64,000 nt of DNA from Boothiomyces macroporosus (lineage: Eukaryota; Chytridiomycota; Chytridiomycetes; Rhizophydiales; Terramycetaceae): contig JADGKB010000061.1 in assembly GCA_027604185.1 (NCBI GenBank), forward strand, positions 18,672-82,671, read 5' to 3'. Numbering within the stretch: position 1 is the first letter of the stretch; each line of letters begins with the position of its first letter. The notes beneath the pieces were generated by a model. The model saw only the letters and a program-made list of their open reading frames with translations, ran no database searches and was not told where the DNA came from. Shown here piece after piece: positions 1-64,000 of the stretch. Made by a program: the position numbers and the translations under genes.

Positions 1-226
1 CACTCTTCCAGTCGTTTCTCTAGAATTAGCTATTAGGATTCCAAATATGTTTATCTTGAACAGTACGAGGGTGATTTTGTCTGTAAAATTCTGTTGTTCG
101 TTCCCACATTGGAATTAAGCTGTTTTCAACCACTAAACCCTTCAAAATGTATTCCTAATCAAGTGGGAATTTCTATACGATGGTTAACAACATTACTACA
201 AATAGAATCAATAGTTATTTACAAAT
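1..226. other. Left edge, unassigned
   Basis: No gene can be supported. A plus-strand frame is open from base 2 to about base 118 and a second overlaps the POP5 3' end, so this may be the tail of a gene that starts outside the window. Confidence 0.3.
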
Positions 227-550
227 TTAATCCTTTATTTTCTGCAACTCATCAATCTCCTTGTAGTTCATTTTTATACAATACTTGAGCAACTGTTTAA
301 TAGTACCGCTGATATGGACTACTCGCAGATTGCAGAAAAACAATCCATGCCAGCATTCACGAAAGTTTTCCCTAGGCACCCGCAGTATTAAAATATTGGT
401 TGCTGGCGAATAGTATTTTATAGTAATTGGCAAGTGCAGCTGGTATAGGTCTTCGATTGATTCCTTGATTGCAGATAATATTTGGTGTTTATCCTTGCGA
501 TCCTCTTGGTTTGCTTTGATCAAAAAGTATCTGTTTTTAAACCTCACCAT
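227..550 (-). CDS. POP5: RNase P/MRP subunit POP5-like
   Basis: Likely the POP5 protein subunit of nuclear RNase P and RNase MRP, which process tRNA and rRNA precursors. The 107-residue protein opens with MVRFKNRYFLI, the usual POP5 start. It continues with KYYSPATNILILRVPRE in the middle and HISGTIKQLLKYCIKMN near the end, in the order and spacing of eukaryotic POP5, though the protein is short. An upstream in-frame Met at 580 would add ten residues, but the family start is Met at 550. No intron. It is transcribed divergently from the BTB gene at 821. Confidence 0.85.
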   Translation of the reverse strand: MVRFKNRYFLIKANQEDRKDKHQILSAIKESIEDLYQLHLPITIKYYSPATNILILRVPRENFRECWHGLFFCNLRVVHISGTIKQLLKYCIKMNYKEIDELQKIKD

Positions 551-820
551 TTTTTTTGATTTGGAAAATTCAAATCCCATAGAACCTCCTAATGGGTGGG
601 ACTATGGGTTGAATAGGAGATCTTTCATAAGAATCTATTGTCGAGTGGGATATGAATGTCTTTAATGCGATTTACTGTAGGAAGGTTAATCAAGCAGACT
701 CTAATGAGCGTTAGTTTATTTCTGATTAGTGTATATTCTAGTGATTTACTTGCACCAATAAAGAGGGATTCACACCCAACTATTTCGCATTTGAAATCAT
801 TGTGAAACAGTTAATTTTTT

Positions 821-1561
821 ATGACAAAAGTGCAATTCAAAGTACGGAATGAAATAATTACACTCAATGAAACGGTTTTGACAAACTTGCCAAAGGATTC
901 GCTGCTGTACAATCTCATCTATAATGACGCATTCGCAAAAGAACAAGATCAGGATGGAAACTTTGTTTTGCTGAACCAGGAAATTACTCCAGAGATATTT
1001 CAAATGATAGCCGAATACGTTGAATCCAAGGATATTGCGACACTGATGATTAAATCTTATTCCTGTAGAATTGCTCTATTGGATGCAATAAACTACCTTG
1101 GACTTCTAATTCCCAATGAATTACAAAAAAAGAAGGATTTACAAGATTTATTGGATGTTGTGAATACAAAGGATATAGTATGGTATGAGCAATTCCGTGA
1201 AAAAATATTTAGAGATAACTATCAAGTAATTTCCACCATTGCTGATTCGCTAATATCTAAAATAATGACAATAGCCAAAGAAATGAACGAATTACCATTT
1301 GTAAGCACTACCGAACGCGTTGGATTTAAAATTAGATATAATTTCATGGAGGAATTTGAGATATATCTCTCATACAAATCATTTTCTGTTGAAACCAAAT
1401 TCAAACTAAATCCCTCCAAATACCAGAGCCACACCAGATTATGTCTATTATTAACTGATATATTTCTTAATGTGATTTGGGGGTTGGGATTATCTTACAA
1501 AGAAATTGAGGAAATTAACTCTGATAGCGCATTTCTCACTGCTTCTCAGATCCTCAAATAA
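821..1561 (+). CDS. BTB/POZ (T1-type) domain protein
   Basis: A 246-residue protein whose first 75 or so residues resemble the T1/BTB_2 tetramerisation fold of KCTD-type proteins and potassium channels. It begins VQFKVRNEIITLNETVL, has a leucine-rich turn, then an acidic stretch ending in FQMIAEYV. There are no membrane segments, so it is not a channel. The remaining 170 residues are helical-looking and show no domain I recognise. Some BTB proteins are cullin-3 adaptors, but no partner can be inferred here. No intron; the Met at 821 directly precedes the domain. BTB assignment moderate, function unknown. Confidence 0.6.
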   Translation: MTKVQFKVRNEIITLNETVLTNLPKDSLLYNLIYNDAFAKEQDQDGNFVLLNQEITPEIFQMIAEYVESKDIATLMIKSYSCRIALLDAINYLGLLIPNELQKKKDLQDLLDVVNTKDIVWYEQFREKIFRDNYQVISTIADSLISKIMTIAKEMNELPFVSTTERVGFKIRYNFMEEFEIYLSYKSFSVETKFKLNPSKYQSHTRLCLLLTDIFLNVIWGLGLSYKEIEEINSDSAFLTASQILK

Positions 1562-1677
1562 GTAATAAATCACGAATTTGGTAAAGTTTTGTTGCTTCTG
1601 TTTGTGATACCAAGACTCTAAAGAATTGAACTTTCAAGTAGATGAAACTGTGTTTATTCAAAGATGAAATTCCCTGG

Positions 1678-1887
1678 TTAACAGTCGTAGTGGCCATCAC
1701 TATTTTTGCAGCAGTCACTGCAGTCACCCCATCCATCGCAGCAGAAAGTGCATTGTCCAGTAACACGGCATCCTCTCCATCCAATCAATTCTTTAGGCTT
1801 TCCTGGAGTGGTGTCAGCAGGATTTGGATGAGCAGCAGCGAGAGAACTGGTGATAAGAGCAAATGAAATGATGAGAGACTTGAACAT
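1678..1887 (-). CDS. Small secreted cysteine-rich peptide
   Basis: A 69-residue precursor. Residues 1-18 are a clear signal peptide (MFKSLIISFALITSSLAA). The mature part is small, Gly/Asp-rich, and carries eight cysteines in its C-terminal 30 residues, including two CC pairs (TFCCDGWGDC and DCCKNSDGHYDC). This is a disulfide-knot layout typical of secreted fungal peptides. No family is recognised and no activity can be assigned. A good TATA box lies 27 bp upstream of the ATG, which suggests strong, possibly stage-specific expression with almost no 5' leader. No intron. Confidence 0.7.
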   Translation of the reverse strand: MFKSLIISFALITSSLAAAHPNPADTTPGKPKELIGWRGCRVTGQCTFCCDGWGDCSDCCKNSDGHYDC

Positions 1888-1913
1888 TTTTGTGATCAGT
1901 ATGAAAATGTGGG

Positions 1914-1923
1914 CTATTTATAG
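1914..1923 (-). promoter_or_regulatory. TATA box of the Cys-rich peptide gene
   Basis: On the minus strand this reads CTATAAATAG, a near-consensus TATA element, centred about 31 bp before the ATG at 1887. Eukaryotic transcription usually starts 25-31 bp downstream of a TATA box, so the mRNA would begin almost at the start codon. Confidence 0.55.
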
Positions 1924-2727
1924 CTGCATTTGAAACAAGGCTGGTGGTTGCTCACAGATCCCATATGGTCTTTTAACATCGAATAATTAATTTAGCTTTA
2001 TCAGAAATGATACATTGTCCTTTGATGGAGCGACAAGTTGGCTTTGAGCATATTTCTGATCGTGCCTACAAATATGTATATAACTTGAGCTGGATATGAT
2101 ACATTTCAACCAATAAGTCTAACGCACAAGGGCACAATGGGGACGTGATCTCTTGTACGCTTATCGAGTATTTTCACAAAATCTTTTTGTTGGATGACAA
2201 ATGAAAAACAGAGCGTTTAACGATATTGCATCTATTATACCACGAGCCCGAATATATCCAGCACCAAATAGCTGTTTTAGAACGGATATTTGATTCCCTA
2301 GTTTACTTAAGCATAGAAACTCATTTGACATTTGTGTGACTGAATAACCAAATGTGACTTTGATGAAAACCTGATTTGTGCAAATTCACCGATATATGAA
2401 AGGTTTTAAAATAGAAGAAGAGTGAATAAAAGATTACTCAGATCCAATTATTTGAGCCCCTTTCAGAATATACTATAACGTACAACGGAGATTGAATTTT
2501 GTGTTCCCAGTTCACCTATTTGGCTTCAAACGAAAAAAGCGTTCACTGACCCATACGATGACTGAGATTGTGATTCATTTCTAAATTGTAAATCAAGGTA
2601 ATTTTGAAACAATTTTTTGAATATAAAGTAATGGAATAGAGCAGAATTTATTGATTCCATGAATCAATGGAGACAACATTCTGGCGATAGCTCTAAATAA
2701 GGATTTGATGGTTAACGATTCAAGGAT
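1924..2727. other. Long intergenic stretch, nothing recognised
   Basis: About 800 bp with no open frame of 60 or more codons on either strand. I see no tRNA-like arms, repeats or gene fragments. It lies between the promoter of the Cys-rich peptide gene and the 3' end of the GH76 gene, and is the largest gene-free stretch in the window, so an unrecognised non-coding RNA or a divergent spliced gene remains possible. Confidence 0.5.
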
Positions 2728-4125
2728 CTAATTTATTAATGTAGCAAGCAATACAAAGACAGAAACTATATAAAAACTATTTTGAGCAGCACCTCCTGTT
2801 GGATTTGCATCAATGTCCGCGACTGGTGCAGCAGGTGGAGGTTGAGTTGGCGGAGCAAGTTTATCATCGTTTACTCCATTCAAGATGATTGAGAGTGTAT
2901 TGAGCAACTCCAAATTATTCATTGCCACGTGAATATTGTTTTCAAGTATTTGGGGTTTAGCCCAGCTAGCACTATTACACTTCATGTTGCTATCACAGGT
3001 ATTCAACATTGCTGTAGTGCTTTTTTGCACCGTATTTTTAATCAAGTCTTTAAGCTTTTGGTCCTGTGTCTTTTGGTATAAGATTCCCAAACCACGGAGA
3101 TAAGTTCCTTTTGGATTCACAGATGTAACATCACAATTAGGGTCGCAATAATCAGTTATGATACCATTAGTTTGAAATTGGTTTAGGGCTTTCTTTGCAA
3201 TATTTTCTGCAAGCGACAGATGTGTAGTATTTTTTGAGACTCCATAAAATGTAGCCATAGCGCCGACAATAGTTCCTGGGATGTAGGAATGTGAAGTAAA
3301 TACTCCTGGTTTCCCTTCTTTGGGGATACTTATAGTGCAATCACCCAATTTACTTTTAACGCTGATTCCATCAGCAGTCATATAGTCAGACAGTACCAAC
3401 TTTTGCGCAATCCAGTCAAACATCTTGTATGAATTTGCCAAAAACGTCTTGTCACCTGTCAAGCTGTACAAGACAGACCCCGAGTACAAGTGCTGTGCAT
3501 TTGTAATTGCTGATTTTGAATATCTGATAAGCAAAGTATTACCTTTCATTATCCTTTGGACTATTTCTATATCTTGACCAATAAATTCCTCCGTCACATT
3601 CATCAGTCCAAAGCTGAAAGACTTCATTGTATGTGTTTTTAGCAAGTTGAAAGTAACCGATTCCTCCAGGCATAGTTTGGTCAATTCCAAATCTTCTTGC
3701 ACCAGCGAGAGGTACTAGTGACCACCACCTACCGTTAGTTTAGTTTACATAATATCATCATTCCATACTCCATGTAGTACTTCAGACACTGTCTTGTCTG
3801 GTCCAAGAAAAGACCCAACTTTGCCATAAGATGCCAATGTAACCGAGTTTGTAATTGTATTCAGAAACTGTGTATCACCAGAAATCTCAGAGTAATCCAT
3901 CAACGCACCCCAAAAGACTCCGCATTCGTACCAATTAAAAGAAGTTGGGTCATTATCTGCTCTATGCTGCCTTAAACACCCTTTCCCATCCGCTGTTCTG
4001 CCTTCACCTGAAGTAGTGTAAAATGAATTCAATCGTTGAGCTGCTAGCTTGTTGAGCTGCTTGACGGCAGCTTTATCATTCACATTAACTGTGATGGCAG
4101 TAACCAATGTGATGAAAATCCACAT
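2728..4125 (-). CDS. GH76 DCW1/DFG5-like wall protein
   Basis: Cell-wall GH76 enzyme of the DCW1/DFG5 type, which in fungi acts on GPI-anchored mannoproteins at the plasma membrane and wall. The spliced protein is 452 residues. It has a signal peptide (MWIFITLVTAITV), the hallmark WYECGVFWGALMDY, an Asp pair in WNDDIMWW at the usual catalytic position, and GGIYWSR. A Pro-rich linker and a hydrophobic tail (NSFYIVSVFVLLATLIN) form a probable GPI signal. Two micro-introns, 3729..3748 (20 nt, inside the codon after WNDDI) and 3524..3542 (19 nt), are needed for the reading frame; unspliced, the gene falls into two unrelated-looking frames. Confidence 0.85.
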
Positions 4126-4149
4126 TATGCTTCTTGTTCCTGTGACGCC

Positions 4150-4157
4150 TTTTAAAA
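4150..4157 (-). promoter_or_regulatory. TATA-like element of the GH76 gene
   Basis: TTTTAAAA lies 25 bp before the GH76 start codon. This is the same tight spacing seen for the Cys-rich peptide and both chitin deacetylases, and implies a very short leader. Confidence 0.35.
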
Positions 4158-4464
4158 CCTTGGGCTCATCACTCTTTTTGTGTTCCGTCCAGGTTCCGCT
4201 TGGATGATCAATAACGCAAAATATCAGTTTTATAAAATGCTTTTACAGTAGCAATATAATAATAGTCTAGCGAATAGTTAATGGTGTTGTACCAAACTTT
4301 AAACCCATTCTATTGACGTGTGTTTCTGTGAGCGGCATTACACGATGAGCCTCCCGGAGGGTTGTGATTGGTCCCAATCCCGTTCACCATTCCTTACTTT
4401 TTCCCTATTAGAATCAGCATTGCATGTTAGTGTCTAGGAGTCCGTGTTAGGCTCGAATTTAAAA

Positions 4465-4803
4465 ATGGTTCAACAACGAAAATTAATCGTATTTTGTATC
4501 AGAAACGGCTTGGAAACTTGCCCGATCTGATGCTTATAAGAATCTTTCAAAGTATTGGATTGGTTATCACTCTCAGAGATCTGTTATCATTGATAAATAC
4601 AGAGGTAAAGGCTTGGATTTACAACTTGTATCAGATTGGCTTGATGGTCAAGACGTTGAAGTTCCAAAGAAAGGTATCATTAGAGCCAGAACCTTCAGTT
4701 GTTGCAAAAGTAATTTACATTACTGCTGTGCTCCATCCCAAAGATTGGCGATTAAGAAATAATAGGGAAATCTTACAAAAACTGAAAGTGATAGAGTTGC
4801 CAA
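4465..4803 (+). other. Unresolved coding-like stretch before the cyclin
   Basis: Two plus-strand frames look protein-like here. One, open from upstream of 4494 to 4865, reads LPDLMLIRIFQ, slightly F-box-like. The other, roughly 4500-4770, reads KLARSDAYKNLSKYW. An ATG at 4465 lies in a third frame, the frame of the cyclin. I could not connect them with introns of the usual size and branch motif. It may be the 5' part of the cyclin gene, a separate short gene, or a decayed one. A run of nine T at 4813-4821 marks the point where a one-base change would join the first frame to the cyclin. Confidence 0.3.
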
Positions 4804-5379
4804 GTGAATACATTTTTTTTTCTGAATCAAATGAACATCCTTGTAGAGGCAATAGAAATGCTTGAGCTGGATCTCCAAACATCCGCCACAGCAATACTAT
4901 ACACTTACAGATACCAGAAATTCCAAACAAAGGAAGAAATCAAAGTTCCCCTCAATCTAATATCCGCAGCCGCAATTTTTTTGGCTTGTAAACAGACTGG
5001 AAGTAAAAGAAAGCTTCGAGATATTGTTAATGTATTCTATTATATTGTTAGTAATCAGCTGTTGGAGATTGACGAATTGTTTTGGAAGCTAAGGGACTCT
5101 GTTGTGTATGCAGAGTATCTCTTGTTGCGTGTGCTAGGATTTGATCTGCTACCAGACGATCTGATTAGAGAATTTGTTTACACAATTGAACGGAAGCGGA
5201 TTGAAAGAACAAAGGTTCAGATGATGCATTATTACTTGACAAAGTTAATAGTGCTGCAAGATATATCAGAGTTACGACTGAAGAAAGATTACAATACGAT
5301 TATAGATACTTGTTTATATTTAGTGCATGAAAGGGAACAGAATGACAAGATATTGAAACTAGTGTCGCAAATTCAATAA
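4804..5379 (+). CDS. Cyclin Q (FAM58)-like cyclin
   Basis: A single cyclin box resembling cyclin Q (FAM58), the activator of CDK10. Diagnostic pieces in order are ISAAAIFLACKQTGSKRKLRDIVNVFYY, summarised here as the helix-3 ACK motif followed by RDIVNV, then ELFWKLRDSV and LLLRVLGFDL. The second cyclin fold is present but divergent, to residue 191. The start is uncertain: Met at 4804, Met at 4831, or an unresolved upstream exon could each be real. The stop TAA at 5377 sits inside CAATAAATAA, so the probable polyadenylation signal overlaps the stop codon. Confidence 0.6.
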   Translation: MNTFFFLNQMNILVEAIEMLELDLQTSATAILYTYRYQKFQTKEEIKVPLNLISAAAIFLACKQTGSKRKLRDIVNVFYYIVSNQLLEIDELFWKLRDSVVYAEYLLLRVLGFDLLPDDLIREFVYTIERKRIERTKVQMMHYYLTKLIVLQDISELRLKKDYNTIIDTCLYLVHEREQNDKILKLVSQIQ

Positions 5380-5627
5380 ATAATATCAAATACAAGGCTT
5401 TTGTAATTCAAGATTGCACAGTCAGGGATTTTAATACCGCAAACCGTTCAACTATTGAAAGGCTTGTAATTCAAGATTGATTGGATATTTCAATAAAAGC
5501 CATATTTTAAATGAGTATTTAGAGATGGAGCTCCAAGATTCATGAGTATTTCATATTCGCAATTCTTTGGACAATCTAAATAATTAAACAAAGACTAAAA
5601 ACAGTTTGTACTAGCAAACAATTAAAC

Positions 5628-6177
5628 TTAGACGGTTTTTATAAAGGTAACAGCATTTTCAACAGTTACACGATCGGTAACCATGAACCCAACCCAAGGA
5701 ATAATCTGAAACTGCAGAGTAAGGTTGGCGGTAGTTCCTTGTAATTTATCAGTCAAATCATGAATAGGATACTCGCCTCTTTTTTTCTTGTACTTGATTA
5801 ACGCATCTTCCTTATTCCTAGATTAATGATACTTACCAAATAACATCATCCCATACTACCGCATGGTTCAAGTGATACTGGTCGTTGCTAAATTCACAAA
5901 TTACAGATACAAACAACATCTTGGTATTCCAATTGAAATAATTACGCAGATCCGCATCGATATCAAAGTGCAGTCTTCCCAGAGTTGGTTTATTCTTCCA
6001 GTCGTTTGGGATTCTTCCTTTTGTAAGTGCGATTTTTGCTGGCTTGAGTGTCTTTAAAGTTGGCTTTTCGAATTGAATGTAGTACAAGTGAGATAAGGCG
6101 CAAAAGAATAGAAAGAACATTGATGCGGTAGAGTACATGCTCGAGACTGTGGAGAGTCTGTTTTGGAAATTGTTCAT
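5628..6177 (-). CDS. SPC3: Signal peptidase complex subunit 3
   Basis: The SPC3/SPC22-23 subunit of the ER signal peptidase complex, needed for signal-peptide cleavage. It is a type II membrane protein with an N-terminal membrane segment near residues 12-35 (YSTASMFFLFFCALSHL) and a lumenal domain. Family hallmarks are DIDADLRNYFNWNTKMLFV and LNHAVVWDDVIW, continuing after the intron with KYKKKRGEYPI and FQIIPWVGFM. The 19-nt intron at 5818..5836 (GTAAGTATCATTAATCTAG) splits the codon for the second Trp; removing it adds the normal C-terminal half, giving 176 residues. Confidence 0.9.
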
Positions 6178-6787
6178 TTTGAGATTTCAAAAAGATTTTC
6201 AAAATGCTTTTCTGACGTGGAACTTTTCGAGTTGGTGGTGACAGCTTCTCACTCACTGCTGGTCAAGAGTACAGGTTTGGGTATTTCCTAGTAACAGTGT
6301 TTGGTTGTTTGCTCATCGATATGACTTTGGAACAGAGATTAATGAGCTGCACAGATTCATCCAAGGCAAGAAGGATTACCAGTCAGTAGGTGTATAGATT
6401 CATTCAACACAGTATCCTAGAAAAGTGCTAGGACAAATATATTGCATCGCAAGACTTGCAATCAGAATTAGCAGCTACCTGAATCAAACTTAACACCAAT
6501 TAAACCCTAACTTTGCAGCTCATGATTTCCGTATTCAGCAATCTTAATGCACCCATTCTTTCTATGGTGTTTCAAAGATGGCGTTATCAAGATGGAAAAT
6601 GGTGTGCAAAAAACTGAAATCCAAAATACAACTATTAATGTACAGAAAACAAGATCGGTACAAATATATTTTAATCGGATTACGGATCTTTTTCATTATC
6701 CTTTAAATCCCTTCAATTTTGATGTGGATTTCTAAATCTCCTTCAAGCTTGTTTTGGCTCGATTTCACCAAAATACTTTTACCAAAA
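6178..6787. other. 610 bp between SPC3 and cysteine synthase
   Basis: No convincing gene. A short plus frame at 6578..6706 encodes 42 residues, beginning MALSRWKMVCKKLKS and ending in a hydrophobic tail (YILIGLRIFFIIL). It could be a tiny tail-anchored protein or chance. Another scrap around 6300-6420 (MTLEQRLMSCTDSSKARRI) might belong to an unrecognised spliced small gene. Confidence 0.3.
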
Positions 6788-7768
6788 ATGCCGATTTATC
6801 AAAACGTACTTTTTGTTAATTGTAGATCCTTGAAACCATTGGGAGAACTCCTATTGTCAAAATCAACAAATTGGCTCCAAAGGGCATTGATATGTACGTT
6901 AAAGTCGAATCATTCAACCCAATGGCTTCAGTCAAAGATCGTTTAGCAATCGCCATCATTGAAGATGCTGAAAGGAGGGGTGTTTTGAAACCTGGCATGA
7001 CTGTTGTTGAAGCTACTTCTGGGAACACTGGCATTGCATTGGCAATGGTGTGTGCTGCCAAGGGTTATCCATTCGTTGCTACCATGGTATGTATGATTAA
7101 TGCAGGTTGAAACTTTCTCTATCGAAAGAAGAAAGTTGATGAAGTACTTGGGTGCCAAAGTCATTTTGACACCAAAGGAATTAAAAGGGTCTGGGATGGT
7201 TGCAAAAGCCAAAGAGCTTGCCCAAGAACACGGATGGTTCCTTACTTCTCAATTCGCCAACCCTGCCAACCCTGCTTATCATCGTCAAACTACTGCTTCA
7301 GAAATTTTGAGTGATTTTGCAGGAAAGAAACTGGATTACTTTGTTTCCGGATGGGGTACTGGTGGAACTATCACTGGTGTCTCAAAGATGCTTCGTGAAG
7401 CTAGACCTGATACTAAAATTGTTGCAGTTGAACCTGAAAAAGCCAGTTTATTGAGTGGAAAGCCATGGCAACCTCATATGATTCAAGGTTGGACTCCTGA
7501 TTTTCTTCCTGAAGTATTGGACAGAAACTGCTATGATCAGTTATTGACTACTAAGGATGAAGATGCGATTGCTACTGCCAAGCTATTGGCTCAAAAGGAA
7601 GGTATCTTTGTAGGCATCTCTGCTGGTGCCACTTTCAATGCTGCATTGCAAATTGCTCAAAAGGCACCACAAGGAAGTTCTATTTTGGCAATGCTACCAG
7701 ACACTGCTGAGCGCTACTTGTCTACTCCATTGTTTGCTGATATCTCTGAGGAATCAGATGTCATTTAA
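6788..7768 (+). CDS. Cysteine synthase (O-acetylserine thiol-lyase)
   Basis: PLP-dependent OAS thiol-lyase, making cysteine from O-acetylserine and sulfide. The 313-residue spliced protein has [10 protein letters not shown], the PLP lysine in ASVKDRLA, the substrate loop [17 protein letters not shown], the phosphate-binding GTGGTITG and [11 protein letters not shown], all in CysK order. Two micro-introns are required: 6806..6825 (20 nt, after the sixth codon) and 7087..7105 (19 nt, between ATM and VETFS). There is no CBS domain and no mitochondrial presequence. The protein resembles bacterial/plant CysK rather than animal cystathionine beta-synthase, so an ancient transfer is possible but untested. 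Confidence 0.93.
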
Positions 7769-7795
7769 TATAATTAAACACAAACTTTATTATCT

Positions 7796-8763
7796 TTAAC
7801 CAATCTTGTGCCAATAAGCCGCCATAAATGATGCACCTATCCACACTAGTAAATCACTGATACATTTAACAACAATCATTGCTACACCATTGTTTTGAAT
7901 GAAAAAGAGCTCAAATCCAAGCACCAGCAACAAATTATTGATAATAGTTTGAACATACAACAGCCCGATTATAAGATTAATAACAAGCCGGAAATTCTCT
8001 ACATTCGCTTGCCTCTTTTTCATATCAGCCTTCCGTCTATTCGACGTTTGCATAAGCACTCTATTAGAGAAAAACCAGACTATCGGCAGTGTAAGGAACG
8101 ATACAGAGAATACAAACAACAAGTAAGCGCATCTCCTATACAAAATGTAGTTTTCTATTGTCGTTGTTGTTCCTACTGCTGCCCAGCAAACAAAAAATGA
8201 CAAGGCTAGTAAGAATAGAAGCAGCCTAACTACCCCTAAAACTTTATCTGTTGCTATCTGAACATGAAATATGCTTATATCAGTGTACATGGAAACTCCA
8301 AAATACGCAGTTACGACAGTTGCCTGGATCAATGTAAGAGTACCACAAACAAATTCGAAGCAATCACACCAGAGCCGAAATACATAAAGTCAAATATGAT
8401 TGAAGCTTGAGCGTACCGTTGCATCTCTGTTGCCTCCATCACATCGGTGTCTCTATATACTATTGATCGAACTATAGCAAGCTGTATAATCCGAAACAGC
8501 GCACAAAGGCTGCAAACAACACCTATACTATCAATTGACGACCATCTTTTACTTCCTCTATGTAATATTTTTGATGTAATACTTTGTTTTACTTTGACAA
8601 GGTATACAATCAATGTTATTCCAGTAAGAATGATGCTAATTAAATCAATTAGTGCAAATATTTGCTTAATGTTTGCGGTACATCCCAGATAATTGGCTCT
8701 GTAGTCACAAATATCCAGTAAAAATGTTGTGCTTGACATTGAGAAGGAACACGTCACAAGCAT
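7796..8763 (-). CDS. 7TM ICDYRANYLGC-family protein, copy A
   Basis: Shortest family member, 315 residues. After a short N-terminus it has the signature LLDICDYRANYLGC, then hydrophobic segments near LISIILTGITLIVYL, VVCSLCALFRIIQL, FMYFGSGVIASNLFV, LLLFLLALSFFVCW, LLFVFSVSFLTLPIVWFFS, LIIGLLYVQTIINNLLL and ISDLLVWIGASFMAAYW. That is seven segments, and the chain ends just after the last. The loop before segment six is only about 20 residues, much shorter than in copies B-H. The 20-nt intron at 8324..8343 is at the shared family position in segment three. This copy lies apart from the main array, divergent from LRRC23. Function unknown; receptor role is inference. Confidence 0.75.
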
Positions 8764-9055
8764 GATGGCATTTTTATAATATTGGGGTATGCTTATGTTT
8801 GAAAAGCAGAATATTCAAGTTTTTTATCATTTGAACTGTTAATATCTACTATGCTGGCGTCCTCATTTCTCTTTGAACAAGTCGCCAAAACTCTCAATTC
8901 AATAGTATCTCTTTAGTGTGATTAATGGGCAAGTGTAGCCAAGAGAATGGTTCTACGACTGATGGTTCTATCAAAACCATAATCCCGTTAATACTTTTGT
9001 GATTCAATCAAACAACCTTTTTGAAACATCTCTGAAAAATTCTTTCGCGTTTCGA

Positions 9056-10107
9056 ATGGAAGAAATCAACGACACAGAAATTGAAGACCAAAATATTCAA
9101 GATGAACAGCAAGACAAGAAAGAGCAGGAAGAAGAAGATGCCATTCCAGTTACAGCTGAAACTCTCCCATTAACTACAGAATTAATTTCACAGAATCTGT
9201 CTTTAATTGCGCGTACAGCTGTCGGACTCTCACACGCTTATACAAGATTAGAGCTTCATGAAAAAGAAATTACGAATTTGAACGCAATCAGTTCGTTTCC
9301 TCACCTTCGATACATTGTAAAACTGATTAATACAGGATTGTTCAGACAACAACTTAGTAAACATTGAAGGTTTGTCCAGTTTGGAATACTTGCTCTCCCT
9401 CAACTTGCAAAGTAATTTCATTTCGCAACTACCAGCAAGTTTGGATAAGCTAAAGTATCTTCAGCATGTAAACCTTGCCAAAAACAAACTCAAAGAGTTT
9501 ACAATTACTCATTGGCCAATGCTCTCATTCTTGAACTTGAACGGTAATTTATAGTAACAAAGACAACAAGCTGACTGAAAATGTTGTTTTTGAAGATTTC
9601 CCAGAGCTGTTGCATTTGGAATTGAGAGGAAACAAGTTAAAGTCCAATCCTAAAATGTCGCTACCAAAGCTGCAAAGATTGTATTTGGTAATTGAGATTA
9701 ATTCAGGCAGCAAACGAAATCGAGACTTTGAAATTCCCTGATTTGCCACACCTACAAGTATTGAATTTACGTCAAAATAAGATTAGTAGTCTTGACGGGC
9801 TAGACAGGCTCATCCACCTCACTTATCTAAACTTGCGGTAAGGTTTTGCTTACTAGTCAAAACAAGATTGAAACCGTTGACCAAATAGAGAAACTACAAC
9901 GAATGCATTCACTAAGAATTCTAATCCTCATTGGTACTTTCTCTTTAATTAGAAAACCCAATTGAGCAGATTGAAAATTATAGACTTGAAATCTTGAATA
10001 GGTTGACTAAGTTGGATCGGCTGGACAAAGAACAAGTGTCGCAGGAAGAGAGAGAAGAGGCAGCTATTTACAACCCAAAGCCGATTGAAACCCAACCAGC
10101 TGTATAA
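9056..10107 (+). CDS. LRRC23: LRRC23-like radial spoke leucine-rich protein
   Basis: Orthologue-like match to LRRC23, a leucine-rich-repeat protein of the radial spoke head in motile cilia. The 318-residue product has an acidic N-terminus (residues 1-40), the diagnostic RTAVGLSHAYTRLEL and ITNLNAISSFPHLRYI, then about eight LRRs such as LHLELRGNKL and LNLRQNKISSLDGL, and an acidic C-terminal cap. It contains five introns, all exactly 19 nt: 9317..9335, 9544..9562, 9688..9706, 9838..9856 and 9934..9952. An upstream GTG frame exists, but the ATG at 9056 starts the acidic leader. Its presence implies a beating axoneme. Confidence 0.88.
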
Positions 10108-10258
10108 GTAGTTGGTCGTTTGTAATAAAGGCTTTCGGTTTATAATCATGTCAAATACTTTTTCAGATTGGACCAATTAACACTTTAGAAATATTTAATC
10201 AAAGTTCGTAAGCATGGAACTAAATATCAATAATAAAAAATTCAAATTCAAAATCTGT

Positions 10259-11293
10259 TTAGTGAGCTTTAAGTCCCAATTTAGCCAAGTCTTCGGCTTC
10301 AGGTGCAACAGCGACTTTAGGTTGTTGGTTAAAGTGATGGAAATCTGGTGGAGATGGAATGTTCCATTCTAAACTTGGAGTGGCAATAGTAACAGGTTGT
10401 TTGTTTGAGCCATAGGTAACTTTGGTGAAGAATGGTGGGAGCAAATATTCTGACCAGTAATCGTTAGATAGATGGTGTCCTGGGGCTTCGAAATCTGGAT
10501 GTGGAGCTTCATATGCTCTAATTCTGGCTGGGACGCTTTCTGCAACATCATAAGCACCACCTATAATTAAAAATATTAGTACGGAGTTCTACAGCAGTGA
10601 ATTCTAATCCAAATTCAGATTCATGTTTGCGCAGACGGGTCAATACTTTTTCAGCTAATGACTCTCTTGCAGATGCGGATAATCCAGCCTTTGCCTCTAC
10701 ATTTGCAATTTCATTTTCCAATGCTTCGCGAACAATTCTTGCAGCTGATCTTTCAGAATCTGGTTTGTTGGTTTGTGGGTCGCGGTAATAAGTAGACTAG
10801 ATTTAATATTGAATTACAGCTTGAGCATCGATAACTTTGAAATATGTAACAGCGTAAACATCTACTAGTCCATCTACGTTAATAAAAAATACTCTTTGAA
10901 GAAACGCCTGCAGAGAATACACCCATTGAAACTGGAATGGTAGGTTTTACGGCTTTGATTTGATCAATTAGTGGCAGTAAAACATGGGTTCCGGATTGTA
11001 AGACTTGAGAGAATTTTCCAAAACGTTCAACAACCCAGGATTCTCCAGCTGGTACGGTTACTAATCCCTACATTAAAAATATTTACTCTAGTAATTGGCT
11101 TGCGTTCATAGAATGAAGTGGAGGTAGTCCAAAAGTCCCACTTCTTTTCGTATTCAGTCAATTCTCTGACTTGTTCTGCTGGAACTCCGTTGACAAACTT
11201 TACAAGTGGGTTGTGGGAGTATGGAACAATCAAAGAGTGGCTAGAGCGAGTTGATGGTCTGGCAATTCTTGGTACTCGTAGCAAGCGATTCAT
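10259..11293 (-). CDS. SPFH/band-7 stomatin-prohibitin-like protein
   Basis: A divergent SPFH (band 7) membrane-scaffold protein, most like mitochondrial stomatin-like SLP2. The 317-residue product starts with a basic, Ser/Arg-rich mitochondrial-type presequence (MNRLLRVPRIARPSTRSSHS). It then has GLVTVPAGESWVVERFGKF, HVLLPLIDQIKAV, GLVDVYAVTYFKVID, and a helical AARIVREALENEIANVEA region, but the usual long Glu/Ala coiled coil is missing. The C-terminus is Pro/His-rich and unlike typical members. Introns: 11068..11086, 10874..10892, 10797..10817 (21 nt with in-frame stop) and 10561..10582 (22 nt). Exact subfamily uncertain. Confidence 0.7.
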
Positions 11294-11366
11294 TTGGTGA
11301 TGAAAAAAAATAGTTGAGAAATCTTGAGTAACGTTTTTGCGCTATTTTTGCGGAAAGCAGCCTTGT

Positions 11367-11502
11367 GAAGACTTTTAGGATAACATGTGAAGAGACTATT
11401 AAGGATAACATTTGAAGAGACTATTAAGGATAACATTTGAAGAGACTATTAAGGATAACATTTGAAGAGACTATTAAGGATAATATTTGAAGAGAGTTTT
11501 AG
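11367..11502. repeat. 25-bp tandem repeat, about five copies
   Basis: A 25-bp unit (GAAGAGACTATTAAGGATAA then CATTT) is repeated with full copies starting at 11389, 11414, 11439 and 11464, flanked by degenerate copies at 11367 and 11489. Full copies are nearly identical (one substitution in the last), implying recent expansion or slippage. It lies 5' of the SPFH gene and 3' of the SH3 gene. Confidence 0.9.
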
Positions 11503-11563
11503 ACAATAGAATTAAGGACAAGTTAGTTGATTCTGTAAACAACTAAATACCAATCGAAATACT

Positions 11564-11860
11564 TTATTCCGCAGATATATAAGAAAGCGGTACAAGCCCA
11601 GTCTTTCTACTGCTGAAATTGACTGCTTGAACCCAATTTTCATCAATAGTCCCTATCACTTGTAAAAAGTCGCCTTCTACGATAGACAGCTCGTCGCTTT
11701 CTGCGGCCTCATAATCGTACTTGGCAATAAAAGTAGGAAGCTGAGACTTCACTAATTGCATCGCTTCTTGGTACTGCTTTGCGCTAATCAGTTTTTGTTT
11801 ATTCAGGTAATCTAGCTCTGTGATGATGTTTTCATATAGTCTGCTGCGAAAGGTTGCCAT
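11564..11860 (-). CDS. Small SH3 protein (LSB1/PIN3-like)
   Basis: A 98-residue protein with an N-terminal helix (FRSRLYENIITELDYLNKQK) followed by one SH3 domain: ALYDY-type core as IAKYDYEAAESDELS, the acidic RT loop, NWVQAV, and TGLVPLSYI. This helix-plus-SH3 layout matches fungal LSB1/PIN3, which bind the WASP homologue Las17 at actin patches; that role is by analogy only. The open frame extends 13 codons upstream to 11899, but the Met at 11860 matches the family start. No intron. Confidence 0.7.
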   Translation of the reverse strand: MATFRSRLYENIITELDYLNKQKLISAKQYQEAMQLVKSQLPTFIAKYDYEAAESDELSIVEGDFLQVIGTIDENWVQAVNFSSRKTGLVPLSYISAE

Positions 11861-11937
11861 ACGCGAAGATAAAAAAACACTAAAGTCGCCATCTTGCAAA
11901 TACTAGAGAATTAACGAGACGCAAGTAGTTTATTATT

Positions 11938-13532
11938 ATGCCAATGGATAAGCTTTCTCCTTTGCCAGAAACAAAAAATCTCGCGTTCCATTTTATGGAA
12001 ACGGAAATTCAACTTTACAAGAGAAATTCAGTAGTCAAGACGAAATACGATATCAAGAAATCCATCTTTCATCCAACAATTGATGAAGATTATTCTGTCC
12101 CTTCTTTGGAACCATCCATTTCAGATTTGGAACTGATGATTGACAAGAAAAAGAGTTCGGTATTGCATTCTACGATTGATTTGTGTAATACTATACTCGG
12201 GACGGGTATTGTGTCTTTGCCTTTTGCTTTTTCAGTTGTTGGGTTGGTTCAAGGTATCTGCTGGTTCACGTAGGATTCTTTATTACTTTGTTTGCGATTG
12301 CATCTACTTGGTTTTCATTGCGGCTACTTGTATTCTCTGCCGAGTTAGCGCATGGACAACAGCGACCAAGACCATTTATTCTCGTTACAACCGATGGAGA
12401 GCCTTCGTTTTCATCAATTGGACAAGCAGTTCTTCCAAAGCGGTTAACTATAGTATGCGATATATCAGTTATACTAGGATGCTTGGGGTTCGCTGTCAGT
12501 TATCTGATTTCCATAGGAGAAGGAATGCCAGAAATATTTCAGTATTTGACGAGCCAGGATTCAATCTTATATCCAATACTAACAAACAGATACTTTTGGA
12601 TGCTTGCATTTCTAGCTGTAATTATGCCGCTCAACTATGCAAAGTCAGTGGATGACTTTTGGTGGTTCTCTGGACTAGCTTTATTTTGCGCTTGTTATCT
12701 GGCTGTACTCATCCCATACCTAGCAGTATTTGTCAAATCAAAAGGAGACTATGAATTGTTTGTATTTGATTGGTCAACTTTTCAAAGCATCCCCATTTTC
12801 ATCTTTGCTTTTACCTGTCACCAAAATGTAAACTGTTTCTAACTAGATCTTTTCAATCTATAATCTCATTGATGCGAATTATATACAAGGGCACAGTCTA
12901 GAGCCGAAGCAATTGATTCATATCTTTTCTGTTATAGATCTGTCTGTAATTTTGGTGGGTGTAACTTACATGTCAATAGGAATTATAGGTTATATGACAT
13001 TTGGGTCAGGCACTAAAATTATTGTTCTAGATAATTGTAATACTTTTTAATTATAGTTGAAACTGGGATCTTGATACTAATTGGAAAGTTTTTTTACTCT
13101 TTGCTGGCAGCGCTATCCTTTCCAATTCAAGCACATCCATGCCGACTAGCAATGGAATCGCTTTATAATTACTTTAAAGATGAAATGTTTATCGGATATT
13201 CAGAAATACCAGGTGACGAGAATTCAAGCTTTTCGCCAAACTATATGGAAGAAGAAATTCTGCTCACCAGAGAATCACGAAGACTTGCTCTATCGACATT
13301 GATACTTGTGCTTTCGTATGCCACCGCATTTGTTATACCAAACCTTGATTTTTACCTTGCATTTGTGGGTGCTACTGGGGGAGTGTTCATGTGTTACGTG
13401 TTGCCGACATTATATTATTGCCAAGTGACAAAAGACGAAGAGTGGGGCTTCAAACAGATAATAGGCGTAATACTATCAGGATTTGGTATCCTGTTTGGCG
13501 GGTTGCAAGTAATATCTTTGTTTTTCGAATAA
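11938..13532 (+). CDS. SLC38/AVT-type amino acid transporter
   Basis: An 11-TM-type transporter of the amino acid/auxin permease superfamily, close to SLC38 and the yeast vacuolar AVT5-7 group. It probably moves neutral or basic amino acids across the vacuolar membrane. After an 80-residue cytosolic N-terminus comes the signature HSTIDLCNTILGTGIVSLPFAF, given here as two motifs around residues 77-98. Later motifs include IFIFAFTCHQN and FPIQAHPCR. Spliced length is 511 residues. Introns: 12254..12273 (20), 12838..12856 (19) and 13037..13056 (20). The transported substrate cannot be read from sequence. Confidence 0.85.
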
Positions 13533-13548
13533 AAATCTTCGCGTCAAA

Positions 13549-14871
13549 ATGTCGTTTAGAGAAATGAGAGGTATTCAATACTAATGAAGCGTTTACAGAG
13601 CAGCTAAGGGGGCTAGGCTACCCGCAACCAGTATCTATGGAAAGCTTTCGGACACCCAATTTCGAAACGATGGGAAATATTCTATCTTGGCTTGTAAACA
13701 AGTACTTTAATATTAACGAGTTACGATCCATCATTTGAAGTTTCCCTTGATTTTAGTTCAGAAAGCAGCAGAGTTCAATTTGTAAAAGCTATTGCAGCAT
13801 ACATTGCTCCTAAAGCGCAGATAAGATTGAACACTAGAAATCTGTACAAAGCCGATGGATTCGCTGTTAGGGAGTTGATGAAAATATCAGAATTGCTATC
13901 AAAAGCCAGAAACACTGGCAAAGAAGAAGACTCTATCATCCTGCCACCGCTTGATATTTCAAACAAGCTCAGCAAACTAAAAGCATGCAGGGCATTAGCA
14001 AGCGGAATCACAGAGAAAGGAGCTGAGCTGTTTGATTTACTAGGAAAAGAACTAGAATTACGGAACGTGCGTACAAATGTAATCTCTAAACCATTTGAAT
14101 TGATGGCAATGGAAAAAGCAGTTACGGAAGCTATAAACAAACTGCGAGAAAAACTCGCATCAACTCAGAACGCATTCGAAAGTTTGCAAGCTGATGAATA
14201 CAATTTACTTGCCAAAATTGAAAAGAAGAAGGGTGAATTAGAACGCGCTGAAAAACGACTCAAATCGCTTCAAGGAGTGCGGTAATCAGTTATTTACGTA
14301 GCCCTGCTTATATGGACGAATATGAAAAGATTGAAGTTGATCTTGTAAGAGTGTACAATATATATATGGAAAAATTTAGGAATCTTACATTTTTAGAGCA
14401 ACAGCTGGATGAGTATCATAGAGAAGAACAGGATAAATTTGAAGAGACAGAGTCTTCATTGAAACGTATGCAGAATAGGCTCCGCGAGGAAGAGTTGGAG
14501 TTATTGCGCGGGGAAAGCGAAGGAAATAAATCAGCAAGACCAAACAGACCTGCTGGTAACTGAAACTAATGTAGCTGCTGGGTCAAGAAGTAGACTGAAC
14601 AAGCAACAAGACTCTGATTCAAACGAGGACGAATTTGAAGTAACTATCGTTAATTTAGGAGGATGGGGTGTCTATGGATTCCGACATGTCCAGTGGAGAG
14701 TTTGTTGATGAGGATATGGATTCTGGCAAAGCACCTGCACAGCAGCAAAGACCATCGGAAGCAAAGAGAGGAGCACGACCTCAAAGGCAAGAGGAAGAAG
14801 AGGAGGAAGATGAATCTAGTATTGACATTGGGGACGATGGAGAGGATGACATGGATGACACAGACTTTTAA
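13549..14871 (+). CDS. IFT38: CLUAP1/IFT38 intraflagellar transport protein
   Basis: IFT-B subunit CLUAP1 (IFT38, qilin), needed to build cilia. The 408-residue spliced protein begins MSFREMRAFTEQLRGLGYP with SMESFRTPNF, a calponin-like domain, then LNTRNLYKADGFAVRELMK and a long coiled coil (residues about 150-270) containing MDEYEKIEVDL and FLEQQLDEYHREEQ. It ends in an acidic tail DDMDDTDF. Five introns: 13571..13589, 13702..13720, 14282..14301, 14556..14574 and 14640..14658 (19, 19, 20, 19, 19 nt). Two of them end GAAG or CGAG rather than TAG/CAG. Only 16 bp separate it from the upstream transporter. Confidence 0.95.
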
Positions 14872-14903
14872 ATAAAAGCACTAGTAAATAACGAATAGTT
14901 TAT

Positions 14904-16341
14904 TTAGAGGTCGTGCTTTAATCGGTAATTAACCAAGTCATTAATAGTGATTAATTTCAAATTCCATCTCTTGCAGAATATAATCAAATCATCTCTTCTT
15001 GCCATCTTTCCATTGTCTAGACAAATTTCAGAAATAGCAGCTACCGGTGCTTTTCCTGACAAACGACATAAATCGATAGAGGCTTCAGTGTGACCAACTC
15101 TTTTGAGGACACCTCCGTCGACTGCTCTTAATGGGAACACATGTCCGGGTCTATTAAATGATTCAGGTTGGCAATCTGGAGAAGCCAATAGCCTGATCGT
15201 GGTGGATCTGTCTGAAGCGGATATTCCAGTAGTAGTTCCTTTTGCAGCGTCGATTGAAATAGTGTAAGCTGTTTTTAGCGAATCAGTATTGTTTTCAACC
15301 ATCAAAGGCAATTTAAGTCTATCAAAGATAGAGCCAACTGCAGGTGCACAAATAACACCGCTACATCAACAATTATTTACCTAGTATATCTAATCATGAA
15401 TGCTGCTTTTTCTGGTGTGAAATCTTCCCCAGAAATAATCAAATCTCCTTCATTCTCGCGATCTTCATTATCTACAACTACAACAAAGTTTCCTTTTTCT
15501 ACATTAACAAAAAGTACTGAATTCTTCCAACGCGGATTCAATAGAATCAAACTCATACTTGTTGCTTCCGTTTACAGCAGTAGGGTCATTAGCTTGATCA
15601 TAATACATTGATAGAGAAGCTGCTTGATAAATATCGGTAAATTCATCTTGGGCAAATAGCATTGCTCCGTTCTTGAATGCGGCAGCGACTTTGTTTTCGT
15701 TTCCTCCATATAAAAATATTGACTTTAAAATTGATTCTTGATTAGTATTTTCATACCAGTAGAAGTGGTGTTCCAATTTGAATGGATTTTAAATAGAATT
15801 ACGTTCGAGTTTGCTCTGGAATCATTAATGTGAAGGTCTCCCAATCCAAATAATTCTGCAGGATAAGTAGTCAACTGGGCAAGCAATTCCTTGTGGTTGG
15901 GTTTTCTAGTTTAATGAAAAGGTACTTTGCTGCATTCGCCAAGAGCAATGGCCATACATTAGAAGCATGATGTTCAAGATTTCCGGAACCGTAAATGTCC
16001 AAATCAAGACTGGAGATAGTCTTTCTAGTCCCATTCTTTACCAAGGAGTATTCAAAGTCATTCAACTTGGTAATATTCCATCCGCTTGCTTTTAAATCAA
16101 CCGCTGTTGGATCTTGGTTTTCTGTAAGAGTGACATTGTATGTAAATCCTTGTTGAATCAATGATTTGGTAAATGTTTCTGCGCATGAATTTACAAAGGC
16201 AGGTAGAGCAATGTAGCCCTGACAGTCAGCTACAATTTGAGTGACAGCAGGTCCATCGTTCAAAACCAAATTTCCTTTCTTCAATTCAAAGTCCTTTCCA
16301 TTCAGATAATAAACGTTTTCCAATACTACTCTTCTAGACAT
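14904..16341 (-). CDS. RIB3: Amidohydrolase-like domain fused to RIB3
   Basis: The C-terminal half (from about residue 235) is 3,4-dihydroxy-2-butanone 4-phosphate synthase, which converts ribulose 5-phosphate for riboflavin synthesis. It shows [20 protein letters not shown], the catalytic [29 protein letters not shown] and [14 protein letters not shown]. Upstream and in frame lie about 200 residues resembling the ends of an amidohydrolase: [16 protein letters not shown] near residue 45 and [19 protein letters not shown] near 150. There is no HxH metal site and most of the barrel is missing. Four introns (15906..15925, 15737..15756, 15499..15517, 15361..15380) give one 452-residue frame with no stop between the parts. 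Confidence 0.8.
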
Positions 16342-16734
16342 TTTTTGTTTTTTTCAAGCAATTTTTCCCTGTGACTGAAACGATATTTTTTCATGTGATT
16401 TCCAGTCACTTCTTTTTTTTGTAACTGGATATTTGATTCGATGGGCGGCTATTGCTCCAGACGAACTGCTTCGCATCCAGTGGTTCATTGATATTATTTT
16501 AATGCGACTGATTTGTATTGAAAACTTTTTTTCGTGGGTACTCACATGCCATTAAGATATTCAAGACTATTGAAAAATGCTTGAGTACGCGATTCTTGGC
16601 TGCCTTTGATATTACTATGGAAGTAGTTCCTGTAGAGTTCAGAGCATTAATAATTCATCTGTTCTGTTGTAATCAACTGAACGCATTGTCAAAGAAACAA
16701 GTTGGTACAATGGGCAATTTTCCAACTTTGGTGA
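16342..16734. other. Intergenic stretch with a coding-like scrap
   Basis: Between the RIB3 fusion start and 7TM copy B. A plus frame from 16518 runs into copy B in a different frame and contains ITMEVVPVEFRALIIHLF, which looks protein-like. It has no ATG start, no recognised homology and overlaps a real start codon, so I do not call it a gene; it may be a gene relic. Confidence 0.3.
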
Positions 16735-17872
16735 ATGTCATCAAATACATACACAAGCACTTCATACCTACTCGGCATATGCGACTATAGGGCAAATTAT
16801 TTAGGCTGCGGCTCTTTGATTCCATATTTTGCAACTATCGACTTGGTCATAATACTGCTGTTTGCATTCTCACTAATATTCTATATATGGAAGATCATTC
16901 AGAGTTTAGTTACAAAAGTATTTAGGAATGGCGATTTGAAATGGAGTCCTTTAGACACTACGTGTGTCTTGTGCTTCCTGTCAATTATATTCCGCATAGT
17001 GCAACTGGTAAACATTCGCTCTATTAATTTCAAAAACATTAACGAAATGACAGATGGGGATATCATACAGTACGTTAGCGTAAATATAATAATGGATTTT
17101 GTTTATTACGGAACTGGAGTGGCAGGAGCTACCGTCTTTGTAGTAAGTCTATTTAATATAGTCCAGTGTAGTAGGAGCCGCTGCAGGAGTGAATCTGTAC
17201 TCTGATATTAAGATTGGCGATACTGTGATATCGACTAGTAAAGTATTTGCAATATTCAGAGTAATCGTCCTGATTGTATTGCTGACCTTTAATATTTCAT
17301 GGGCTACTTTGGGTACTTCAACCACAATCGATAACTATCTATTATATAGGCGAGCAGGCTATATATTTTCTCTTTGCGTAGTAGTATTTGTTACTGTACC
17401 TTTACTCGTGTATTTCTCCAACAATGTCTTGCGGTTAATGATGGATGCGAGTCGTGCGGAAAGAGGAACTGGAGAATTGACAAAGACTACAATCAAGGAA
17501 ACAAACTATGCAAGTAACTTTGCCAGTGAAATCGAAATTGTGCCAAATTCTCATCCACCATCGGGAATTGATGTTCGATCACCAAGTACAAGAACTAGAA
17601 AAACTAAAGTGCCTCGCATATCAATTAAACCTCTAAAAACTGCAAAGCGGGCTACTATTGCGGAAAAGATTGCTAATTTCAGGTTCGCAATCAACACAGT
17701 AATATGGCTATTGTATTTCATGACTTTCTGCAACCTGATCTTGCTTATTGTTGGATTCGAACTGCCGTTCTTTCAGGCAAATCATGTTGCAATTCTAGTT
17801 TTAAAATCTTGTAGCGACTTTTCAGTTTGGATAAGCTGTAGCTTTATGCTTCTGTATTTGTATTTGTGCTAA
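16735..17872 (+). CDS. 7TM ICDYRANYLGC-family protein, copy B
   Basis: 372 residues and first gene of the main array. The signature here is LLGICDYRANYLGCGS with Gly replacing the usual Asp. Seven hydrophobic segments follow. The loop between segments five and six is about 100 residues, basic and Ser/Thr-rich (TRTRKTKVPRISIKPLK). The chain stops at YLYLC right after segment seven. The 19-nt intron 17143..17161 (GTAAGTCTATTTAATATAG) interrupts segment three at the family position. Tandem, same-strand arrangement with copies C-F points to local duplication. Function unknown; membrane receptor is inference. Confidence 0.75.
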
Positions 17873-18027
17873 TAATAACACTCGATTAATGCTGTCAGTT
17901 TCCGTTATATTTCTCAATTTAATCATTAGCAGGGGAGGAAAAGTGATATAAAAACAATCGGCCATTGTCCCGATTTACAGCATTTTACGAGTTCTATTGT
18001 ACTTTGTGTCAGGCTTTAAAAAAGATT

Positions 18028-19141
18028 ATGGCCAATTCACCAAACTACTTGCTTGACATATGCGACTATAGAGCCAATTATCTCGGGTGCGGGTCATTGA
18101 TTAACCAATTCGCGCTAATTGACTTGATTATGATACTGCTAGCAACAGGCACTACGGCACTTTACATTGCTAAAATTATACAGAATGTAATGACTAAAGT
18201 TTGGAGCAAACATGAAGGAAAGAAATGGAGTCCGCTCGACACTACGCTAGTGCTATGCTTCTCATCAAACATCTTTCGAATAATTCAGTTGGCAAATGCC
18301 AGGTCGCTATCCTACAGAAACATTAGTCAAATGTCGGATGAGGAAATAATTCGATATGTACAAATCAACATCATTATGGATTTTGTGTATTACTCTATGG
18401 GAGTATTTGGGTCTACCGTATTTGTGGTAATAATTATCTTAGAAATAGAGCAGTGTGGTCGGAGCAGCTGCCGGTGTAAATCTATATTCAGATGTAAAGA
18501 TTGGACAGACGGTTATTCCCACAAACAAAGTGTTTGCGGTTCTTAGAGTAATTATTTTGGTGCTGCTATTGACATTCAACATTCTCTGGGCAACTTTGGG
18601 GACAACCACTTCAAGAGATGCGTATATTACTTATCGACGAGCTGGCTTTCTGATATCGCTCCTTGTCATTGTATTCATTACCTCCCCGCTATTAATTTAT
18701 TTTTCAAATAGGGTGATAGACATACTGAGAAACTCGAGTGCTAGCGACAAGGGGACGAAAAGCTCTCGAAAGGCTTCAAAAAGTGCACCAAATAACACAT
18801 TTAAAATGGACGAAGCAGATTTCCCAATGAGTGTAGTGGAAGACACTCCGCCAGTCAAAATAGAGAACCCAAAGCTGTCTGTAAAAACGGTAGTACGAAA
18901 ATCGAATGTGCAAATCAGAAATAATTTGGAAACAAAGATATTCAATTTCAGATTCGCAATCAACACTACCATTTGGCTCTTGTATTTTCTCACTGCATGC
19001 AATCTTGTTCTGCTAATAGTGGGGGGAGAAGTGTCATATTTTCTGCAAAACCCAACTGCCTTGTTGTATTTTAAAGGATTAAGTGATTTCAGTGTATGGG
19101 TAAGCTGCTCGTTTATGCTGTTGTACTTGTATATTTGTTGA
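18028..19141 (+). CDS. 7TM ICDYRANYLGC-family protein, copy C
   Basis: 363 residues. The upstream open frame extends to 17965, but the first ATG with family alignment is 18028 (MANSPNYLLDICDYRANYLGC, split here as MANSPNY then the motif). It is closest to copy B in the first exon (both have CGS after YLG and share QLVN/QLAN, ARS). The variable loop includes SSRKASKSAPNN. Intron 18427..18448 is 22 nt and contains an earlier TTAG; the family alignment (VFV then SSVVGAAAGVNLYSD) shows the later AG is used. A TATA-like GATATAAAAA lies at 17945-17954. Ends YLYIC. Confidence 0.75.
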
Positions 19142-19498
19142 TATCTAAATATATTCACGGGATTAGGCATTCTATCCCTCGTCTTTAATGTTTTATTTCA
19201 AAGATTGTTTCTATGACAGTCTGTAATTTTGAAATCGCTTAGTAATCTGTAGTAGCGGATCTGAATAGGACAATATCTTAAATGTAACCCTAATTGCGAA
19301 GCTATTATATAGAGTCTTTGCCAGGTTATATGAATTTTGGAATTGCGTAATTGGAAATCAAGTCCCTCAAAGAATCATACCCGCCTCTCCGTGTATGTGA
19401 ATCAGATTCCCCCGATTTGTTGTTTTGCAATCTTGATGATCTCATTATTGTTTATTGTGTAAAGGGTACAAATTCATTGTTTTTTTGCTATCTTGTAA
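19142..19498. other. Spacer between 7TM copies C and D
   Basis: About 357 bp with no supported gene. A plus frame from 19351 overlaps the start of copy D and ends at 19557; it has no recognisable features and I treat it as chance. No repeat shared with the other array spacers was seen by eye. Confidence 0.4.
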
Positions 19499-20666
19499 AT
19501 GTCAACTGGGAATATTACTGGAGGAAATTATACCTATTTCCTCAGAGATATTTGTGATTACAGAGCAAATTACATGGGATGCGATCCCCAACTTACTCAA
19601 TATTTTGCTACTATCGATTTGGTTATAATCCTACTGACAGGGTTTTCACTTGTTGGTTTTTGTGGTAAGATTGTACAGAACATACTGGCAAAGGTAGTCA
19701 AAGATACTGAAGGGAAAAAGAAATGGAATGCCATCGATACCACTTGCATACTGTGTTGTCTGTGCAATGTATTCCGACTAGTCCAGTTGGCTAACGTGCG
19801 ATCGGTAGCTTCAAAGGAAAAGTTGTTGATGACCGATACAAACGTCGCACAGTATGTACAATTCAATATTATAATGGACTATGTATACTATGGAACAGGA
19901 GTTCTTTCGGCAACCGTGTTTGTGGTAACTAAAGGATTAAGACTAGTCTAGTGTTGTTGGAGCAACTGCAGGTGTAAATCTCTACTCTGATATTAAAATT
20001 GGAAGTACTGTTCTATCACCAAACAAGTTCTTTAGGGTTTTTCGTGTGGTGGTGCTAGTTTTAACGCTAACACTAAATATTCTATGGGCTACTCTGGGGA
20101 CAATGGCAGATGCTGAAAGCTATACCAAATACAGAAGAGCATGTTACATTGTGTCAATGTGCTCAATTGCATTGGTAACTCTGCCAATGATGGTTTTCTT
20201 TTCCGGAAAAGTTTTGGAAGTGCTAAAGCAAGCAAGAGGGTCAGATAGAGGCACAAAAGAAGTTTCCCAGGGCCCTCGAGAGTCTGTGCAGAGCACCAAA
20301 GTGAATGAAAACTCTCCAAGCAAAATCAAACACAGTGACAGTCAAAGAGCTGACCTAAAGTCTCTCGATAAAAAATCATTGATAAATCATGGCCAATCAA
20401 TCACAGATGATAAACGAAAGACTATGGTGCTTTCCAAGAAAAATGCACATGAAGCTAAGCTCGCTAGTTTCAAATTTGCCATCAACTCTGTTATTTGGCT
20501 GTTATACGTAGCCACATTCTGCAACTTGACTCTTCTAATCGTAGGATTCGAAGTTCCATTTTTCCAACAGAACTTTGCCGCTATAGTTACTCTCAAAATT
20601 GTTAGTGATTTGTCAGTATGGGTTAGTTGCGGATTCATGCTTCTGTATCTGTATCTGTACCAATAA
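19499..20666 (+). CDS. 7TM ICDYRANYLGC-family protein, copy D
   Basis: 381 residues. It starts MSTGNITGGNYTYF with two possible N-glycosylation sites (NIT, NYT) just before RDICDYRANYMGCDP, which suits an extracellular N-terminus. Seven hydrophobic segments; the variable loop is about 105 residues, Ser/Lys-rich (KSLDKKSLINHGQS). The 22-nt intron 19925..19946 is at the family position. The last residues are YLYLYQ, and the TAA stop lies within CAATAAATA, so stop and polyadenylation signal overlap. It is the closest intact relative of the adjacent pseudogene. Confidence 0.75.
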
Positions 20667-20799
20667 ATATTTGCAGAGCCAACCTCACTTAACGATAGAT
20701 TTCTTGGGTGGATGCACTATATTGTCTGAATTAATGTTTCCAAACATAGTTTGTATTTAAGCGGTAGTTTATTTTTGATAATACCGCCATTGTGTGCCA

Positions 20800-21193
20800 T
20801 TATTAAATTAGAGGACTATGTTTACTCTGGTACCGGGTTACTTGCTGCAACCGTTTTTGTTGTAAACCCAAACTAACATAGACAAGTGTAGTAGGAGCTG
20901 CTGCTGGCGTAAACTTGTATTCTGATATCAAATTTCGAGATAGAGTTGTTTCTCCCAGAAAATTCTTCAAAGAGTAATGCTCAACAGAAAATAGCTACTT
21001 TTAGATTCGCGATCAATTCTGTTATCTGGTTACTCTACATGATGACATTTGGTAGCTTGATACTGCTACTGGCAGGTTACGAATTGCCTTTTTTTCAAAA
21101 TAACATGCCTGCCATTCTTGTCCTAAATGTACCAGTGACTTGTCTGTATGGATTAGCAGCGGGTTTATGCTGTTGTGCTTGTATTTGTGGTAG
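20800..21193 (+). pseudogene. Decayed 7TM copy E
   Basis: A remnant of a sixth array gene. Homology begins only in segment three (EDYVYSGTGLLAATVFV), so the N-terminus, signature motif and segments one and two are gone. The family intron persists (20 nt, 20862-20881 region), followed by TSVVGAAAGVNLYSDIKF. After SPRKFF an internal deletion removes segments four, five and the variable loop, joining to AQQKIATFRFAINSVIWLLY. Near the end a frameshift separates LILVLN from the typical SDLSVWISSGFMLL ending, which is still readable in another frame up to TAG at 21191. Three independent lesions make it a clear pseudogene. Confidence 0.9.
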
Positions 21194-21354
21194 GGCGGAA
21201 TTATTAAATAAAGAAACAACATGATAAAGGCTTTGGTTGATTGAGTTTCGATAATATGGGAGCAGAATCTATGTACAAGATTCCACTCCGCCCGAAATAG
21301 CCGACGTGCTCCAAAGTGACGTCAAAGAGCTGTTCAGACAATCTTTACTCTCTA

Positions 21355-22481
21355 ATGGCGGCCACAAATACAAGTGCCAACTACCTGTCAACTATATGTG
21401 ATTATCGGGCCAATTACCTGGGATGCGATCAAAGCCTTCGCGAATCATTTGCAACCATAGACCTGATAATGATAGTCCTCGCAATCTTTTCGATTATCGT
21501 TTACTCTGGAAAGATTGCTCAGAACTTTATCACCAAAGTAATCAAAGACAAGGAATCTAAAAAGAAATGGAACGCTGTAGATACAACTTGCCTATTGTGC
21601 TGTCTCTCTAATGTATTTCGTATAATTCAGCTGGTAAACGTCAGGTCTGTAGCGTTTCAAAATGTAGACTTGTTAAACGACTTTCAGATTCGGCAGTACT
21701 TGCAAGTGACAATAGTGATGGATTTCATTTATTACGGAACTGGAGTAGCGGCTTCAAGCGTTTTTGTGGTAGTCGTTATATAATCTAGGCTAGCGTTGTA
21801 TCTGCCACAGCCGGCGTTAGTTTGTATTCTGATATCAAGATTGGAAGTAAAACTATTTCTGCTGAACGAATATTACGCGTTTTCCGCTTGGTTGTACTAG
21901 TTTTGACATTGACTTTCAATATATGCTGGGCTACAATAGGAACATCTTCAGGCGTGTACTATTACATTCTCTATAGAAGGGCTGGTTACATTTTGTCTAT
22001 ATCCACAATTGCTATAGTAACACTGCCTGTGATGGTATTCTTTTCAAACAAGGTTTTGCAAGTCATTATCCAGGGAAGCTCTCATTCAAACAGCAGAAAC
22101 AAGGACCAATCCCACGACGCTCGCAATTCTCACCTAGCGAACAAGACAATTGAAAACTCTGCGGTAGAGAAACCCAAGAGCGATCTTGACTCAAAGACAC
22201 CGTCTGTTTCCAGTAAAATAAGCAAAAGTACAAATATAGGAAAGAAATCCACAGTAGGAAAAAGGGAATCACGAATAGCGACATTTAGATTGGCAATCAA
22301 CATGGTTATATATCTTCTTTATGTGATGACAATTTGCAATCTCATACTTTTGATTGTCGGCCTTGAAGTCGATTACTTTCAACAGAACGACATTGCGATT
22401 TTGATTCTAAAATCTGTCAGTGATTTTTCGGTGTGGATTAGTTGTAGTTTTATGGCAGTTTATTTGTACAAGGCTAGTTGA
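21355..22481 (+). CDS. 7TM ICDYRANYLGC-family protein, copy F
   Basis: 368 residues from Met at 21355 (MAATNTSANYLS). The signature is TICDYRANYLGCDQ. Sequence is closest to D in the charged stretch after segment one (KDKESKKKWNAVDTTCLLCCL). The variable loop is Ser/Lys-rich (SSKISKSTNIGKKS). Intron 21769..21788 is 20 nt (GTAGTCGTTATATAATCTAG). Segment seven is VSDFSVWISCSFMAVYLY and the chain ends KAS. Last gene of the main array. Hydropathy and length match a seven-pass protein, and no enzyme motif is visible. Confidence 0.75.
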
Positions 22482-22644
22482 ACAATAAAGTAGTTGTAAC
22501 TGAACAAAATATTTACAAATGGGATTCTTTCTACTTTAGCACAAAGATAAAGCCGCTTTCTTATCTTTAAAACCACTACGTCACACCTTTCGCTGTTGTT
22601 TTTTCCGTCCAACTGTTGTTAGTTTACGCGTAGAGTTGACAAAA

Positions 22645-24492
22645 ATGGCGTCTGAAGAACCAAAAAAGATTGTCATCATAGGAGCTGGAATAACCGGCTT
22701 ATCACTGGCGCTAGCACTCGAGAGATTGAAAAAGGAAATCAATATTGAAGTGGTAGTTTATGAAAAGGAAGTGGCATTTTCGGAATTGCAAACACCACAT
22801 CATATTCTTTGGAAATCGGGAATAGAAGGATTCTTGGAATTAGGCCTAGCGAAACGATTAGGAAAGATTTGTTGGCCGATTGCAAAATTGACGACTATTA
22901 ATGCCGAGAGTGGAGAATCTATTTTACATTGGTCATGGCCACCAGAAGACATGAATGAAGAAGAGGAAGTGGATTTATCCTATCTGCCACCTATGGTTGG
23001 TGTTAGAAAAGCGGATCTTGTTAGAATGCTGATGACCGCACTTGCTGGGAGAGAAGATTTGGTGAGTGGATTGCAATTGGGTGTTACTTTTGCAAATAAT
23101 ATGAGGGAAGACGGAGTGAAAGGAATAGAAGGTGACCTAGCAAAGGAAGACTGGTTCAATAACGATGGGTTCGAAGAGCTTCTGCCAAACATTAAATTTG
23201 GACACGAATTGGTGTCAATGTCAATGTCTGACAATTACGGTAAGACCCCAATTAATATAGGCAAGGTAACTCTTCAATTCAAGAACGGCCACGAAGAAGA
23301 ATGCTTTATGGTGCTAGGTAACGTTGGAATAACAAAAGGTTGCGATGGCTTAAACTCCAAAGTCCGCTCTTTACTATTAAACAACAAAGTCAACCAACAG
23401 GAAGTTAATCAGCTAATTATTCACGGTATAACTCATCTAGATTCCAAAAACAATGAAAACACCTTTGACAATATTGAAAAGCTCGATCGCGAACAGCTTT
23501 TGGCATTTTGTCCCGATGGTACTTGCAGCACTTGGGTAGACCAATCGTTTTCGTTTGGAGTTACAAACATTGGAAATGATATGCTTGGATGGAATTTAAT
23601 TTTACCACAAAAGTATCCTGGACAGCACGCAAATGACTTTACAATGCCACAAAGACGCAAAGAGATTGGCAGTTTAGCTTCAATCAATCTTTTGGCCCCT
23701 CCACAACAGGAATTAGTAAGGTCTAGATCTGGCGGGTCCGCAGAAGATTGGATTCTGCCATCTGAATCTCAACGAGGAAGTTTGAATTCCGTAGAAAAAC
23801 CTGCGGCATTCAAACCAAACATGGAATTTATTCCTCCGCCTACCATTCTACCAGAAATTGCTTTTATGCCTGTAGGTTCTGAATCCCTAACTGGCCCCCA
23901 ATCAATTGAACTGGCAATCAAATTGGCGAGTGATTGTGTAGGAATTCCACATCCAGCATTGTCTCTTATTGCGTCTGCCGATATCCATCTGACAGCTTGC
24001 GTAGACAATACAGATTTACTCTCTGAACCCGCATTGAAATCTTTAACATCACCACAATTTCATCCTGGAAGAGTAATTCTGGTTGGAGATGCAGCACATG
24101 GACAAGCTACTTCTGCTCATGGCAGCCACGGAGCCAGTTTTGGAATCTGGGATGCAATAACACTCGCAAAGTTGATTGGCTACTACTTTACTTCGCAAGG
24201 CAAAAGTTATGTTTTAGCACAATCGCCAGAAGTCCGTCCAAATTCAAGTAGTCTGGACAGTATTATATTGGAACATATCGCGGCAGAGTTTACTAAAATG
24301 AGGCTTGGGTTGGGAATTGAAGGTATGCAGCACGCAAGGTCCCAAGCAACGTGGGTAAAGAGAGAACCAGGGTTCTGGAAATCTTTGCTTGGCATTAACT
24401 CTCAAAAGAACGGATGGTCGTTTGCCGAAACAACCAAGTTTGGGAAAACGGAGTTGAACAAAGAAATTGTGTGGCCTTCTTTGCATGCTTGA
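22645..24492 (+). CDS. FAD-dependent monooxygenase
   Basis: A 615-residue class A flavoprotein monooxygenase of the PHBH/salicylate-hydroxylase fold, which hydroxylates small, often aromatic substrates using NAD(P)H. All three family motifs are present: the dinucleotide-binding GAGITGLSLA near residue 15, the DG motif as GCDGLNSKVR near 235, and GDAAHGQATSAHG near 480, with VGVRKADLVRML between them. Insertions make it longer than the usual 400-450 residues. No signal peptide or membrane anchor. Intronless, unusual here for a gene this long, which could reflect late acquisition or chance. Substrate unknown. Confidence 0.75.
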   Translation: MASEEPKKIVIIGAGITGLSLALALERLKKEINIEVVVYEKEVAFSELQTPHHILWKSGIEGFLELGLAKRLGKICWPIAKLTTINAESGESILHWSWPPEDMNEEEEVDLSYLPPMVGVRKADLVRMLMTALAGREDLVSGLQLGVTFANNMREDGVKGIEGDLAKEDWFNNDGFEELLPNIKFGHELVSMSMSDNYGKTPINIGKVTLQFKNGHEEECFMVLGNVGITKGCDGLNSKVRSLLLNNKVNQQEVNQLIIHGITHLDSKNNENTFDNIEKLDREQLLAFCPDGTCSTWVDQSFSFGVTNIGNDMLGWNLILPQKYPGQHANDFTMPQRRKEIGSLASINLLAPPQQELVRSRSGGSAEDWILPSESQRGSLNSVEKPAAFKPNMEFIPPPTILPEIAFMPVGSESLTGPQSIELAIKLASDCVGIPHPALSLIASADIHLTACVDNTDLLSEPALKSLTSPQFHPGRVILVGDAAHGQATSAHGSHGASFGIWDAITLAKLIGYYFTSQGKSYVLAQSPEVRPNSSSLDSIILEHIAAEFTKMRLGLGIEGMQHARSQATWVKREPGFWKSLLGINSQKNGWSFAETTKFGKTELNKEIVWPSLHA

Positions 24493-24565
24493 AAATAAAC
24501 ATAAACTTTTGATTGAACGTCGGATAGGCACATCAACTGGCTGTTTATAGTACAGCAAAGAATCT

Positions 24566-26199
24566 TTATTTTTTCTCAAGAAACTCTGATCGCACTTGCA
24601 TGTACTGCAATCTGGCTTCCAGGTTCTTTACAGTTTTTTCCAATTCTCTGATTCGCTCTTTATCACCCTTCTTTTTCTTCAAGGTCATGCCAAACTGAGC
24701 AAGCAGCTCTTCATGGTCTTCTGTTGGTTCAGGGGAATCTACATCATCAAGATGGAATATTCCACTATCAGCTGGCATTTTAAATTTTGGCCGTGGAGTG
24801 AGTTCAGAAAGATTAATTTTTGGTATCGATGGTTTGTACATTTGTATAGGCGATATTTGTATAGCTTTTTTGAATGAGGCAGAGAACAAATCCACTTCAT
24901 TCGAGTAAATGTGTTGAATGCCGCCACCAGATAGAGCATTGTTGAATATATGGTGTGTCATGATTTCTTGGCCGCTTGGTCTCTTTTCAGCATCTTTATG
25001 GGTCAGTTGCGCAACTAAATCACATACAACTGGGTATTTGATTTCCATCTCTTTTGGAAATCTGCCGTTCTTCAAGTCATTCAGCACAACTGACCTTTCC
25101 ATTCCGGTTTTGAAAATCATAAACAATTCGAATAATAAAATGCCGAGAGAGTATATATCAGATTTGGTAATACACTTTGACTCTTCAGTTATTTCTGGCG
25201 CGATATAAAAGAATGTACCAAGATCAGAGGACGCTTCGGTGGCAAATTCCTTTTGATTCACAATGTGATCAGTAATGTTCTTTGCTAATCCGAAATCCCC
25301 AACATGCACTTGCCCATTTTCCATAAAGATATTGTCTGGCTTAAAATCTCTGTGAATGACACCCTGAGAATGAATGTGGCATAATGCAGTGACCAGCTGC
25401 ATAAAGATTGATAAATTCAGATCAAAGTTGATTTCTTTACGATTATCTAGCCATTCGCGCAAGTTTTCACACTTGTACAGTTGCATCTGAATGTACAGCG
25501 TAGCATAGTGAGGTGATTGGTCACTATCTACAGATTCAGCATCATCGTTATCGCATGAAATACATTCAGAGTGAGTCTCTATCCAGGATGTGTAATATCG
25601 GACAATATTGGTATGATGCGAAACGGAAGCCAGAGTAATTACTTCTCGCAGCACCCTGTGGTCTTGAATAGATAGTCTGCGGGTATGGCTATCCATCCAA
25701 GAGTTAGGCCCATTTAGTAAAGTTTGCGTAGGGGATAACTGAACAGGAGAGTCAAATTCATCTTGTATATCTTCAGGAAAGCAGTTGAGCAATACTTTTT
25801 TGATTGCGTATTCTTGCCCATCCAGCCTATTTCTAGCCCGGAACACTTGTCCGAACCCTCCCTTTCCCAAAGGTTCAATTTCTACATTAATTGATACCAA
25901 CCTTCGAATTCCGTTTCATATCTTCCAGTCACTTCATCGTCGCATATTTTCAAAACAAGCACATGCACATATTCGAATTCAGTGCCTTGCTTGAGTATCC
26001 CGCAAGATATTTCAGTCTTCTTGTTCCGAAATACAGTAGTGATTTTGCCTTGGGGAACAATATTGAAATAGTAGCTTAATTTTTTCAATTTAAAGTATGG
26101 CCTCGCAAGCTCGTTTCTATATACAATCACAAGGTCCGGCGATACTAGCAGTACTGGTTGTTGGATGGATTCGAAACATGAGATTGCAACTGGATTCAT
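24566..26199 (-). CDS. PAS-like domain eIF2-alpha-type kinase
   Basis: The C-terminal part is a Ser/Thr kinase of the eIF2-alpha kinase group (PERK/HRI/GCN2): FEEIEPLGKGGFGQVF, AIKKV, a charged kinase insert, LYIQMQLYKCENLREWL, HRDFKPDN, DFGLAK and APE, then a C-terminal coiled coil. Such kinases phosphorylate eIF2-alpha to slow translation in stress. Residues 1-100 look like a PAS fold (PVLLVSPDLVIVYRN, then beta-rich segments). The 20-nt intron 25882..25901 joins them in frame to give 537 residues; its donor is GTTGGT, not GTA. The PAS call is by pattern only; an HRI-like regulatory domain is the alternative. Confidence 0.75.
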
Positions 26200-26532
26200 T
26201 TTGGCAAAGTTTAATGCGCCCCCAATTTGAAACAGAGCAATGCGTGCTAGCTAAAGGAGGCTGGCAGGAATAGAAACGAGGAAGCGGAACGGGTCGGAAA
26301 TGGATAACAGCAATGCGGTACTATATTATTGCATGGTTGGATTATGTTACCAGGAGTGCTCACGATCTCGATAGCTAATTGTTTATTGGCTTGCAGGGCT
26401 TGATTTTCATTCACAAATAATCATGCGGAATATCCAATCAAAGTCGTCCACAGATTATCATGCATACCAAGATAGCGTGATTTGACAACAAACACTAAAC
26501 AAACTTGAATTAAGATTAAGTATATTAGTAAC
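26200..26532. other. Intergenic, nothing recognised
   Basis: About 330 bp between the kinase start and the RRM gene stop. No open frame, repeat or RNA gene could be supported. Confidence 0.4.
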
Positions 26533-27437
26533 TTATTCTTGCTCATCAGCATAAGCTTGCTTTACAGCCATGATACGTTCGTTAGCCTTTGCGCCATTAT
26601 ATTCTTCAATGGCTTTTAATAGCGATTCCTTATCATAGAATTCAACAAATCCGAATCCTTTGCTTCTTCCAGTAGAGTTAAAAACAACGCGCGAGCTTTT
26701 AATCTTGAAATCGGAAAAGATTTCACCAAGGCTACGATCATCTACAACAAAAGGCAAGTTTCCTACATAAGCGATAGTGTCTGAACGAGGTGCGTCAGGG
26801 CTTCTTGGTTTTCTAGGAGCGCGCTTTGGTTTCTTGGTCCTTTCAGCCTGTGCCACCTTTTCAGTCTTTTCACCTTCTGGTTTCTCTTTGTTTTCAGCTT
26901 CTGGCTTCTCTTTGCCTTCGGCTTTTTCCTTCTTTTTAGGCTTTTGCTTTTCTTGTGCTTCTTCCTTTCCCTCTTCCTTTTCTTCCTTCTTCTTGGCACT
27001 CTTTGGCTTTCGCTTGTTCTTTTTTGGCTTTTCAGGGGCTGGAGTTTCCTTTTCTTCGTTGGTTTCTTCCTTTTCATCGTCAACCCTCTATCGTTAACTT
27101 GAGGTACCTTTGCCTTCTTTGGAGCCTTTTGAGATGGTTCTCTGACTTTCTTGGCAACAGCTATTTGTACTTTAAGAACTCGGCCTTCGATTTCCTTTTG
27201 ATCGAAAGATTGAACTGCAGATTCAGCTTCAGCCTGGGTACTGAAGGACACAAATCCAAATCCCTTTGGCTTGTTAAAGCGAGTGATGAGTCTAACGTCT
27301 TGGACTGGAGCGACTGGAGCAAACAAGGATTTAAGGGCATCAGCATCGGTGCTATAGCTGAGGTTTCCTACAAATACAGTGAATAATTCTTGTTTGGTTT
27401 CGTTAGTGGTCATTGGTTCAGCAGGGGAAGCAAGCAT
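26533..27437 (-). CDS. Two-RRM nucleolin-like RNA-binding protein
   Basis: 294 residues with two RNA-recognition motifs separated by an 80-residue Lys/Glu-rich linker. RRM1 (residues 18-95) has FTVFVGNLSYS and GFGFVSFS; RRM2 (residues 205-285) has IAYVGNLPFVV and GFGFVEFY, both complete RNP2/RNP1 pairs. A basic KRAPRKPRSP stretch just before RRM2 may aid nuclear or nucleolar targeting. The layout resembles nucleolin/NSR1-type proteins without the GAR tail. The 20-nt intron 27088..27107 (GTACCTCAAGTTAACGATAG) lies at the start of the linker; without it the frame turns into a Lys-rich nonsense frame that hides RRM2. Confidence 0.82.
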
Positions 27438-27684
27438 TTATTGTTTGTTGATCAGCGTTTTAAATTCTGCAAAGATTCGCCTTCTCGCTTTGAAGGTGGC
27501 GTTTCAGGTCACACAAATGAAGGGAAAAATTCCATCAATTTCATCTTGATATAATTCACCAAGATGGAAACGAATGTGTTTGAAATCAACCAAATTGACC
27601 CGCATCTGATTATGAAACAGAGCGGCGGTATTTTCAACTGCCCAAGTAACAAGTGTTAAAAAATCTCTTTGAAATAGAAAATGT

Positions 27685-28513
27685 TTATTGCGGTTTTCTG
27701 TAGACAGTAGTTGCAGCAGATTGGTTCGTTGGGAATACAACCATACTTGCGATTTGGACATGAGGTGGTCTGCTGGTAGCAAACACGACAGTTTCAGCAA
27801 TATCTTGACCAGTCAAAGGCTCTAATCCCTTGTAGACATTATCAGCCTTTTCTTTGTCGCCGCCAAATCTAATAACACTGAATTCAGTCTCGACCATTCC
27901 TGGTTCAATGCTGATGACCTGTGGTTAATCTGTTTCGAGTTTTACGGTATTTGAACAAAAAACTTACATTGATGGGAGTAGCAACCAATTCATGTCTCAA
28001 TGATTTGGTCATTGCACAAACAGCATGTTTAGTTGCGCAATAGATTGATCCATTTGGATAGGCTTCAGTACCAGCAATACTAGAAATATTGACAATTGCA
28101 CCGCGTTGTCTTTCCTTCATTCCTGGTAGAACGGCTTGAGTGACATAGACCAACCCTTTAACGTTAGTATCAAACATGGTATTAATTGCTTCTTCAGAAA
28201 CAGTTTCCAAAGGATCTACACCAATGACTAGTCCAGCATTGTTTACCAGAATATCAATATCTTTAAACTCTTTAGGGAGTGATTTGATAGCATCGAATAC
28301 TAGGTCCTTGTTGCGAACATCCAACTTGAGTGCATGCACTTTTACGGATGGATAATCCTTTGCAAAGGTAGATTTCAAGGAATCTAATCTTTCAAGTCTT
28401 CTTGCAGCGAGAATCAAGTGAGAGCCGTGCTTTGCGTATTCCACAGCGCATGCTTGACCGATTCCTGAACTAGCACCAGTAATCAACACAATCTTTCCAG
28501 CCAAGCGAGACAT
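27685..28513 (-). CDS. Short-chain dehydrogenase (YdfG/YMR226C-like)
   Basis: A classical SDR close to NADP-dependent 3-hydroxy acid dehydrogenases such as YdfG and yeast YMR226C. It has the cofactor motif [14 protein letters not shown], the Ser in NISSIAG, catalytic YCATKHA (Tyr-x-x-x-Lys) and [10 protein letters not shown]. The spliced protein is 259 residues; Met at 28513 starts [14 protein letters not shown]. The intron at 27919..27967 is 49 nt, by far the longest I could verify in the window, though it ends with the same GATTAACCACAG-style branch and acceptor. It probably reduces small hydroxy acids or serine derivatives; substrate not determinable. Confidence 0.88.
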
Positions 28514-28690
28514 TTTCAGAGGGAAAAAAACTAACGGCCGGATATCCATATGACCAGTAATCTAACGAGTACATATGAGCAAAATAATCTACCCCACTAT
28601 AAATTTTCCTAGCATTGTGTTTTTGATTTATGCGATCTGTTTCGGGACTCTCAAAAACAACTATTCAGATATTAACCATAAACTATTTAT

Positions 28691-29111
28691 TTAAAGTTTA
28701 GCTTTGCCGCCTAGATCTTTCAACACGCCGTCGAGTTCTAAATTAGTTTTCAATTACTGGTTGCCAACATCATGTTTCCCTTGATCTTGATTTTTCCAGT
28801 CATGAATGCCTTTTGTCCTTGTAGTTTGCCGGAAGCAAGGTTTACAAAGTCGGAATCTGAAACAGCAATGATAATATCAGCCTTTGGGGAAGCTGGACCA
28901 GTCTTGACGGTTCCATTGGTCTTCAAGTCCAAAGTCCATTGTTGAACTTTGCCTTCCTTGTTCTTGACATCAAACTAGGGTTAGAAAAAAGTACTTGGAA
29001 GACAGCTTTGGTCTTTTTGATGGCGGCATCCTTGTCAGCAGGGGAGGAGCTTAGTCCCTTTTCGATTTGTTGAAAGATTGCAGAGGAATCGTAACCAGCA
29101 ACAGCGACCAT
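28691..29111 (-). CDS. SCP2: SCP2 sterol carrier protein, peroxisomal
   Basis: A stand-alone sterol-carrier-protein-2 domain of 126 residues that binds lipids or fatty acyl-CoA. It shows [45 protein letters not shown] and [15 protein letters not shown]. After splicing the protein ends GGKAKL, and AKL is a good type 1 peroxisomal targeting signal. Two 20-nt introns are needed: 28975..28994 and 28738..28757; the second hides the targeting tail, which no unspliced reading shows. This supports functional peroxisomes in the organism. Confidence 0.92.
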
Positions 29112-29489
29112 TATTTTATAAAGATTTTTTGACCTTCAGTGCACTTTTATATACGTGGTCACGCGATTTTCAACATGTGAATTTGCCAACCAAATTTCTC
29201 TTGTGGACTGGTGATGAATGTCCGACTGGCGTCTCATTTGTCTTGGTGAATTTATCTTGAAAACCACTTGCAATATGGCTGCTGTTGTTTAGATAGGACA
29301 CCAAGCTGACAGTTAACAAATGGAAATCACCAAAAATAACCGCAAGTAGATTATATCCAACGCATGCTCATTATGTAAACAATAGCAATGGAAAGAACAG
29401 TATTCAAGCAATAGTTTGAAAAACTCGAATTTCTGTCCGCCCGACCTTCGCCACCTTGAAAAAAATGAAACAGAAACGTTTGTGTAGGT

Positions 29490-29732
29490 TTGGCAAAAAA
29501 GAAAATCCCAGCAATGCATAGATCAGCTCTAAAGCTAAAGCTTAGCCAGTGGATATCACTGTTCAAACCAAAAACCCACATATACAAATCCTCATACATT
29601 CTTATACCTGACGACCGTTCATCAATGGACGGAGATACCAACAAGGAATTCAGCGACAACCGGCTTCTAAGATACTTTGGTTTGGATTTCTTGCTTTCAG
29701 ACGTCTATGATATCTGCAACTTTGAGCTTTAA
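29490..29732 (+). CDS. Hypothetical small protein
   Basis: An open frame with Met at 29514 and a TAA stop at 29730 giving about 72 residues: MHRSALKLKLSQWISLFK then TNKEFSDNRLLRYFGLDFLLSDVY. Composition looks protein-like but there is no recognised domain. A 20-nt GT...AG segment at 29471-29490 (no TAAY branch motif) would join it to an upstream frame with CPPDLRHLEKNETETF, so it may be the last exon of a longer gene. Low confidence; the ODA docking gene ends 19 bp downstream on the other strand. Confidence 0.3.
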   Translation: MAKKKIPAMHRSALKLKLSQWISLFKPKTHIYKSSYILIPDDRSSMDGDTNKEFSDNRLLRYFGLDFLLSDVYDICNFEL

Positions 29733-29751
29733 GTTATAAAATAAAATCAGT

Positions 29752-31743
29752 TTATTCTTTCTTTTGTCCGACTTTTCTCTTGGATTTAGTTACAGTCAGT
29801 TTGTTTTGGGCGTTTGCTGTTTTTTCTCGTTTAATGAGCTAGTGTTAGTTTAGCTTACTCCTCTCAAAGTTCTTTGCTTTAGCTCTTCTCTGGTTAGTGG
29901 ACGGTCGTCTTCATCAGATGCGTTATCCCCTGAATCATGGTCATCACTATGTTAGTTATATTTACAGCGTGCTTGGTGCCACGATTGTTATATTGCCCAC
30001 ATGAGCAGTCGGGCCTTGTCCTAGCAATCCAGCTACTCCTCCAGCTGGCATTATCTGTAATCCTTCTTGGTCTCCTGTCAATTGAACGGCTTTCTTTGGA
30101 GAATTTACCAAATAGTTTAGGGTCAATAGATCATTTGCTTTTTGTTCAATCAATCCCAAAAACTGAATCAAGTTGCTTTCTGTAACACCCTGAGGGCCCA
30201 AGCTATCAGTTGGAAGTGGGAAATCAATCATTGCACGTACTTTTTCTGACCGCTTCATTGCGGATGGCGTATGGACTGGTCTTTCTCCTTCAGTCTCTTC
30301 TTCCCCTAATTCTTTCTGTGGAGCAGCAGACGCAGGTCTTTGTCTCGCAATCTGCTGAAGAACACTGATAATACTCTCTACTCCCTTGGTAAGATCGCTC
30401 AGAATGACACTAATTTCATTGTATTGTTTGTCGTAATGCTGGCATTTTTCATTAGTAGTCTTCAAGCTATGCTAATATTAGGGTAGATTACCTCTAACTG
30501 CTTCAAGGTCTTTTTGCGCTCTTCCTCAACCGCAACAGCCTCTACTTTCATTGCGTTTAATTTGGATTGCAATTCAACTATTTCTTCAGCGTGCAATTCA
30601 ATCTCATTGTTGATTTCATTTACATAATTGAAGAGCGAAAAGTTTTGGTCTTCCACAGCTGTAAATCTTTGAACTAATTCACCGATATCTGAAATACCGG
30701 TAACTTTGCGTATTTCTGAAAAGACGCTTTCATAGGTATTAAGGGGAATATAAAGCTGTTCTTGAGACGGGAATTTGTTGTTTCCGAGAATATCCTTTTT
30801 ACCTGACATTAGACTGAATTACCATTGCTCTGTTTGTTCTTGTTGTCAAACTTTTCGGTTCTGTTTGCAGCTTTGGTTGCCATAAATTCCTTTAATCTGC
30901 GATCCTGCTCTAAAATTCTGTCCAACTCCTTCATTTCCTGGATGTAGGATTGATATTCCTTTTCCGCTTTTTCACGCAACACAATAATCTTTGACTGGGC
31001 TTCATCTCTATTGTCAAGTTACTGCAACCTTGCTTCGTAAGCCGCATTACTGGTTTCGATAATATCAGCCATCTGCTTCTTTTGCTCCATCAATTCTTTT
31101 TCGAATTTGTGATAGATATTATCAAACACCAGTCTTTCTCTTCGAAGATTGTCTATTACACCCCGAAGCTTCTTGTTTACCGCCAGAGCTTTGTTGAATT
31201 TAATTAACGCTTTTTCCAATCTATTTTCCAAAACTCTCACTTGTTTATCAATCGCGGCGTTATTAATCTGAGCTGCATTCACACCTCCCAATTTAGCCCG
31301 GTGTATGTCAACTTCGTGAGCAATGCGAGCAGTTTCCTTGTCTAAATTTGCAATTTCTTCGAGAATCTGTCTGATTCTTTTCTGCAGTAAATCTTGATTA
31401 GTTTCGTATACCAGCTTGCTCCGCCATCGCCTCAGCTTTTTTACTTTGAATTCCATTCTTTCTTCGATCCTCATTCCTCTGCTCTAATAGCCGAAGTTCG
31501 TCTTGCAAATGCTCGTTATCAACTCTTAATTTCTCAATAGAAGCCCTACTATTATCTAAAAGTACCTTTGTTTTCCAATTAATAGGCGAGACTCTTCAGA
31601 ATACGCTTTCCTGTCTCCCTCCATAATTCTATATTGCCTTTGCAGTTTCTGGAGCTCAATCTCGGCTGAAATTAAATCATATTACCCATTCCATCATTCA
31701 TATCATTCTCAATGGATAATGCTGCTGCTGCCTTTGTGCCCAT
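29752..31743 (-). CDS. Outer dynein arm docking subunit (ODAD1/CCDC63-like)
   Basis: Coiled-coil subunit of the outer dynein arm docking complex, related to CCDC114/CCDC63 and Chlamydomonas DC2 (ODA1). The 610-residue product has long coiled coils (residues 20-330). Family-typical stretches are VRVLENRLEKALIKFNKAL, NKKLRGVIDNLRRER, NAAYEARDEAQ, ILEQDRRLKEFM and EDQNFSLFNYVNEINNEIE, with a Lys-rich C-terminus. It has eight introns: 31666..31685, 31546..31565, 31393..31411, 31008..31028, 30803..30822, 30472..30491, 29947..29965 and 29839..29858. The 21-nt one has a GTTGCA donor. It would anchor outer dynein arms to doublet microtubules. Confidence 0.9.
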
Positions 31744-31835
31744 TTTAGTAGTAGAGATTTTTGCGTGTCAAGATAATGATGTCACTCTAAAAAGCACAAT
31801 GCTCAACGACTATGAAAGGAATAGAAAGTTAAATT

Positions 31836-33179
31836 TCATATATTTGCTTCTTTGTATACAAATGGTTCTTGTCCAAGATTGAACTTTAAATTCCAATTCA
31901 GAGAGGCTGCAGCGGCAATATATACATGTCCGTCTATAAAGAACTCTTTAGATTGACGAGCACCATCATGGCAAAAGAATGCCATTCTACTTTCAGGATT
32001 GTACCCTACACCTACCACATTTTGTTCACTGTAACCAACATTCAATTGGACACCATCTGAATGACTTCCAGCATATACACGGCCATCATCAGAATGATAT
32101 CCTACCGAATTACAATCCCAGCCGATATGGTGATAAGCAGCATATGGTCTTGTAGCCAATCCAATAGACACAAATGAACTGACAACGGCAGGTTGGATAA
32201 ACTTTACTTCAAAGTATGCATATCCTCTTTTCCCCCATTTCTGGCAGTTAATGAATGGAACTGTTGATAGCACAGACCGATTGAATCTTGGAGAACTGGA
32301 AAAGGTTACGTCCCACAGATTCTCAATCCTTAAATCATCCTCTTCATCTGAAATATGCGGAAATGATTTTACCATTTGAGGGATTAATGTCAAATCGGGA
32401 GTGTCTCGTTCAACAAGGAAGGGTACAGTATTGTCCTTCCCCATCTGGTATTTGAATGGGCTTGATCCGAAATTAAAGATTACATGGCCAGGACCTGATG
32501 AGCTGAATGCTGCGTACCATCTTTTAGAGTAATTTGAGACCAAATCTCCAATTTTGATTGGTGCTTCTCCTACCCACTTACCATTCAGTGTAAAAAACAC
32601 ATTTCCGTTAGATTTAGTGTAGCCACACCCTACGATATCTCCTTTGTCAAATGAAGGACCAAACATGTACCTTGAATCATATATATCCCCTATACTAATG
32701 TATCCGTCCACACTGCAATAGCCTACACTGTTTGGTAAAGAGCCTGGTGGTCTTTTCATATCCCAGTCATCACTAACCAACCCTATGCGAAATGGCAGCC
32801 CATTACCAGATATAATTTCTACTTCAAAATAAATAGCTTGATACTCGTTCGCAGTTGACCATGCAGAAGACTGGATTCCTAAAGGAAGACGAGAAACGAT
32901 ACATCGATCACCTTTAGTTCGCAATCCAACCATCCTTCCTTGCGGATAATCTGGCGCAGGTGGAAGTATTTCATCAACAAGAGGTAGGTGTAAGCCAGGC
33001 CCATTCTGAATATAATTGATGGCAGTCTTTTTGATTAACACATTGTCTGGATATTGTAATTTAGGAATGGATTTAGTTAGCTTTCTATAGGTTGAACAAG
33101 TAGACAGAAATTTATACAAGTCTACACCTTGCAGCCAAAGTGCTATTTCAAGGACTAGCTCCACAGGCAGCGTATTCAT
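31836..33179 (-). CDS. F-box protein with two SPRY domains
   Basis: 447 residues, intronless. Residues 1-40 are F-box-like (MNTLPVELVLEIALWL, then LYKFLSTCSTYRKL). Two SPRY/B30.2 domains follow. The first, about residues 85-250, contains YFEVEI, RIGLVSDDW, SVGYCSVDGYI, GDIVGCGY and NVFFTLNGKWVG. The second, about 280-440, contains YFEVKFI, SIGLATRPY, SVGYHSDDGRVY, NVVGVGYNPE and AFFCHDG. SPRY domains bind protein targets, so a Skp1-cullin ubiquitin ligase receptor is a reasonable inference. Tandem SPRY plus F-box is an uncommon architecture. Confidence 0.75.
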   Translation of the reverse strand: MNTLPVELVLEIALWLQGVDLYKFLSTCSTYRKLTKSIPKLQYPDNVLIKKTAINYIQNGPGLHLPLVDEILPPAPDYPQGRMVGLRTKGDRCIVSRLPLGIQSSAWSTANEYQAIYFEVEIISGNGLPFRIGLVSDDWDMKRPPGSLPNSVGYCSVDGYISIGDIYDSRYMFGPSFDKGDIVGCGYTKSNGNVFFTLNGKWVGEAPIKIGDLVSNYSKRWYAAFSSSGPGHVIFNFGSSPFKYQMGKDNTVPFLVERDTPDLTLIPQMVKSFPHISDEEDDLRIENLWDVTFSSSPRFNRSVLSTVPFINCQKWGKRGYAYFEVKFIQPAVVSSFVSIGLATRPYAAYHHIGWDCNSVGYHSDDGRVYAGSHSDGVQLNVGYSEQNVVGVGYNPESRMAFFCHDGARQSKEFFIDGHVYIAAAASLNWNLKFNLGQEPFVYKEANI

Positions 33180-33343
33180 TAGGATTTCAGACTTGAAGCT
33201 CCCTTTTATATCGGCGCCTTCTTACACTGTTTCACTTTGACAGGTAAAATGTTTCATGTGCAAGTGACATCTTTGCAAAGCACCCAATCCTATACCAGCA
33301 AAATTAAAATATTTTATAACGAAAACTGTATTTATTACGGGAT

Positions 33344-33953
33344 TTAATTGGCTTGCTTTACATTATCTTTGGAAAACATTCTAGTCAACTACTATTAGAA
33401 AAACTTACTCTTCTAAATATTGGACCTTTTTCTCCTTTTTCAAGGACGACTTTCTTTTCTTTCTTTTCCTTCTTGAACATGTCAAAGAACGACTTTTTCT
33501 TCTTGTTACCATCAACTGTGACTTCAGATTTGGCTTCGGCAAGTGAAGGAATTGCCTCCTTCTTCACGCTCTCGACACTCCCTACAACGGAAGCAATTAC
33601 CTTTTCGGCCTCTTGCGCAATTGGTTCTAAGACTTCTTTGGCTGGTGCGGCTTTTGGTTCTTCAACTACAGGAGCTTTTTCGATAACATCTGGCTTAAGA
33701 TCTGCTGGTTCTTCTGGTCTGAGAATATTATTTTGGTTTCCTTGTTCGTCAGTGACAACTTCGTAATCCTGGCTGACTTTCCATTCCCCATCAACTACAA
33801 ATTTAAAAACACCTGCCGGGATTTCAGCTTCAAACACTCCATCTACAGGCACAAGTTCAACGGACTGACTCCAGTTATCGAAATCTCCAGTGACAATTAC
33901 CTACATTAACCCAAAGGTACTTTTTGAGCGGTCTCTTTGAAAGTTACTTTCAT
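33344..33953 (-). CDS. CBM48 (AMPK-beta-type) glycogen-binding protein
   Basis: 189 residues. The N-terminus is a CBM48 domain as in AMPK beta, CRP1 and MDG1: VIVTGDFDNWS, VELVPVDGVFEAEIPAGVF and KFVVDGEWKVSQDYEVVTD with GNQNNIL. The rest is low-complexity (Ala/Pro/Glu, then Lys-rich SFFDMFKKEKKEKK). There is no AMPK-beta C-terminal domain, so a CRP1/MDG1-like role is more likely than a kinase subunit. Intron 33901..33920 separates the first 11 codons; intron 33389..33408 (20 nt) sits near the end and converts the tail to RRLTRMFSKDNVKQAN. Confidence 0.78.
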
Positions 33954-33973
33954 TAAAATTTAGCAAAAAATTA

Positions 33974-34330
33974 TGGCTGGTGGCGAGAGATCATTTTGGA
34001 AAAAGTTTTAGGAGGGGGCCAATTAGAACAAGGATTGGTTTCAAGATGAATCATCTCCGCATGAATTTAAGCGGACTTCCATTACAGGAAAGCTTATTAA
34101 AACTAGAATTGGTGATTATCAACAAGGAAAAGCTGCAGATCTATTCTACTACTTTAACAGCGACCTTCAATGTTAGATCACATTCGTTGAGGCGCATTGC
34201 CAACCCCCTATGGTACATGCATGGAACAATACTTTATATTTCACAGGCTCTGAGATTAAAGAACAAGGCATTGCCCAAGTTGGGCAATCATTAAATATTA
34301 CAAAACTCTTTACTAGAAATCTTCATCTTC
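33974..34330 (+). pseudogene. Coding-like frame broken by three TAG codons
   Basis: One plus-strand frame from ATG 33974 reads as natural protein (MAGGERSFWKKF, NKDWFQDESSPHEFKR, IGDYQQGKAADLFYYFNSD, PPMVHAWNNTLYFTGSEIKEQGIAQVGQ) but contains TAG at three places (about 34010, 34025 and 34173), and no other stop for some 115 codons. The only GT...AG segment over the first two TAGs is 22 nt and would shift frame. I do not recognise the protein. A recent pseudogene, several sequencing errors, or unrecognised splicing are all possible. It lies between two divergent-convergent minus-strand genes. Confidence 0.35.
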
Positions 34331-35896
34331 GGCAACGTTCACCAGGTTTGAACTCTTTCTCCCCGCGTCAGACTGCATGTTCCCCGCTAGCTCTGTAGCA
34401 TCGTACAGCTTCTTTCTTTTACGCTTCTCTGAAGACAGTTTACGTTCGTGTATACTGGTGGGCAGTGTCAATTTTTCATAGTATAAGGCAGAGTTCTTGT
34501 TTACATGCTGCAGTAACGGTCTGCGCTCCAAATCTTCGTCAGTTACATCATCAATATTCAAATCTGGGACTTCTAGTGTAGAAGGTGCAACTGTTGAATT
34601 TGAAGACTGGATTTTCTTTCTGTGGACTTTGATTTTGGACTGCATGTCTATATAGACATCTGTCTCATCGATAATCTAAATTAAAGAGATAATACTTCTT
34701 CGCCAATAAGTTCTTCAATTACATCTTCCAATGTAACAATGCCCAGAGTGAGATATGGCCTTTCTTCTGGAGCAGGATTCTTTAGCGTCCATCTTGGACT
34801 AGAGGTAACATGGACCTGGCCAATAGCTTCTTGTCCACTAGCACTACTTGGCTCTACTTCTTGGACTACTAGCGCCATATGAGATGCTCCATTTTCAAAA
34901 ATATGGAGCATTTCAAATAGGGGTGTATCTGATCGAACTTTTGGCAATTTACGGAGTTTCAAAGTTGCAATCGGAGTTTCCTCGTCTGGATCATTTAAAA
35001 CAAGTTGTTTTACAAGCAGTGTTCCTACAATTTTGTGTCTGTCAGCTCCAACATACACTGGAACCCTGGAATGGCCGGCCTTTACCATCTAGATTAATAT
35101 AATTTACTAATTGCAAGGTAGTTCGATCCAGTTTTTGATTCATTGACAGCATAAACACATCTTGGATCCTTGTCATTACATCTTCCACTGTTTTCGATCT
35201 CAAATCTAAAACCGCGCGTAAAATGGATACCTCATCCTTTGACAGCGGCCCCTCCTGATCTTCGCCATGTAAAGCAACAAGTTCCTTTAACCCAGCATGC
35301 AAATAAACCGTTCCATCTTTATGTCCCAAAATATAATCCAGCAATGCAGCTATTGGATATGCGATGATATAGAGTGCATAAATCATTCCCTGAACCAACC
35401 ATGAAAAATATGCTCCAATTTGCAATCCATACCTTGAGCAAATAGCTTGCGGTAAAATTCTACATTAGCAACTCTGTACTCTCCGAAAACCACAATCAGC
35501 ACTGTTGAAGACAAGACTGCTTTCCATCCAGTGTAATGGATCGTATCAAATAAAATAGGAAGCGTTTCATTCACCACTGTATTTACCAGTAACAGCGTAA
35601 CTAGCAACAAATGGCCCTTCTTGCGTAATGGCTCAATCTTTTCCGCACATTTCTTTTCGAATGGAGTCCCAGACACTTTCAGTATTGCTAGATTTGTTGC
35701 GTCAAGGGACATTACTCCAATAGTTAAACCTGCGTTAAATTCAATTACCCGCAACCAGGCCACCAATAAGGACTAGTGCAACTATGGCAAACACCAGAGT
35801 TAAAAATTCCCATTCTGGAAGCGGTTCTTCAGGTATTTTTTTTCTTATTGGTGTTGCATATATTATTGCGATAAGGATGTATTGCCGCAGGTCCAT
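34313..35896 (-). CDS. CNNM/MAM3-like membrane protein
   Basis: CNNM (ancient conserved domain, yeast MAM3) family member linked to magnesium and other metal homeostasis. The 501-residue product has an N-terminal membrane segment, the DUF21 region (GLTIGVMSLDATNLAIL, HLLLVTLLLVNTVVNETLPI, VFGEILPQAICSRYGL), a CBS-pair region (VEDVMTRIQDVFML, GHSRVPVYVGADRHKIVG, LGIVTLEDVIEELIGEEIID), and a polar tail. Introns: 35730..35748, 35460..35479, 35089..35107 and 34676..34695. No cyclic-nucleotide-like C-terminal domain is seen. The stop is TAG followed directly by TAA. Confidence 0.88.
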
Positions 35897-35942
35897 ATGA
35901 AATTATTTTAACTTTTTTTCATATCTCTCAGTTGAAAATAGG

Positions 35943-36020
35943 AGCTGCATCTAAACAGAGCCGCTTCCAAACATAAGCCGCTTCCAAACACAGAGCTGCA
36001 TCTAAACACAGAGCCGCTTC
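35943..36020. repeat. Imperfect 16-18 bp tandem repeat
   Basis: Five consecutive units alternate between two related forms, AGCTGCATCTAAACACAG and AGCCGCTTCCAAACACAG, at 35943, 35959, 35976, 35994 and 36012 (last truncated). They lie in the shared upstream region of the divergent CNNM and phosphate transporter genes. They may be repeated regulatory sites or slippage products. Confidence 0.7.
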
Positions 36021-36023
36021 AAA

Positions 36024-36056
36024 ATATTCCAAGGAATATCCGCCTATCATAGGCGG
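36024..36056. promoter_or_regulatory. Two adjacent perfect inverted repeats
   Basis: ATATTCC-AA-GGAATAT at 36024..36039 is followed immediately by CCGCCTA-TCA-TAGGCGG at 36040..36056. Each has perfect 7-bp arms. They sit about 130 bp before the PHO84-like start codon and 140 bp before CNNM. Dimeric transcription-factor sites are the simplest reading; a hairpin in a leader RNA is the alternative. Confidence 0.4.
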
Positions 36057-36183
36057 TGAGGGTTGTTTGATCAATGTTCTTAAATTTCTGCAATGAGTAA
36101 TCTGCGAGCATTTGAATTTTGAAATAAATCAAGTTGTGCTTGCAGGGAATTCCTTGTAAGTTGGGTTTCATTTTTTGCCAAAA

Positions 36184-37640
36184 ATGAAGGAAACAACAGA
36201 GGACAAACTGCTGGCAAACGAACAGGATATCGAAAATTTGCATGAAACAAGCAGTTTAAAAGAAGGATTTGATATTCCCACTGTGTTACTCGCTGGAACT
36301 GGGTTTATGATTGACGCTTACGATATATTTGTAATTTCGATATTGCTACCGCTGATTTACCAAACTTATTATCCTTCCGAAACCAGGCCATACATTTCTA
36401 CATTTGCTTCCGATTATCCTGTGGTTGACGGTTTATTAAAGGTATGCACACATGTGGGAAATATCATTGGGCAAATCGGGTTTGGGATTGCCGGAGATGT
36501 TTTTGGGAGAAACAAAGTATACGGAATCGAAATGATGATTGTACTGGTTTCTACAATTGGCTGTACTTTGGCGGCATCTAGTGTTCGAACCTTTTCCATT
36601 TTGCCGGTCTTGGGTTTTTGGAGAGTTTTAATGGGAATAGGTTGGTAAAGCTAACTCTAGGTATGGGAGGAGACTATCCACAATCAGCAACCATCACGGC
36701 AGAAAGAGCAGGACCAAAATACAGAGGAATGATGGTGTCTGCTGTTTTTTCAATGCAGGGAATTGGAATCTTGCTCGGATCAATAGTTACAATAACAACA
36801 ATGCTATTCCTTAGAGACGACATCATAAAGGACTTTTATAACCTTGATTATGTATGGAGAATAGTGCTATTGTTTTCCATAATTCCTTCAGCAATAGTAT
36901 TATATTTCAGGCTTACCTTAAAAGAATCAAAAGCATACACTAGAATCAAAAGAGCAGACTCTAATGATACCTGTCACAAAATTATAGATTTTAGAGAATG
37001 GATTTCAGATAAAAGGAATTCTATTCGACTATTCAGCTGTGCTTATTGTTGGTTTGCACTGGATATTGCATGGTACGGATTGTCTCTTAATCAACCTCTA
37101 ATATTATCATTAATAGGATTTGGTGGCCATGATGGGTATCGATCAGCATTTGATAAATACTATGAATTGGCATTAGGTGGTCTAATTATATCCCTACTTG
37201 GAACTGTTCCAGGATACTGGATGACAGTGGCACTGATAGAGAAAATGGGCCGCAAGTACATTCAATGTTTAGGATTCATTGTAATTGGAACGTGTTTGAC
37301 TATCTTGGCCTTATTTTGGAATATCATCAAGGAGAGTGCTGCTCTGTTTGTTCTTGTATTTACTATTTCGCAGTTCTTTTTCAATTTCGGACCAAATGTA
37401 ACAACATTTGTCATACCCAGTGAACTGTTTCCAACAAGATTCAGATCCAGATGCCATGGGATATCTGCTGCATCGGGAAAAGTTGGTGCTATAGTTGGTG
37501 TAGCATTAGTCAACCCATATTTCGAACACTATCCATCCCTAGTGCTTGCTTTGTATGCCCTGATAATGTTTAGTGGGTTTTTTGTTACTTTGTTGCTTCC
37601 AGAAACCAAAGGGGAATTCATAGATGAATACGACCAATAA
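36184..37640 (+). CDS. PHO84-like phosphate:proton symporter
   Basis: Major facilitator of the PHO84 phosphate:H+ symporter family, plasma membrane. The 478-residue product has LAGTGFMIDAYDIFVIS in TM1, GQIGFGIAGDVFGRNKVYG after TM2, the family hallmark GMGGDYPQSATITAE, FALDIAWYGLSLNQPLI, and FVIPSELFPTRFRSRCHGISAASGK in the second half (given here as its core motifs). A 20-nt intron at 36641..36660 with the rare donor GTTGGT splits the hallmark; removal gives MGIGMGGDYP. The stop TAA lies in CAATAAATTAA. Start Met at 36184, 16 bp after a gene-free repeat-rich promoter. Confidence 0.88.
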
Positions 37641-37710
37641 ATTAATTTATAAGCTTGATTTATTTATATGGACGTAATTTCAATTTGTATAAGCAAGCCT
37701 TTCCTTAGAA

Positions 37711-38223
37711 TTAACGATCCTTTATAGCTTTTGTTGAATTTGTTTTGGTTGGTGGTAATTTTCGTTTTGTATTTGGTTCAGTGTTTTTGACATCTTTAGT
37801 TTCCTTGATAGAGAGGAATTTGCTGTCTTGAATGGAACCAATATCTTTCTGTAGATGGTGAATCGCTATCAATTGCTATTGGGGTTTCATCAAGACTGGG
37901 TTGATACCTGGATTCAGGAACAGAGGCATTTTCCTCAATGTATATGCTAGAAATAGAAGATTCTGATTGGTCGCAATCACTATAACAACCTGCAAAAAGT
38001 AAATTTACTCTTTTGTAATTGATTCAAACTCCTTGAATTTAAATGCTTCAGAGTCATGCCAAAAATGACATTGACAACTAGAGTTTATAATTCTCACTGA
38101 CATCGATAATGCACAGCATTTGCTGTAATATATACATTGATAGCTGGTTTCAAATCGAACAGTGGGCTCTCCAATTACACTCCAAACCAGAAAGGTGCAA
38201 ATTAATAACGCGACTACTGTCAA
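37711..38223 (-). CDS. Hypothetical secreted or membrane-anchored protein
   Basis: The first exon encodes a signal peptide (MTVVALLICTFLVWSVIG) followed by a short region with six cysteines (YQCIYYSKCC, SCQCHFW). Two further coding-like frames continue to the TAA at 37711, including SSISSIYIEENASVPESRYQP and SIKETKDVKNTEPNTKRK. Joining them needs introns of about 29 nt (37980..38008) and 31 nt, longer than the local norm, so the exact structure is uncertain. That model gives 150 residues. No domain recognised. The Ser/Lys-rich C-terminal half has no membrane anchor. Confidence 0.4.
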
Positions 38224-38352
38224 ACTTGCCTAAAACTCATTTAACTGGAAGGTATGTTGATGATCTTGTTTCATCACAAATCAAATCCTGATCCTCTCAA
38301 TGGCTAAAAACGTTCGTCTTGGCTTGCAAGGTGGCTGTGGAAAAGCCGTCGC

Positions 38353-38362
38353 CATATATATC
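38353..38362 (+). promoter_or_regulatory. TATA-like element of chitin deacetylase 1
   Basis: CATATATATC, 34 bp before the ATG at 38396. Confidence 0.35.
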
Positions 38363-38395
38363 ACATTTCCACAAAGCATTTTTCCAACTAAATAG

Positions 38396-39346
38396 ATGCT
38401 TAGAAATTTCGTTTTCATATATGGAGTGTTTGGCCAGTTCAAGTTTTCAATGAATTACCCAGACACGCAAGTTGGGACCCCTGTTCCAGTTTCTCCAGCC
38501 TTTTCCGCGCAGTACAAATCGGTTCTAGGAGTTACCACTGGTCCAAAATCCAGTTGGGAGAAGACTGGGTGTATTGGAAAGACGGACTGGGCATTGACCT
38601 ACGACGACGGCCCTTCTCCAAATACTCCCATGGTATTGGCTGAATTAGCAAAGCACAATTACAAGAGCACTTTTTTTGTTGTTGGGTCTCAGGTTAAGAA
38701 ATATCCTGAAATACTACTTCAAGCATATCAAGCGGGAATGGAAATTGGTGTACACACTTGGACTCACCCGTTTCTCACCCATTTAACGAATGAGCAAATA
38801 GTTTCAGAAATCATGTACACTTTTCATATCATTAAAGATGTCCTGGGCATTGATTGCCGATACGTTCGAGCACCCTATGGCGATACAAATGATAGAGTTC
38901 GAGGAGTAATACAAGCACTTGGGTTTGTTTTGATCAGATGGAATAGGGATACAGATGATGCGCTAACCAACGGAAAATCAGTAGTGGCAAAATTTGATGC
39001 ATTCATGAACCAAACAGTATTTGGAACTATTTCACTAGAGCATGATTTAAATTTGTCCACTGCACAACAAACACCCTATGGAATGAACAAACTAGCAAAG
39101 AGCCCCTATACCGAAAGAACCATCAGTCAATGTACTGGCGAGGCTGCTTATGGAAGAAAAGAGCCTTTTCCATCAAACACTTCTTTATCACAGACCACTG
39201 TCAGTGCTCAAACCGCAATTCAAACAAGTGCATCAAGTATCCCCAGCACCATTAGCTCGCTTCCAAGAGTAAGCACTACAAAGTCAGCTGATAAACGTAT
39301 GCAATATCCCTTATTTGGTCTAGCCATTTTACTGTTCACAATATAA
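38396..39346 (+). CDS. Chitin deacetylase 1 (NodB domain, GPI-type)
   Basis: Polysaccharide deacetylase family (CE4) enzyme, converting cell-wall chitin to chitosan. 316 residues: a short signal peptide, then the NodB domain with metal/catalytic motifs ALTYDDGPS, TFFVVGS, GVHTWTHPFLT, RAPYGDTND, IRWNRDTDD and SLEHDLNLST. A Ser/Thr-rich stalk (residues 265-300) leads to a hydrophobic tail (YPLFGLAILLFTI), so GPI anchoring is likely. Intronless. Together with the tandem paralogue starting at 39741 it supports a chitinous wall or cyst. Confidence 0.9.
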   Translation: MLRNFVFIYGVFGQFKFSMNYPDTQVGTPVPVSPAFSAQYKSVLGVTTGPKSSWEKTGCIGKTDWALTYDDGPSPNTPMVLAELAKHNYKSTFFVVGSQVKKYPEILLQAYQAGMEIGVHTWTHPFLTHLTNEQIVSEIMYTFHIIKDVLGIDCRYVRAPYGDTNDRVRGVIQALGFVLIRWNRDTDDALTNGKSVVAKFDAFMNQTVFGTISLEHDLNLSTAQQTPYGMNKLAKSPYTERTISQCTGEAAYGRKEPFPSNTSLSQTTVSAQTAIQTSASSIPSTISSLPRVSTTKSADKRMQYPLFGLAILLFTI

Positions 39347-39740
39347 GAACGTTCTTGATTGTTTCAACAGCATTCTATTTTTTTGAGACTAAACCAGATA
39401 ATGGCTTCCAAGGCAAACATTGATTAAAAACAGCCAAATGGAGTTTGTGTAATGAGGGCTTGCAAAGCAATTTTTACAATCAAATTTCAAAGGAGCAGAA
39501 AAGAGATTGCAAAACGAAATCGATAGAAACAAGGTAAATATCTACATTAACCACCAGTTCCGTTCAAGTTTAAGCAGTTCCCTTTAATCATTACCTCTAT
39601 CCTAACAGTTTGGTTGAAAACCCTTTTTTGGTTCAATCCGCGTGATTTCTTTGACAGAAAACGGTTAGTTGTGCGGCATTGTTACAGTGGCACAGTCACA
39701 CGGTACATAAATAGAAACCAAAATTAAAACCGAAATAGAA
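39347..39740. other. Spacer between chitin deacetylases
   Basis: Nearly 400 bp with no open frame. A TATA-like TACATAAATAG occurs at 39704..39714, 27 bp before the second deacetylase ATG. A GGTTCAATCC string near 39630 resembles a tRNA T-loop, but no matching stems are present. Confidence 0.45.
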
Positions 39741-40739
39741 ATGATTAGACTGATTGTACTTTTTGGTCATGTATTCTGCCAGTTCAAGTTTTCAATGACC
39801 TATCCAGACAATGAAGTTGGCAAGCCAGTTTCACCAAATCCAGCGTTTAATGACCTGTATCAATCTGTGCTGAATATTAAAACTGGTCCTGGTCTTGATT
39901 GGGAAAAGTCTTTTTGCAAAGTAAAAACTGATTGGGCATTGACGTATGATGATGGGCCTTCACAGTACACTCCAGATGTAGTTGAACAGTTGACTAAACG
40001 TAATTTCAAGGGCACTTTTTTTGTTGTTGGTTCACAAGTAAAGAAACACCCTGAAATACTGCTGAAAGCTTACCAAGCAGGGATGGAAATAGGAATCCAC
40101 ACTTGGACACATCCTGTCATGACAACACTCTCCAACGAACAAATAGTGGCAGAGCTGATGTATACATACCATATCATCAAAGATATAATTGGGGTAGAGT
40201 GTCGGTATTTCAGGGCACCTTATGGGACAACCGATGGAAGACTGCGTGGTGTTGCACAGGCTCTTGGATTTGTAATGATTAGATGGAACAGGGACACTGG
40301 CGATGCAACTACAAATGGACGGTCGCTTAAACCACAATTTGATGCCTTTATGAAACAACCAATTGTTGGTACCATTTCTCTTGAGCATGATCTGCATTTA
40401 GAAACTGCCCAGTTGGCATCGTATGGTATGGATAAGCTTAGTAAAAGCCCATACTCTGAAAAGACTGTTAGCGAATGTATAGGAGAACAGCCATACAGAA
40501 AAGTTGAAAAGGTTCCTACAACCACCTTATTATCAAAGGTTCCTACAACCACCGTATTATCAACTATTTCAATTCAACCCTCTTCTACCTCCATCCCACA
40601 TCCACTTACATCTGTCACTCCAGCAACATTCAGTTCCATTCCAGCTTCATCCATGCACACGCAACCAACTACCAGACCAGCACAATCTAGTTCTACAAAA
40701 CTTTGTTTTTCTGCCTGGATCCTTTTATTAATGATTTAA
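39741..40739 (+). CDS. Chitin deacetylase 2 (NodB domain, GPI-type)
   Basis: Tandem paralogue of the preceding gene, 332 residues and highly similar throughout the catalytic domain (ALTYDDGPSQYTPD, GTFFVVGSQVKKHPEILL, GIHTWTHPVMT, RAPYGTTDGRLRGV, SLEHDLHLETAQ). Differences concentrate in the Ser/Thr/Pro stalk, which includes a near-perfect duplication of KVPTTTLLS. It ends in a hydrophobic GPI-type tail (LCFSAWILLLMI). Intronless. Local duplication followed by stalk divergence is the obvious history; stage-specific use of the two copies is possible. Confidence 0.9.
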   Translation: MIRLIVLFGHVFCQFKFSMTYPDNEVGKPVSPNPAFNDLYQSVLNIKTGPGLDWEKSFCKVKTDWALTYDDGPSQYTPDVVEQLTKRNFKGTFFVVGSQVKKHPEILLKAYQAGMEIGIHTWTHPVMTTLSNEQIVAELMYTYHIIKDIIGVECRYFRAPYGTTDGRLRGVAQALGFVMIRWNRDTGDATTNGRSLKPQFDAFMKQPIVGTISLEHDLHLETAQLASYGMDKLSKSPYSEKTVSECIGEQPYRKVEKVPTTTLLSKVPTTTVLSTISIQPSSTSIPHPLTSVTPATFSSIPASSMHTQPTTRPAQSSSTKLCFSAWILLLMI

Positions 40740-40747
40740 ATAAACAA

Positions 40748-41284
40748 CTACATTTCCCCACACTCAGAAATAATAATTGGAAGCTTTGGCTGGTTATTAG
40801 CACCTTGAGTAGGTACGTTTTCAATCTTGCGCAAAGTAAGAAGCCCATCAACCACTCTTCCAAACACCACATGCTTGCCATCTAGAAACTCGCTCTTTTG
40901 ACAAGTAATAAAGAACTGACATCCGTTAGTATTAGGACCAGTATTAGCCATTGACAGCAACCCAGCACTCGAATGCTTCAAATCAAAATTTTCATCATCA
41001 AACTTGTCCCCATAGATTGACTTGCATCCAGTCCCATCGTTATTAATAAAATCACCGCCTCGTTAGAACCAACTACCTTGAACCATAAAATCCTTGATCA
41101 CTCTGTGAAAATGGCATCCCTTGTATCCCTGCGGCAATCCTTTCACTCTATATTCCCCGGTACACAATTGCCGAAAGTTCTCTGCTGTCTTGGGGACGAT
41201 ATTACTAAACAGCTCCATCTTTATCCTTCCAGCTGGTTGTCCGCCAATAGTGATATCAAAAAATACAATTGGGAGATCAGCCAT
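40748..41284 (-). CDS. PPIH: Cyclophilin H, U4/U6 snRNP peptidyl-prolyl isomerase
   Basis: Cyclophilin of the PPIH type, a component of the U4/U6.U5 tri-snRNP. The 172-residue product has [40 protein letters not shown] (the PPIH insertion), [50 protein letters not shown] and the PPIH ending IISECGEM. The intron 41058..41075 is only 18 nt (GTAGTTGGTTCTAACGAG), the shortest I could verify, and falls inside the invariant QGGDF motif. Its ATG is 4 bp from the divergent RIB7 ATG. A spliceosomal protein holding the shortest intron is a pleasing coincidence. Confidence 0.95.
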
Positions 41285-41288
41285 TTTT

Positions 41289-41930
41289 ATGGAATTTTTA
41301 GAGAAAAAGGAAATCGGGAGAACAAGAGTAACATTGACTTTTGCTCAGTCTATCGACGGATATATTTCTAAACCTAATACGCAGATTATTCTGTCCTGTC
41401 CAGAATCAATGCGTGTCACTCATACCATTAGGAATAATTCTGATGGGATACTTGTGGGTTCAAATACGGTACTGACAGATAAACCTTCGCTTACTACGAG
41501 GTACGTTGAGAACCCTACCAACCCCACTCCAATCATCCTAGACACTAAACTAAAATGTCCGCCAATGTTCCTGGATCGTTCGCCAATTATTTTCACCAGC
41601 ACAGAATACGACAATGCCAAATTAGACAGAAAAAAGGAATTGGGGCACGCAAGGGTATTTGAAATACCCTCAACAGATGGCGGTCTTGATTTGCAAGTCA
41701 TTTTAAAGAAATTGTATGAATTGGGGATAAAGAGACTCATGGTTGAGGGTGGTGCTACAGTGATATCAAACTTTTTAAAGTATGATTTGTATGACTCGCT
41801 TATTATTACAATCTGCCCTACACTAATGAATGGAGGCGTAAAATATGTCAATAATAGTGATCAAGTGCTGCTGAATGGTAAATGGCAAACAGTAGGGAAA
41901 GACATGATATTCTACTATCATAAAGAATAA
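41289..41930 (+). CDS. RIB7: Riboflavin biosynthesis reductase RIB7
   Basis: 2,5-diamino-6-ribosylamino-pyrimidinone 5'-phosphate reductase, an NADPH-dependent step of the fungal riboflavin pathway. 213 residues with [42 protein letters not shown] and [18 protein letters not shown], as in RIB7 and the RibD C-terminal domain. The only Met ahead of the domain is at 41289, just 4 bp from the divergent PPIH start codon, so both promoters must overlap the neighbouring coding sequence. Intronless. The stop TAA lies within GAATAAACG. The window also carries RIB3, another pathway enzyme. Confidence 0.92.
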
Positions 41931-41941
41931 ACGATTTATAT

Positions 41942-43010
<1,069 letters not shown>

Positions 43011-43190
43011 TTAGACCGTGATTGGAAATAGTTAACTTTGTATACTGAGTTTGGGTGTATTTCACGCGGCATTACAGGTGATGGAAACATTTAATCCGCC
43101 ATTGCGAAGAGCTCTCGCTAATGATCAGATTAGCTGTATTAAATACAGAAACCAAATAGTTTAAATGATCAAGAGTTAATTTTTGCGAAA

Positions 43191-43649
43191 ATGAATCTGT
43201 TTCAACAAAAGCACTTGGAAAAAGAACAGCAGAAATTAGGTCAAAATTCACTAACGTAGGTATCTATTCATTTACGCATAGGTAATGCGAAGCTAACTAT
43301 CTGGTTTCTTTTGTTAATTTCCAGGTATGCTCCAACTAACCAGATTACCTCCAAAAATCAATGGAAAAGAATTCCTTAAAATTCACAAAGGACTTGAACC
43401 AGCAGCATACTAAAGAGTATTTCTAAACTAAACAGAATCAAAGTGTTGTTTGATCTTGAAAAGCAAATTGAGAAAGAGTCTCTTGCGTTGTTTGATCAGT
43501 TGCAGGAATACAAGGAAAATACGAGGAAATATCTCAAGTTGAAACAGGAATTGAATAGCAAAATCAAAGAGTTTGGGGATTTACAGAATATTCAGAGTGT
43601 GATTGAACGGGATCTGTTGGAAGCTACATTAGTGATGAAGAAATTGTAA
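43191..43649 (+). CDS. Hypothetical coiled-coil protein, splicing uncertain
   Basis: The last exon encodes a strongly helical region: LFDLEKQIEKESLALFDQL, YKENTRKYLKLKQELNSK and VIERDLLEATLVMKKL. An ATG at 43191 begins MNLFQQKHLEKEQQKLG. Several GT...AG micro-intron candidates lie between (20 nt at 43239-43258, 19 nt at 43325-43343, 19 nt at 43409-43427), and I could not decide which set is used; at least two frames look protein-like. No family recognised. It could be a small coiled-coil subunit of a cilium or vesicle-tethering complex, but nothing proves that. Confidence 0.4.
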
Positions 43650-44259
43650 TATAATTTAAAACTTGAAGTTATTCTTGTTTCTGGAGCTGTTACCAGTGAG
43701 ATTTATCTGTTTTCAATTCATGAGAATTTTCATATGATGAAATGACAGGTGTTCAATAAATGTTCAACTAGAATGGAAGGAGGGGTGTGAAGCCCAACCT
43801 TTCGTGTGGTCAACATGCTGGAAATGGTCACGTTTTGCATGGTGATGACAGTTCCGCATAGATACGAGATTACTTTATCAAACGGGAAATATTATACCAC
43901 GCAACTACGGTCTTTTGGAACCGATTCAAGCGGAAATTCTCATTGGTAAATATTAATTAGATTTTTGTACCGTGCACTGCGGATATTGTGAACGTACAAA
44001 AAAGGCGAGTGAAACACCCAACTAAAGTGGGCGTCGAGTGGGCCTTGAAACACCAAAGCACACGAAAAATGGAATATTATGCATTGTACGAGCAGTTAAA
44101 GAGCATCAGCAGGGAAATCATTTCCCTCACGAGATTCTGTGCCATCCAAGGGAAAAATCTATTCAATCGTCCTTATTCGCACAAATCAAAAAGATTATTT
44201 TGCAACTCGGGGCATTAATTCAGGAACTTTTGAAACCGCAGAATTTTCTTTCAAAATTA
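43650..44259 (+). other. Unresolved coding-like region before the rhodopsin-like 7TM gene
   Basis: Several plus-strand frames look coding, for example YEITLSNGKYYTTQLRSFG around 43850 and GKIYSIVLIRTNQKDYFATRG from 44139, which could belong to a beta-sandwich domain. They overlap the start of the next gene in another frame and no clean exon chain emerges. It may be an upstream exon set of the receptor gene or an independent small gene. Confidence 0.3.
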
Positions 44260-45455
44260 ATGAAATTCACTTCAATGTTATTATTATCACTATGTTCGTT
44301 TATAGGGATAAGCGGGTCATTATGGATAATATTGGTATTCGACTGTTAACATAGAAAAAATTACCAAAGAATGGATTCTTTTATCTTATTAATATCCTGG
44401 CAATTATAGAGTTACTTTTAGGAGTAGCAAAGATTGGAGATTTTATTCTTATAACCGTGGCATCAAATTGGAAGTATTCTGGAATATGCAGAGACTTGAC
44501 GTTTTTCTTTCAGTCAGTGTCGTTTTACTATGTATTTGCAATCGCATTCATTGCACACTATATTGTGAATTATGGAGGCTCCAACTCTAAAATATCTTAC
44601 CCATTGGTCTCAGCTCTATGCTTTATTCCACCAATAATCTGCAGTTCATTCTATCTCTATTTTGAATATTTTGATCCGCAAAACAACAATATTAATATTT
44701 TGGACATTGTTAATGTATTGCTGGCTCATGCATTAATACTGATGGCCGTTTGCAGTATTCTTATACTGATGGAACTAAAGCAGCAAAGAAGAAAGAGACA
44801 AAAGATGGTTTCCAACAACTTTTTCAAACAGGGTGAAGAATCAGTGCATCAAGCGAGTAACATTATGTACCACTTTATTCTGTTGTTTATGGCTGTTACT
44901 GTTGTAGTTTGGACCCCATATGTCCTGCATGGGCTGGCGGTGGTATTCAGCCATACGGTAATCCCCAATCTCAATTTAAACAATTGGATATTCCAAATGC
45001 TTGACGCGCTGCAGTTAATATTGATACCATCCATAGGATTCTTTCATGCATTGGCAATTCATTTTGGATTAAGAAGGAAAGGAGAACGAGTAGAAATACC
45101 AATAGACTTTATCACTACTCAACTGGACTCTGTAAAATCTAAACCAAAGCCAAAAGAAAAAGTAGTTAAACAAGAACGAACAGTTTTTAAAGACATTGAA
45201 CAGTTTTACGGAATAGAACATAGACCTAGACAACGAAATGACGACAAGACTATCCTGGATGTCAAACCAACATTAGATACTAGTATACCCACAACCAGTG
45301 ATAACCCAATAGTAGCGGTTCCCCCAAATATCCACCGCATGTTGAGACTATCATCAAAACCCTCAAGGATTCAATCAAAATATTTAAGTCCATCTGATTC
45401 AGATAGCGAAGATGATTTCGGGACACCCATAAAAACAGATTTCTTGCAAATATAA
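44260..45455 (+). CDS. Seven-pass receptor-like protein (GPCR-like)
   Basis: 391 residues with a different sequence from the ICDYRANYLGC family. Segments: SMLLLSLCSFIGISGSLWII, YLINILAIIELLLGVAKIGDF, FYYVFAIAFIAHYIV, ALCFIPPIICSSFYLYF, LAHALILMAVCSILILM, ILLFMAVTVVVWTPYVLHGL and LILIPSIGFFHALAIHFG. Features fit a rhodopsin- or cAMP-receptor-like GPCR: a basic loop before segment six, WTPY in segment six, a Cys just before segment three, and a 110-residue cytosolic tail. The 20-nt intron 44335..44354 (GTATTCGACTGTTAACATAG) joins segments one and two. The first exon could extend upstream; ligand unknown. Confidence 0.6.
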
Positions 45456-45476
45456 TCTAGCATTCGCATTTCTTTA

Positions 45477-46370
45477 TTATTTCAATAATCTACATTGTCG
45501 CATGAATTCGTCCCCGTTAAACATGTTTTCTAAATCAAACTTTCCAATTGTATTTCTGTCCAACAAGATTGAATAAATCAAGTCAATTTCAGAGTCCTCA
45601 AACCCCTTACAAAATAATGCAACCATGTGTATCTTTAGCTCTACCGGCAGCGGTAACTCGATCGCACCGAGTATCCGGCAAAGTAAATAAACATTCCTAA
45701 TCGACAGACTCTTTTTCATTTCCAATTCTACATTTACATTCAAGTAATCCTGAACAACTTTTTGGAAATTGGTGGTTGGTGTATAGAACGTACTAGTACC
45801 ATTATCATTAAAGGTAATTTCCAAAGCTGTAAGTATCTTGTTTTGTTTCATCATTTGAATTACACATGTCATGCAAGTTTCGGTAATTGGGTTATGGTCC
45901 AACCAGACTGTTTTCAATGATGGATGAGCGGTGATACTCTTTGATAGCATCAACATACCATGGTTTTGAATATTGTTCAAGTACATGTACAAGTACACTA
46001 GCGTCTTGTTCTTTGTTAGCATATTCGATAGCGCTAGTGCACCATCGTTACTGATTTTGTTTTGAAATAGACATAGGGAAATTACTGAGGTGTTTGTTGA
46101 TAGGAAAGTTGCCAGTTTGACTATACTCTTGTCTGTCAAATCGTTGCTGCCAAAATTCAACTGTTTGATTGTATTATTTCCGCTCAATGAGTCTATGATA
46201 GCCTCCAACCCTTGGTCACCAATCTTGTTTCCATTCAAGTTGAGTACTCGAAGCTTTTTGTTTGTTGCAAGAATGTTTGATAGTGCAATTGCATCCTGCT
46301 GGTCCAAATTCCTATATGTCCACCAAATATCTTCTCTTTGAGCTTCCACAAAGTCACTATCTTTTAGCAT
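45477..46370 (-). CDS. Leucine-rich repeat (RNI-type) protein
   Basis: 297 residues. The central part (residues 25-185) is a run of about six ribonuclease-inhibitor-type LRRs, for example LRVLNLNGNKIGDQGLEAI, LNFGSNDLTDKSIVKLA, LCLFQNKISNDGALAL and VWLDHNPITETCMT. The C-terminal 90 residues are helical and unassigned. No signal peptide, NACHT or kinase domain, so it is a free LRR scaffold; similar proteins occur widely in protists and often lack known roles. Intronless. Its 3' end is 21 bp from the convergent receptor-like gene. Confidence 0.7.
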   Translation of the reverse strand: MLKDSDFVEAQREDIWWTYRNLDQQDAIALSNILATNKKLRVLNLNGNKIGDQGLEAIIDSLSGNNTIKQLNFGSNDLTDKSIVKLATFLSTNTSVISLCLFQNKISNDGALALSNMLTKNKTLVYLYMYLNNIQNHGMLMLSKSITAHPSLKTVWLDHNPITETCMTCVIQMMKQNKILTALEITFNDNGTSTFYTPTTNFQKVVQDYLNVNVELEMKKSLSIRNVYLLCRILGAIELPLPVELKIHMVALFCKGFEDSEIDLIYSILLDRNTIGKFDLENMFNGDEFMRQCRLLK

Positions 46371-46784
46371 AAGGGAGAAATTGAAATCCCATTTGTTTTA
46401 TGGGGGAGGCGTGTGCGTCAAAAGTTCTGAAACAAAGTCACCTGTGATCGTAATGTTATATAATTAAGCATGCAAACGAATAATTCTTAATCCAATGATA
46501 AGTTGGAGTCTACAAAACTTTACTCTTTCGCGTCTGAAATCCAATCATCACATGTTTATGCTTTGGAGATAGTGCCAATCTTATACTGCTCCAAAGAGCA
46601 GAGTTTTCCATCTACAAGAATTTCTCGCATTTACTGGATGCCATCAGAAAGAGAGTCGTTCATGCTTGGAAATGGCATCTGCACCAACTGCTGCAAGTGA
46701 TCCATCTTACAAACACCATTCACAAAATTCGGATATTAAGCGAATCAAACGTTTTTGTTTCATCCTTTTTCGCGAAATTCCAAA
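46371..46784. other. Intergenic with a short coding-like frame
   Basis: A plus frame 46503..46700 reads LYSFASEIQSSHVYALEIV, then SERESFMLGNGICTNCCK before TGA. It starts without ATG in frame; an upstream ATG at 46470 is separated by TAA. It may be the final exon of an unrecognised gene. No domain is recognised. Confidence 0.3.
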
Positions 46785-48186
46785 ATGGAAACCAAACACG
46801 TTGATGTACTGATTATTGGCTCTGGTTCTGGCTCAAAAATCACAAGACCTGCAGCATCATTAGGATACTCTGTAGCAATTATTGAAAAAGGACCATTTGG
46901 TGGTACTTGCTTGAACCGAGGGTGTATTCCATCGAAAATGCTCATTCACCCTGCAGACATAATGGCGGAGATTGAAGAAGCAAACAAATTCAATATTACT
47001 GTTTCTAAACCAACTATCGATAAGCAAAAATTGGTAAAACGCGTGTCTGAATCGATTGATAAAGACTCCAACTCGATTGGACCAATGTATGCCAAAATAC
47101 CTAATCTTTCTGTGTACAGAGGAGAATGCAAGTTTATCGGAACACATACTGTCCAAGTAAATGATGTCAGAGTATCTGCTGATAAAATGTAGTAGGTTTT
47201 AATATAGATTCATTGTTGCTGGCTGCAGAGCTAATATTCCAACTATTCCAGGTATTGAAGGAACACCATATCTCACTTATGCAGAAGCGTTACGTTTAGA
47301 AGAACAGCCGGAATCCATGCTAGTATTGGGTGGTGGATACATTGCGGTTGAACTAGGATACTACTTTGGGATGACTGGAACTAAAGTAGATTTTGCCGTA
47401 CGCAGCCAATTACTCTCGGCCATAGACAAAGACATCCGCAAAGTCTTCCAGGACGAGTTCTGTAAACGGTTTCCAGTTCACTTGCAAATGAAACCAATAT
47501 CAGTATCCTACCATGATAAAAAGTTTCACACAAAAATTCAACTGAAAACTGGTGAGGTTAGAGAATTTGTCACTACCCATTTGCTCTCTGCAATTGGTGT
47601 CGCGCCTGTTACTGATCAATTAAATTTAGCAGCCCATGGATATCAACTTGACTGTGAAGGATTCATCAAAGTCGATTCATCTTTCAGAACTAATATTCCA
47701 AATGTTTGGGCCTTTGGGGACATTATCGGTCATCCAATGTTTAGACATACCGCAAACTATCAAGGAGAGTGGGTATTTAACAGTGTATTTAAAGACACTG
47801 CATTACAAAAAGTTGGAATAACCTATCCGCCTATCCCTGCTGCAGTTTTTTCTAATCCCCAAATTGGAACGGTTGGACTGACACAAGAAGAAGCTGAAGC
47901 AAAGTACTCCAAGGTATTAATTGGCACAGCTGATTACCCTGACTGTGCAATGGGTGCAGCCCTTCAAGTTGATCATGGCATGGTGAAATTGATTTTTGCT
48001 GGAGATGGTTACGAATTGGTCGGTGCTCATATCGTTGGAAAAGAAGCTTCAACATTGATTCACATTTTGATTGCTTATATGCGCTGCAAGGCTAATTTGG
48101 AAATATTAAAAGATACTATCTATATCCATCCAGCTTTGGCAGAAGTTGTTAGAAACGCTGTTAGAGATGCCGTAAGCAATCTTTGA
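46785..48186 (+). CDS. Pyridine nucleotide-disulfide reductase
   Basis: A 460-residue FAD/NAD flavoprotein of the dihydrolipoamide dehydrogenase/mycothione reductase group. Motifs: [12 protein letters not shown] (FAD binding), the redox-active disulfide [14 protein letters not shown], second dinucleotide site [19 protein letters not shown] site [10 protein letters not shown], and a C-terminal dimer interface with HPALAEVV. The His-Pro-Ala-Leu tail fits the catalytic His. CLNRGC differs from the CLNVGC of lipoamide dehydrogenases, and no mitochondrial presequence is present, so the classical E3 enzyme is unlikely. A 19-nt intron lies at 47189..47207. Bacterial-like; transfer possible. Confidence 0.8.
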
Positions 48187-48188
48187 AG

Positions 48189-48243
48189 TTTCAAATATAT
48201 TTTCGCTTTCAAAATATATGTTTGCTTTCAAATATATTTTCGC
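48189..48243. repeat. Short 18-bp triplicated repeat
   Basis: TTTCAAATATATTTTCGC occurs at 48189 and 48226 with a variant copy (TTTCAAAATATATGTTTGC) between, directly after the reductase stop codon. Probably slippage; it may contribute to transcript ending. Confidence 0.6.
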
Positions 48244-48300
48244 TTTCAATTGAAGGTGTTAAGAGAAATTCTTCTGCGCATCTAGTCAGCTAATAAAAGA

Positions 48301-49064
48301 TTATGCCAGTTTATTCACAAACGCCTTCACATTGGCAATTAACCCATTCAAGTCGTGTTGGTGATACCTAAGTTAACGTAATTGTACCAATGACCAACAC
48401 CTGGAACCACAGCGACTTCAGAGCCAGAAATATTCTCTGCAATCATTAGCCCATACGAAACATCAATCATCTTGTTGTCTGCCCCATGTAAAACCAATGT
48501 TGGTGTTTTAACAAGATGCAGTTGATCAGTCAAGTTTACTCCATTTATGCAATTCAATTGTTCCCTCAATACCAATTGGTCCAGCTGAGTAAAACTTGAT
48601 TTTCCTTTACTGTTTGTAATGTACTGATTAGGGTTTTCCATTGATACACGAAGCATTCCTCTTGAAGGAGTCATTGGAAAGGTATTTACTAGCACCATCC
48701 CTTGAAGAACAACGTCATCTCGTCCACGAAGCAACAGGCTTAGCTGAAGACAAGCGATCCCTGATAAATCAAATCCTAAAAGAACAAATTCCTTCAACTC
48801 GCATTCTAATATGATATCAAATATATCAGTTGCTAATTGTAGTAATGTGAGGTCCATTGGTATCGTCGATGGGGGAATTGGCTGAGTGTAAGTAGACTTT
48901 CCTTGCCCTCTGGAATCAATTAGTAACAATGAATTGGGCAAATTATTGAACGCATTGTAATCTTGAACTGTTTGTAAGATACCAGGAACTAGTACTATTG
49001 CTGGTGACTGTTTTTTGGTGTATTCGTAGTTCAATTTTGCTCCATCTCTGGTTTGGAAAATCAT
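48301..49064 (-). CDS. Alpha/beta hydrolase with Asp-type nucleophile elbow
   Basis: 247-residue alpha/beta hydrolase: IVLVPGILQTV (oxyanion region), SLLLIDSRGQGKS, nucleophile elbow LLGFDLSG, TLVLHGADNKMIDV with the acid residue, and a catalytic His in VPGVGHWYHQ. The elbow has Asp in the G-x-Nu-x-small pattern, as in haloalkane dehalogenases and epoxide hydrolases, rather than the Ser of esterases. The 20-nt intron 48368..48387 (GTACAATTACGTTAACTTAG) splits the Trp codon after that His and restores the last 17 residues. Substrate unknown. Confidence 0.7.
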
Positions 49065-49119
49065 GTGAAAAAATCTGCACGCAACTTGAATTCCGTCTTA
49101 AAGACGATCGTGTATAGCT

Positions 49120-50931
49120 TTATTGAACATAATTCTGCCAGTCGGAAATTATTTGCTTGAACGCTTCTTGCTTCTCGGGTATTGAACCAAACAGAAAATA
49201 CTCGCATAAACAATCATCAAACAACTGGCTATTAGCTGGATCCAGCAACAATGTCATCAAGCGTTTCCTTCTGACACCATCACATTCGCGCAACACTGCG
49301 ATAATTTTGCGCGAATTGATCATCAGCAAACACATTTCGCAAATTGGAATGGAATACTTTTTTTGCAATCCAAGATAGTACCTGACTACTGTAGAATATT
49401 GGCCGCACAATGTACAATAGTTTAGTTTCCTTGAATCTGGCTCCGGAATGTTGGTAACAAGTGAATTATAATTGATATCCAACGATAGCGTTGCTGGTAA
49501 TGCACTGGGATATTCCTTGTTCAGTTTCTTTTTCAGTAGCATTAATTTGAGTATTGCTTCTTTGTCTGATAAGGCTGAATCAACGGCATCATCGTGCTCT
49601 ACGATAGGCTTGATTTCAATGGTCGGTCTATTTATCGTGGATGTATCCTGTATCATAGCGGCTGGGTCATTTTCTTTATCAACCAATTGTGGTAATGGTG
49701 ATTGCTCGGTTTGACTGGGAGATTTACATGAATCTTTTCTTCTATTCAATAGCAACGCCTTTAATGCAAGTTCTTTTTCAGTCAATTCACTAGAAATTAC
49801 AATAGGCTCATTATCTGCAGAGCTTTCTTCTTTTGAATTTGAACTGTCAGAATCAAATCTTTTATGTGAAGCTACAACCTTCTTGTGCTCTGTATTTATT
49901 GGTGCAACCGCTTTAAAACGAGAATTCTCCATTTCTGCTCTGATTTTTGGCTTATCCTCCGACTTTTGTTGGATTACAGGAGTATTAAGATTAGTATCAT
50001 TTGGTGCGATTTGAGATTGTTCAATATCAGAAAATGATTCATCAAGTTGCTTAGAAGGGATACAATCGCTCGCTGAATCATCTCTATCCAAAGTTCCAAT
50101 AATTTCAACATCATCGTTAACTATTTTGATTCCTTTGTTTTCATACTTTTGAAATTTCATTTCCCAATCCTCCAAATCTTCTTCATGCCAAGGACTAGAA
50201 TCCAAATTGACATTAATCTCGTCATGAGCTTCTATTGATTCTCCTCGCTCAGTGTCTATGAAAAACAAGCCCCGCTCGACATTATCATGGTTATTGTCCT
50301 GATCTAATTCAAAAGTATGCATCTCTATTCTATCTGGTATATTTGGAGACTGCTGCTCTATTACTTCAGAGATAAACTTTTCAGACATTTCACTGAAATC
50401 CCATTCACTCCTGCTTTGGCCGGCACTTCCCATTATTTCATCGCTATGCCATTCTTCTTCACTTGATTCCTCTGCTAGAGATTCCTTGTAGTTTGAAAAC
50501 GAGGTTATTTTTTTGGGTCGCTCCGTTGAAGAGGATTGCATATCTTTACAATGCGTATCAATTCTTTCCACTGGCTCGTTTCTGTTTATCTCTTTCAAGA
50601 GTTTAATTTCCCCATTTCCCCGCCAACAAATCTCTGGCCCAGAATCAACATCCGTTGCATTCAGCCTTATCTTTTTCGCTATTCGAAATTCGTTCAATCT
50701 ATTGCGCAATAATTCTTTAATCTCGCTATCCGTTTTCCGTTTGATTAGAGAGGAACTGTGCTGCTGCCGCTGAAGTTTTTGGAGAGTCATTATCTCGGTT
50801 CTCTTCCCTTGTATCTCTTGCTCTGTCAGTATCGCTTGGGCTTGCAGCTCCTGAAGCCGGGCTTTTAGTGCATTCAATTCATTTTTGGCTTGTTCAATTT
50901 GAAGTTGGAGATCACTATTTTCCATGGCCAT
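49120..50931 (-). CDS. Large acidic coiled-coil protein with a Cys4 motif
   Basis: 603 codons, intronless, family not recognised. Residues 5-60 form a leucine-zipper-like coiled coil (LQIEQAKNELNALKARLQEL). A long acidic, Ser-rich middle follows. Two similar short motifs, ELALKALLLNRRK and EAILKLMLLKKK, occur near residues 385 and 450. The C-terminal 110 residues carry YCTLCGQYS and ICEMCLLM about 26 residues apart, a plausible zinc-binding Cys4 site, followed by a helical domain. A nuclear regulatory or scaffold role is a guess. Met at 50931 or 50925 could start. Transcribed divergently from the 99-residue gene 27 bp away. Confidence 0.5.
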   Translation of the reverse strand: MAMENSDLQLQIEQAKNELNALKARLQELQAQAILTEQEIQGKRTEIMTLQKLQRQQHSSSLIKRKTDSEIKELLRNRLNEFRIAKKIRLNATDVDSGPEICWRGNGEIKLLKEINRNEPVERIDTHCKDMQSSSTERPKKITSFSNYKESLAEESSEEEWHSDEIMGSAGQSRSEWDFSEMSEKFISEVIEQQSPNIPDRIEMHTFELDQDNNHDNVERGLFFIDTERGESIEAHDEINVNLDSSPWHEEDLEDWEMKFQKYENKGIKIVNDDVEIIGTLDRDDSASDCIPSKQLDESFSDIEQSQIAPNDTNLNTPVIQQKSEDKPKIRAEMENSRFKAVAPINTEHKKVVASHKRFDSDSSNSKEESSADNEPIVISSELTEKELALKALLLNRRKDSCKSPSQTEQSPLPQLVDKENDPAAMIQDTSTINRPTIEIKPIVEHDDAVDSALSDKEAILKLMLLKKKLNKEYPSALPATLSLDINYNSLVTNIPEPDSRKLNYCTLCGQYSTVVRYYLGLQKKYSIPICEMCLLMINSRKIIAVLRECDGVRRKRLMTLLLDPANSQLFDDCLCEYFLFGSIPEKQEAFKQIISDWQNYVQ

Positions 50932-50958
50932 TTTTTCATCAATTGATTTCAGGTATCA

Positions 50959-51258
50959 ATGGGGCAAGGATTTTTACTGTTGGATCCATCTTTACGCTGG
51001 CTTATCTTTCAATCGTTATTTCTGCATTGTCCAGCTTCTATTAATCACTTTCCTACCATAGCCTACCCCCCAGAGGAATTCTATTGTCTCCTTGATTTCA
51101 TGAATTACGACACGGGTAATATTCGTGTGGACACTTTTCCTCTGGAGCGGAACCGATTTGATTTCTATTGCGCGCATGAGAGGCAATCTTACAGAAGTGC
51201 TGATCATTCCTTTGGGCAGATTACAAGAATTCTAATATATTTTCTACATATTACGTAA
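50959..51258 (+). CDS. Hypothetical 99-residue protein
   Basis: An ATG-initiated frame, MGQGFLLLDPSLRWLIFQ to ILIYFLHIT, with balanced composition (YPPEEFYCLLDFMNYDTGNI). No domain, signal peptide or clear membrane segment is recognised. It lies head-to-head with the coiled-coil gene, with only 27 bp between start codons, and ends 51 bp before 7TM copy G. It could be real or a chance frame opposite the divergent promoter. Confidence 0.4.
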   Translation: MGQGFLLLDPSLRWLIFQSLFLHCPASINHFPTIAYPPEEFYCLLDFMNYDTGNIRVDTFPLERNRFDFYCAHERQSYRSADHSFGQITRILIYFLHIT

Positions 51259-51309
51259 TCTGTCAAGTGAGCAAATAATAAGCATTGTTTAGAAAACCCT
51301 TTACTCTAA

Positions 51310-52397
51310 ATGTCAAACACTTCCATCAACTCTTATTACTTGTTTGATATATGCGACTATAGAGCCAACTATCTCGGATGCGATCCAGTAAAGCAGTACT
51401 CTTTTGCCATCGTAGATCTTGTCATTATTATCATGACATGTGTGTCCATTCTGGCATTCGCCGGTCTAGTTGTCCGTAATCTCCTTTCAAAAAAGACTGA
51501 TGGCAAGAAGTGGACAGCTGCTGATACTTTGTGTGTTCTCTGTGGATTATCAAATATCTTTAGAATTGTGGAAATTGCCAATGTCCGGTCAGTGGTATTC
51601 AAAGACCAATCTGCAATGACTGATTTTCAAGCAAAACAGTACTTTCAAATCACAGTATTTATAGATTTCCTCTATTTTGGATCTGGCGCGGTAGCTTCAA
51701 ACGTGTTCTTGGTACTTTAAGTTAATTTCAGGTTAGTGTTGCTGGTGCTGCTGCTGGTGTCAATGTGTTTGCTGACATTAAAGTTGGTGACAAAGTGCTG
51801 TCACCAGACAAGATTCTTAAAATTGTTCGACTGGTCATTCTCATTTTAACTCTGTCATTTTGTATTTCTTGGGCTACAATTGGGGCAACCACCGACTTGG
51901 AAAGCTACATTACATATAGAAGATGCGTGTTTATCTTGGCAATTTGTACGATTGTTTTTGTTTCTCTCCCAGTCATCTTATTCTTTGGAAACAATGTTTT
52001 GCGAATTCTCTCTGAAGCCAAATCTTCAAAATCTGGAAGTGTAAAGCATGTATCAGACAACGCCAAGAACAAGTCTGTAGATAACAGACCTCCATCTCAA
52101 ATTGTATCAAGAACTGTTGAAGGGTCCCAGCATAGTGAAATATCTCACACGAAATCTGTAAAAAAGACTGGGCTTACCCAAGAGCAAAAAATATCAAATT
52201 TCAGATTGGCTATCAATATGTGCATCTGGATATTGTACGTATCGACAATACTGAATCATATTTTGCTGCTGGTTGGGTTTGAAGTACCTTTCTTTCAAGA
52301 AAATACTGTTGCCGCTGTGATTTTGAAGGCTATAAGTGATACACAAGTGTGGGTTTGCTGTGGCTTTATGTTTATATATCTGTTTAGAGTAGGTTGA
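51310..52397 (+). CDS. 7TM ICDYRANYLGC-family protein, copy G
   Basis: 355 residues in a second cluster 29 kb from the main array. It has the full signature FDICDYRANYLGCDP and seven hydrophobic segments. The variable loop is about 90 residues, Lys/Ser-rich (HVSDNAKNKSVDN). Segment seven reads AISDTQVWVCCGFMFIYLF, departing from the usual SVWIS. The family intron is 51712..51731 (20 nt, GTACTTTAAGTTAATTTCAG). G and H share LSFCISWATIGAT/LSFTICWATIGAT and FGNNVLRILSE, so they duplicated from each other after splitting from B-F. Confidence 0.75.
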
Positions 52398-52964
52398 ATA
52401 TCTATAAATCACAGTAAATACGATTTTACAACTGTTCAAGTTGTTGATTAATTTGCACTTGTTCATAATAATTGGCAGAGCGATTTTATCCACCTCTATG
52501 ATCTGGTATTTGGGTTCCTACTATGTAAAGGCAAGCGCCCTTTTTGAAATATAAGTAGACAGCTTATGACGAAAGATTCAATTTCCGTCTAATTGAGGTC
52601 TAAATTTTGTAGCCCTATGCAATATCTCTGGCGATTTGATATTAGGTTCATGCTATTTACAAATTAAAGCTTCATAATGTATAATGGCATTAAACACCAG
52701 CGGTATATCGGTTTGCGTACGTGTACCTGTACAGAATAGCCTAGCTTCCCAACCGCAAACGTTTTAACTGGAGAGAAAATGAATTTTTGGTACCATCCGT
52801 AGAAATAGCGCAAAGCACTAAATTCTTGCAGCTATCAAGAATGGCATTTATCCATAAATCATACAGTGGAATCTCTACTATGTCAATAGGAATAGAATGA
52901 GAATGTGACACAAGATTGATGACGTAGACTTCTGCAAGACCAGTTTGGCGTTTTTCTAAATCTT
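52398..52964. other. Spacer between 7TM copies G and H
   Basis: 567 bp with no supported gene. A minus frame here is mostly antisense to copy G. No repeat shared with other family upstream regions was visible by eye. Confidence 0.45.
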
Positions 52965-54152
52965 ATGTCAAACGCTAACCAAACTATACCTCTTAGCACT
53001 TCGTACCTATTAGATATATGTGACTACCGCGCGAATTATCTGGGGTGCGATGCTGAACGAACTCAAATGTTTGCAACCATAGATTTAATAATGATTATTA
53101 TGGCAGTTGGATCAATTTTCGGATATTTAGGTATCCTAATTCGCAACTTTATTGCTAGAGCAGTAAACGATAACAAGAAAAAATGGAACTCTGCAGATAA
53201 TCTATGTATATTTTGCTGCCTAGCAAATGTGCTTCGAATTGCAGAGCTTGCCAACGTGCGGTCTGTTGCTTTCAAAGACAAAAGCCTTTTGACAGACTTG
53301 TGGATCCAGCAGTATTTGCAAATCACTGTATTGATGGATTTGCTCTATTATAGTATGGGTGCAGTAGCTTCTAGTGTATTTATGGTACAATAGGGCTAAC
53401 AGTAGGTTGGCGTTGCCGGAGCTGCAACAGGGCTGAATATATATTCAGATATCAAGATTGGAGAACGTGTAATTTCCCCCGAGAAAATACTAAAGCTATG
53501 GCGTATAGTAATCATGATTATCAGTCTTTCCTTTACTATATGTTGGGCCACAATTGGTGCAACTAAGGGACCAGAAGAGTACGCAAAGTATAGAAGAGGA
53601 ATCTATGGATTAAACATGGCGGCAATCGTCTTTATTGCTCTACCAGTCATCTTATACTTTGGTAACAATGTATTACGAATCTTGAGCGAGACCAACTCGT
53701 CTAGAGACATGTCTGAAGGCACAAGTCAAACAAACGTCCAACATTCAGACGTCAATTCCAAGCACAAGTCAAAAGTCCCAGAAAGCGTATCCAAACACAA
53801 TCTGGCTGGAGAACTAAATAGAGAGAATAGAGAATCGAAAACGCCAAGTTATTTCAAGCGTACTGAAGTTACTCCAAGCCCTTCTGCTAGTGACCTAAAG
53901 AAACTTCAAACCAAAAAGATTAAAATTTCTGCTAAAGATCGAAAGATTGGTAACTTTAGAATGGCTATTAATACTGTTATTTGGCTTCTCTATGTTGCTG
54001 TAGTATTCAACCATATCCTACTGTTTATGGGATTTGAAATGGATTACTTTTTAAACAACACGACTGCGGCCGCTATCTTAAAGACAATCAGTGATTTGAC
54101 AGTGTGGGTAAGCTGCTCGTTCATGCTAATCTACTTGTACAGAGTTGGATAG
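52965..54152 (+). CDS. 7TM ICDYRANYLGC-family protein, copy H
   Basis: 388 residues, the longest copy. The N-terminus has an NQT glycosylation site before LLDICDYRANYLGCDA. Seven hydrophobic segments; the variable loop is about 120 residues with many Ser/Lys/Glu (SKHKSKVPESVSKHN). The family intron 53385..53405 is 21 nt; because this is a multiple of three it would not shift frame if retained, but it contains an in-frame TAG. The gene stop is also TAG, followed by AATAAAATGGG. It converges on the hydrolase triplet, with 14 bp between stops. Confidence 0.75.
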
Positions 54153-54166
54153 AATAAAATGGGAAT

Positions 54167-55153
54167 TTATTGGATTGGTTTTGAGTTGCGAAGGATTACT
54201 TCGAATAACAGGTCGCTGTACAATATCGAAAAGTGGCTCTTTGTAGGATCCACCAAGAGTTCGCTATTCAATCTCGCACTTGTTTTTTCAAAGAACAGGG
54301 ATACTTGCTCTTTGGTGGTGATTGGATTCTCTCCGCTTCCAACAACCATTGTAGTTTTGATTGGAATCGGTTTCCAACCGCTGATAAATCGTGCTCCTTC
54401 GTCAAACATATCTCTAACGCTATTGAATTCGGTCGAGAGTTTCCTTATGCTGAATCCATCCACAAAGTCGCTGTAAAATCTCGCAGATTCATAGAAATTA
54501 AAGTCAGTAGTAAAATAAAATGGGAGGTATAGCACGTCTGAAAAAAGGCGGAGTATCCCTAGATCGCCCAAGATTGATGCAATGGTCAGTAAACTAGGCT
54601 TTAACATTGCTCTGAATTTTTCCTGAACACCATCAAGTTTTAGAATGTAATCCGCCGGAGTGGGCTCAACCAATATGATTGATTTTATCCTAGAGTCTAG
54701 TCCGTACAATTGCGTGTATAATTGTACTATAATAAGATCAAAATACCTGCCACACCTCCAAACGAGTGCCCAACCAATATGATAGACTTGTTGTCAGCCA
54801 AATTCACAAATTCATTGATATGTTGTGCAAATACTCTAAAGCTCATTTCATCGGGTTTGTCAGACTTGCCAGTTCCCAATCGATCATAAACCAAAGAACT
54901 GATTCCATACTTTGACAGCTTTCTTTGCAAAGGAAGCATGTAGGTTCCAGACATGTTTGCTCCAGATACTAGTATAACAAGCGGGTCTGCATGCTGAGTA
55001 ATTTCGTAATTTACCCGCTTGCCATTGATGCGAATCGTCCTTCGAGGTTGACGGTGAAAGTAAGCGCGAATATGATGAACGGCAATGAATGCAAATGCAC
55101 CTGCATTAGGACTTGTTACCAATGGCGACTTTTTCCCAGATTGTGAATTTCAT
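54167..55153 (-). CDS. Membrane-anchored alpha/beta hydrolase 1 of 3
   Basis: 315 residues. A first exon of ten codons (MKFTIWEKVA) and a hydrophobic N-terminus with the tandem-family hallmark FIAVHHIRAYFHR are followed by the fold: VILVSGANMSGT, LVYDRLGTGKSD, nucleophile elbow GHSFGGVA, IILVEPTPADYIL and MVVGSGEN. A late catalytic His lies in DPTKSHFSILYS. Introns: 55101..55119 (19 nt) and 54727..54746 (20 nt), both at the same positions as in the two neighbours. Likely a lipase or esterase at a membrane; substrate unknown. The first frame has no ATG without the first intron. Confidence 0.75.
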
Positions 55154-55183
55154 GAACCAAGAAAATGAAAATATTGGAGGGAT

Positions 55184-56149
55184 TTATTGGCAAGATTTTA
55201 GAATAGCATCAAAGAGCAAATCGCTATAGAGAATAGACACGTGGCCTTTGGTATCATCAGCGTAGAGATCGCCTTGAAGTCTGTCTGCCGTATCTTTAAA
55301 GAATTTTCTAATGTCTTCAGGTGTAGAGGCAAGGTTATCCTTCCCTCCACCAACTACTACATCCATCTTGACGGGCACTTTTTTCCAGCCAGCAATCATT
55401 TCGCTCGCTTCATCAAACATATCGCCAATGCATCTGGCTTCAGGAACCAGCTTGCGCAACAAATAACCATCCGTGATATCCGCAAAGAACCTGTTGTTCT
55501 CTGTGAATGAATATGGAGTTTGAAAGTAGAATGGTGAATAGAAAAAGTCTGTAATGAACCTGATAATTCCAAAATCAGCCAATATTGAAAAGTATTGAAT
55601 AATAGTCGGATTCAGCAACTTCTTTTTGAAATCTTTAATCTTGATCAAGTGATCCGCTGGAGTAGGCTCTACTAGTATAATCGCTTTAATTCTCGGGTCC
55701 AGTCCATATACCTGGGAATAATATTGCACTAGTTTAACATTGAAATACCCCCAATTCCGCCGAATGAGTGACCAACTAGCACAATGGATTGACTATCGAC
55801 CATCTTCACCATTTGATGAATGTGTTCAGCATATACTAAAAAGTCTATTTTCTCGATTGAATCTGATCTCCCAGTTCCTAATCGATCAAATGAAAGCGAG
55901 CTGATAGAGTGCTTCCCGAGTTTGCGCTGAATAGGTAACATGCAAGTTCCAGACATTAATGCTCCAGAAACAAAAATAACCATAGGATCGTCATGGCTGT
56001 GTATTTCATAACCAACCTTTTTCCCTTTGACTAATACTGTCGTTTTCGGTTTACGGTGAAAGTAAGCTCTCAAATGATGCACTCCGATATAAGCTCCGAT
56101 GACTGGATTAGTTTGAAATACCAATGAGAACCTTTGTTCCAAATTTCAT
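55184..56149 (-). CDS. Membrane-anchored alpha/beta hydrolase 2 of 3
   Basis: 308 residues and same architecture: MKFGTKVLIVIGAYIGVHHLRAYFH (as MKFGTKVLI plus the shared motif), VIFVSGALMSGTCMLP, FDRLGTGRSD, nucleophile elbow GHSFGGIG, IILVEPTPADHLI, VVVGGGKDN and DDTKGHVSILYS. Introns 56103..56121 (19 nt) and 55729..55748 (20 nt) match those of copy 1 exactly. The catalytic Ser and His are kept, so the enzyme should be active. Copies 1 and 2 are each other's closest relatives by eye. Confidence 0.75.
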
Positions 56150-56216
56150 ATGGAAAAATATTTTGGAAAGACATATTCAATGCAAAGCCTCGAATGAAAG
56201 TGTCACAGCTGTATCT

Positions 56217-57194
56217 TTATTCACAAAAGTATTCTTTGAGAATGGCTCGCTTGAGCAACTTGCTAAAGACGATAGTGTAATGGTTCTTTGCTGGTTCAAC
56301 CAATAGCTCCGCATTGAGTCTTTGGGAAGTTTGATCATAAAACTTGGCCATCAATGTCCCAACAATCCCATCCTGGCCGCTTCCACCGACTACCATAATC
56401 GTTTTAACTGGGCTAGTCCAATTCTCTAAGGCTCTTCCTTCATAAAACATGTCTGTGATGCTATTAGTTTCTACTGATAACTTGTTTATCAGTACAGCGT
56501 CAGAAAAATCACCCAGAAAGCGGTTGGTTTCTTCAAAAGTAAACCTAGTGAATAACTTGAATGGAACTATGAATAAATCGGCAACTAGTCTAATTAATCC
56601 AAGATTGGCAAGAGTGCAAACTAGAAAATTATGTACTTTGTCTGTTTTCTTGTAGTAACTATCAAAACCTTTAGGGTTTTCTTTTACAATGAGGTCTGTA
56701 GGTGTAGGTTCAACCAAAACGATCGACTTGATTCTAGGGTCTGCTTTATATAGCTGAGTGTAAAATTGAACTAGTTAGAAAAACGGTACTTGCAACACCA
56801 CCAAAAGAATGCCCAACGAGTATAATCTCTTTGTTTTCAATTATCTGCAGTAATTCATGAATTTGCTGCGCGTACAGCTCAAAGTTCATTTCATCTGTAG
56901 GGTCGGATTTCCCTGTACCTAGCTTATCAAATGTAACCGATGCAACATCCAGCTCTTCGAGTTTTCTTTGAAGCGGGATCAAATAGCTTGCAGACATTTG
57001 CGCACCTGACACTAGTACAACCATTGGGCCTTTGCGTTGAACCATGTTATAATTAACTTTACGATTGTTCACTTTGACGAATGTTTTGGGCTTGCGGTGG
57101 AAATAAGCGCGGATATGATGAAGGGTAACATAAGCGCAATAACCTAGATTAATTTACACTAACCAATGGCTAATGATTCTGTTATAGTGAGCAT
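56217..57194 (-). CDS. Membrane-anchored alpha/beta hydrolase 3 of 3
   Basis: 312 residues, the most divergent of the triplet but with the same order: YVTLHHIRAYFHRKPK, MVVLVSGAQMSASYLIP, FDKLGTGKSD, GHSFGGVA, IVLVEPTPTDLIV, MVVGGSGQDG and EPAKNHYTIVFS. Met at 57194 lies in the small first exon (MLTITESLAI). Introns: 57144..57163 (20 nt, with a GTTAGT donor) and 56771..56789 (19 nt), again at the shared positions. It is the outermost gene of the triplet and lies next to a 300-bp gap. Confidence 0.75.
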
Positions 57195-57501
57195 AAGAGG
57201 CACGGTTCAACAAAATTTAATGCTTTTAACACACAACACCAAAACAGTAATCAGTAATTGGTAGGAGATTTATTCTGCAGCAATACTGTCAAATCACAAA
57301 TTCATCTCTACTCACTAAATCTTGGTTTTATCATGGGAACTGGTGCAATTCATGCTTTTCACTCTTGTAATGGAATACACGGTTCTTAATTGCTAAGTGA
57401 GCAAAATCTTGGGGTGGATAATCCATTCACTACCTCAATTGGGATATGTCATTGGTGAATTTTCCGCTTTAAATTGAGCAATTTTACGCTACCATTTTTT
57501 C
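57195..57501. other. Intergenic, nothing recognised
   Basis: About 300 bp shared by the divergent hydrolase 3 and steroid-reductase-like genes, so presumably a bidirectional promoter. No TATA-like element stands out and no open frame is supported. Confidence 0.4.
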
Positions 57502-58203
57502 ATGTACCATATCGTCCTCTATGGAACCACAGCAGTCTCAGTGATAGTATTCTTTGTTCTGCAATTCACTGGTATGAAGGCAAACTATGGAAAGCTCAGT
57601 AATAACACAAAGTACAAGGTGTCGGCAAAGCTAGGATGGTCAATAATGGAATCCCCTTCAGTTATAATCTTTACATTATATTACATCCAGTACCAAAAGC
57701 ATTTCTTGTTGTATTTCATGTTTGCGCTGCATTATATCAACAGATCACTGATTTATCCCTTCAGAGCAAAGGGAAGGGACATGCCTGTAGAAACTGTATT
57801 CCAAGCTTTTGCCTTCAATTTGATCAATGGATATTTGATTGGTACCAGTGTCATGAACAAAACCAGTGAAATCAACTTGATAGGAGTCCCAATATTTTTC
57901 ATTGGCTTTCTAATCAATTTCTATAGCGATGAAATACTGATGAAACTGAGAAAGCCTGGAGACACCAATTACTACATCCCAAAGGGATTTCTATTTGATT
58001 ACGTTTCTTCGCCCAACTATTTGGGAGAAATCATAGAATGGATTGGATTTGCAATTGCTAGCCAGTGCGACGGTCCTTATTGCTTTGCTCTTGTTACAGT
58101 CTGCAACCTTTTGCCAAGAGCTAAACAAAATCACCAATGGTACCTGAACAAATTCAAAGAATATCCTAAAAATAGACGGATAATTATTCCGTTTGTTTAC
58201 TGA
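57502..58203 (+). CDS. Steroid 5-alpha-reductase-like membrane protein
   Basis: 233 residues, multi-pass, of the 3-oxo-5-alpha-steroid 4-dehydrogenase (SRD5A) family. These NADPH enzymes reduce a double bond in steroids or enoyl lipids in the ER. Diagnostic C-terminal motifs are present: YYIPKGFLFDYVSSPNYLGEIIEWIGFA (cores GFLFDYVSSPNY and GEIIEWIGFA), LPRAKQNHQWYLNKF and EYPKNRRIIIPFVY. The N-terminal half is hydrophobic with HYINRSLIYPFR. It is about the normal length for SRD5A1/2. Intronless. Whether it acts on sterols or on very-long-chain enoyl groups cannot be decided from sequence. Confidence 0.82.
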   Translation: MYHIVLYGTTAVSVIVFFVLQFTGMKANYGKLSNNTKYKVSAKLGWSIMESPSVIIFTLYYIQYQKHFLLYFMFALHYINRSLIYPFRAKGRDMPVETVFQAFAFNLINGYLIGTSVMNKTSEINLIGVPIFFIGFLINFYSDEILMKLRKPGDTNYYIPKGFLFDYVSSPNYLGEIIEWIGFAIASQCDGPYCFALVTVCNLLPRAKQNHQWYLNKFKEYPKNRRIIIPFVY

Positions 58204-58486
58204 AAGGGCTGGCTCGTCTCAACAAGATCAATAAAGATTTTTGGTTTGTTGATTGAAAGAAAATCCCATTGTTTAAATCAACCATAAGCAAAAAATTTGA
58301 AACGCGTCTCAAAGGCGGAATAGTAAATTCTATAGAATAATACCAACAATGAGACTATTCTAAATATTTCTAGAATATCTTTGATACGCTCAGCAGATAG
58401 ATCTCTGGTCTGTGATTATTCATCCATTGTAATATAACGCCACTCGCTACTAAAAAGCGGGAAAAAAGAAATTTTCTCAAAATAGA

Positions 58487-60061
58487 ATGGGAAAAGGGCA
58501 AGGTAAAGGACAACGGGTTCATTTGAATTTCAAACCGCCGACATCATCCGCTGACATCCTATCTGAAAAGGTAGTCAACGCACCGCCAGCGATATACACC
58601 AAACCACAGCAGGAGCTAAACAAGAACGTAGAAGAAACTCCTCTAATCCACTTAATCACCACTTATATTTCGTACTTTATTCTCATCGTTGTTGGCCATG
58701 TCAGGGACTTTATCAAGCGCAGAACCAACCCAGAGCTATTTAAACATCTGTCAGTCCGAGACGGTTACGCCCCAATTAACTCTGGCTTTGATACTTTTTA
58801 TCACCGCAACCTGTACTACAGAATTAGAGATGTATTCAACAGACCTACTACCGGTGTTCCAGGAAGAACCGTCAATATTATAGAACGAGAATCCAAAGAC
58901 TATAATCACACATTTCAATATTCAGGGAAAACTCGTGAAGTTCTTAATTTGTCTTCTTACAACTATCTAGGCTTTGGAGAAAATAATGGTCCGTGCTGTG
59001 ATGCTGTAGAACAAACTGTTCGCAAGTTTGGCATTTCAACTTGTTCCAGCAGACTGGAGACTGGTGGAAACGAACTTCATGTGGAAACTGAAGCGCTAGT
59101 AGCCAGATTTATGGGTCAAGAAGCTGCGATTGTATGTTCTATGGGTTTTGCTACCAACTCTACCATGATTCCTGCCCTGGTTGGAAAAGGCGACCTTATT
59201 ATTTCTGATGAACTTAATCATGCTTCCCTAGTCTTTGGATCTAGGATAGCTGGATGTGGTATTAAAGTATTCAAACACAACGACCCTGTTGATCTTGAAG
59301 CAGTGTTGCGTGAAGCGATCTCTCAAGGTCAACCTAGAACTCACAGACCATGGAAAAAGATCTTGATTGTTGTCGAAGGGTTATATTCTATGGAGGGCAA
59401 CATTTGCAAGCTTCCTCAGTTTGTCGAGCTAAAGAAAAAATACAAGTGCTATTTGTATCTAGATGAAGCCCATTCTGTTGGTGCTCTTGGTCCTAACGGA
59501 AGAGGCATCTGTGATTTCTATGGGATCGACCCTTGTGAAATTGATATACTTATGGGCACATTTACTAAATCATTTGGTGCTGCTGGTGGATATATTGCTG
59601 GAAAGAAATCAGTCATTGATCACCTTCGTCTCAATTCCCATTCTGCTGTTTATGCTGAAAGCGTCAGCGTTCCCGTTATTAAACAAATTTATGCGTCTAT
59701 GCGTATGATCATGGGTGAAGATTATGGTAGTGAAGGAAGACACCGTATTCAAACTTTGGCCAGAAACGCTAGATTCTTTTGCTCAGAACTCCGTAAAATG
59801 GGTTTCATTGTCTATGGTAATGATTCGCCTGTCATCCCGCTCTTGTTACTGAATCCTGCCAAGATCCCTGCATTCTCTCGTGAAATGCTAAAGAGAGGTA
59901 TCGCTGTTGTAGTAGTAGGATACCCTGCCACTCCAATTATTACTTCTAGAGTCCGCTTCTGTATTTCAGCTGCTCACACGATGGAAGATTTAACCTGGGC
60001 TTTGGAGCAAATCTCGCAAGTTGGAGACCGCTTGTTATTAAAAATGGCACCAAAGGAATAA
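58487..60061 (+). CDS. LCB2: Serine palmitoyltransferase subunit 2
   Basis: Catalytic LCB2/SPTLC2 subunit, condensing serine with palmitoyl-CoA to start sphingolipid synthesis in the ER. The 524-residue protein has an N-terminal membrane segment (ITTYISYFILIVVGHV), then the alpha-oxoamine synthase core: LNLSSYNYLGFGEN, STCSSRLETGGNELH, DELNHASL, VVEGLYSMEGNICKLP, YLDEAHSVGALGPNGRG and the PLP-lysine motif GTFTKSFGAAGGYIAG. Length and motif order are normal. Intronless despite its size. The partner LCB1 is not in this window. Confidence 0.96.
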   Translation: MGKGQGKGQRVHLNFKPPTSSADILSEKVVNAPPAIYTKPQQELNKNVEETPLIHLITTYISYFILIVVGHVRDFIKRRTNPELFKHLSVRDGYAPINSGFDTFYHRNLYYRIRDVFNRPTTGVPGRTVNIIERESKDYNHTFQYSGKTREVLNLSSYNYLGFGENNGPCCDAVEQTVRKFGISTCSSRLETGGNELHVETEALVARFMGQEAAIVCSMGFATNSTMIPALVGKGDLIISDELNHASLVFGSRIAGCGIKVFKHNDPVDLEAVLREAISQGQPRTHRPWKKILIVVEGLYSMEGNICKLPQFVELKKKYKCYLYLDEAHSVGALGPNGRGICDFYGIDPCEIDILMGTFTKSFGAAGGYIAGKKSVIDHLRLNSHSAVYAESVSVPVIKQIYASMRMIMGEDYGSEGRHRIQTLARNARFFCSELRKMGFIVYGNDSPVIPLLLLNPAKIPAFSREMLKRGIAVVVVGYPATPIITSRVRFCISAAHTMEDLTWALEQISQVGDRLLLKMAPKE

Positions 60062-60106
60062 TTTTAAATAAAATAGTTTTGAGTAATTAAGAACGATTAT
60101 ATTAGA

Positions 60107-61830
60107 CTACCAAGCCTTTTTCCTTTCATCAAGCTCAACCAAAGTGCTCTGTTTGGAATAGCCATCAGTAGTAATAACTTCAATTTCGTCGTCTACTTGT
60201 TCAATTTTGACCCCAACATACTTTTCAACACGTTCATGCAGCATTTCCACAATTTCAGCCTTTTCCTCTTCATTCAACAATGATTCTTGCTCAACCTCAT
60301 CTTCCAATCTTTCCATTTCTCTTAATATTTCTTTTTCTGCTTGGGATTGCTCCACTGGCGCAGTGTACCTTACATCCTCTTCTAAATGTAAATCATTAAT
60401 TAAAATAGTTGGGATTGATTGTTCAGTGTCCAGTTGATACTGTAGCGCGTTGGCTTCTTTGATGTCTTCATCGGTGATAATTGGTTGATACTCATTTTTG
60501 TGAGCAAGATGATCATTGCTTTCAGGTGTGATTTCTTCAATGAGAACTTTTTTGGGTTCAGATTTGACATTGGCGTTGCTTTCGAAAGGAGAATTGTTCA
60601 AAGAACTTGGTTCTTTGATAATCTCCATTTTGCGTGGAGGGACATGGTGCTCTTCAATCTTTGCAGTAGCTTGTCTTTCTTCGTATACCTCCTCCAACAA
60701 ATCATCATGAACGTCAGCTTCGTTTTCTGTTTCTTCGTCTTGCTCAGTCGCGCTTGATTCAGCATCAATTTCTTCAATGATAGACTCGTTCTTGGGTTCA
60801 ATTCTTGCAAGCATTTCATCTTTGAATTCTTGCATTTTTTCAGACAACACAGGCTCTTGTTCTTTCCCATACTTTTCCAACCTCTTTTTTCTCCCGGTTT
60901 CTTGTAGAATTCGCATCGCTTAATTAGTAAGAGCAACCTTCAAAGTTTGCTTCCTGTTTTTTCTTTTCTTCTTCATAGATACGCTCTCTTTCCAATCGCT
61001 CTCCTTCCATACCACCGACAGCCCTGATATTAAACAATAGTACCATGCGTCTGTGGTCAGCCTTTCTTTTTCAAATATTGGACGGTCGTCCAGGTAGGTC
61101 AATGTTTTGATTTTTGACACCAGAACCCTTCTATAGTTTGCAATCTTACGAATGACAGGGTTCCCCATCAAATTCAAAACCGCCTAATTTAAACTATATG
61201 TACCAAGTTGGGCATTCTTTCCAGGATAGAGACTATTTCAGGGTCTTCTATCTTGTTGTTGCTAAGATCTAGTACGGTAATTGATGGGCAATCCAACAGT
61301 CCAGAAATATCATCATAATTGGCAAGAAAGTTATTTTGAATCTGTAGAGTTTTGAGTTGTTTCAAATTTCCTAATCCTCTAATCTTTTTAATGAGATTGT
61401 TTCCGACATTCAAAGTGTCAAGCTTTTCCAACTTGTCGAGATTTTCAATGGTCTCTATGCAATTTTGCTGTAAAAATCTAATATTAACGTTTTGTTACAG
61501 ACAGCGAAGCTCAGAAAGCATTTCTAAGTCAGTTAAAATTACCTATATTTTCAATCTTGGAAATTCCGTTTCCTTCCAACCACAAACTTTTAAGCCCGGT
61601 GTAAAGATCCAAGTTTTCTATTTTAGAAAACCCTTTAAAATGGAGGTAGAGGATATCGTTGAGCTCTGGCGTTTGGTAGACTTTTTGCTCTTTGCAAAGC
61701 TGTTTAAGGTAAGCCAAAGTCATTAGCGTATTCCTGCATAAATCATCATCTACCCTTTTTCATCAACTTCTTTGGCGTTTCTTCTTCTTGCAAGCCATGA
61801 TTTGGCATCGAGATTAATGTCTGACAACAT
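60107..61830 (-). CDS. DNAAF1: Dynein axonemal assembly factor 1 (LRRC50-like)
   Basis: DNAAF1/LRRC50, required for cytoplasmic preassembly of axonemal dynein arms. The 534-residue product has [32 protein letters not shown], five to six SDS22-type LRRs ([42 protein letters not shown]), the cap [16 protein letters not shown] with LTYLDDRP, and a long acidic C-terminus. The first exon ([17 protein letters not shown]) is found only after removing a 20-nt intron. Introns: 61734..61753, 61524..61542, 61478..61498 (21 nt with an in-frame stop), 61184..61203, 61024..61043 and 60919..60937 (GTTGCT donor). Confidence 0.95.
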
Positions 61831-61872
61831 GGTAAAAACGCGAAAGTGAGTCAGCCGCAAATATTTCAATGT

Positions 61873-64000
61873 TTATTTCTGCTTATCCCTATTGTACAGA
61901 ACCAATACTACAAACCCTATTACACGTAAGCATATACCAATGATTGCCATATAAGCAAGGTCTAATCCTGGTCTGTCAACTGTATACCCGTATAATGGAA
62001 CAGTACTTTCATCCACTTGATAGAGCCCCCTGAATGGAGTAACTTCACCAGAAAAGAACATTTCCAACCCCCATCGGTTGTAAGAGATCGTAAATAAGAT
62101 TTGAAGCAAGATATTGGCTCCTTGAATAACTGGACTTGCACCGGACAAGATTGCGGGAAAGAAACTAACTGTAGTACTTAAAACTGCCTGGTTTTCTCTT
62201 CGAACCATGATGGATATAATACTAGACACTCCATAAACGCCAAAGTATGTGAGCACAATCATTAAAAACATTTGCCAGAAAGGTGTCAATGGATTGATCA
62301 TACAATACACTATACCAATGAAGTGCAATGCCGCCAAAGTCAATCTAGGAATAGCAGCAATTGTTTTCGCCTAAATTAAATATGAATACCCAATAATACG
62401 CCGCTCTACTGTGTCCAGATGCTGCTTCTCGATAGAACACAGCAAGTTCAGGCCCGAAAACATTCACCCCAGAAGGTGCGGAGCAGATACAAATCGCCAT
62501 TCCAAATACAAATCCGGTATTTGCCACAGTAACTTCGTCAGGAGATGGTGAAATTAAGGAGAGGATTCCAATAAAAACCCCTCGGTATAAGCTTCCACGA
62601 ACAGATTTTAATGAATATCCTAAACACAGAGCAATAAGAATGGACACTGTCATTTCATAAAAAAAATCATAAAGGGCTCGATATTGCTGAATAAACGATC
62701 TCTTGAAGCAGAGAGTGAATTGCTGAAAAAAGGAAGCCCCACGAAGCTTGCATAGTCTAAACAGTTCTTCCTGAGAAGACTTTTGTAATTCCATTCCAGG
62801 TTTTGCTCTTTTAGTGGTATTTCGTTTTACTGTTTCGTATAGAATTGGTAAACTGGAAGTTCTATTTCTAATGGAGAGATTTGGATCAGTATCTTTAGAG
62901 ATAGCACTTGCATATGGGTATGTTACCTGCTCGTACGGGTTAGTAACGTAAGGACTAGAAACAGGCATATCCAATACTGTGCTGTTTGGTTTTCGATTAC
63001 TAACTTTGCCATTCTTTACAAAATAGTTCCATTCATCGGCAATTTCATCAGGAGCGAGTGCTGTGTAACTGCTTTTTGGTTTAAGCTGGTTGCTGACTAT
63101 GTCCATGAGTATATCGCAGGGGTTTTTCGACGGATCAAACTACGGTTAAAATAGCCTACCTTGTATCCCAGATTTTCGAAATACTCCTGCGCATTCTCGC
63201 GAGGGCCGAGGTACGCGGTTCTTCCTCCGGGAATAAGCAGCAGAATGTCATCGATTTCGTTGTAGATCTCCAAGCGCGGCTGGTGGATAACTGCGATCGT
63301 AGACAACCCCAGCCGGGCCATGTTTTTCAGCAGCACTGCTACGTTGAGCGAAGACGTCGAGTCGAGCCCTGACGTTGGTTCGTCAAGGAACACTGCCAGC
63401 GGAAGAGCCCCAAGCTCCATCCCGATGTTCACCCGCTTTCTTTGGCCACCAGAAACACCGCGGGTGTATTCGTCCCCAATGAGCGAGTCCGCTACTCTGT
63501 CAAGCTGCAGCGCTTTGAGAAGAGCATCAACATATGTCGATACTTCCTCATCTGTCCAACTGGTCGGTGCTCTGATTCTCGCAGAGTGGTAAATGTTTTC
63601 TCTCACCGTCATTTCTCGCAGCATCGTGTCTTCCTGCGGAACAAACCCGATAATCTGTGGTTAGTTTGGCTGTACGTTTTTGAACATCCCCAGACTCCCC
63701 TCCGTGTCGTTGATGTACAGCTGGCCAGCCGTTCGGCTGACTTTCCCACTGAGCACATTCAGAAAAGTGGTTTCTACGTTAGCTCGGTTCTACTGCCGGC
63801 ACCCGATGGACCCATGATAGCAGTGAATTTCCCAGGAGCAATCTCGCCGCTGACTCCGTTCAAGATCGTCACTCCAGATGGAAGAGTCAAGGACAGCTCT
63901 TCAAACTTTAGCCTGATGTTGGTTTGTGTGCCATTGCGACATCTCGTAAAGGCGTCCAGGATCGCCTTGTCCTGGAATCCATTTTCTTTCTTTGCTGGTG
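61873..64000 (-). CDS. ABCG-type half transporter, 5' end missing
   Basis: ABC transporter of the ABCG layout (nucleotide-binding domain before the membrane domain), truncated by the window edge. Walker A GPSGAGKTTF is split by intron 63774..63793. The signature VSGGQRKRVNIG, Walker B LAVFLDEPTSGLDSTSS and the H-loop VIHQP follow. The membrane part includes FGPELAVFYREAASGHSRAAYYW and at least five hydrophobic segments, ending LYNRDKQK. Other introns: 63655..63675, 63140..63159 and 62371..62389. From about 63110 to the edge the coding sequence is visibly richer in G and C than the rest of the gene and the window. Substrate unknown. Confidence 0.88.

Follow-up and report, generated by a model that had tools for sequence, protein, structure and literature searches.

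The window, a 64,000-nt stretch of the Boothiomyces macroporosus genome, carries 43 gene models, 33 of which are interrupted by a total of 73 introns in gene models trained on the intron motif. Sixty-eight of the 73 are 19-22 nt long (19 nt, n=28; 20 nt, n=33; 21 nt, n=4; 22 nt, n=3); the others measure 15, 37, 44, 49 and 50 nt, one each. The original prediction of 74 introns in 28 genes, 73 of them 18-22 nt, thus holds for the size class, with the counts as just given. It also described a flagellated, fungus-like genome; flagellar genes are indeed present, and the organism is a true fungus (Chytridiomycota, Rhizophydiales). No RNA genes were detected in the window by Rfam at gathering thresholds or by ARAGORN (bacterial settings). 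The intron-bearing features are as follows.

2728..4125, minus strand: GH76-like gene (g2), intron 3729-3748 (20 nt); a modelled 37-nt intron at 3561-3597 is probably wrong, 3524-3542 (19 nt) being likelier
5628..6177, minus: g4, intron 5818-5836 (19)
6722..7768, plus: cysteine synthase-like (g5), introns 6806-6825 (20), 7087-7105 (19)
7796..8439, minus: membrane family (g6), intron 8324-8343 (20)
9056..10107, plus: LRRC23 (g7), five 19-nt introns, 9317-9335, 9544-9562, 9688-9706, 9838-9856, 9934-9952
10259..11293, minus: band-7 protein (g8), introns 11068-11086 (19), 10874-10892 (19), 10797-10817 (21), 10561-10582 (22)
11938..13532, plus: transporter-like (g9), introns 12254-12273 (20), 12828-12846 (19), 13037-13056 (20)
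13637..14871, plus: CLUAP1/IFT38 (g10), introns 13702-13720 (19), 14282-14301 (20), 14556-14574 (19), 14640-14658 (19)
14904..16341, minus: DHBP synthase-like (g11), introns 15906-15925 (20), 15737-15756 (20), 15499-15517 (19), 15361-15380 (20)
16735..17872, plus: membrane family (g12), intron 17143-17161 (19)
18028..19141, plus: membrane family (g13), intron 18427-18448 (22)
19499..20666, plus: membrane family (g14), intron 19925-19946 (22)
21469..24492, plus: g15, probably two genes fused in the model, credible introns 21769-21788 (20), 23240-23260 (21)
24566..26199, minus: protein kinase-like (g16), intron 25882-25901 (20)
26533..27437, minus: RRM protein (g17), intron 27088-27107 (20)
27919..27967, minus: credible 49-nt intron of an SDR-like gene (g18), with GTAAGT and TTAACCACAG
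28691..29111, minus: SCP2-like (g19), introns 28975-28994 (20), 28738-28757 (20)
29752..31743, minus: coiled coil (g20), 20-nt introns 31666-31685, 31546-31565, 30803-30822, 30472-30491, 29839-29858; 19-nt introns 31393-31411, 29947-29965; an ambiguous 15-nt call, 31008-31022
33344..33953, minus: g22, introns 33901-33920, 33389-33408 (20 each)
34313..35896, minus: CNNM-like (g23), introns 35730-35748 (19), 35460-35479 (20), 35089-35107 (19), 34676-34695 (20)
36184..37640, plus: MFS transporter-like (g24), intron 36641-36660 (20)
41059..41076, minus: 18-nt intron of the U-snRNP cyclophilin PPIH, GTAGTTGGTTCTAACGAG, placed by homology
41942..42944, minus: PRMT1 (g28), intron 42116-42134 (19)
43361..43649, plus: g29, intron 43417-43435 (19)
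44260..45455, plus: g30, intron 44335-44354 (20)
46785..48186, plus: flavin disulfide reductase-like (g32), intron 47189-47207 (19)
48301..49064, minus: alpha/beta hydrolase-like (g33), intron 48368-48387 (20)
51310..52397, plus: membrane family (g35), intron 51712-51731 (20)
53067..54152, plus: membrane family (g36), intron 53385-53405 (21)
54167..57045, minus: three tandem alpha/beta hydrolase-like genes (g37-g39), introns 55101-55119 (19), 54727-54746 (20), 56103-56121 (19), 55729-55748 (20), 56771-56789 (19)
60107..61830, minus: LRR protein, axonemal by look (g42), six introns, 61734-61753 (20), 61524-61542 (19), 61478-61498 (21), 61184-61203 (20), 61024-61043 (20), 60919-60937 (19)
61873..63624, minus: ABC transporter-like (g43), introns 63140-63159 (20), 62371-62389 (19)

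By eye, the intron position is alike in g12, g13, g14, g15, g35 and g36. Two further calls in g15, 22444-22493 (50 nt) and 22496-22539 (44 nt), span the point of fusion and are discounted.

For five genes, solved structures allow the junctions to be checked: 11 of 13 are ungapped in conserved sequence, the remaining two falling on the border of that sequence or beyond. In LRRC23, where the junctions were positioned in the alignment by hand, all five are free of gaps to a distance of 3 residues (PDB LRRC23, 9fqr_Xm, E 1.2e-46), and the five predicted 19-nt introns are correct. Both cysteine synthase-like junctions, including the predicted 7087..7105 intron, are ungapped against 3x43_A (E 3.2e-118), as are the PRMT1 junction against 8z2z_A (E 1.6e-140) and the first two of CLUAP1/IFT38 against 8bd7_L; the last two of CLUAP1/IFT38 sit at or past the edge of the conserved part. 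The PPIH junction, between FMVQG and GDF, is ungapped against human PPIH (E 8.1e-85), which fixes the predicted 18-nt intron by homology; if this segment were left unspliced, the frame would stop within it. The trained model missed it, probably because 18-nt introns were absent from its training.

The length class also appears without any training. A gene-model search with no motif or length prior, permitting any GT-AG gap of 10-120 nt, puts 124 of its 256 introns in the 19-22-nt range, versus 22/216, 15/240 and 8/234 for the decoy pairs AG-GT, GA-TG and TG-GA; the remaining 132 GT-AG calls scatter in length much like the decoys. Tiny introns across many genes, as originally proposed, are therefore borne out. 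The argument that spliced lengths are always divisible by three carries no independent weight, as this is inherent in any such model. Assembly indel errors or degraded genes would also produce apparent insertions, and segments of 19, 20 and 22 nt do disrupt the reading frame, just like such errors. Against this very improbable reading stand the missing peak with decoy dinucleotides, the otherwise intact state of the interrupted conserved genes, and the recurrence in three large stretches of one length class with a GT start, an AG end and a positioned YUAAY.

Across these three stretches (264 kb), 329 of 354 introns in the trained models are 19-22 nt. Motif counts agree. Segments matching GTA...YTRAY...AG at a length of 17-23 nt number 85 on the two strands of the window; 40 first-order Markov sequences average 39.3 and reach at most 58, and the excess is concentrated at 19-22 nt. 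In the first 100 kb each of contigs C1 and C2, compared with ten third-order Markov sequences, observed and expected counts are 43/14 (19 nt) and 49/13 (20 nt) for C1, and 41/15 and 60/17 for C2. Strict-motif segments of 19-22 nt lying in sense inside gene models are used as introns in 174 of 180 cases, by models themselves trained on the motif; a further 25 are antisense or outside gene models. Ten spliceosome-family loci spread over ten contigs, nine of which are contigs other than C1, C2 and C61, carry 27 modelled introns, and 20 of these fall at 19-22 nt, a count that includes both copies of Cwc25 and one neighbouring gene; no intron is modelled in Yju2. A deficit of introns of 3n length was considered as a sign of nonsense-mediated decay and is uninformative: 49 of 53 21-nt introns contain an in-frame stop if retained, and the models hardly see stop-free ones.

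A different possibility is that the introns are real but longer, with the tiny ones owing something to modelling habit and the true splice sites lying farther away. Twenty-five of the 354 introns fall outside 19-22 nt; several are model errors (g2, g15). Among longer introns a few look genuine, with 49-nt examples in both g18 and Isy1. Applying the motif trained on C1 and C2 to the window, without a length term and with 12-400 nt permitted, yields many longer models: just 46 introns out of 123 fall at 19-22 nt, and the others spread across 15-391 nt. The public B. macroporosus protein P0122 also differs from the g8 model at two of four introns, lacking the extra residues there. However, Globomyces, other chytrids and Boothiomyces JEL0838 have counterparts of the residues that P0122 lacks, which adjoin the second and fourth introns. 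The JEL0838 protein P0121, 99% identical, aligns without gaps at all four g8 junctions, and each of eight homologues from other chytrid genera, picked from 38 hits, does so at three of four; a gap lies near the second junction in all eight. The JEL0838 annotation of Isy1 likewise matches the spliced model (a listed identity of 100%, with a single residue different between the printed sequences). With introns to 400 nt permitted, 90 GT-AG introns fall at 19-22 nt versus 21, 14 and 7 for the decoys, and beyond 22 nt GT-AG stays at decoy level with no excess. More distant splice sites are thus very improbable.

The segments share a compact anatomy. The donor consensus is GUA(A/U), and a branch site of scored quality is found in 322 of 329 introns, compared with 45.5% of interior-shuffled introns. 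In 315 of the 322 assigned introns the branch A, within YUAAY, occupies nt 14-16, not 10-14 nt from the donor as first proposed, and in 300 the intron ends 5-6 nt after it. Around the branch A, position -2 is T in 97%, position -1 is A in 82% and position +1 is Y in 93%. The fixed pattern GTA N9 TAAY N4 AG has no match in the window because its spacing is wrong. The branch consensus is complementary to the U2 box, and exon flanks show an AG preference. Such lengths are below the usual size of spliceosomal introns, which might suggest removal by translational bypassing, RNA editing or self-splicing. This is extremely improbable given the GT-AG ends, the U2-complementary branch consensus, the AG preference of the flanks and a retained spliceosome; 20 nt is also too short for a group I or II core.

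Taken together, these segments are very probably U2-type spliceosomal introns, shrunk to a near-minimal standard of 19-22 nt (rarely 18) genome-wide in this chytrid. Reading frames, homology and independent annotation suggest that the RNA is spliced as modelled, and the standard presumably also holds outside the sampled 264 kb and additional loci. The intron may act as a packed unit with two short spacings, 14-16 nt from donor G to branch A and 5-6 nt from branch A to the end. In the presumed order of events, GUA(A/U) would be read by U1 and then U6, and YUAAY by SF1 and then U2; branching would leave a 14-16-nt lariat loop and a 5-6-nt tail, with the first AG downstream of the branch serving as 3' splice site. 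Because there is no space for a polypyrimidine tract past the branch site, the U2AF65 candidate must either work in another way or do without such a tract.

The expectation of a spliceosome with normal parts is largely upheld in the 15.2-Mb nuclear assembly, where U1, U2, U6, SF1, Slu7, Prp18, Cwc25, Yju2, Isy1 and Prp8 were identified. Two U2 genes and U6 score above cut-off and U1 just below (68.8 bits vs 69.5), and the canonical recognition sequences are intact: the U1 5' end AUACUUACCUG, the U2 GUAGUA box and the U6 ACAGAGA box. The assembly search did not detect U5 snRNA, which does not show its absence. SF1 is accompanied by a U2AF65 candidate, whose match, scored without splicing, is below the curated cut-off. 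Going by work in yeast, a short branch-to-end tail might permit loss of Slu7 and Prp18; this is ruled out here, both being above cut-off. Cwc25 keeps its glycine plug (MGGG), MGGGDLNLKKSWHP.

Among 13 aligned Isy1 sequences of 111 hits, the N-terminus is degenerate in Boothiomyces, Kappamyces and Gorgonomyces, partly so in Globomyces, and kept in eight others, with one sequence cut short. No exon restoring it was found in the first 1.6 kb of the locus (1.2 kb upstream of the modelled start); the sole pattern match was in a different frame, inside the gene. Hypothetically, a degenerate N-terminus might give a tight loop room in the active site.

Genomes with tiny introns are already known as a class and, as far as searches show, unreported for Fungi. 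Chlorarachniophyte nucleomorphs and Stentor had been named as precedents; mikrocytids, with 16-17 nt introns, belong on that list (PMC10245619). According to the consulted part of PMC9505925, introns of the heterotrich ciliate Stentor coeruleus are 15-16 nt and share with Boothiomyces a narrow length class at the lower limit, a GUA start, a canonical U6 ACAGAGA and U2 branch box, a non-conserved Isy1 N-terminus and a short tail (branch A 5 nt from the end, against 5-6 nt). They differ in that the Stentor branch A lies at nt 10-11 without strong consensus, whereas Boothiomyces has a strong YUAAY at nt 14-16; Slu7 and Prp18, listed as not found in Stentor, are present in Boothiomyces, and the Cwc25 plug lost there is kept (PMC9505925). 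Chlorarachniophyte nucleomorph introns, at 18-21 nt (cited in the consulted part of PMC10245619), occupy nearly the same length band, in extremely reduced endosymbiont nuclei rather than a fungal nuclear assembly of 15.2 Mb. Mikrocytids share the narrow length class and conserved intron sequence; unlike Boothiomyces, they are reduced intracellular organisms, with 17-19 spliceosomal proteins found and 224 introns annotated in M. mackini, compared with 329 modelled here in only 264 kb (PMC10245619, as consulted in part). The consulted part of a fungal survey cites Cryptococcus, with a mean of 63 bp, as relatively short, and contains no mention of introns near 20 nt (PMC8476143). No report of tiny introns in chytrids was found in the titles and abstract openings searched, most subscription literature being outside that scope.

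It is a tentative and rather unlikely proposal that introns shrank around an otherwise complete spliceosome, enabled by erosion of the Isy1 N-terminus, which contacts the intron in the active site for branching. Stentor, an unrelated lineage, may have converged on the same small change, since its Isy1 N-terminus is also reported as degenerate; losing Slu7, Prp18 and the Cwc25 plug would then be optional.

Boothiomyces is a saprotroph. Genomes with 15-21-nt introns in the portions of the literature consulted belong to ciliates, nucleomorphs and reduced intracellular organisms; with a culturable fungus that has canonical U1/U2/U6 boxes and retains the step-two factors Slu7 and Prp18, neither intracellular life nor the loss of these two factors would be required. 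The public g8 protein, lacking two stretches that its relatives have, indicates that annotation can misplace tiny introns. Boothiomyces lies near enough to yeast genetics that the minimal intron, the branch-to-3' distance and Isy1 could be tested directly, and it could be convenient for asking how small a spliced intron can be.

The suspected habit of tiny spliceosomal introns (19–22 nt, rarely 18), probably genome-wide, is borne out by a 19–22-nt length peak in the window and in C1 and C2, two other large contigs of the same genome. GTA...YTRAY...AG segments in the window number 24 at 19 nt against 6.0 expected and 28 at 20 nt against 6.2, with expectations taken from 40 first-order Markov sequences and the excess lying at 19–22 nt; the first 100 kb of C1 and of C2 carry the same excess. 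An untrained gene finder (dynamic programming on codon statistics only, GT-AG ends, flat over intron lengths of 10–120 nt) was applied to 264 kb, that is, the window plus sampled stretches of C1 and C2. It places 124 of 256 GT-AG introns at 19–22 nt, versus 22/216, 15/240 and 8/234 for the decoy ends AG-GT, GA-TG and TG-GA. When lengths up to 400 nt are permitted, GT-AG rises above the decoys at 19–22 nt only (90 vs 21, 14 and 7). Models trained on donor, acceptor and length give 329/354 introns at 19–22 nt over the 264 kb (87, 155, 53 and 34 at 19, 20, 21 and 22 nt). The original prediction had placed 74 introns across 28 genes, 73 being 18–22 nt long; the tiny class stands, and the trained models revise the window's tally to 73 introns, 68 at 19–22 nt. 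With a motif derived from C1 and C2, lengths up to 400 nt and no length term, 46/123 window introns fall at 19–22 nt and the others are scattered, mostly one per length; the length prior thus matters for clean models, not for the peak.

Homology supports the junctions themselves. Residue-level comparison of five gene products with solved structures, using junction positions derived by hand from model coordinates, places 11/13 junctions in conserved sequence without a gap:

LRRC23: five junctions ungapped
PPIH: one junction ungapped (18-nt intron)
Cysteine synthase: two junctions ungapped
CLUAP1: two of four junctions ungapped
PRMT1: one junction ungapped

The remaining two, both in CLUAP1, lie at or outside the edge of the conserved part. 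The flagellar genes LRRC23 and CLUAP1 fit an organism with a zoospore, and the window's serine palmitoyltransferase is 97% identical to that of Boothiomyces sp. JEL0866, the next named matches being mostly chytrids.

The band-7 protein gene g8 (10259–11293, minus strand, four introns) extends the comparison. The Boothiomyces sp. JEL0838 protein aligns without a gap at all four junctions; its annotation, by an independent group, gives 317 aa at 99% identity. Eight homologues in other chytrid genera, picked from 38 matches, each align without a gap at three of the four; all eight have an alignment gap near the second junction. The public B. macroporosus protein for g8, P0122 (289 aa), lacks two stretches kept by homologues, beside the second and fourth introns. 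The public annotation therefore seems to have some tiny introns right and others in the wrong place, a reading based on the protein sequence rather than the record's feature table, and the missing stretches are likely an annotation error.

Six membrane-family paralogues (g12–g15, g35 and g36; ~355–380 aa, multi-pass) each have one intron, at a common place as judged by eye, of 19, 22, 22, 20, 20 and 21 nt, respectively, so length drifts inside the band. This family, to which g6 also belongs, is locally expanded at 16735–22481 and 51310–54152, and a decayed copy apparently lies near 20815–21195; a Pfam scan of one member matched no family. Named by look, three alpha/beta hydrolase-like genes with similar intron places stand in tandem at 54167–57045 (g37–g39), and two adjacent, similar, intronless, polysaccharide-deacetylase-like genes at 38396–40739 (g25 and g26).

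Intron anatomy was drawn from 331 introns of 17–24 nt (329 at 19–22 nt) in the window, C1 and C2. The donor is GT in 100%, followed at positions +3 to +6 by A (92%), A (58%), T (46%) and T (52%); upstream exons carry A at −2 (53%) and G at −1 (48%). The acceptor AG is preceded by T or C in 300/331, and introns are 70% A+T. A branch A was assigned in 322 of the 329, at nt 14 (133), 15 (141), 16 (41) or elsewhere (7), with 5 (181), 6 (119), 4 (17) or 7 (5) nt downstream, and the branch score is reached by 97.9% of real introns versus 45.5% of interior-shuffled ones. By our own count, 2–4 nt separate the six donor bases from the five U2-pairable bases upstream of the branch A, so that the intron is tightly packed. 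G occupies donor +5 in just 16%, unlike the usual GTAAGT, despite a canonical U1 5′ end.

U1, U2 and U6, named beforehand for possible loss or change, were found with recognition boxes intact: a U1 candidate (68.8 bits, cut-off 69.5; AUACUUACCUG), two U2 genes (142.2 and 135.4 bits; GUAGUA) and U6 (62.2 bits; ACAGAGA). The U2 genes, on C80 and C178, hardly differ in their 5′ functional regions but diverge in their 3′ parts. U5 was not detected in the genome search, which does not show absence. SF1, Slu7, Prp18, the Cwc25 Cir_N domain, Isy1, Prp8 and Yju2 exceed their cut-offs. Of the SF1/U2AF pair, also named beforehand, SF1 is thus present; U2AF65 has just one candidate (230.7 bits, cut-off 310.3), scored without splicing out introns, by a model that also matches other RRM proteins and matched in 2/14 control genomes. 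The other spliceosome families had no match in the 14 controls. Ten spliceosome-gene loci contain 20/27 modelled introns at 19–22 nt (Cwc25 counted twice); the Yju2 gene has no introns. The two Cwc25 copies, which lie near the starts of C49 and C100, score equally and predict identical proteins; they are either haplotypes left separate in assembly or a recent duplication. Compared with the human sequences, Cwc25 keeps MGGGDLNLKKSWHP and the Yju2 N-terminus is still recognisable.

Boothiomyces groups with known tiny-intron genomes, among them Stentor, with introns of 15–16 nt. The published analysis (PMC9505925) reports that Stentor lost the Cwc25 glycine plug, that Slu7 and Prp18 were not found, and that the Isy1 N-terminus is non-conserved. 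By that account, Boothiomyces differs in keeping the step-two factors Slu7 and Prp18 and the Cwc25 plug, and also in its strong branch consensus; it resembles Stentor in an Isy1 N-terminus that departs from the conserved motif, starting MAPKTLAQKQEANILKKY in place of MARNxEKAQSMLxRFR. Of 13 aligned proteins picked from 111 matches, eight retain the full motif (Gonapodya, Hyaloraphidium, Chlamydoabsidia, Dipodascopsis, Capsaspora, a green alga, a liverwort and a slime mould), four from Rhizophydiales have a degenerate form (Boothiomyces, Kappamyces, Gorgonomyces and, only partly, Globomyces) and one is truncated. Across the 111, none of them named Batrachochytrium, 43 meet the strict pattern and 24 fail it, 11 of these by eye being near-variants (e.g. 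MARNEEKS); the other 44, classed by first-WR position, are mostly cut before the motif, but some carry near-variants of it. In the Boothiomyces Isy1 gene (locus L033, 1225–2104), the modelled start closely precedes a modelled 49-nt intron, which leaves room for model error; the JEL0838 annotation agrees with this start and has equal length (241 aa), at a listed 100% identity with one residue different in the printed sequence. That intron contains nested tiny-intron-like motifs and is possibly composite. A link between the degenerate Isy1 N-terminus and tiny introns is hypothesized.

As judged from sequence, the tiny introns are real by every test applied, are present in all stretches sampled at length and are properly called spliceosomal introns. 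Scaling 329 per 264 kb to the 15.2-Mb assembly (216 contigs) suggests ~19,000 genome-wide. No earlier report for this group was found in the literature searched, whose coverage was incomplete. Boothiomyces is a new, apparently independent tiny-intron genome within Fungi.
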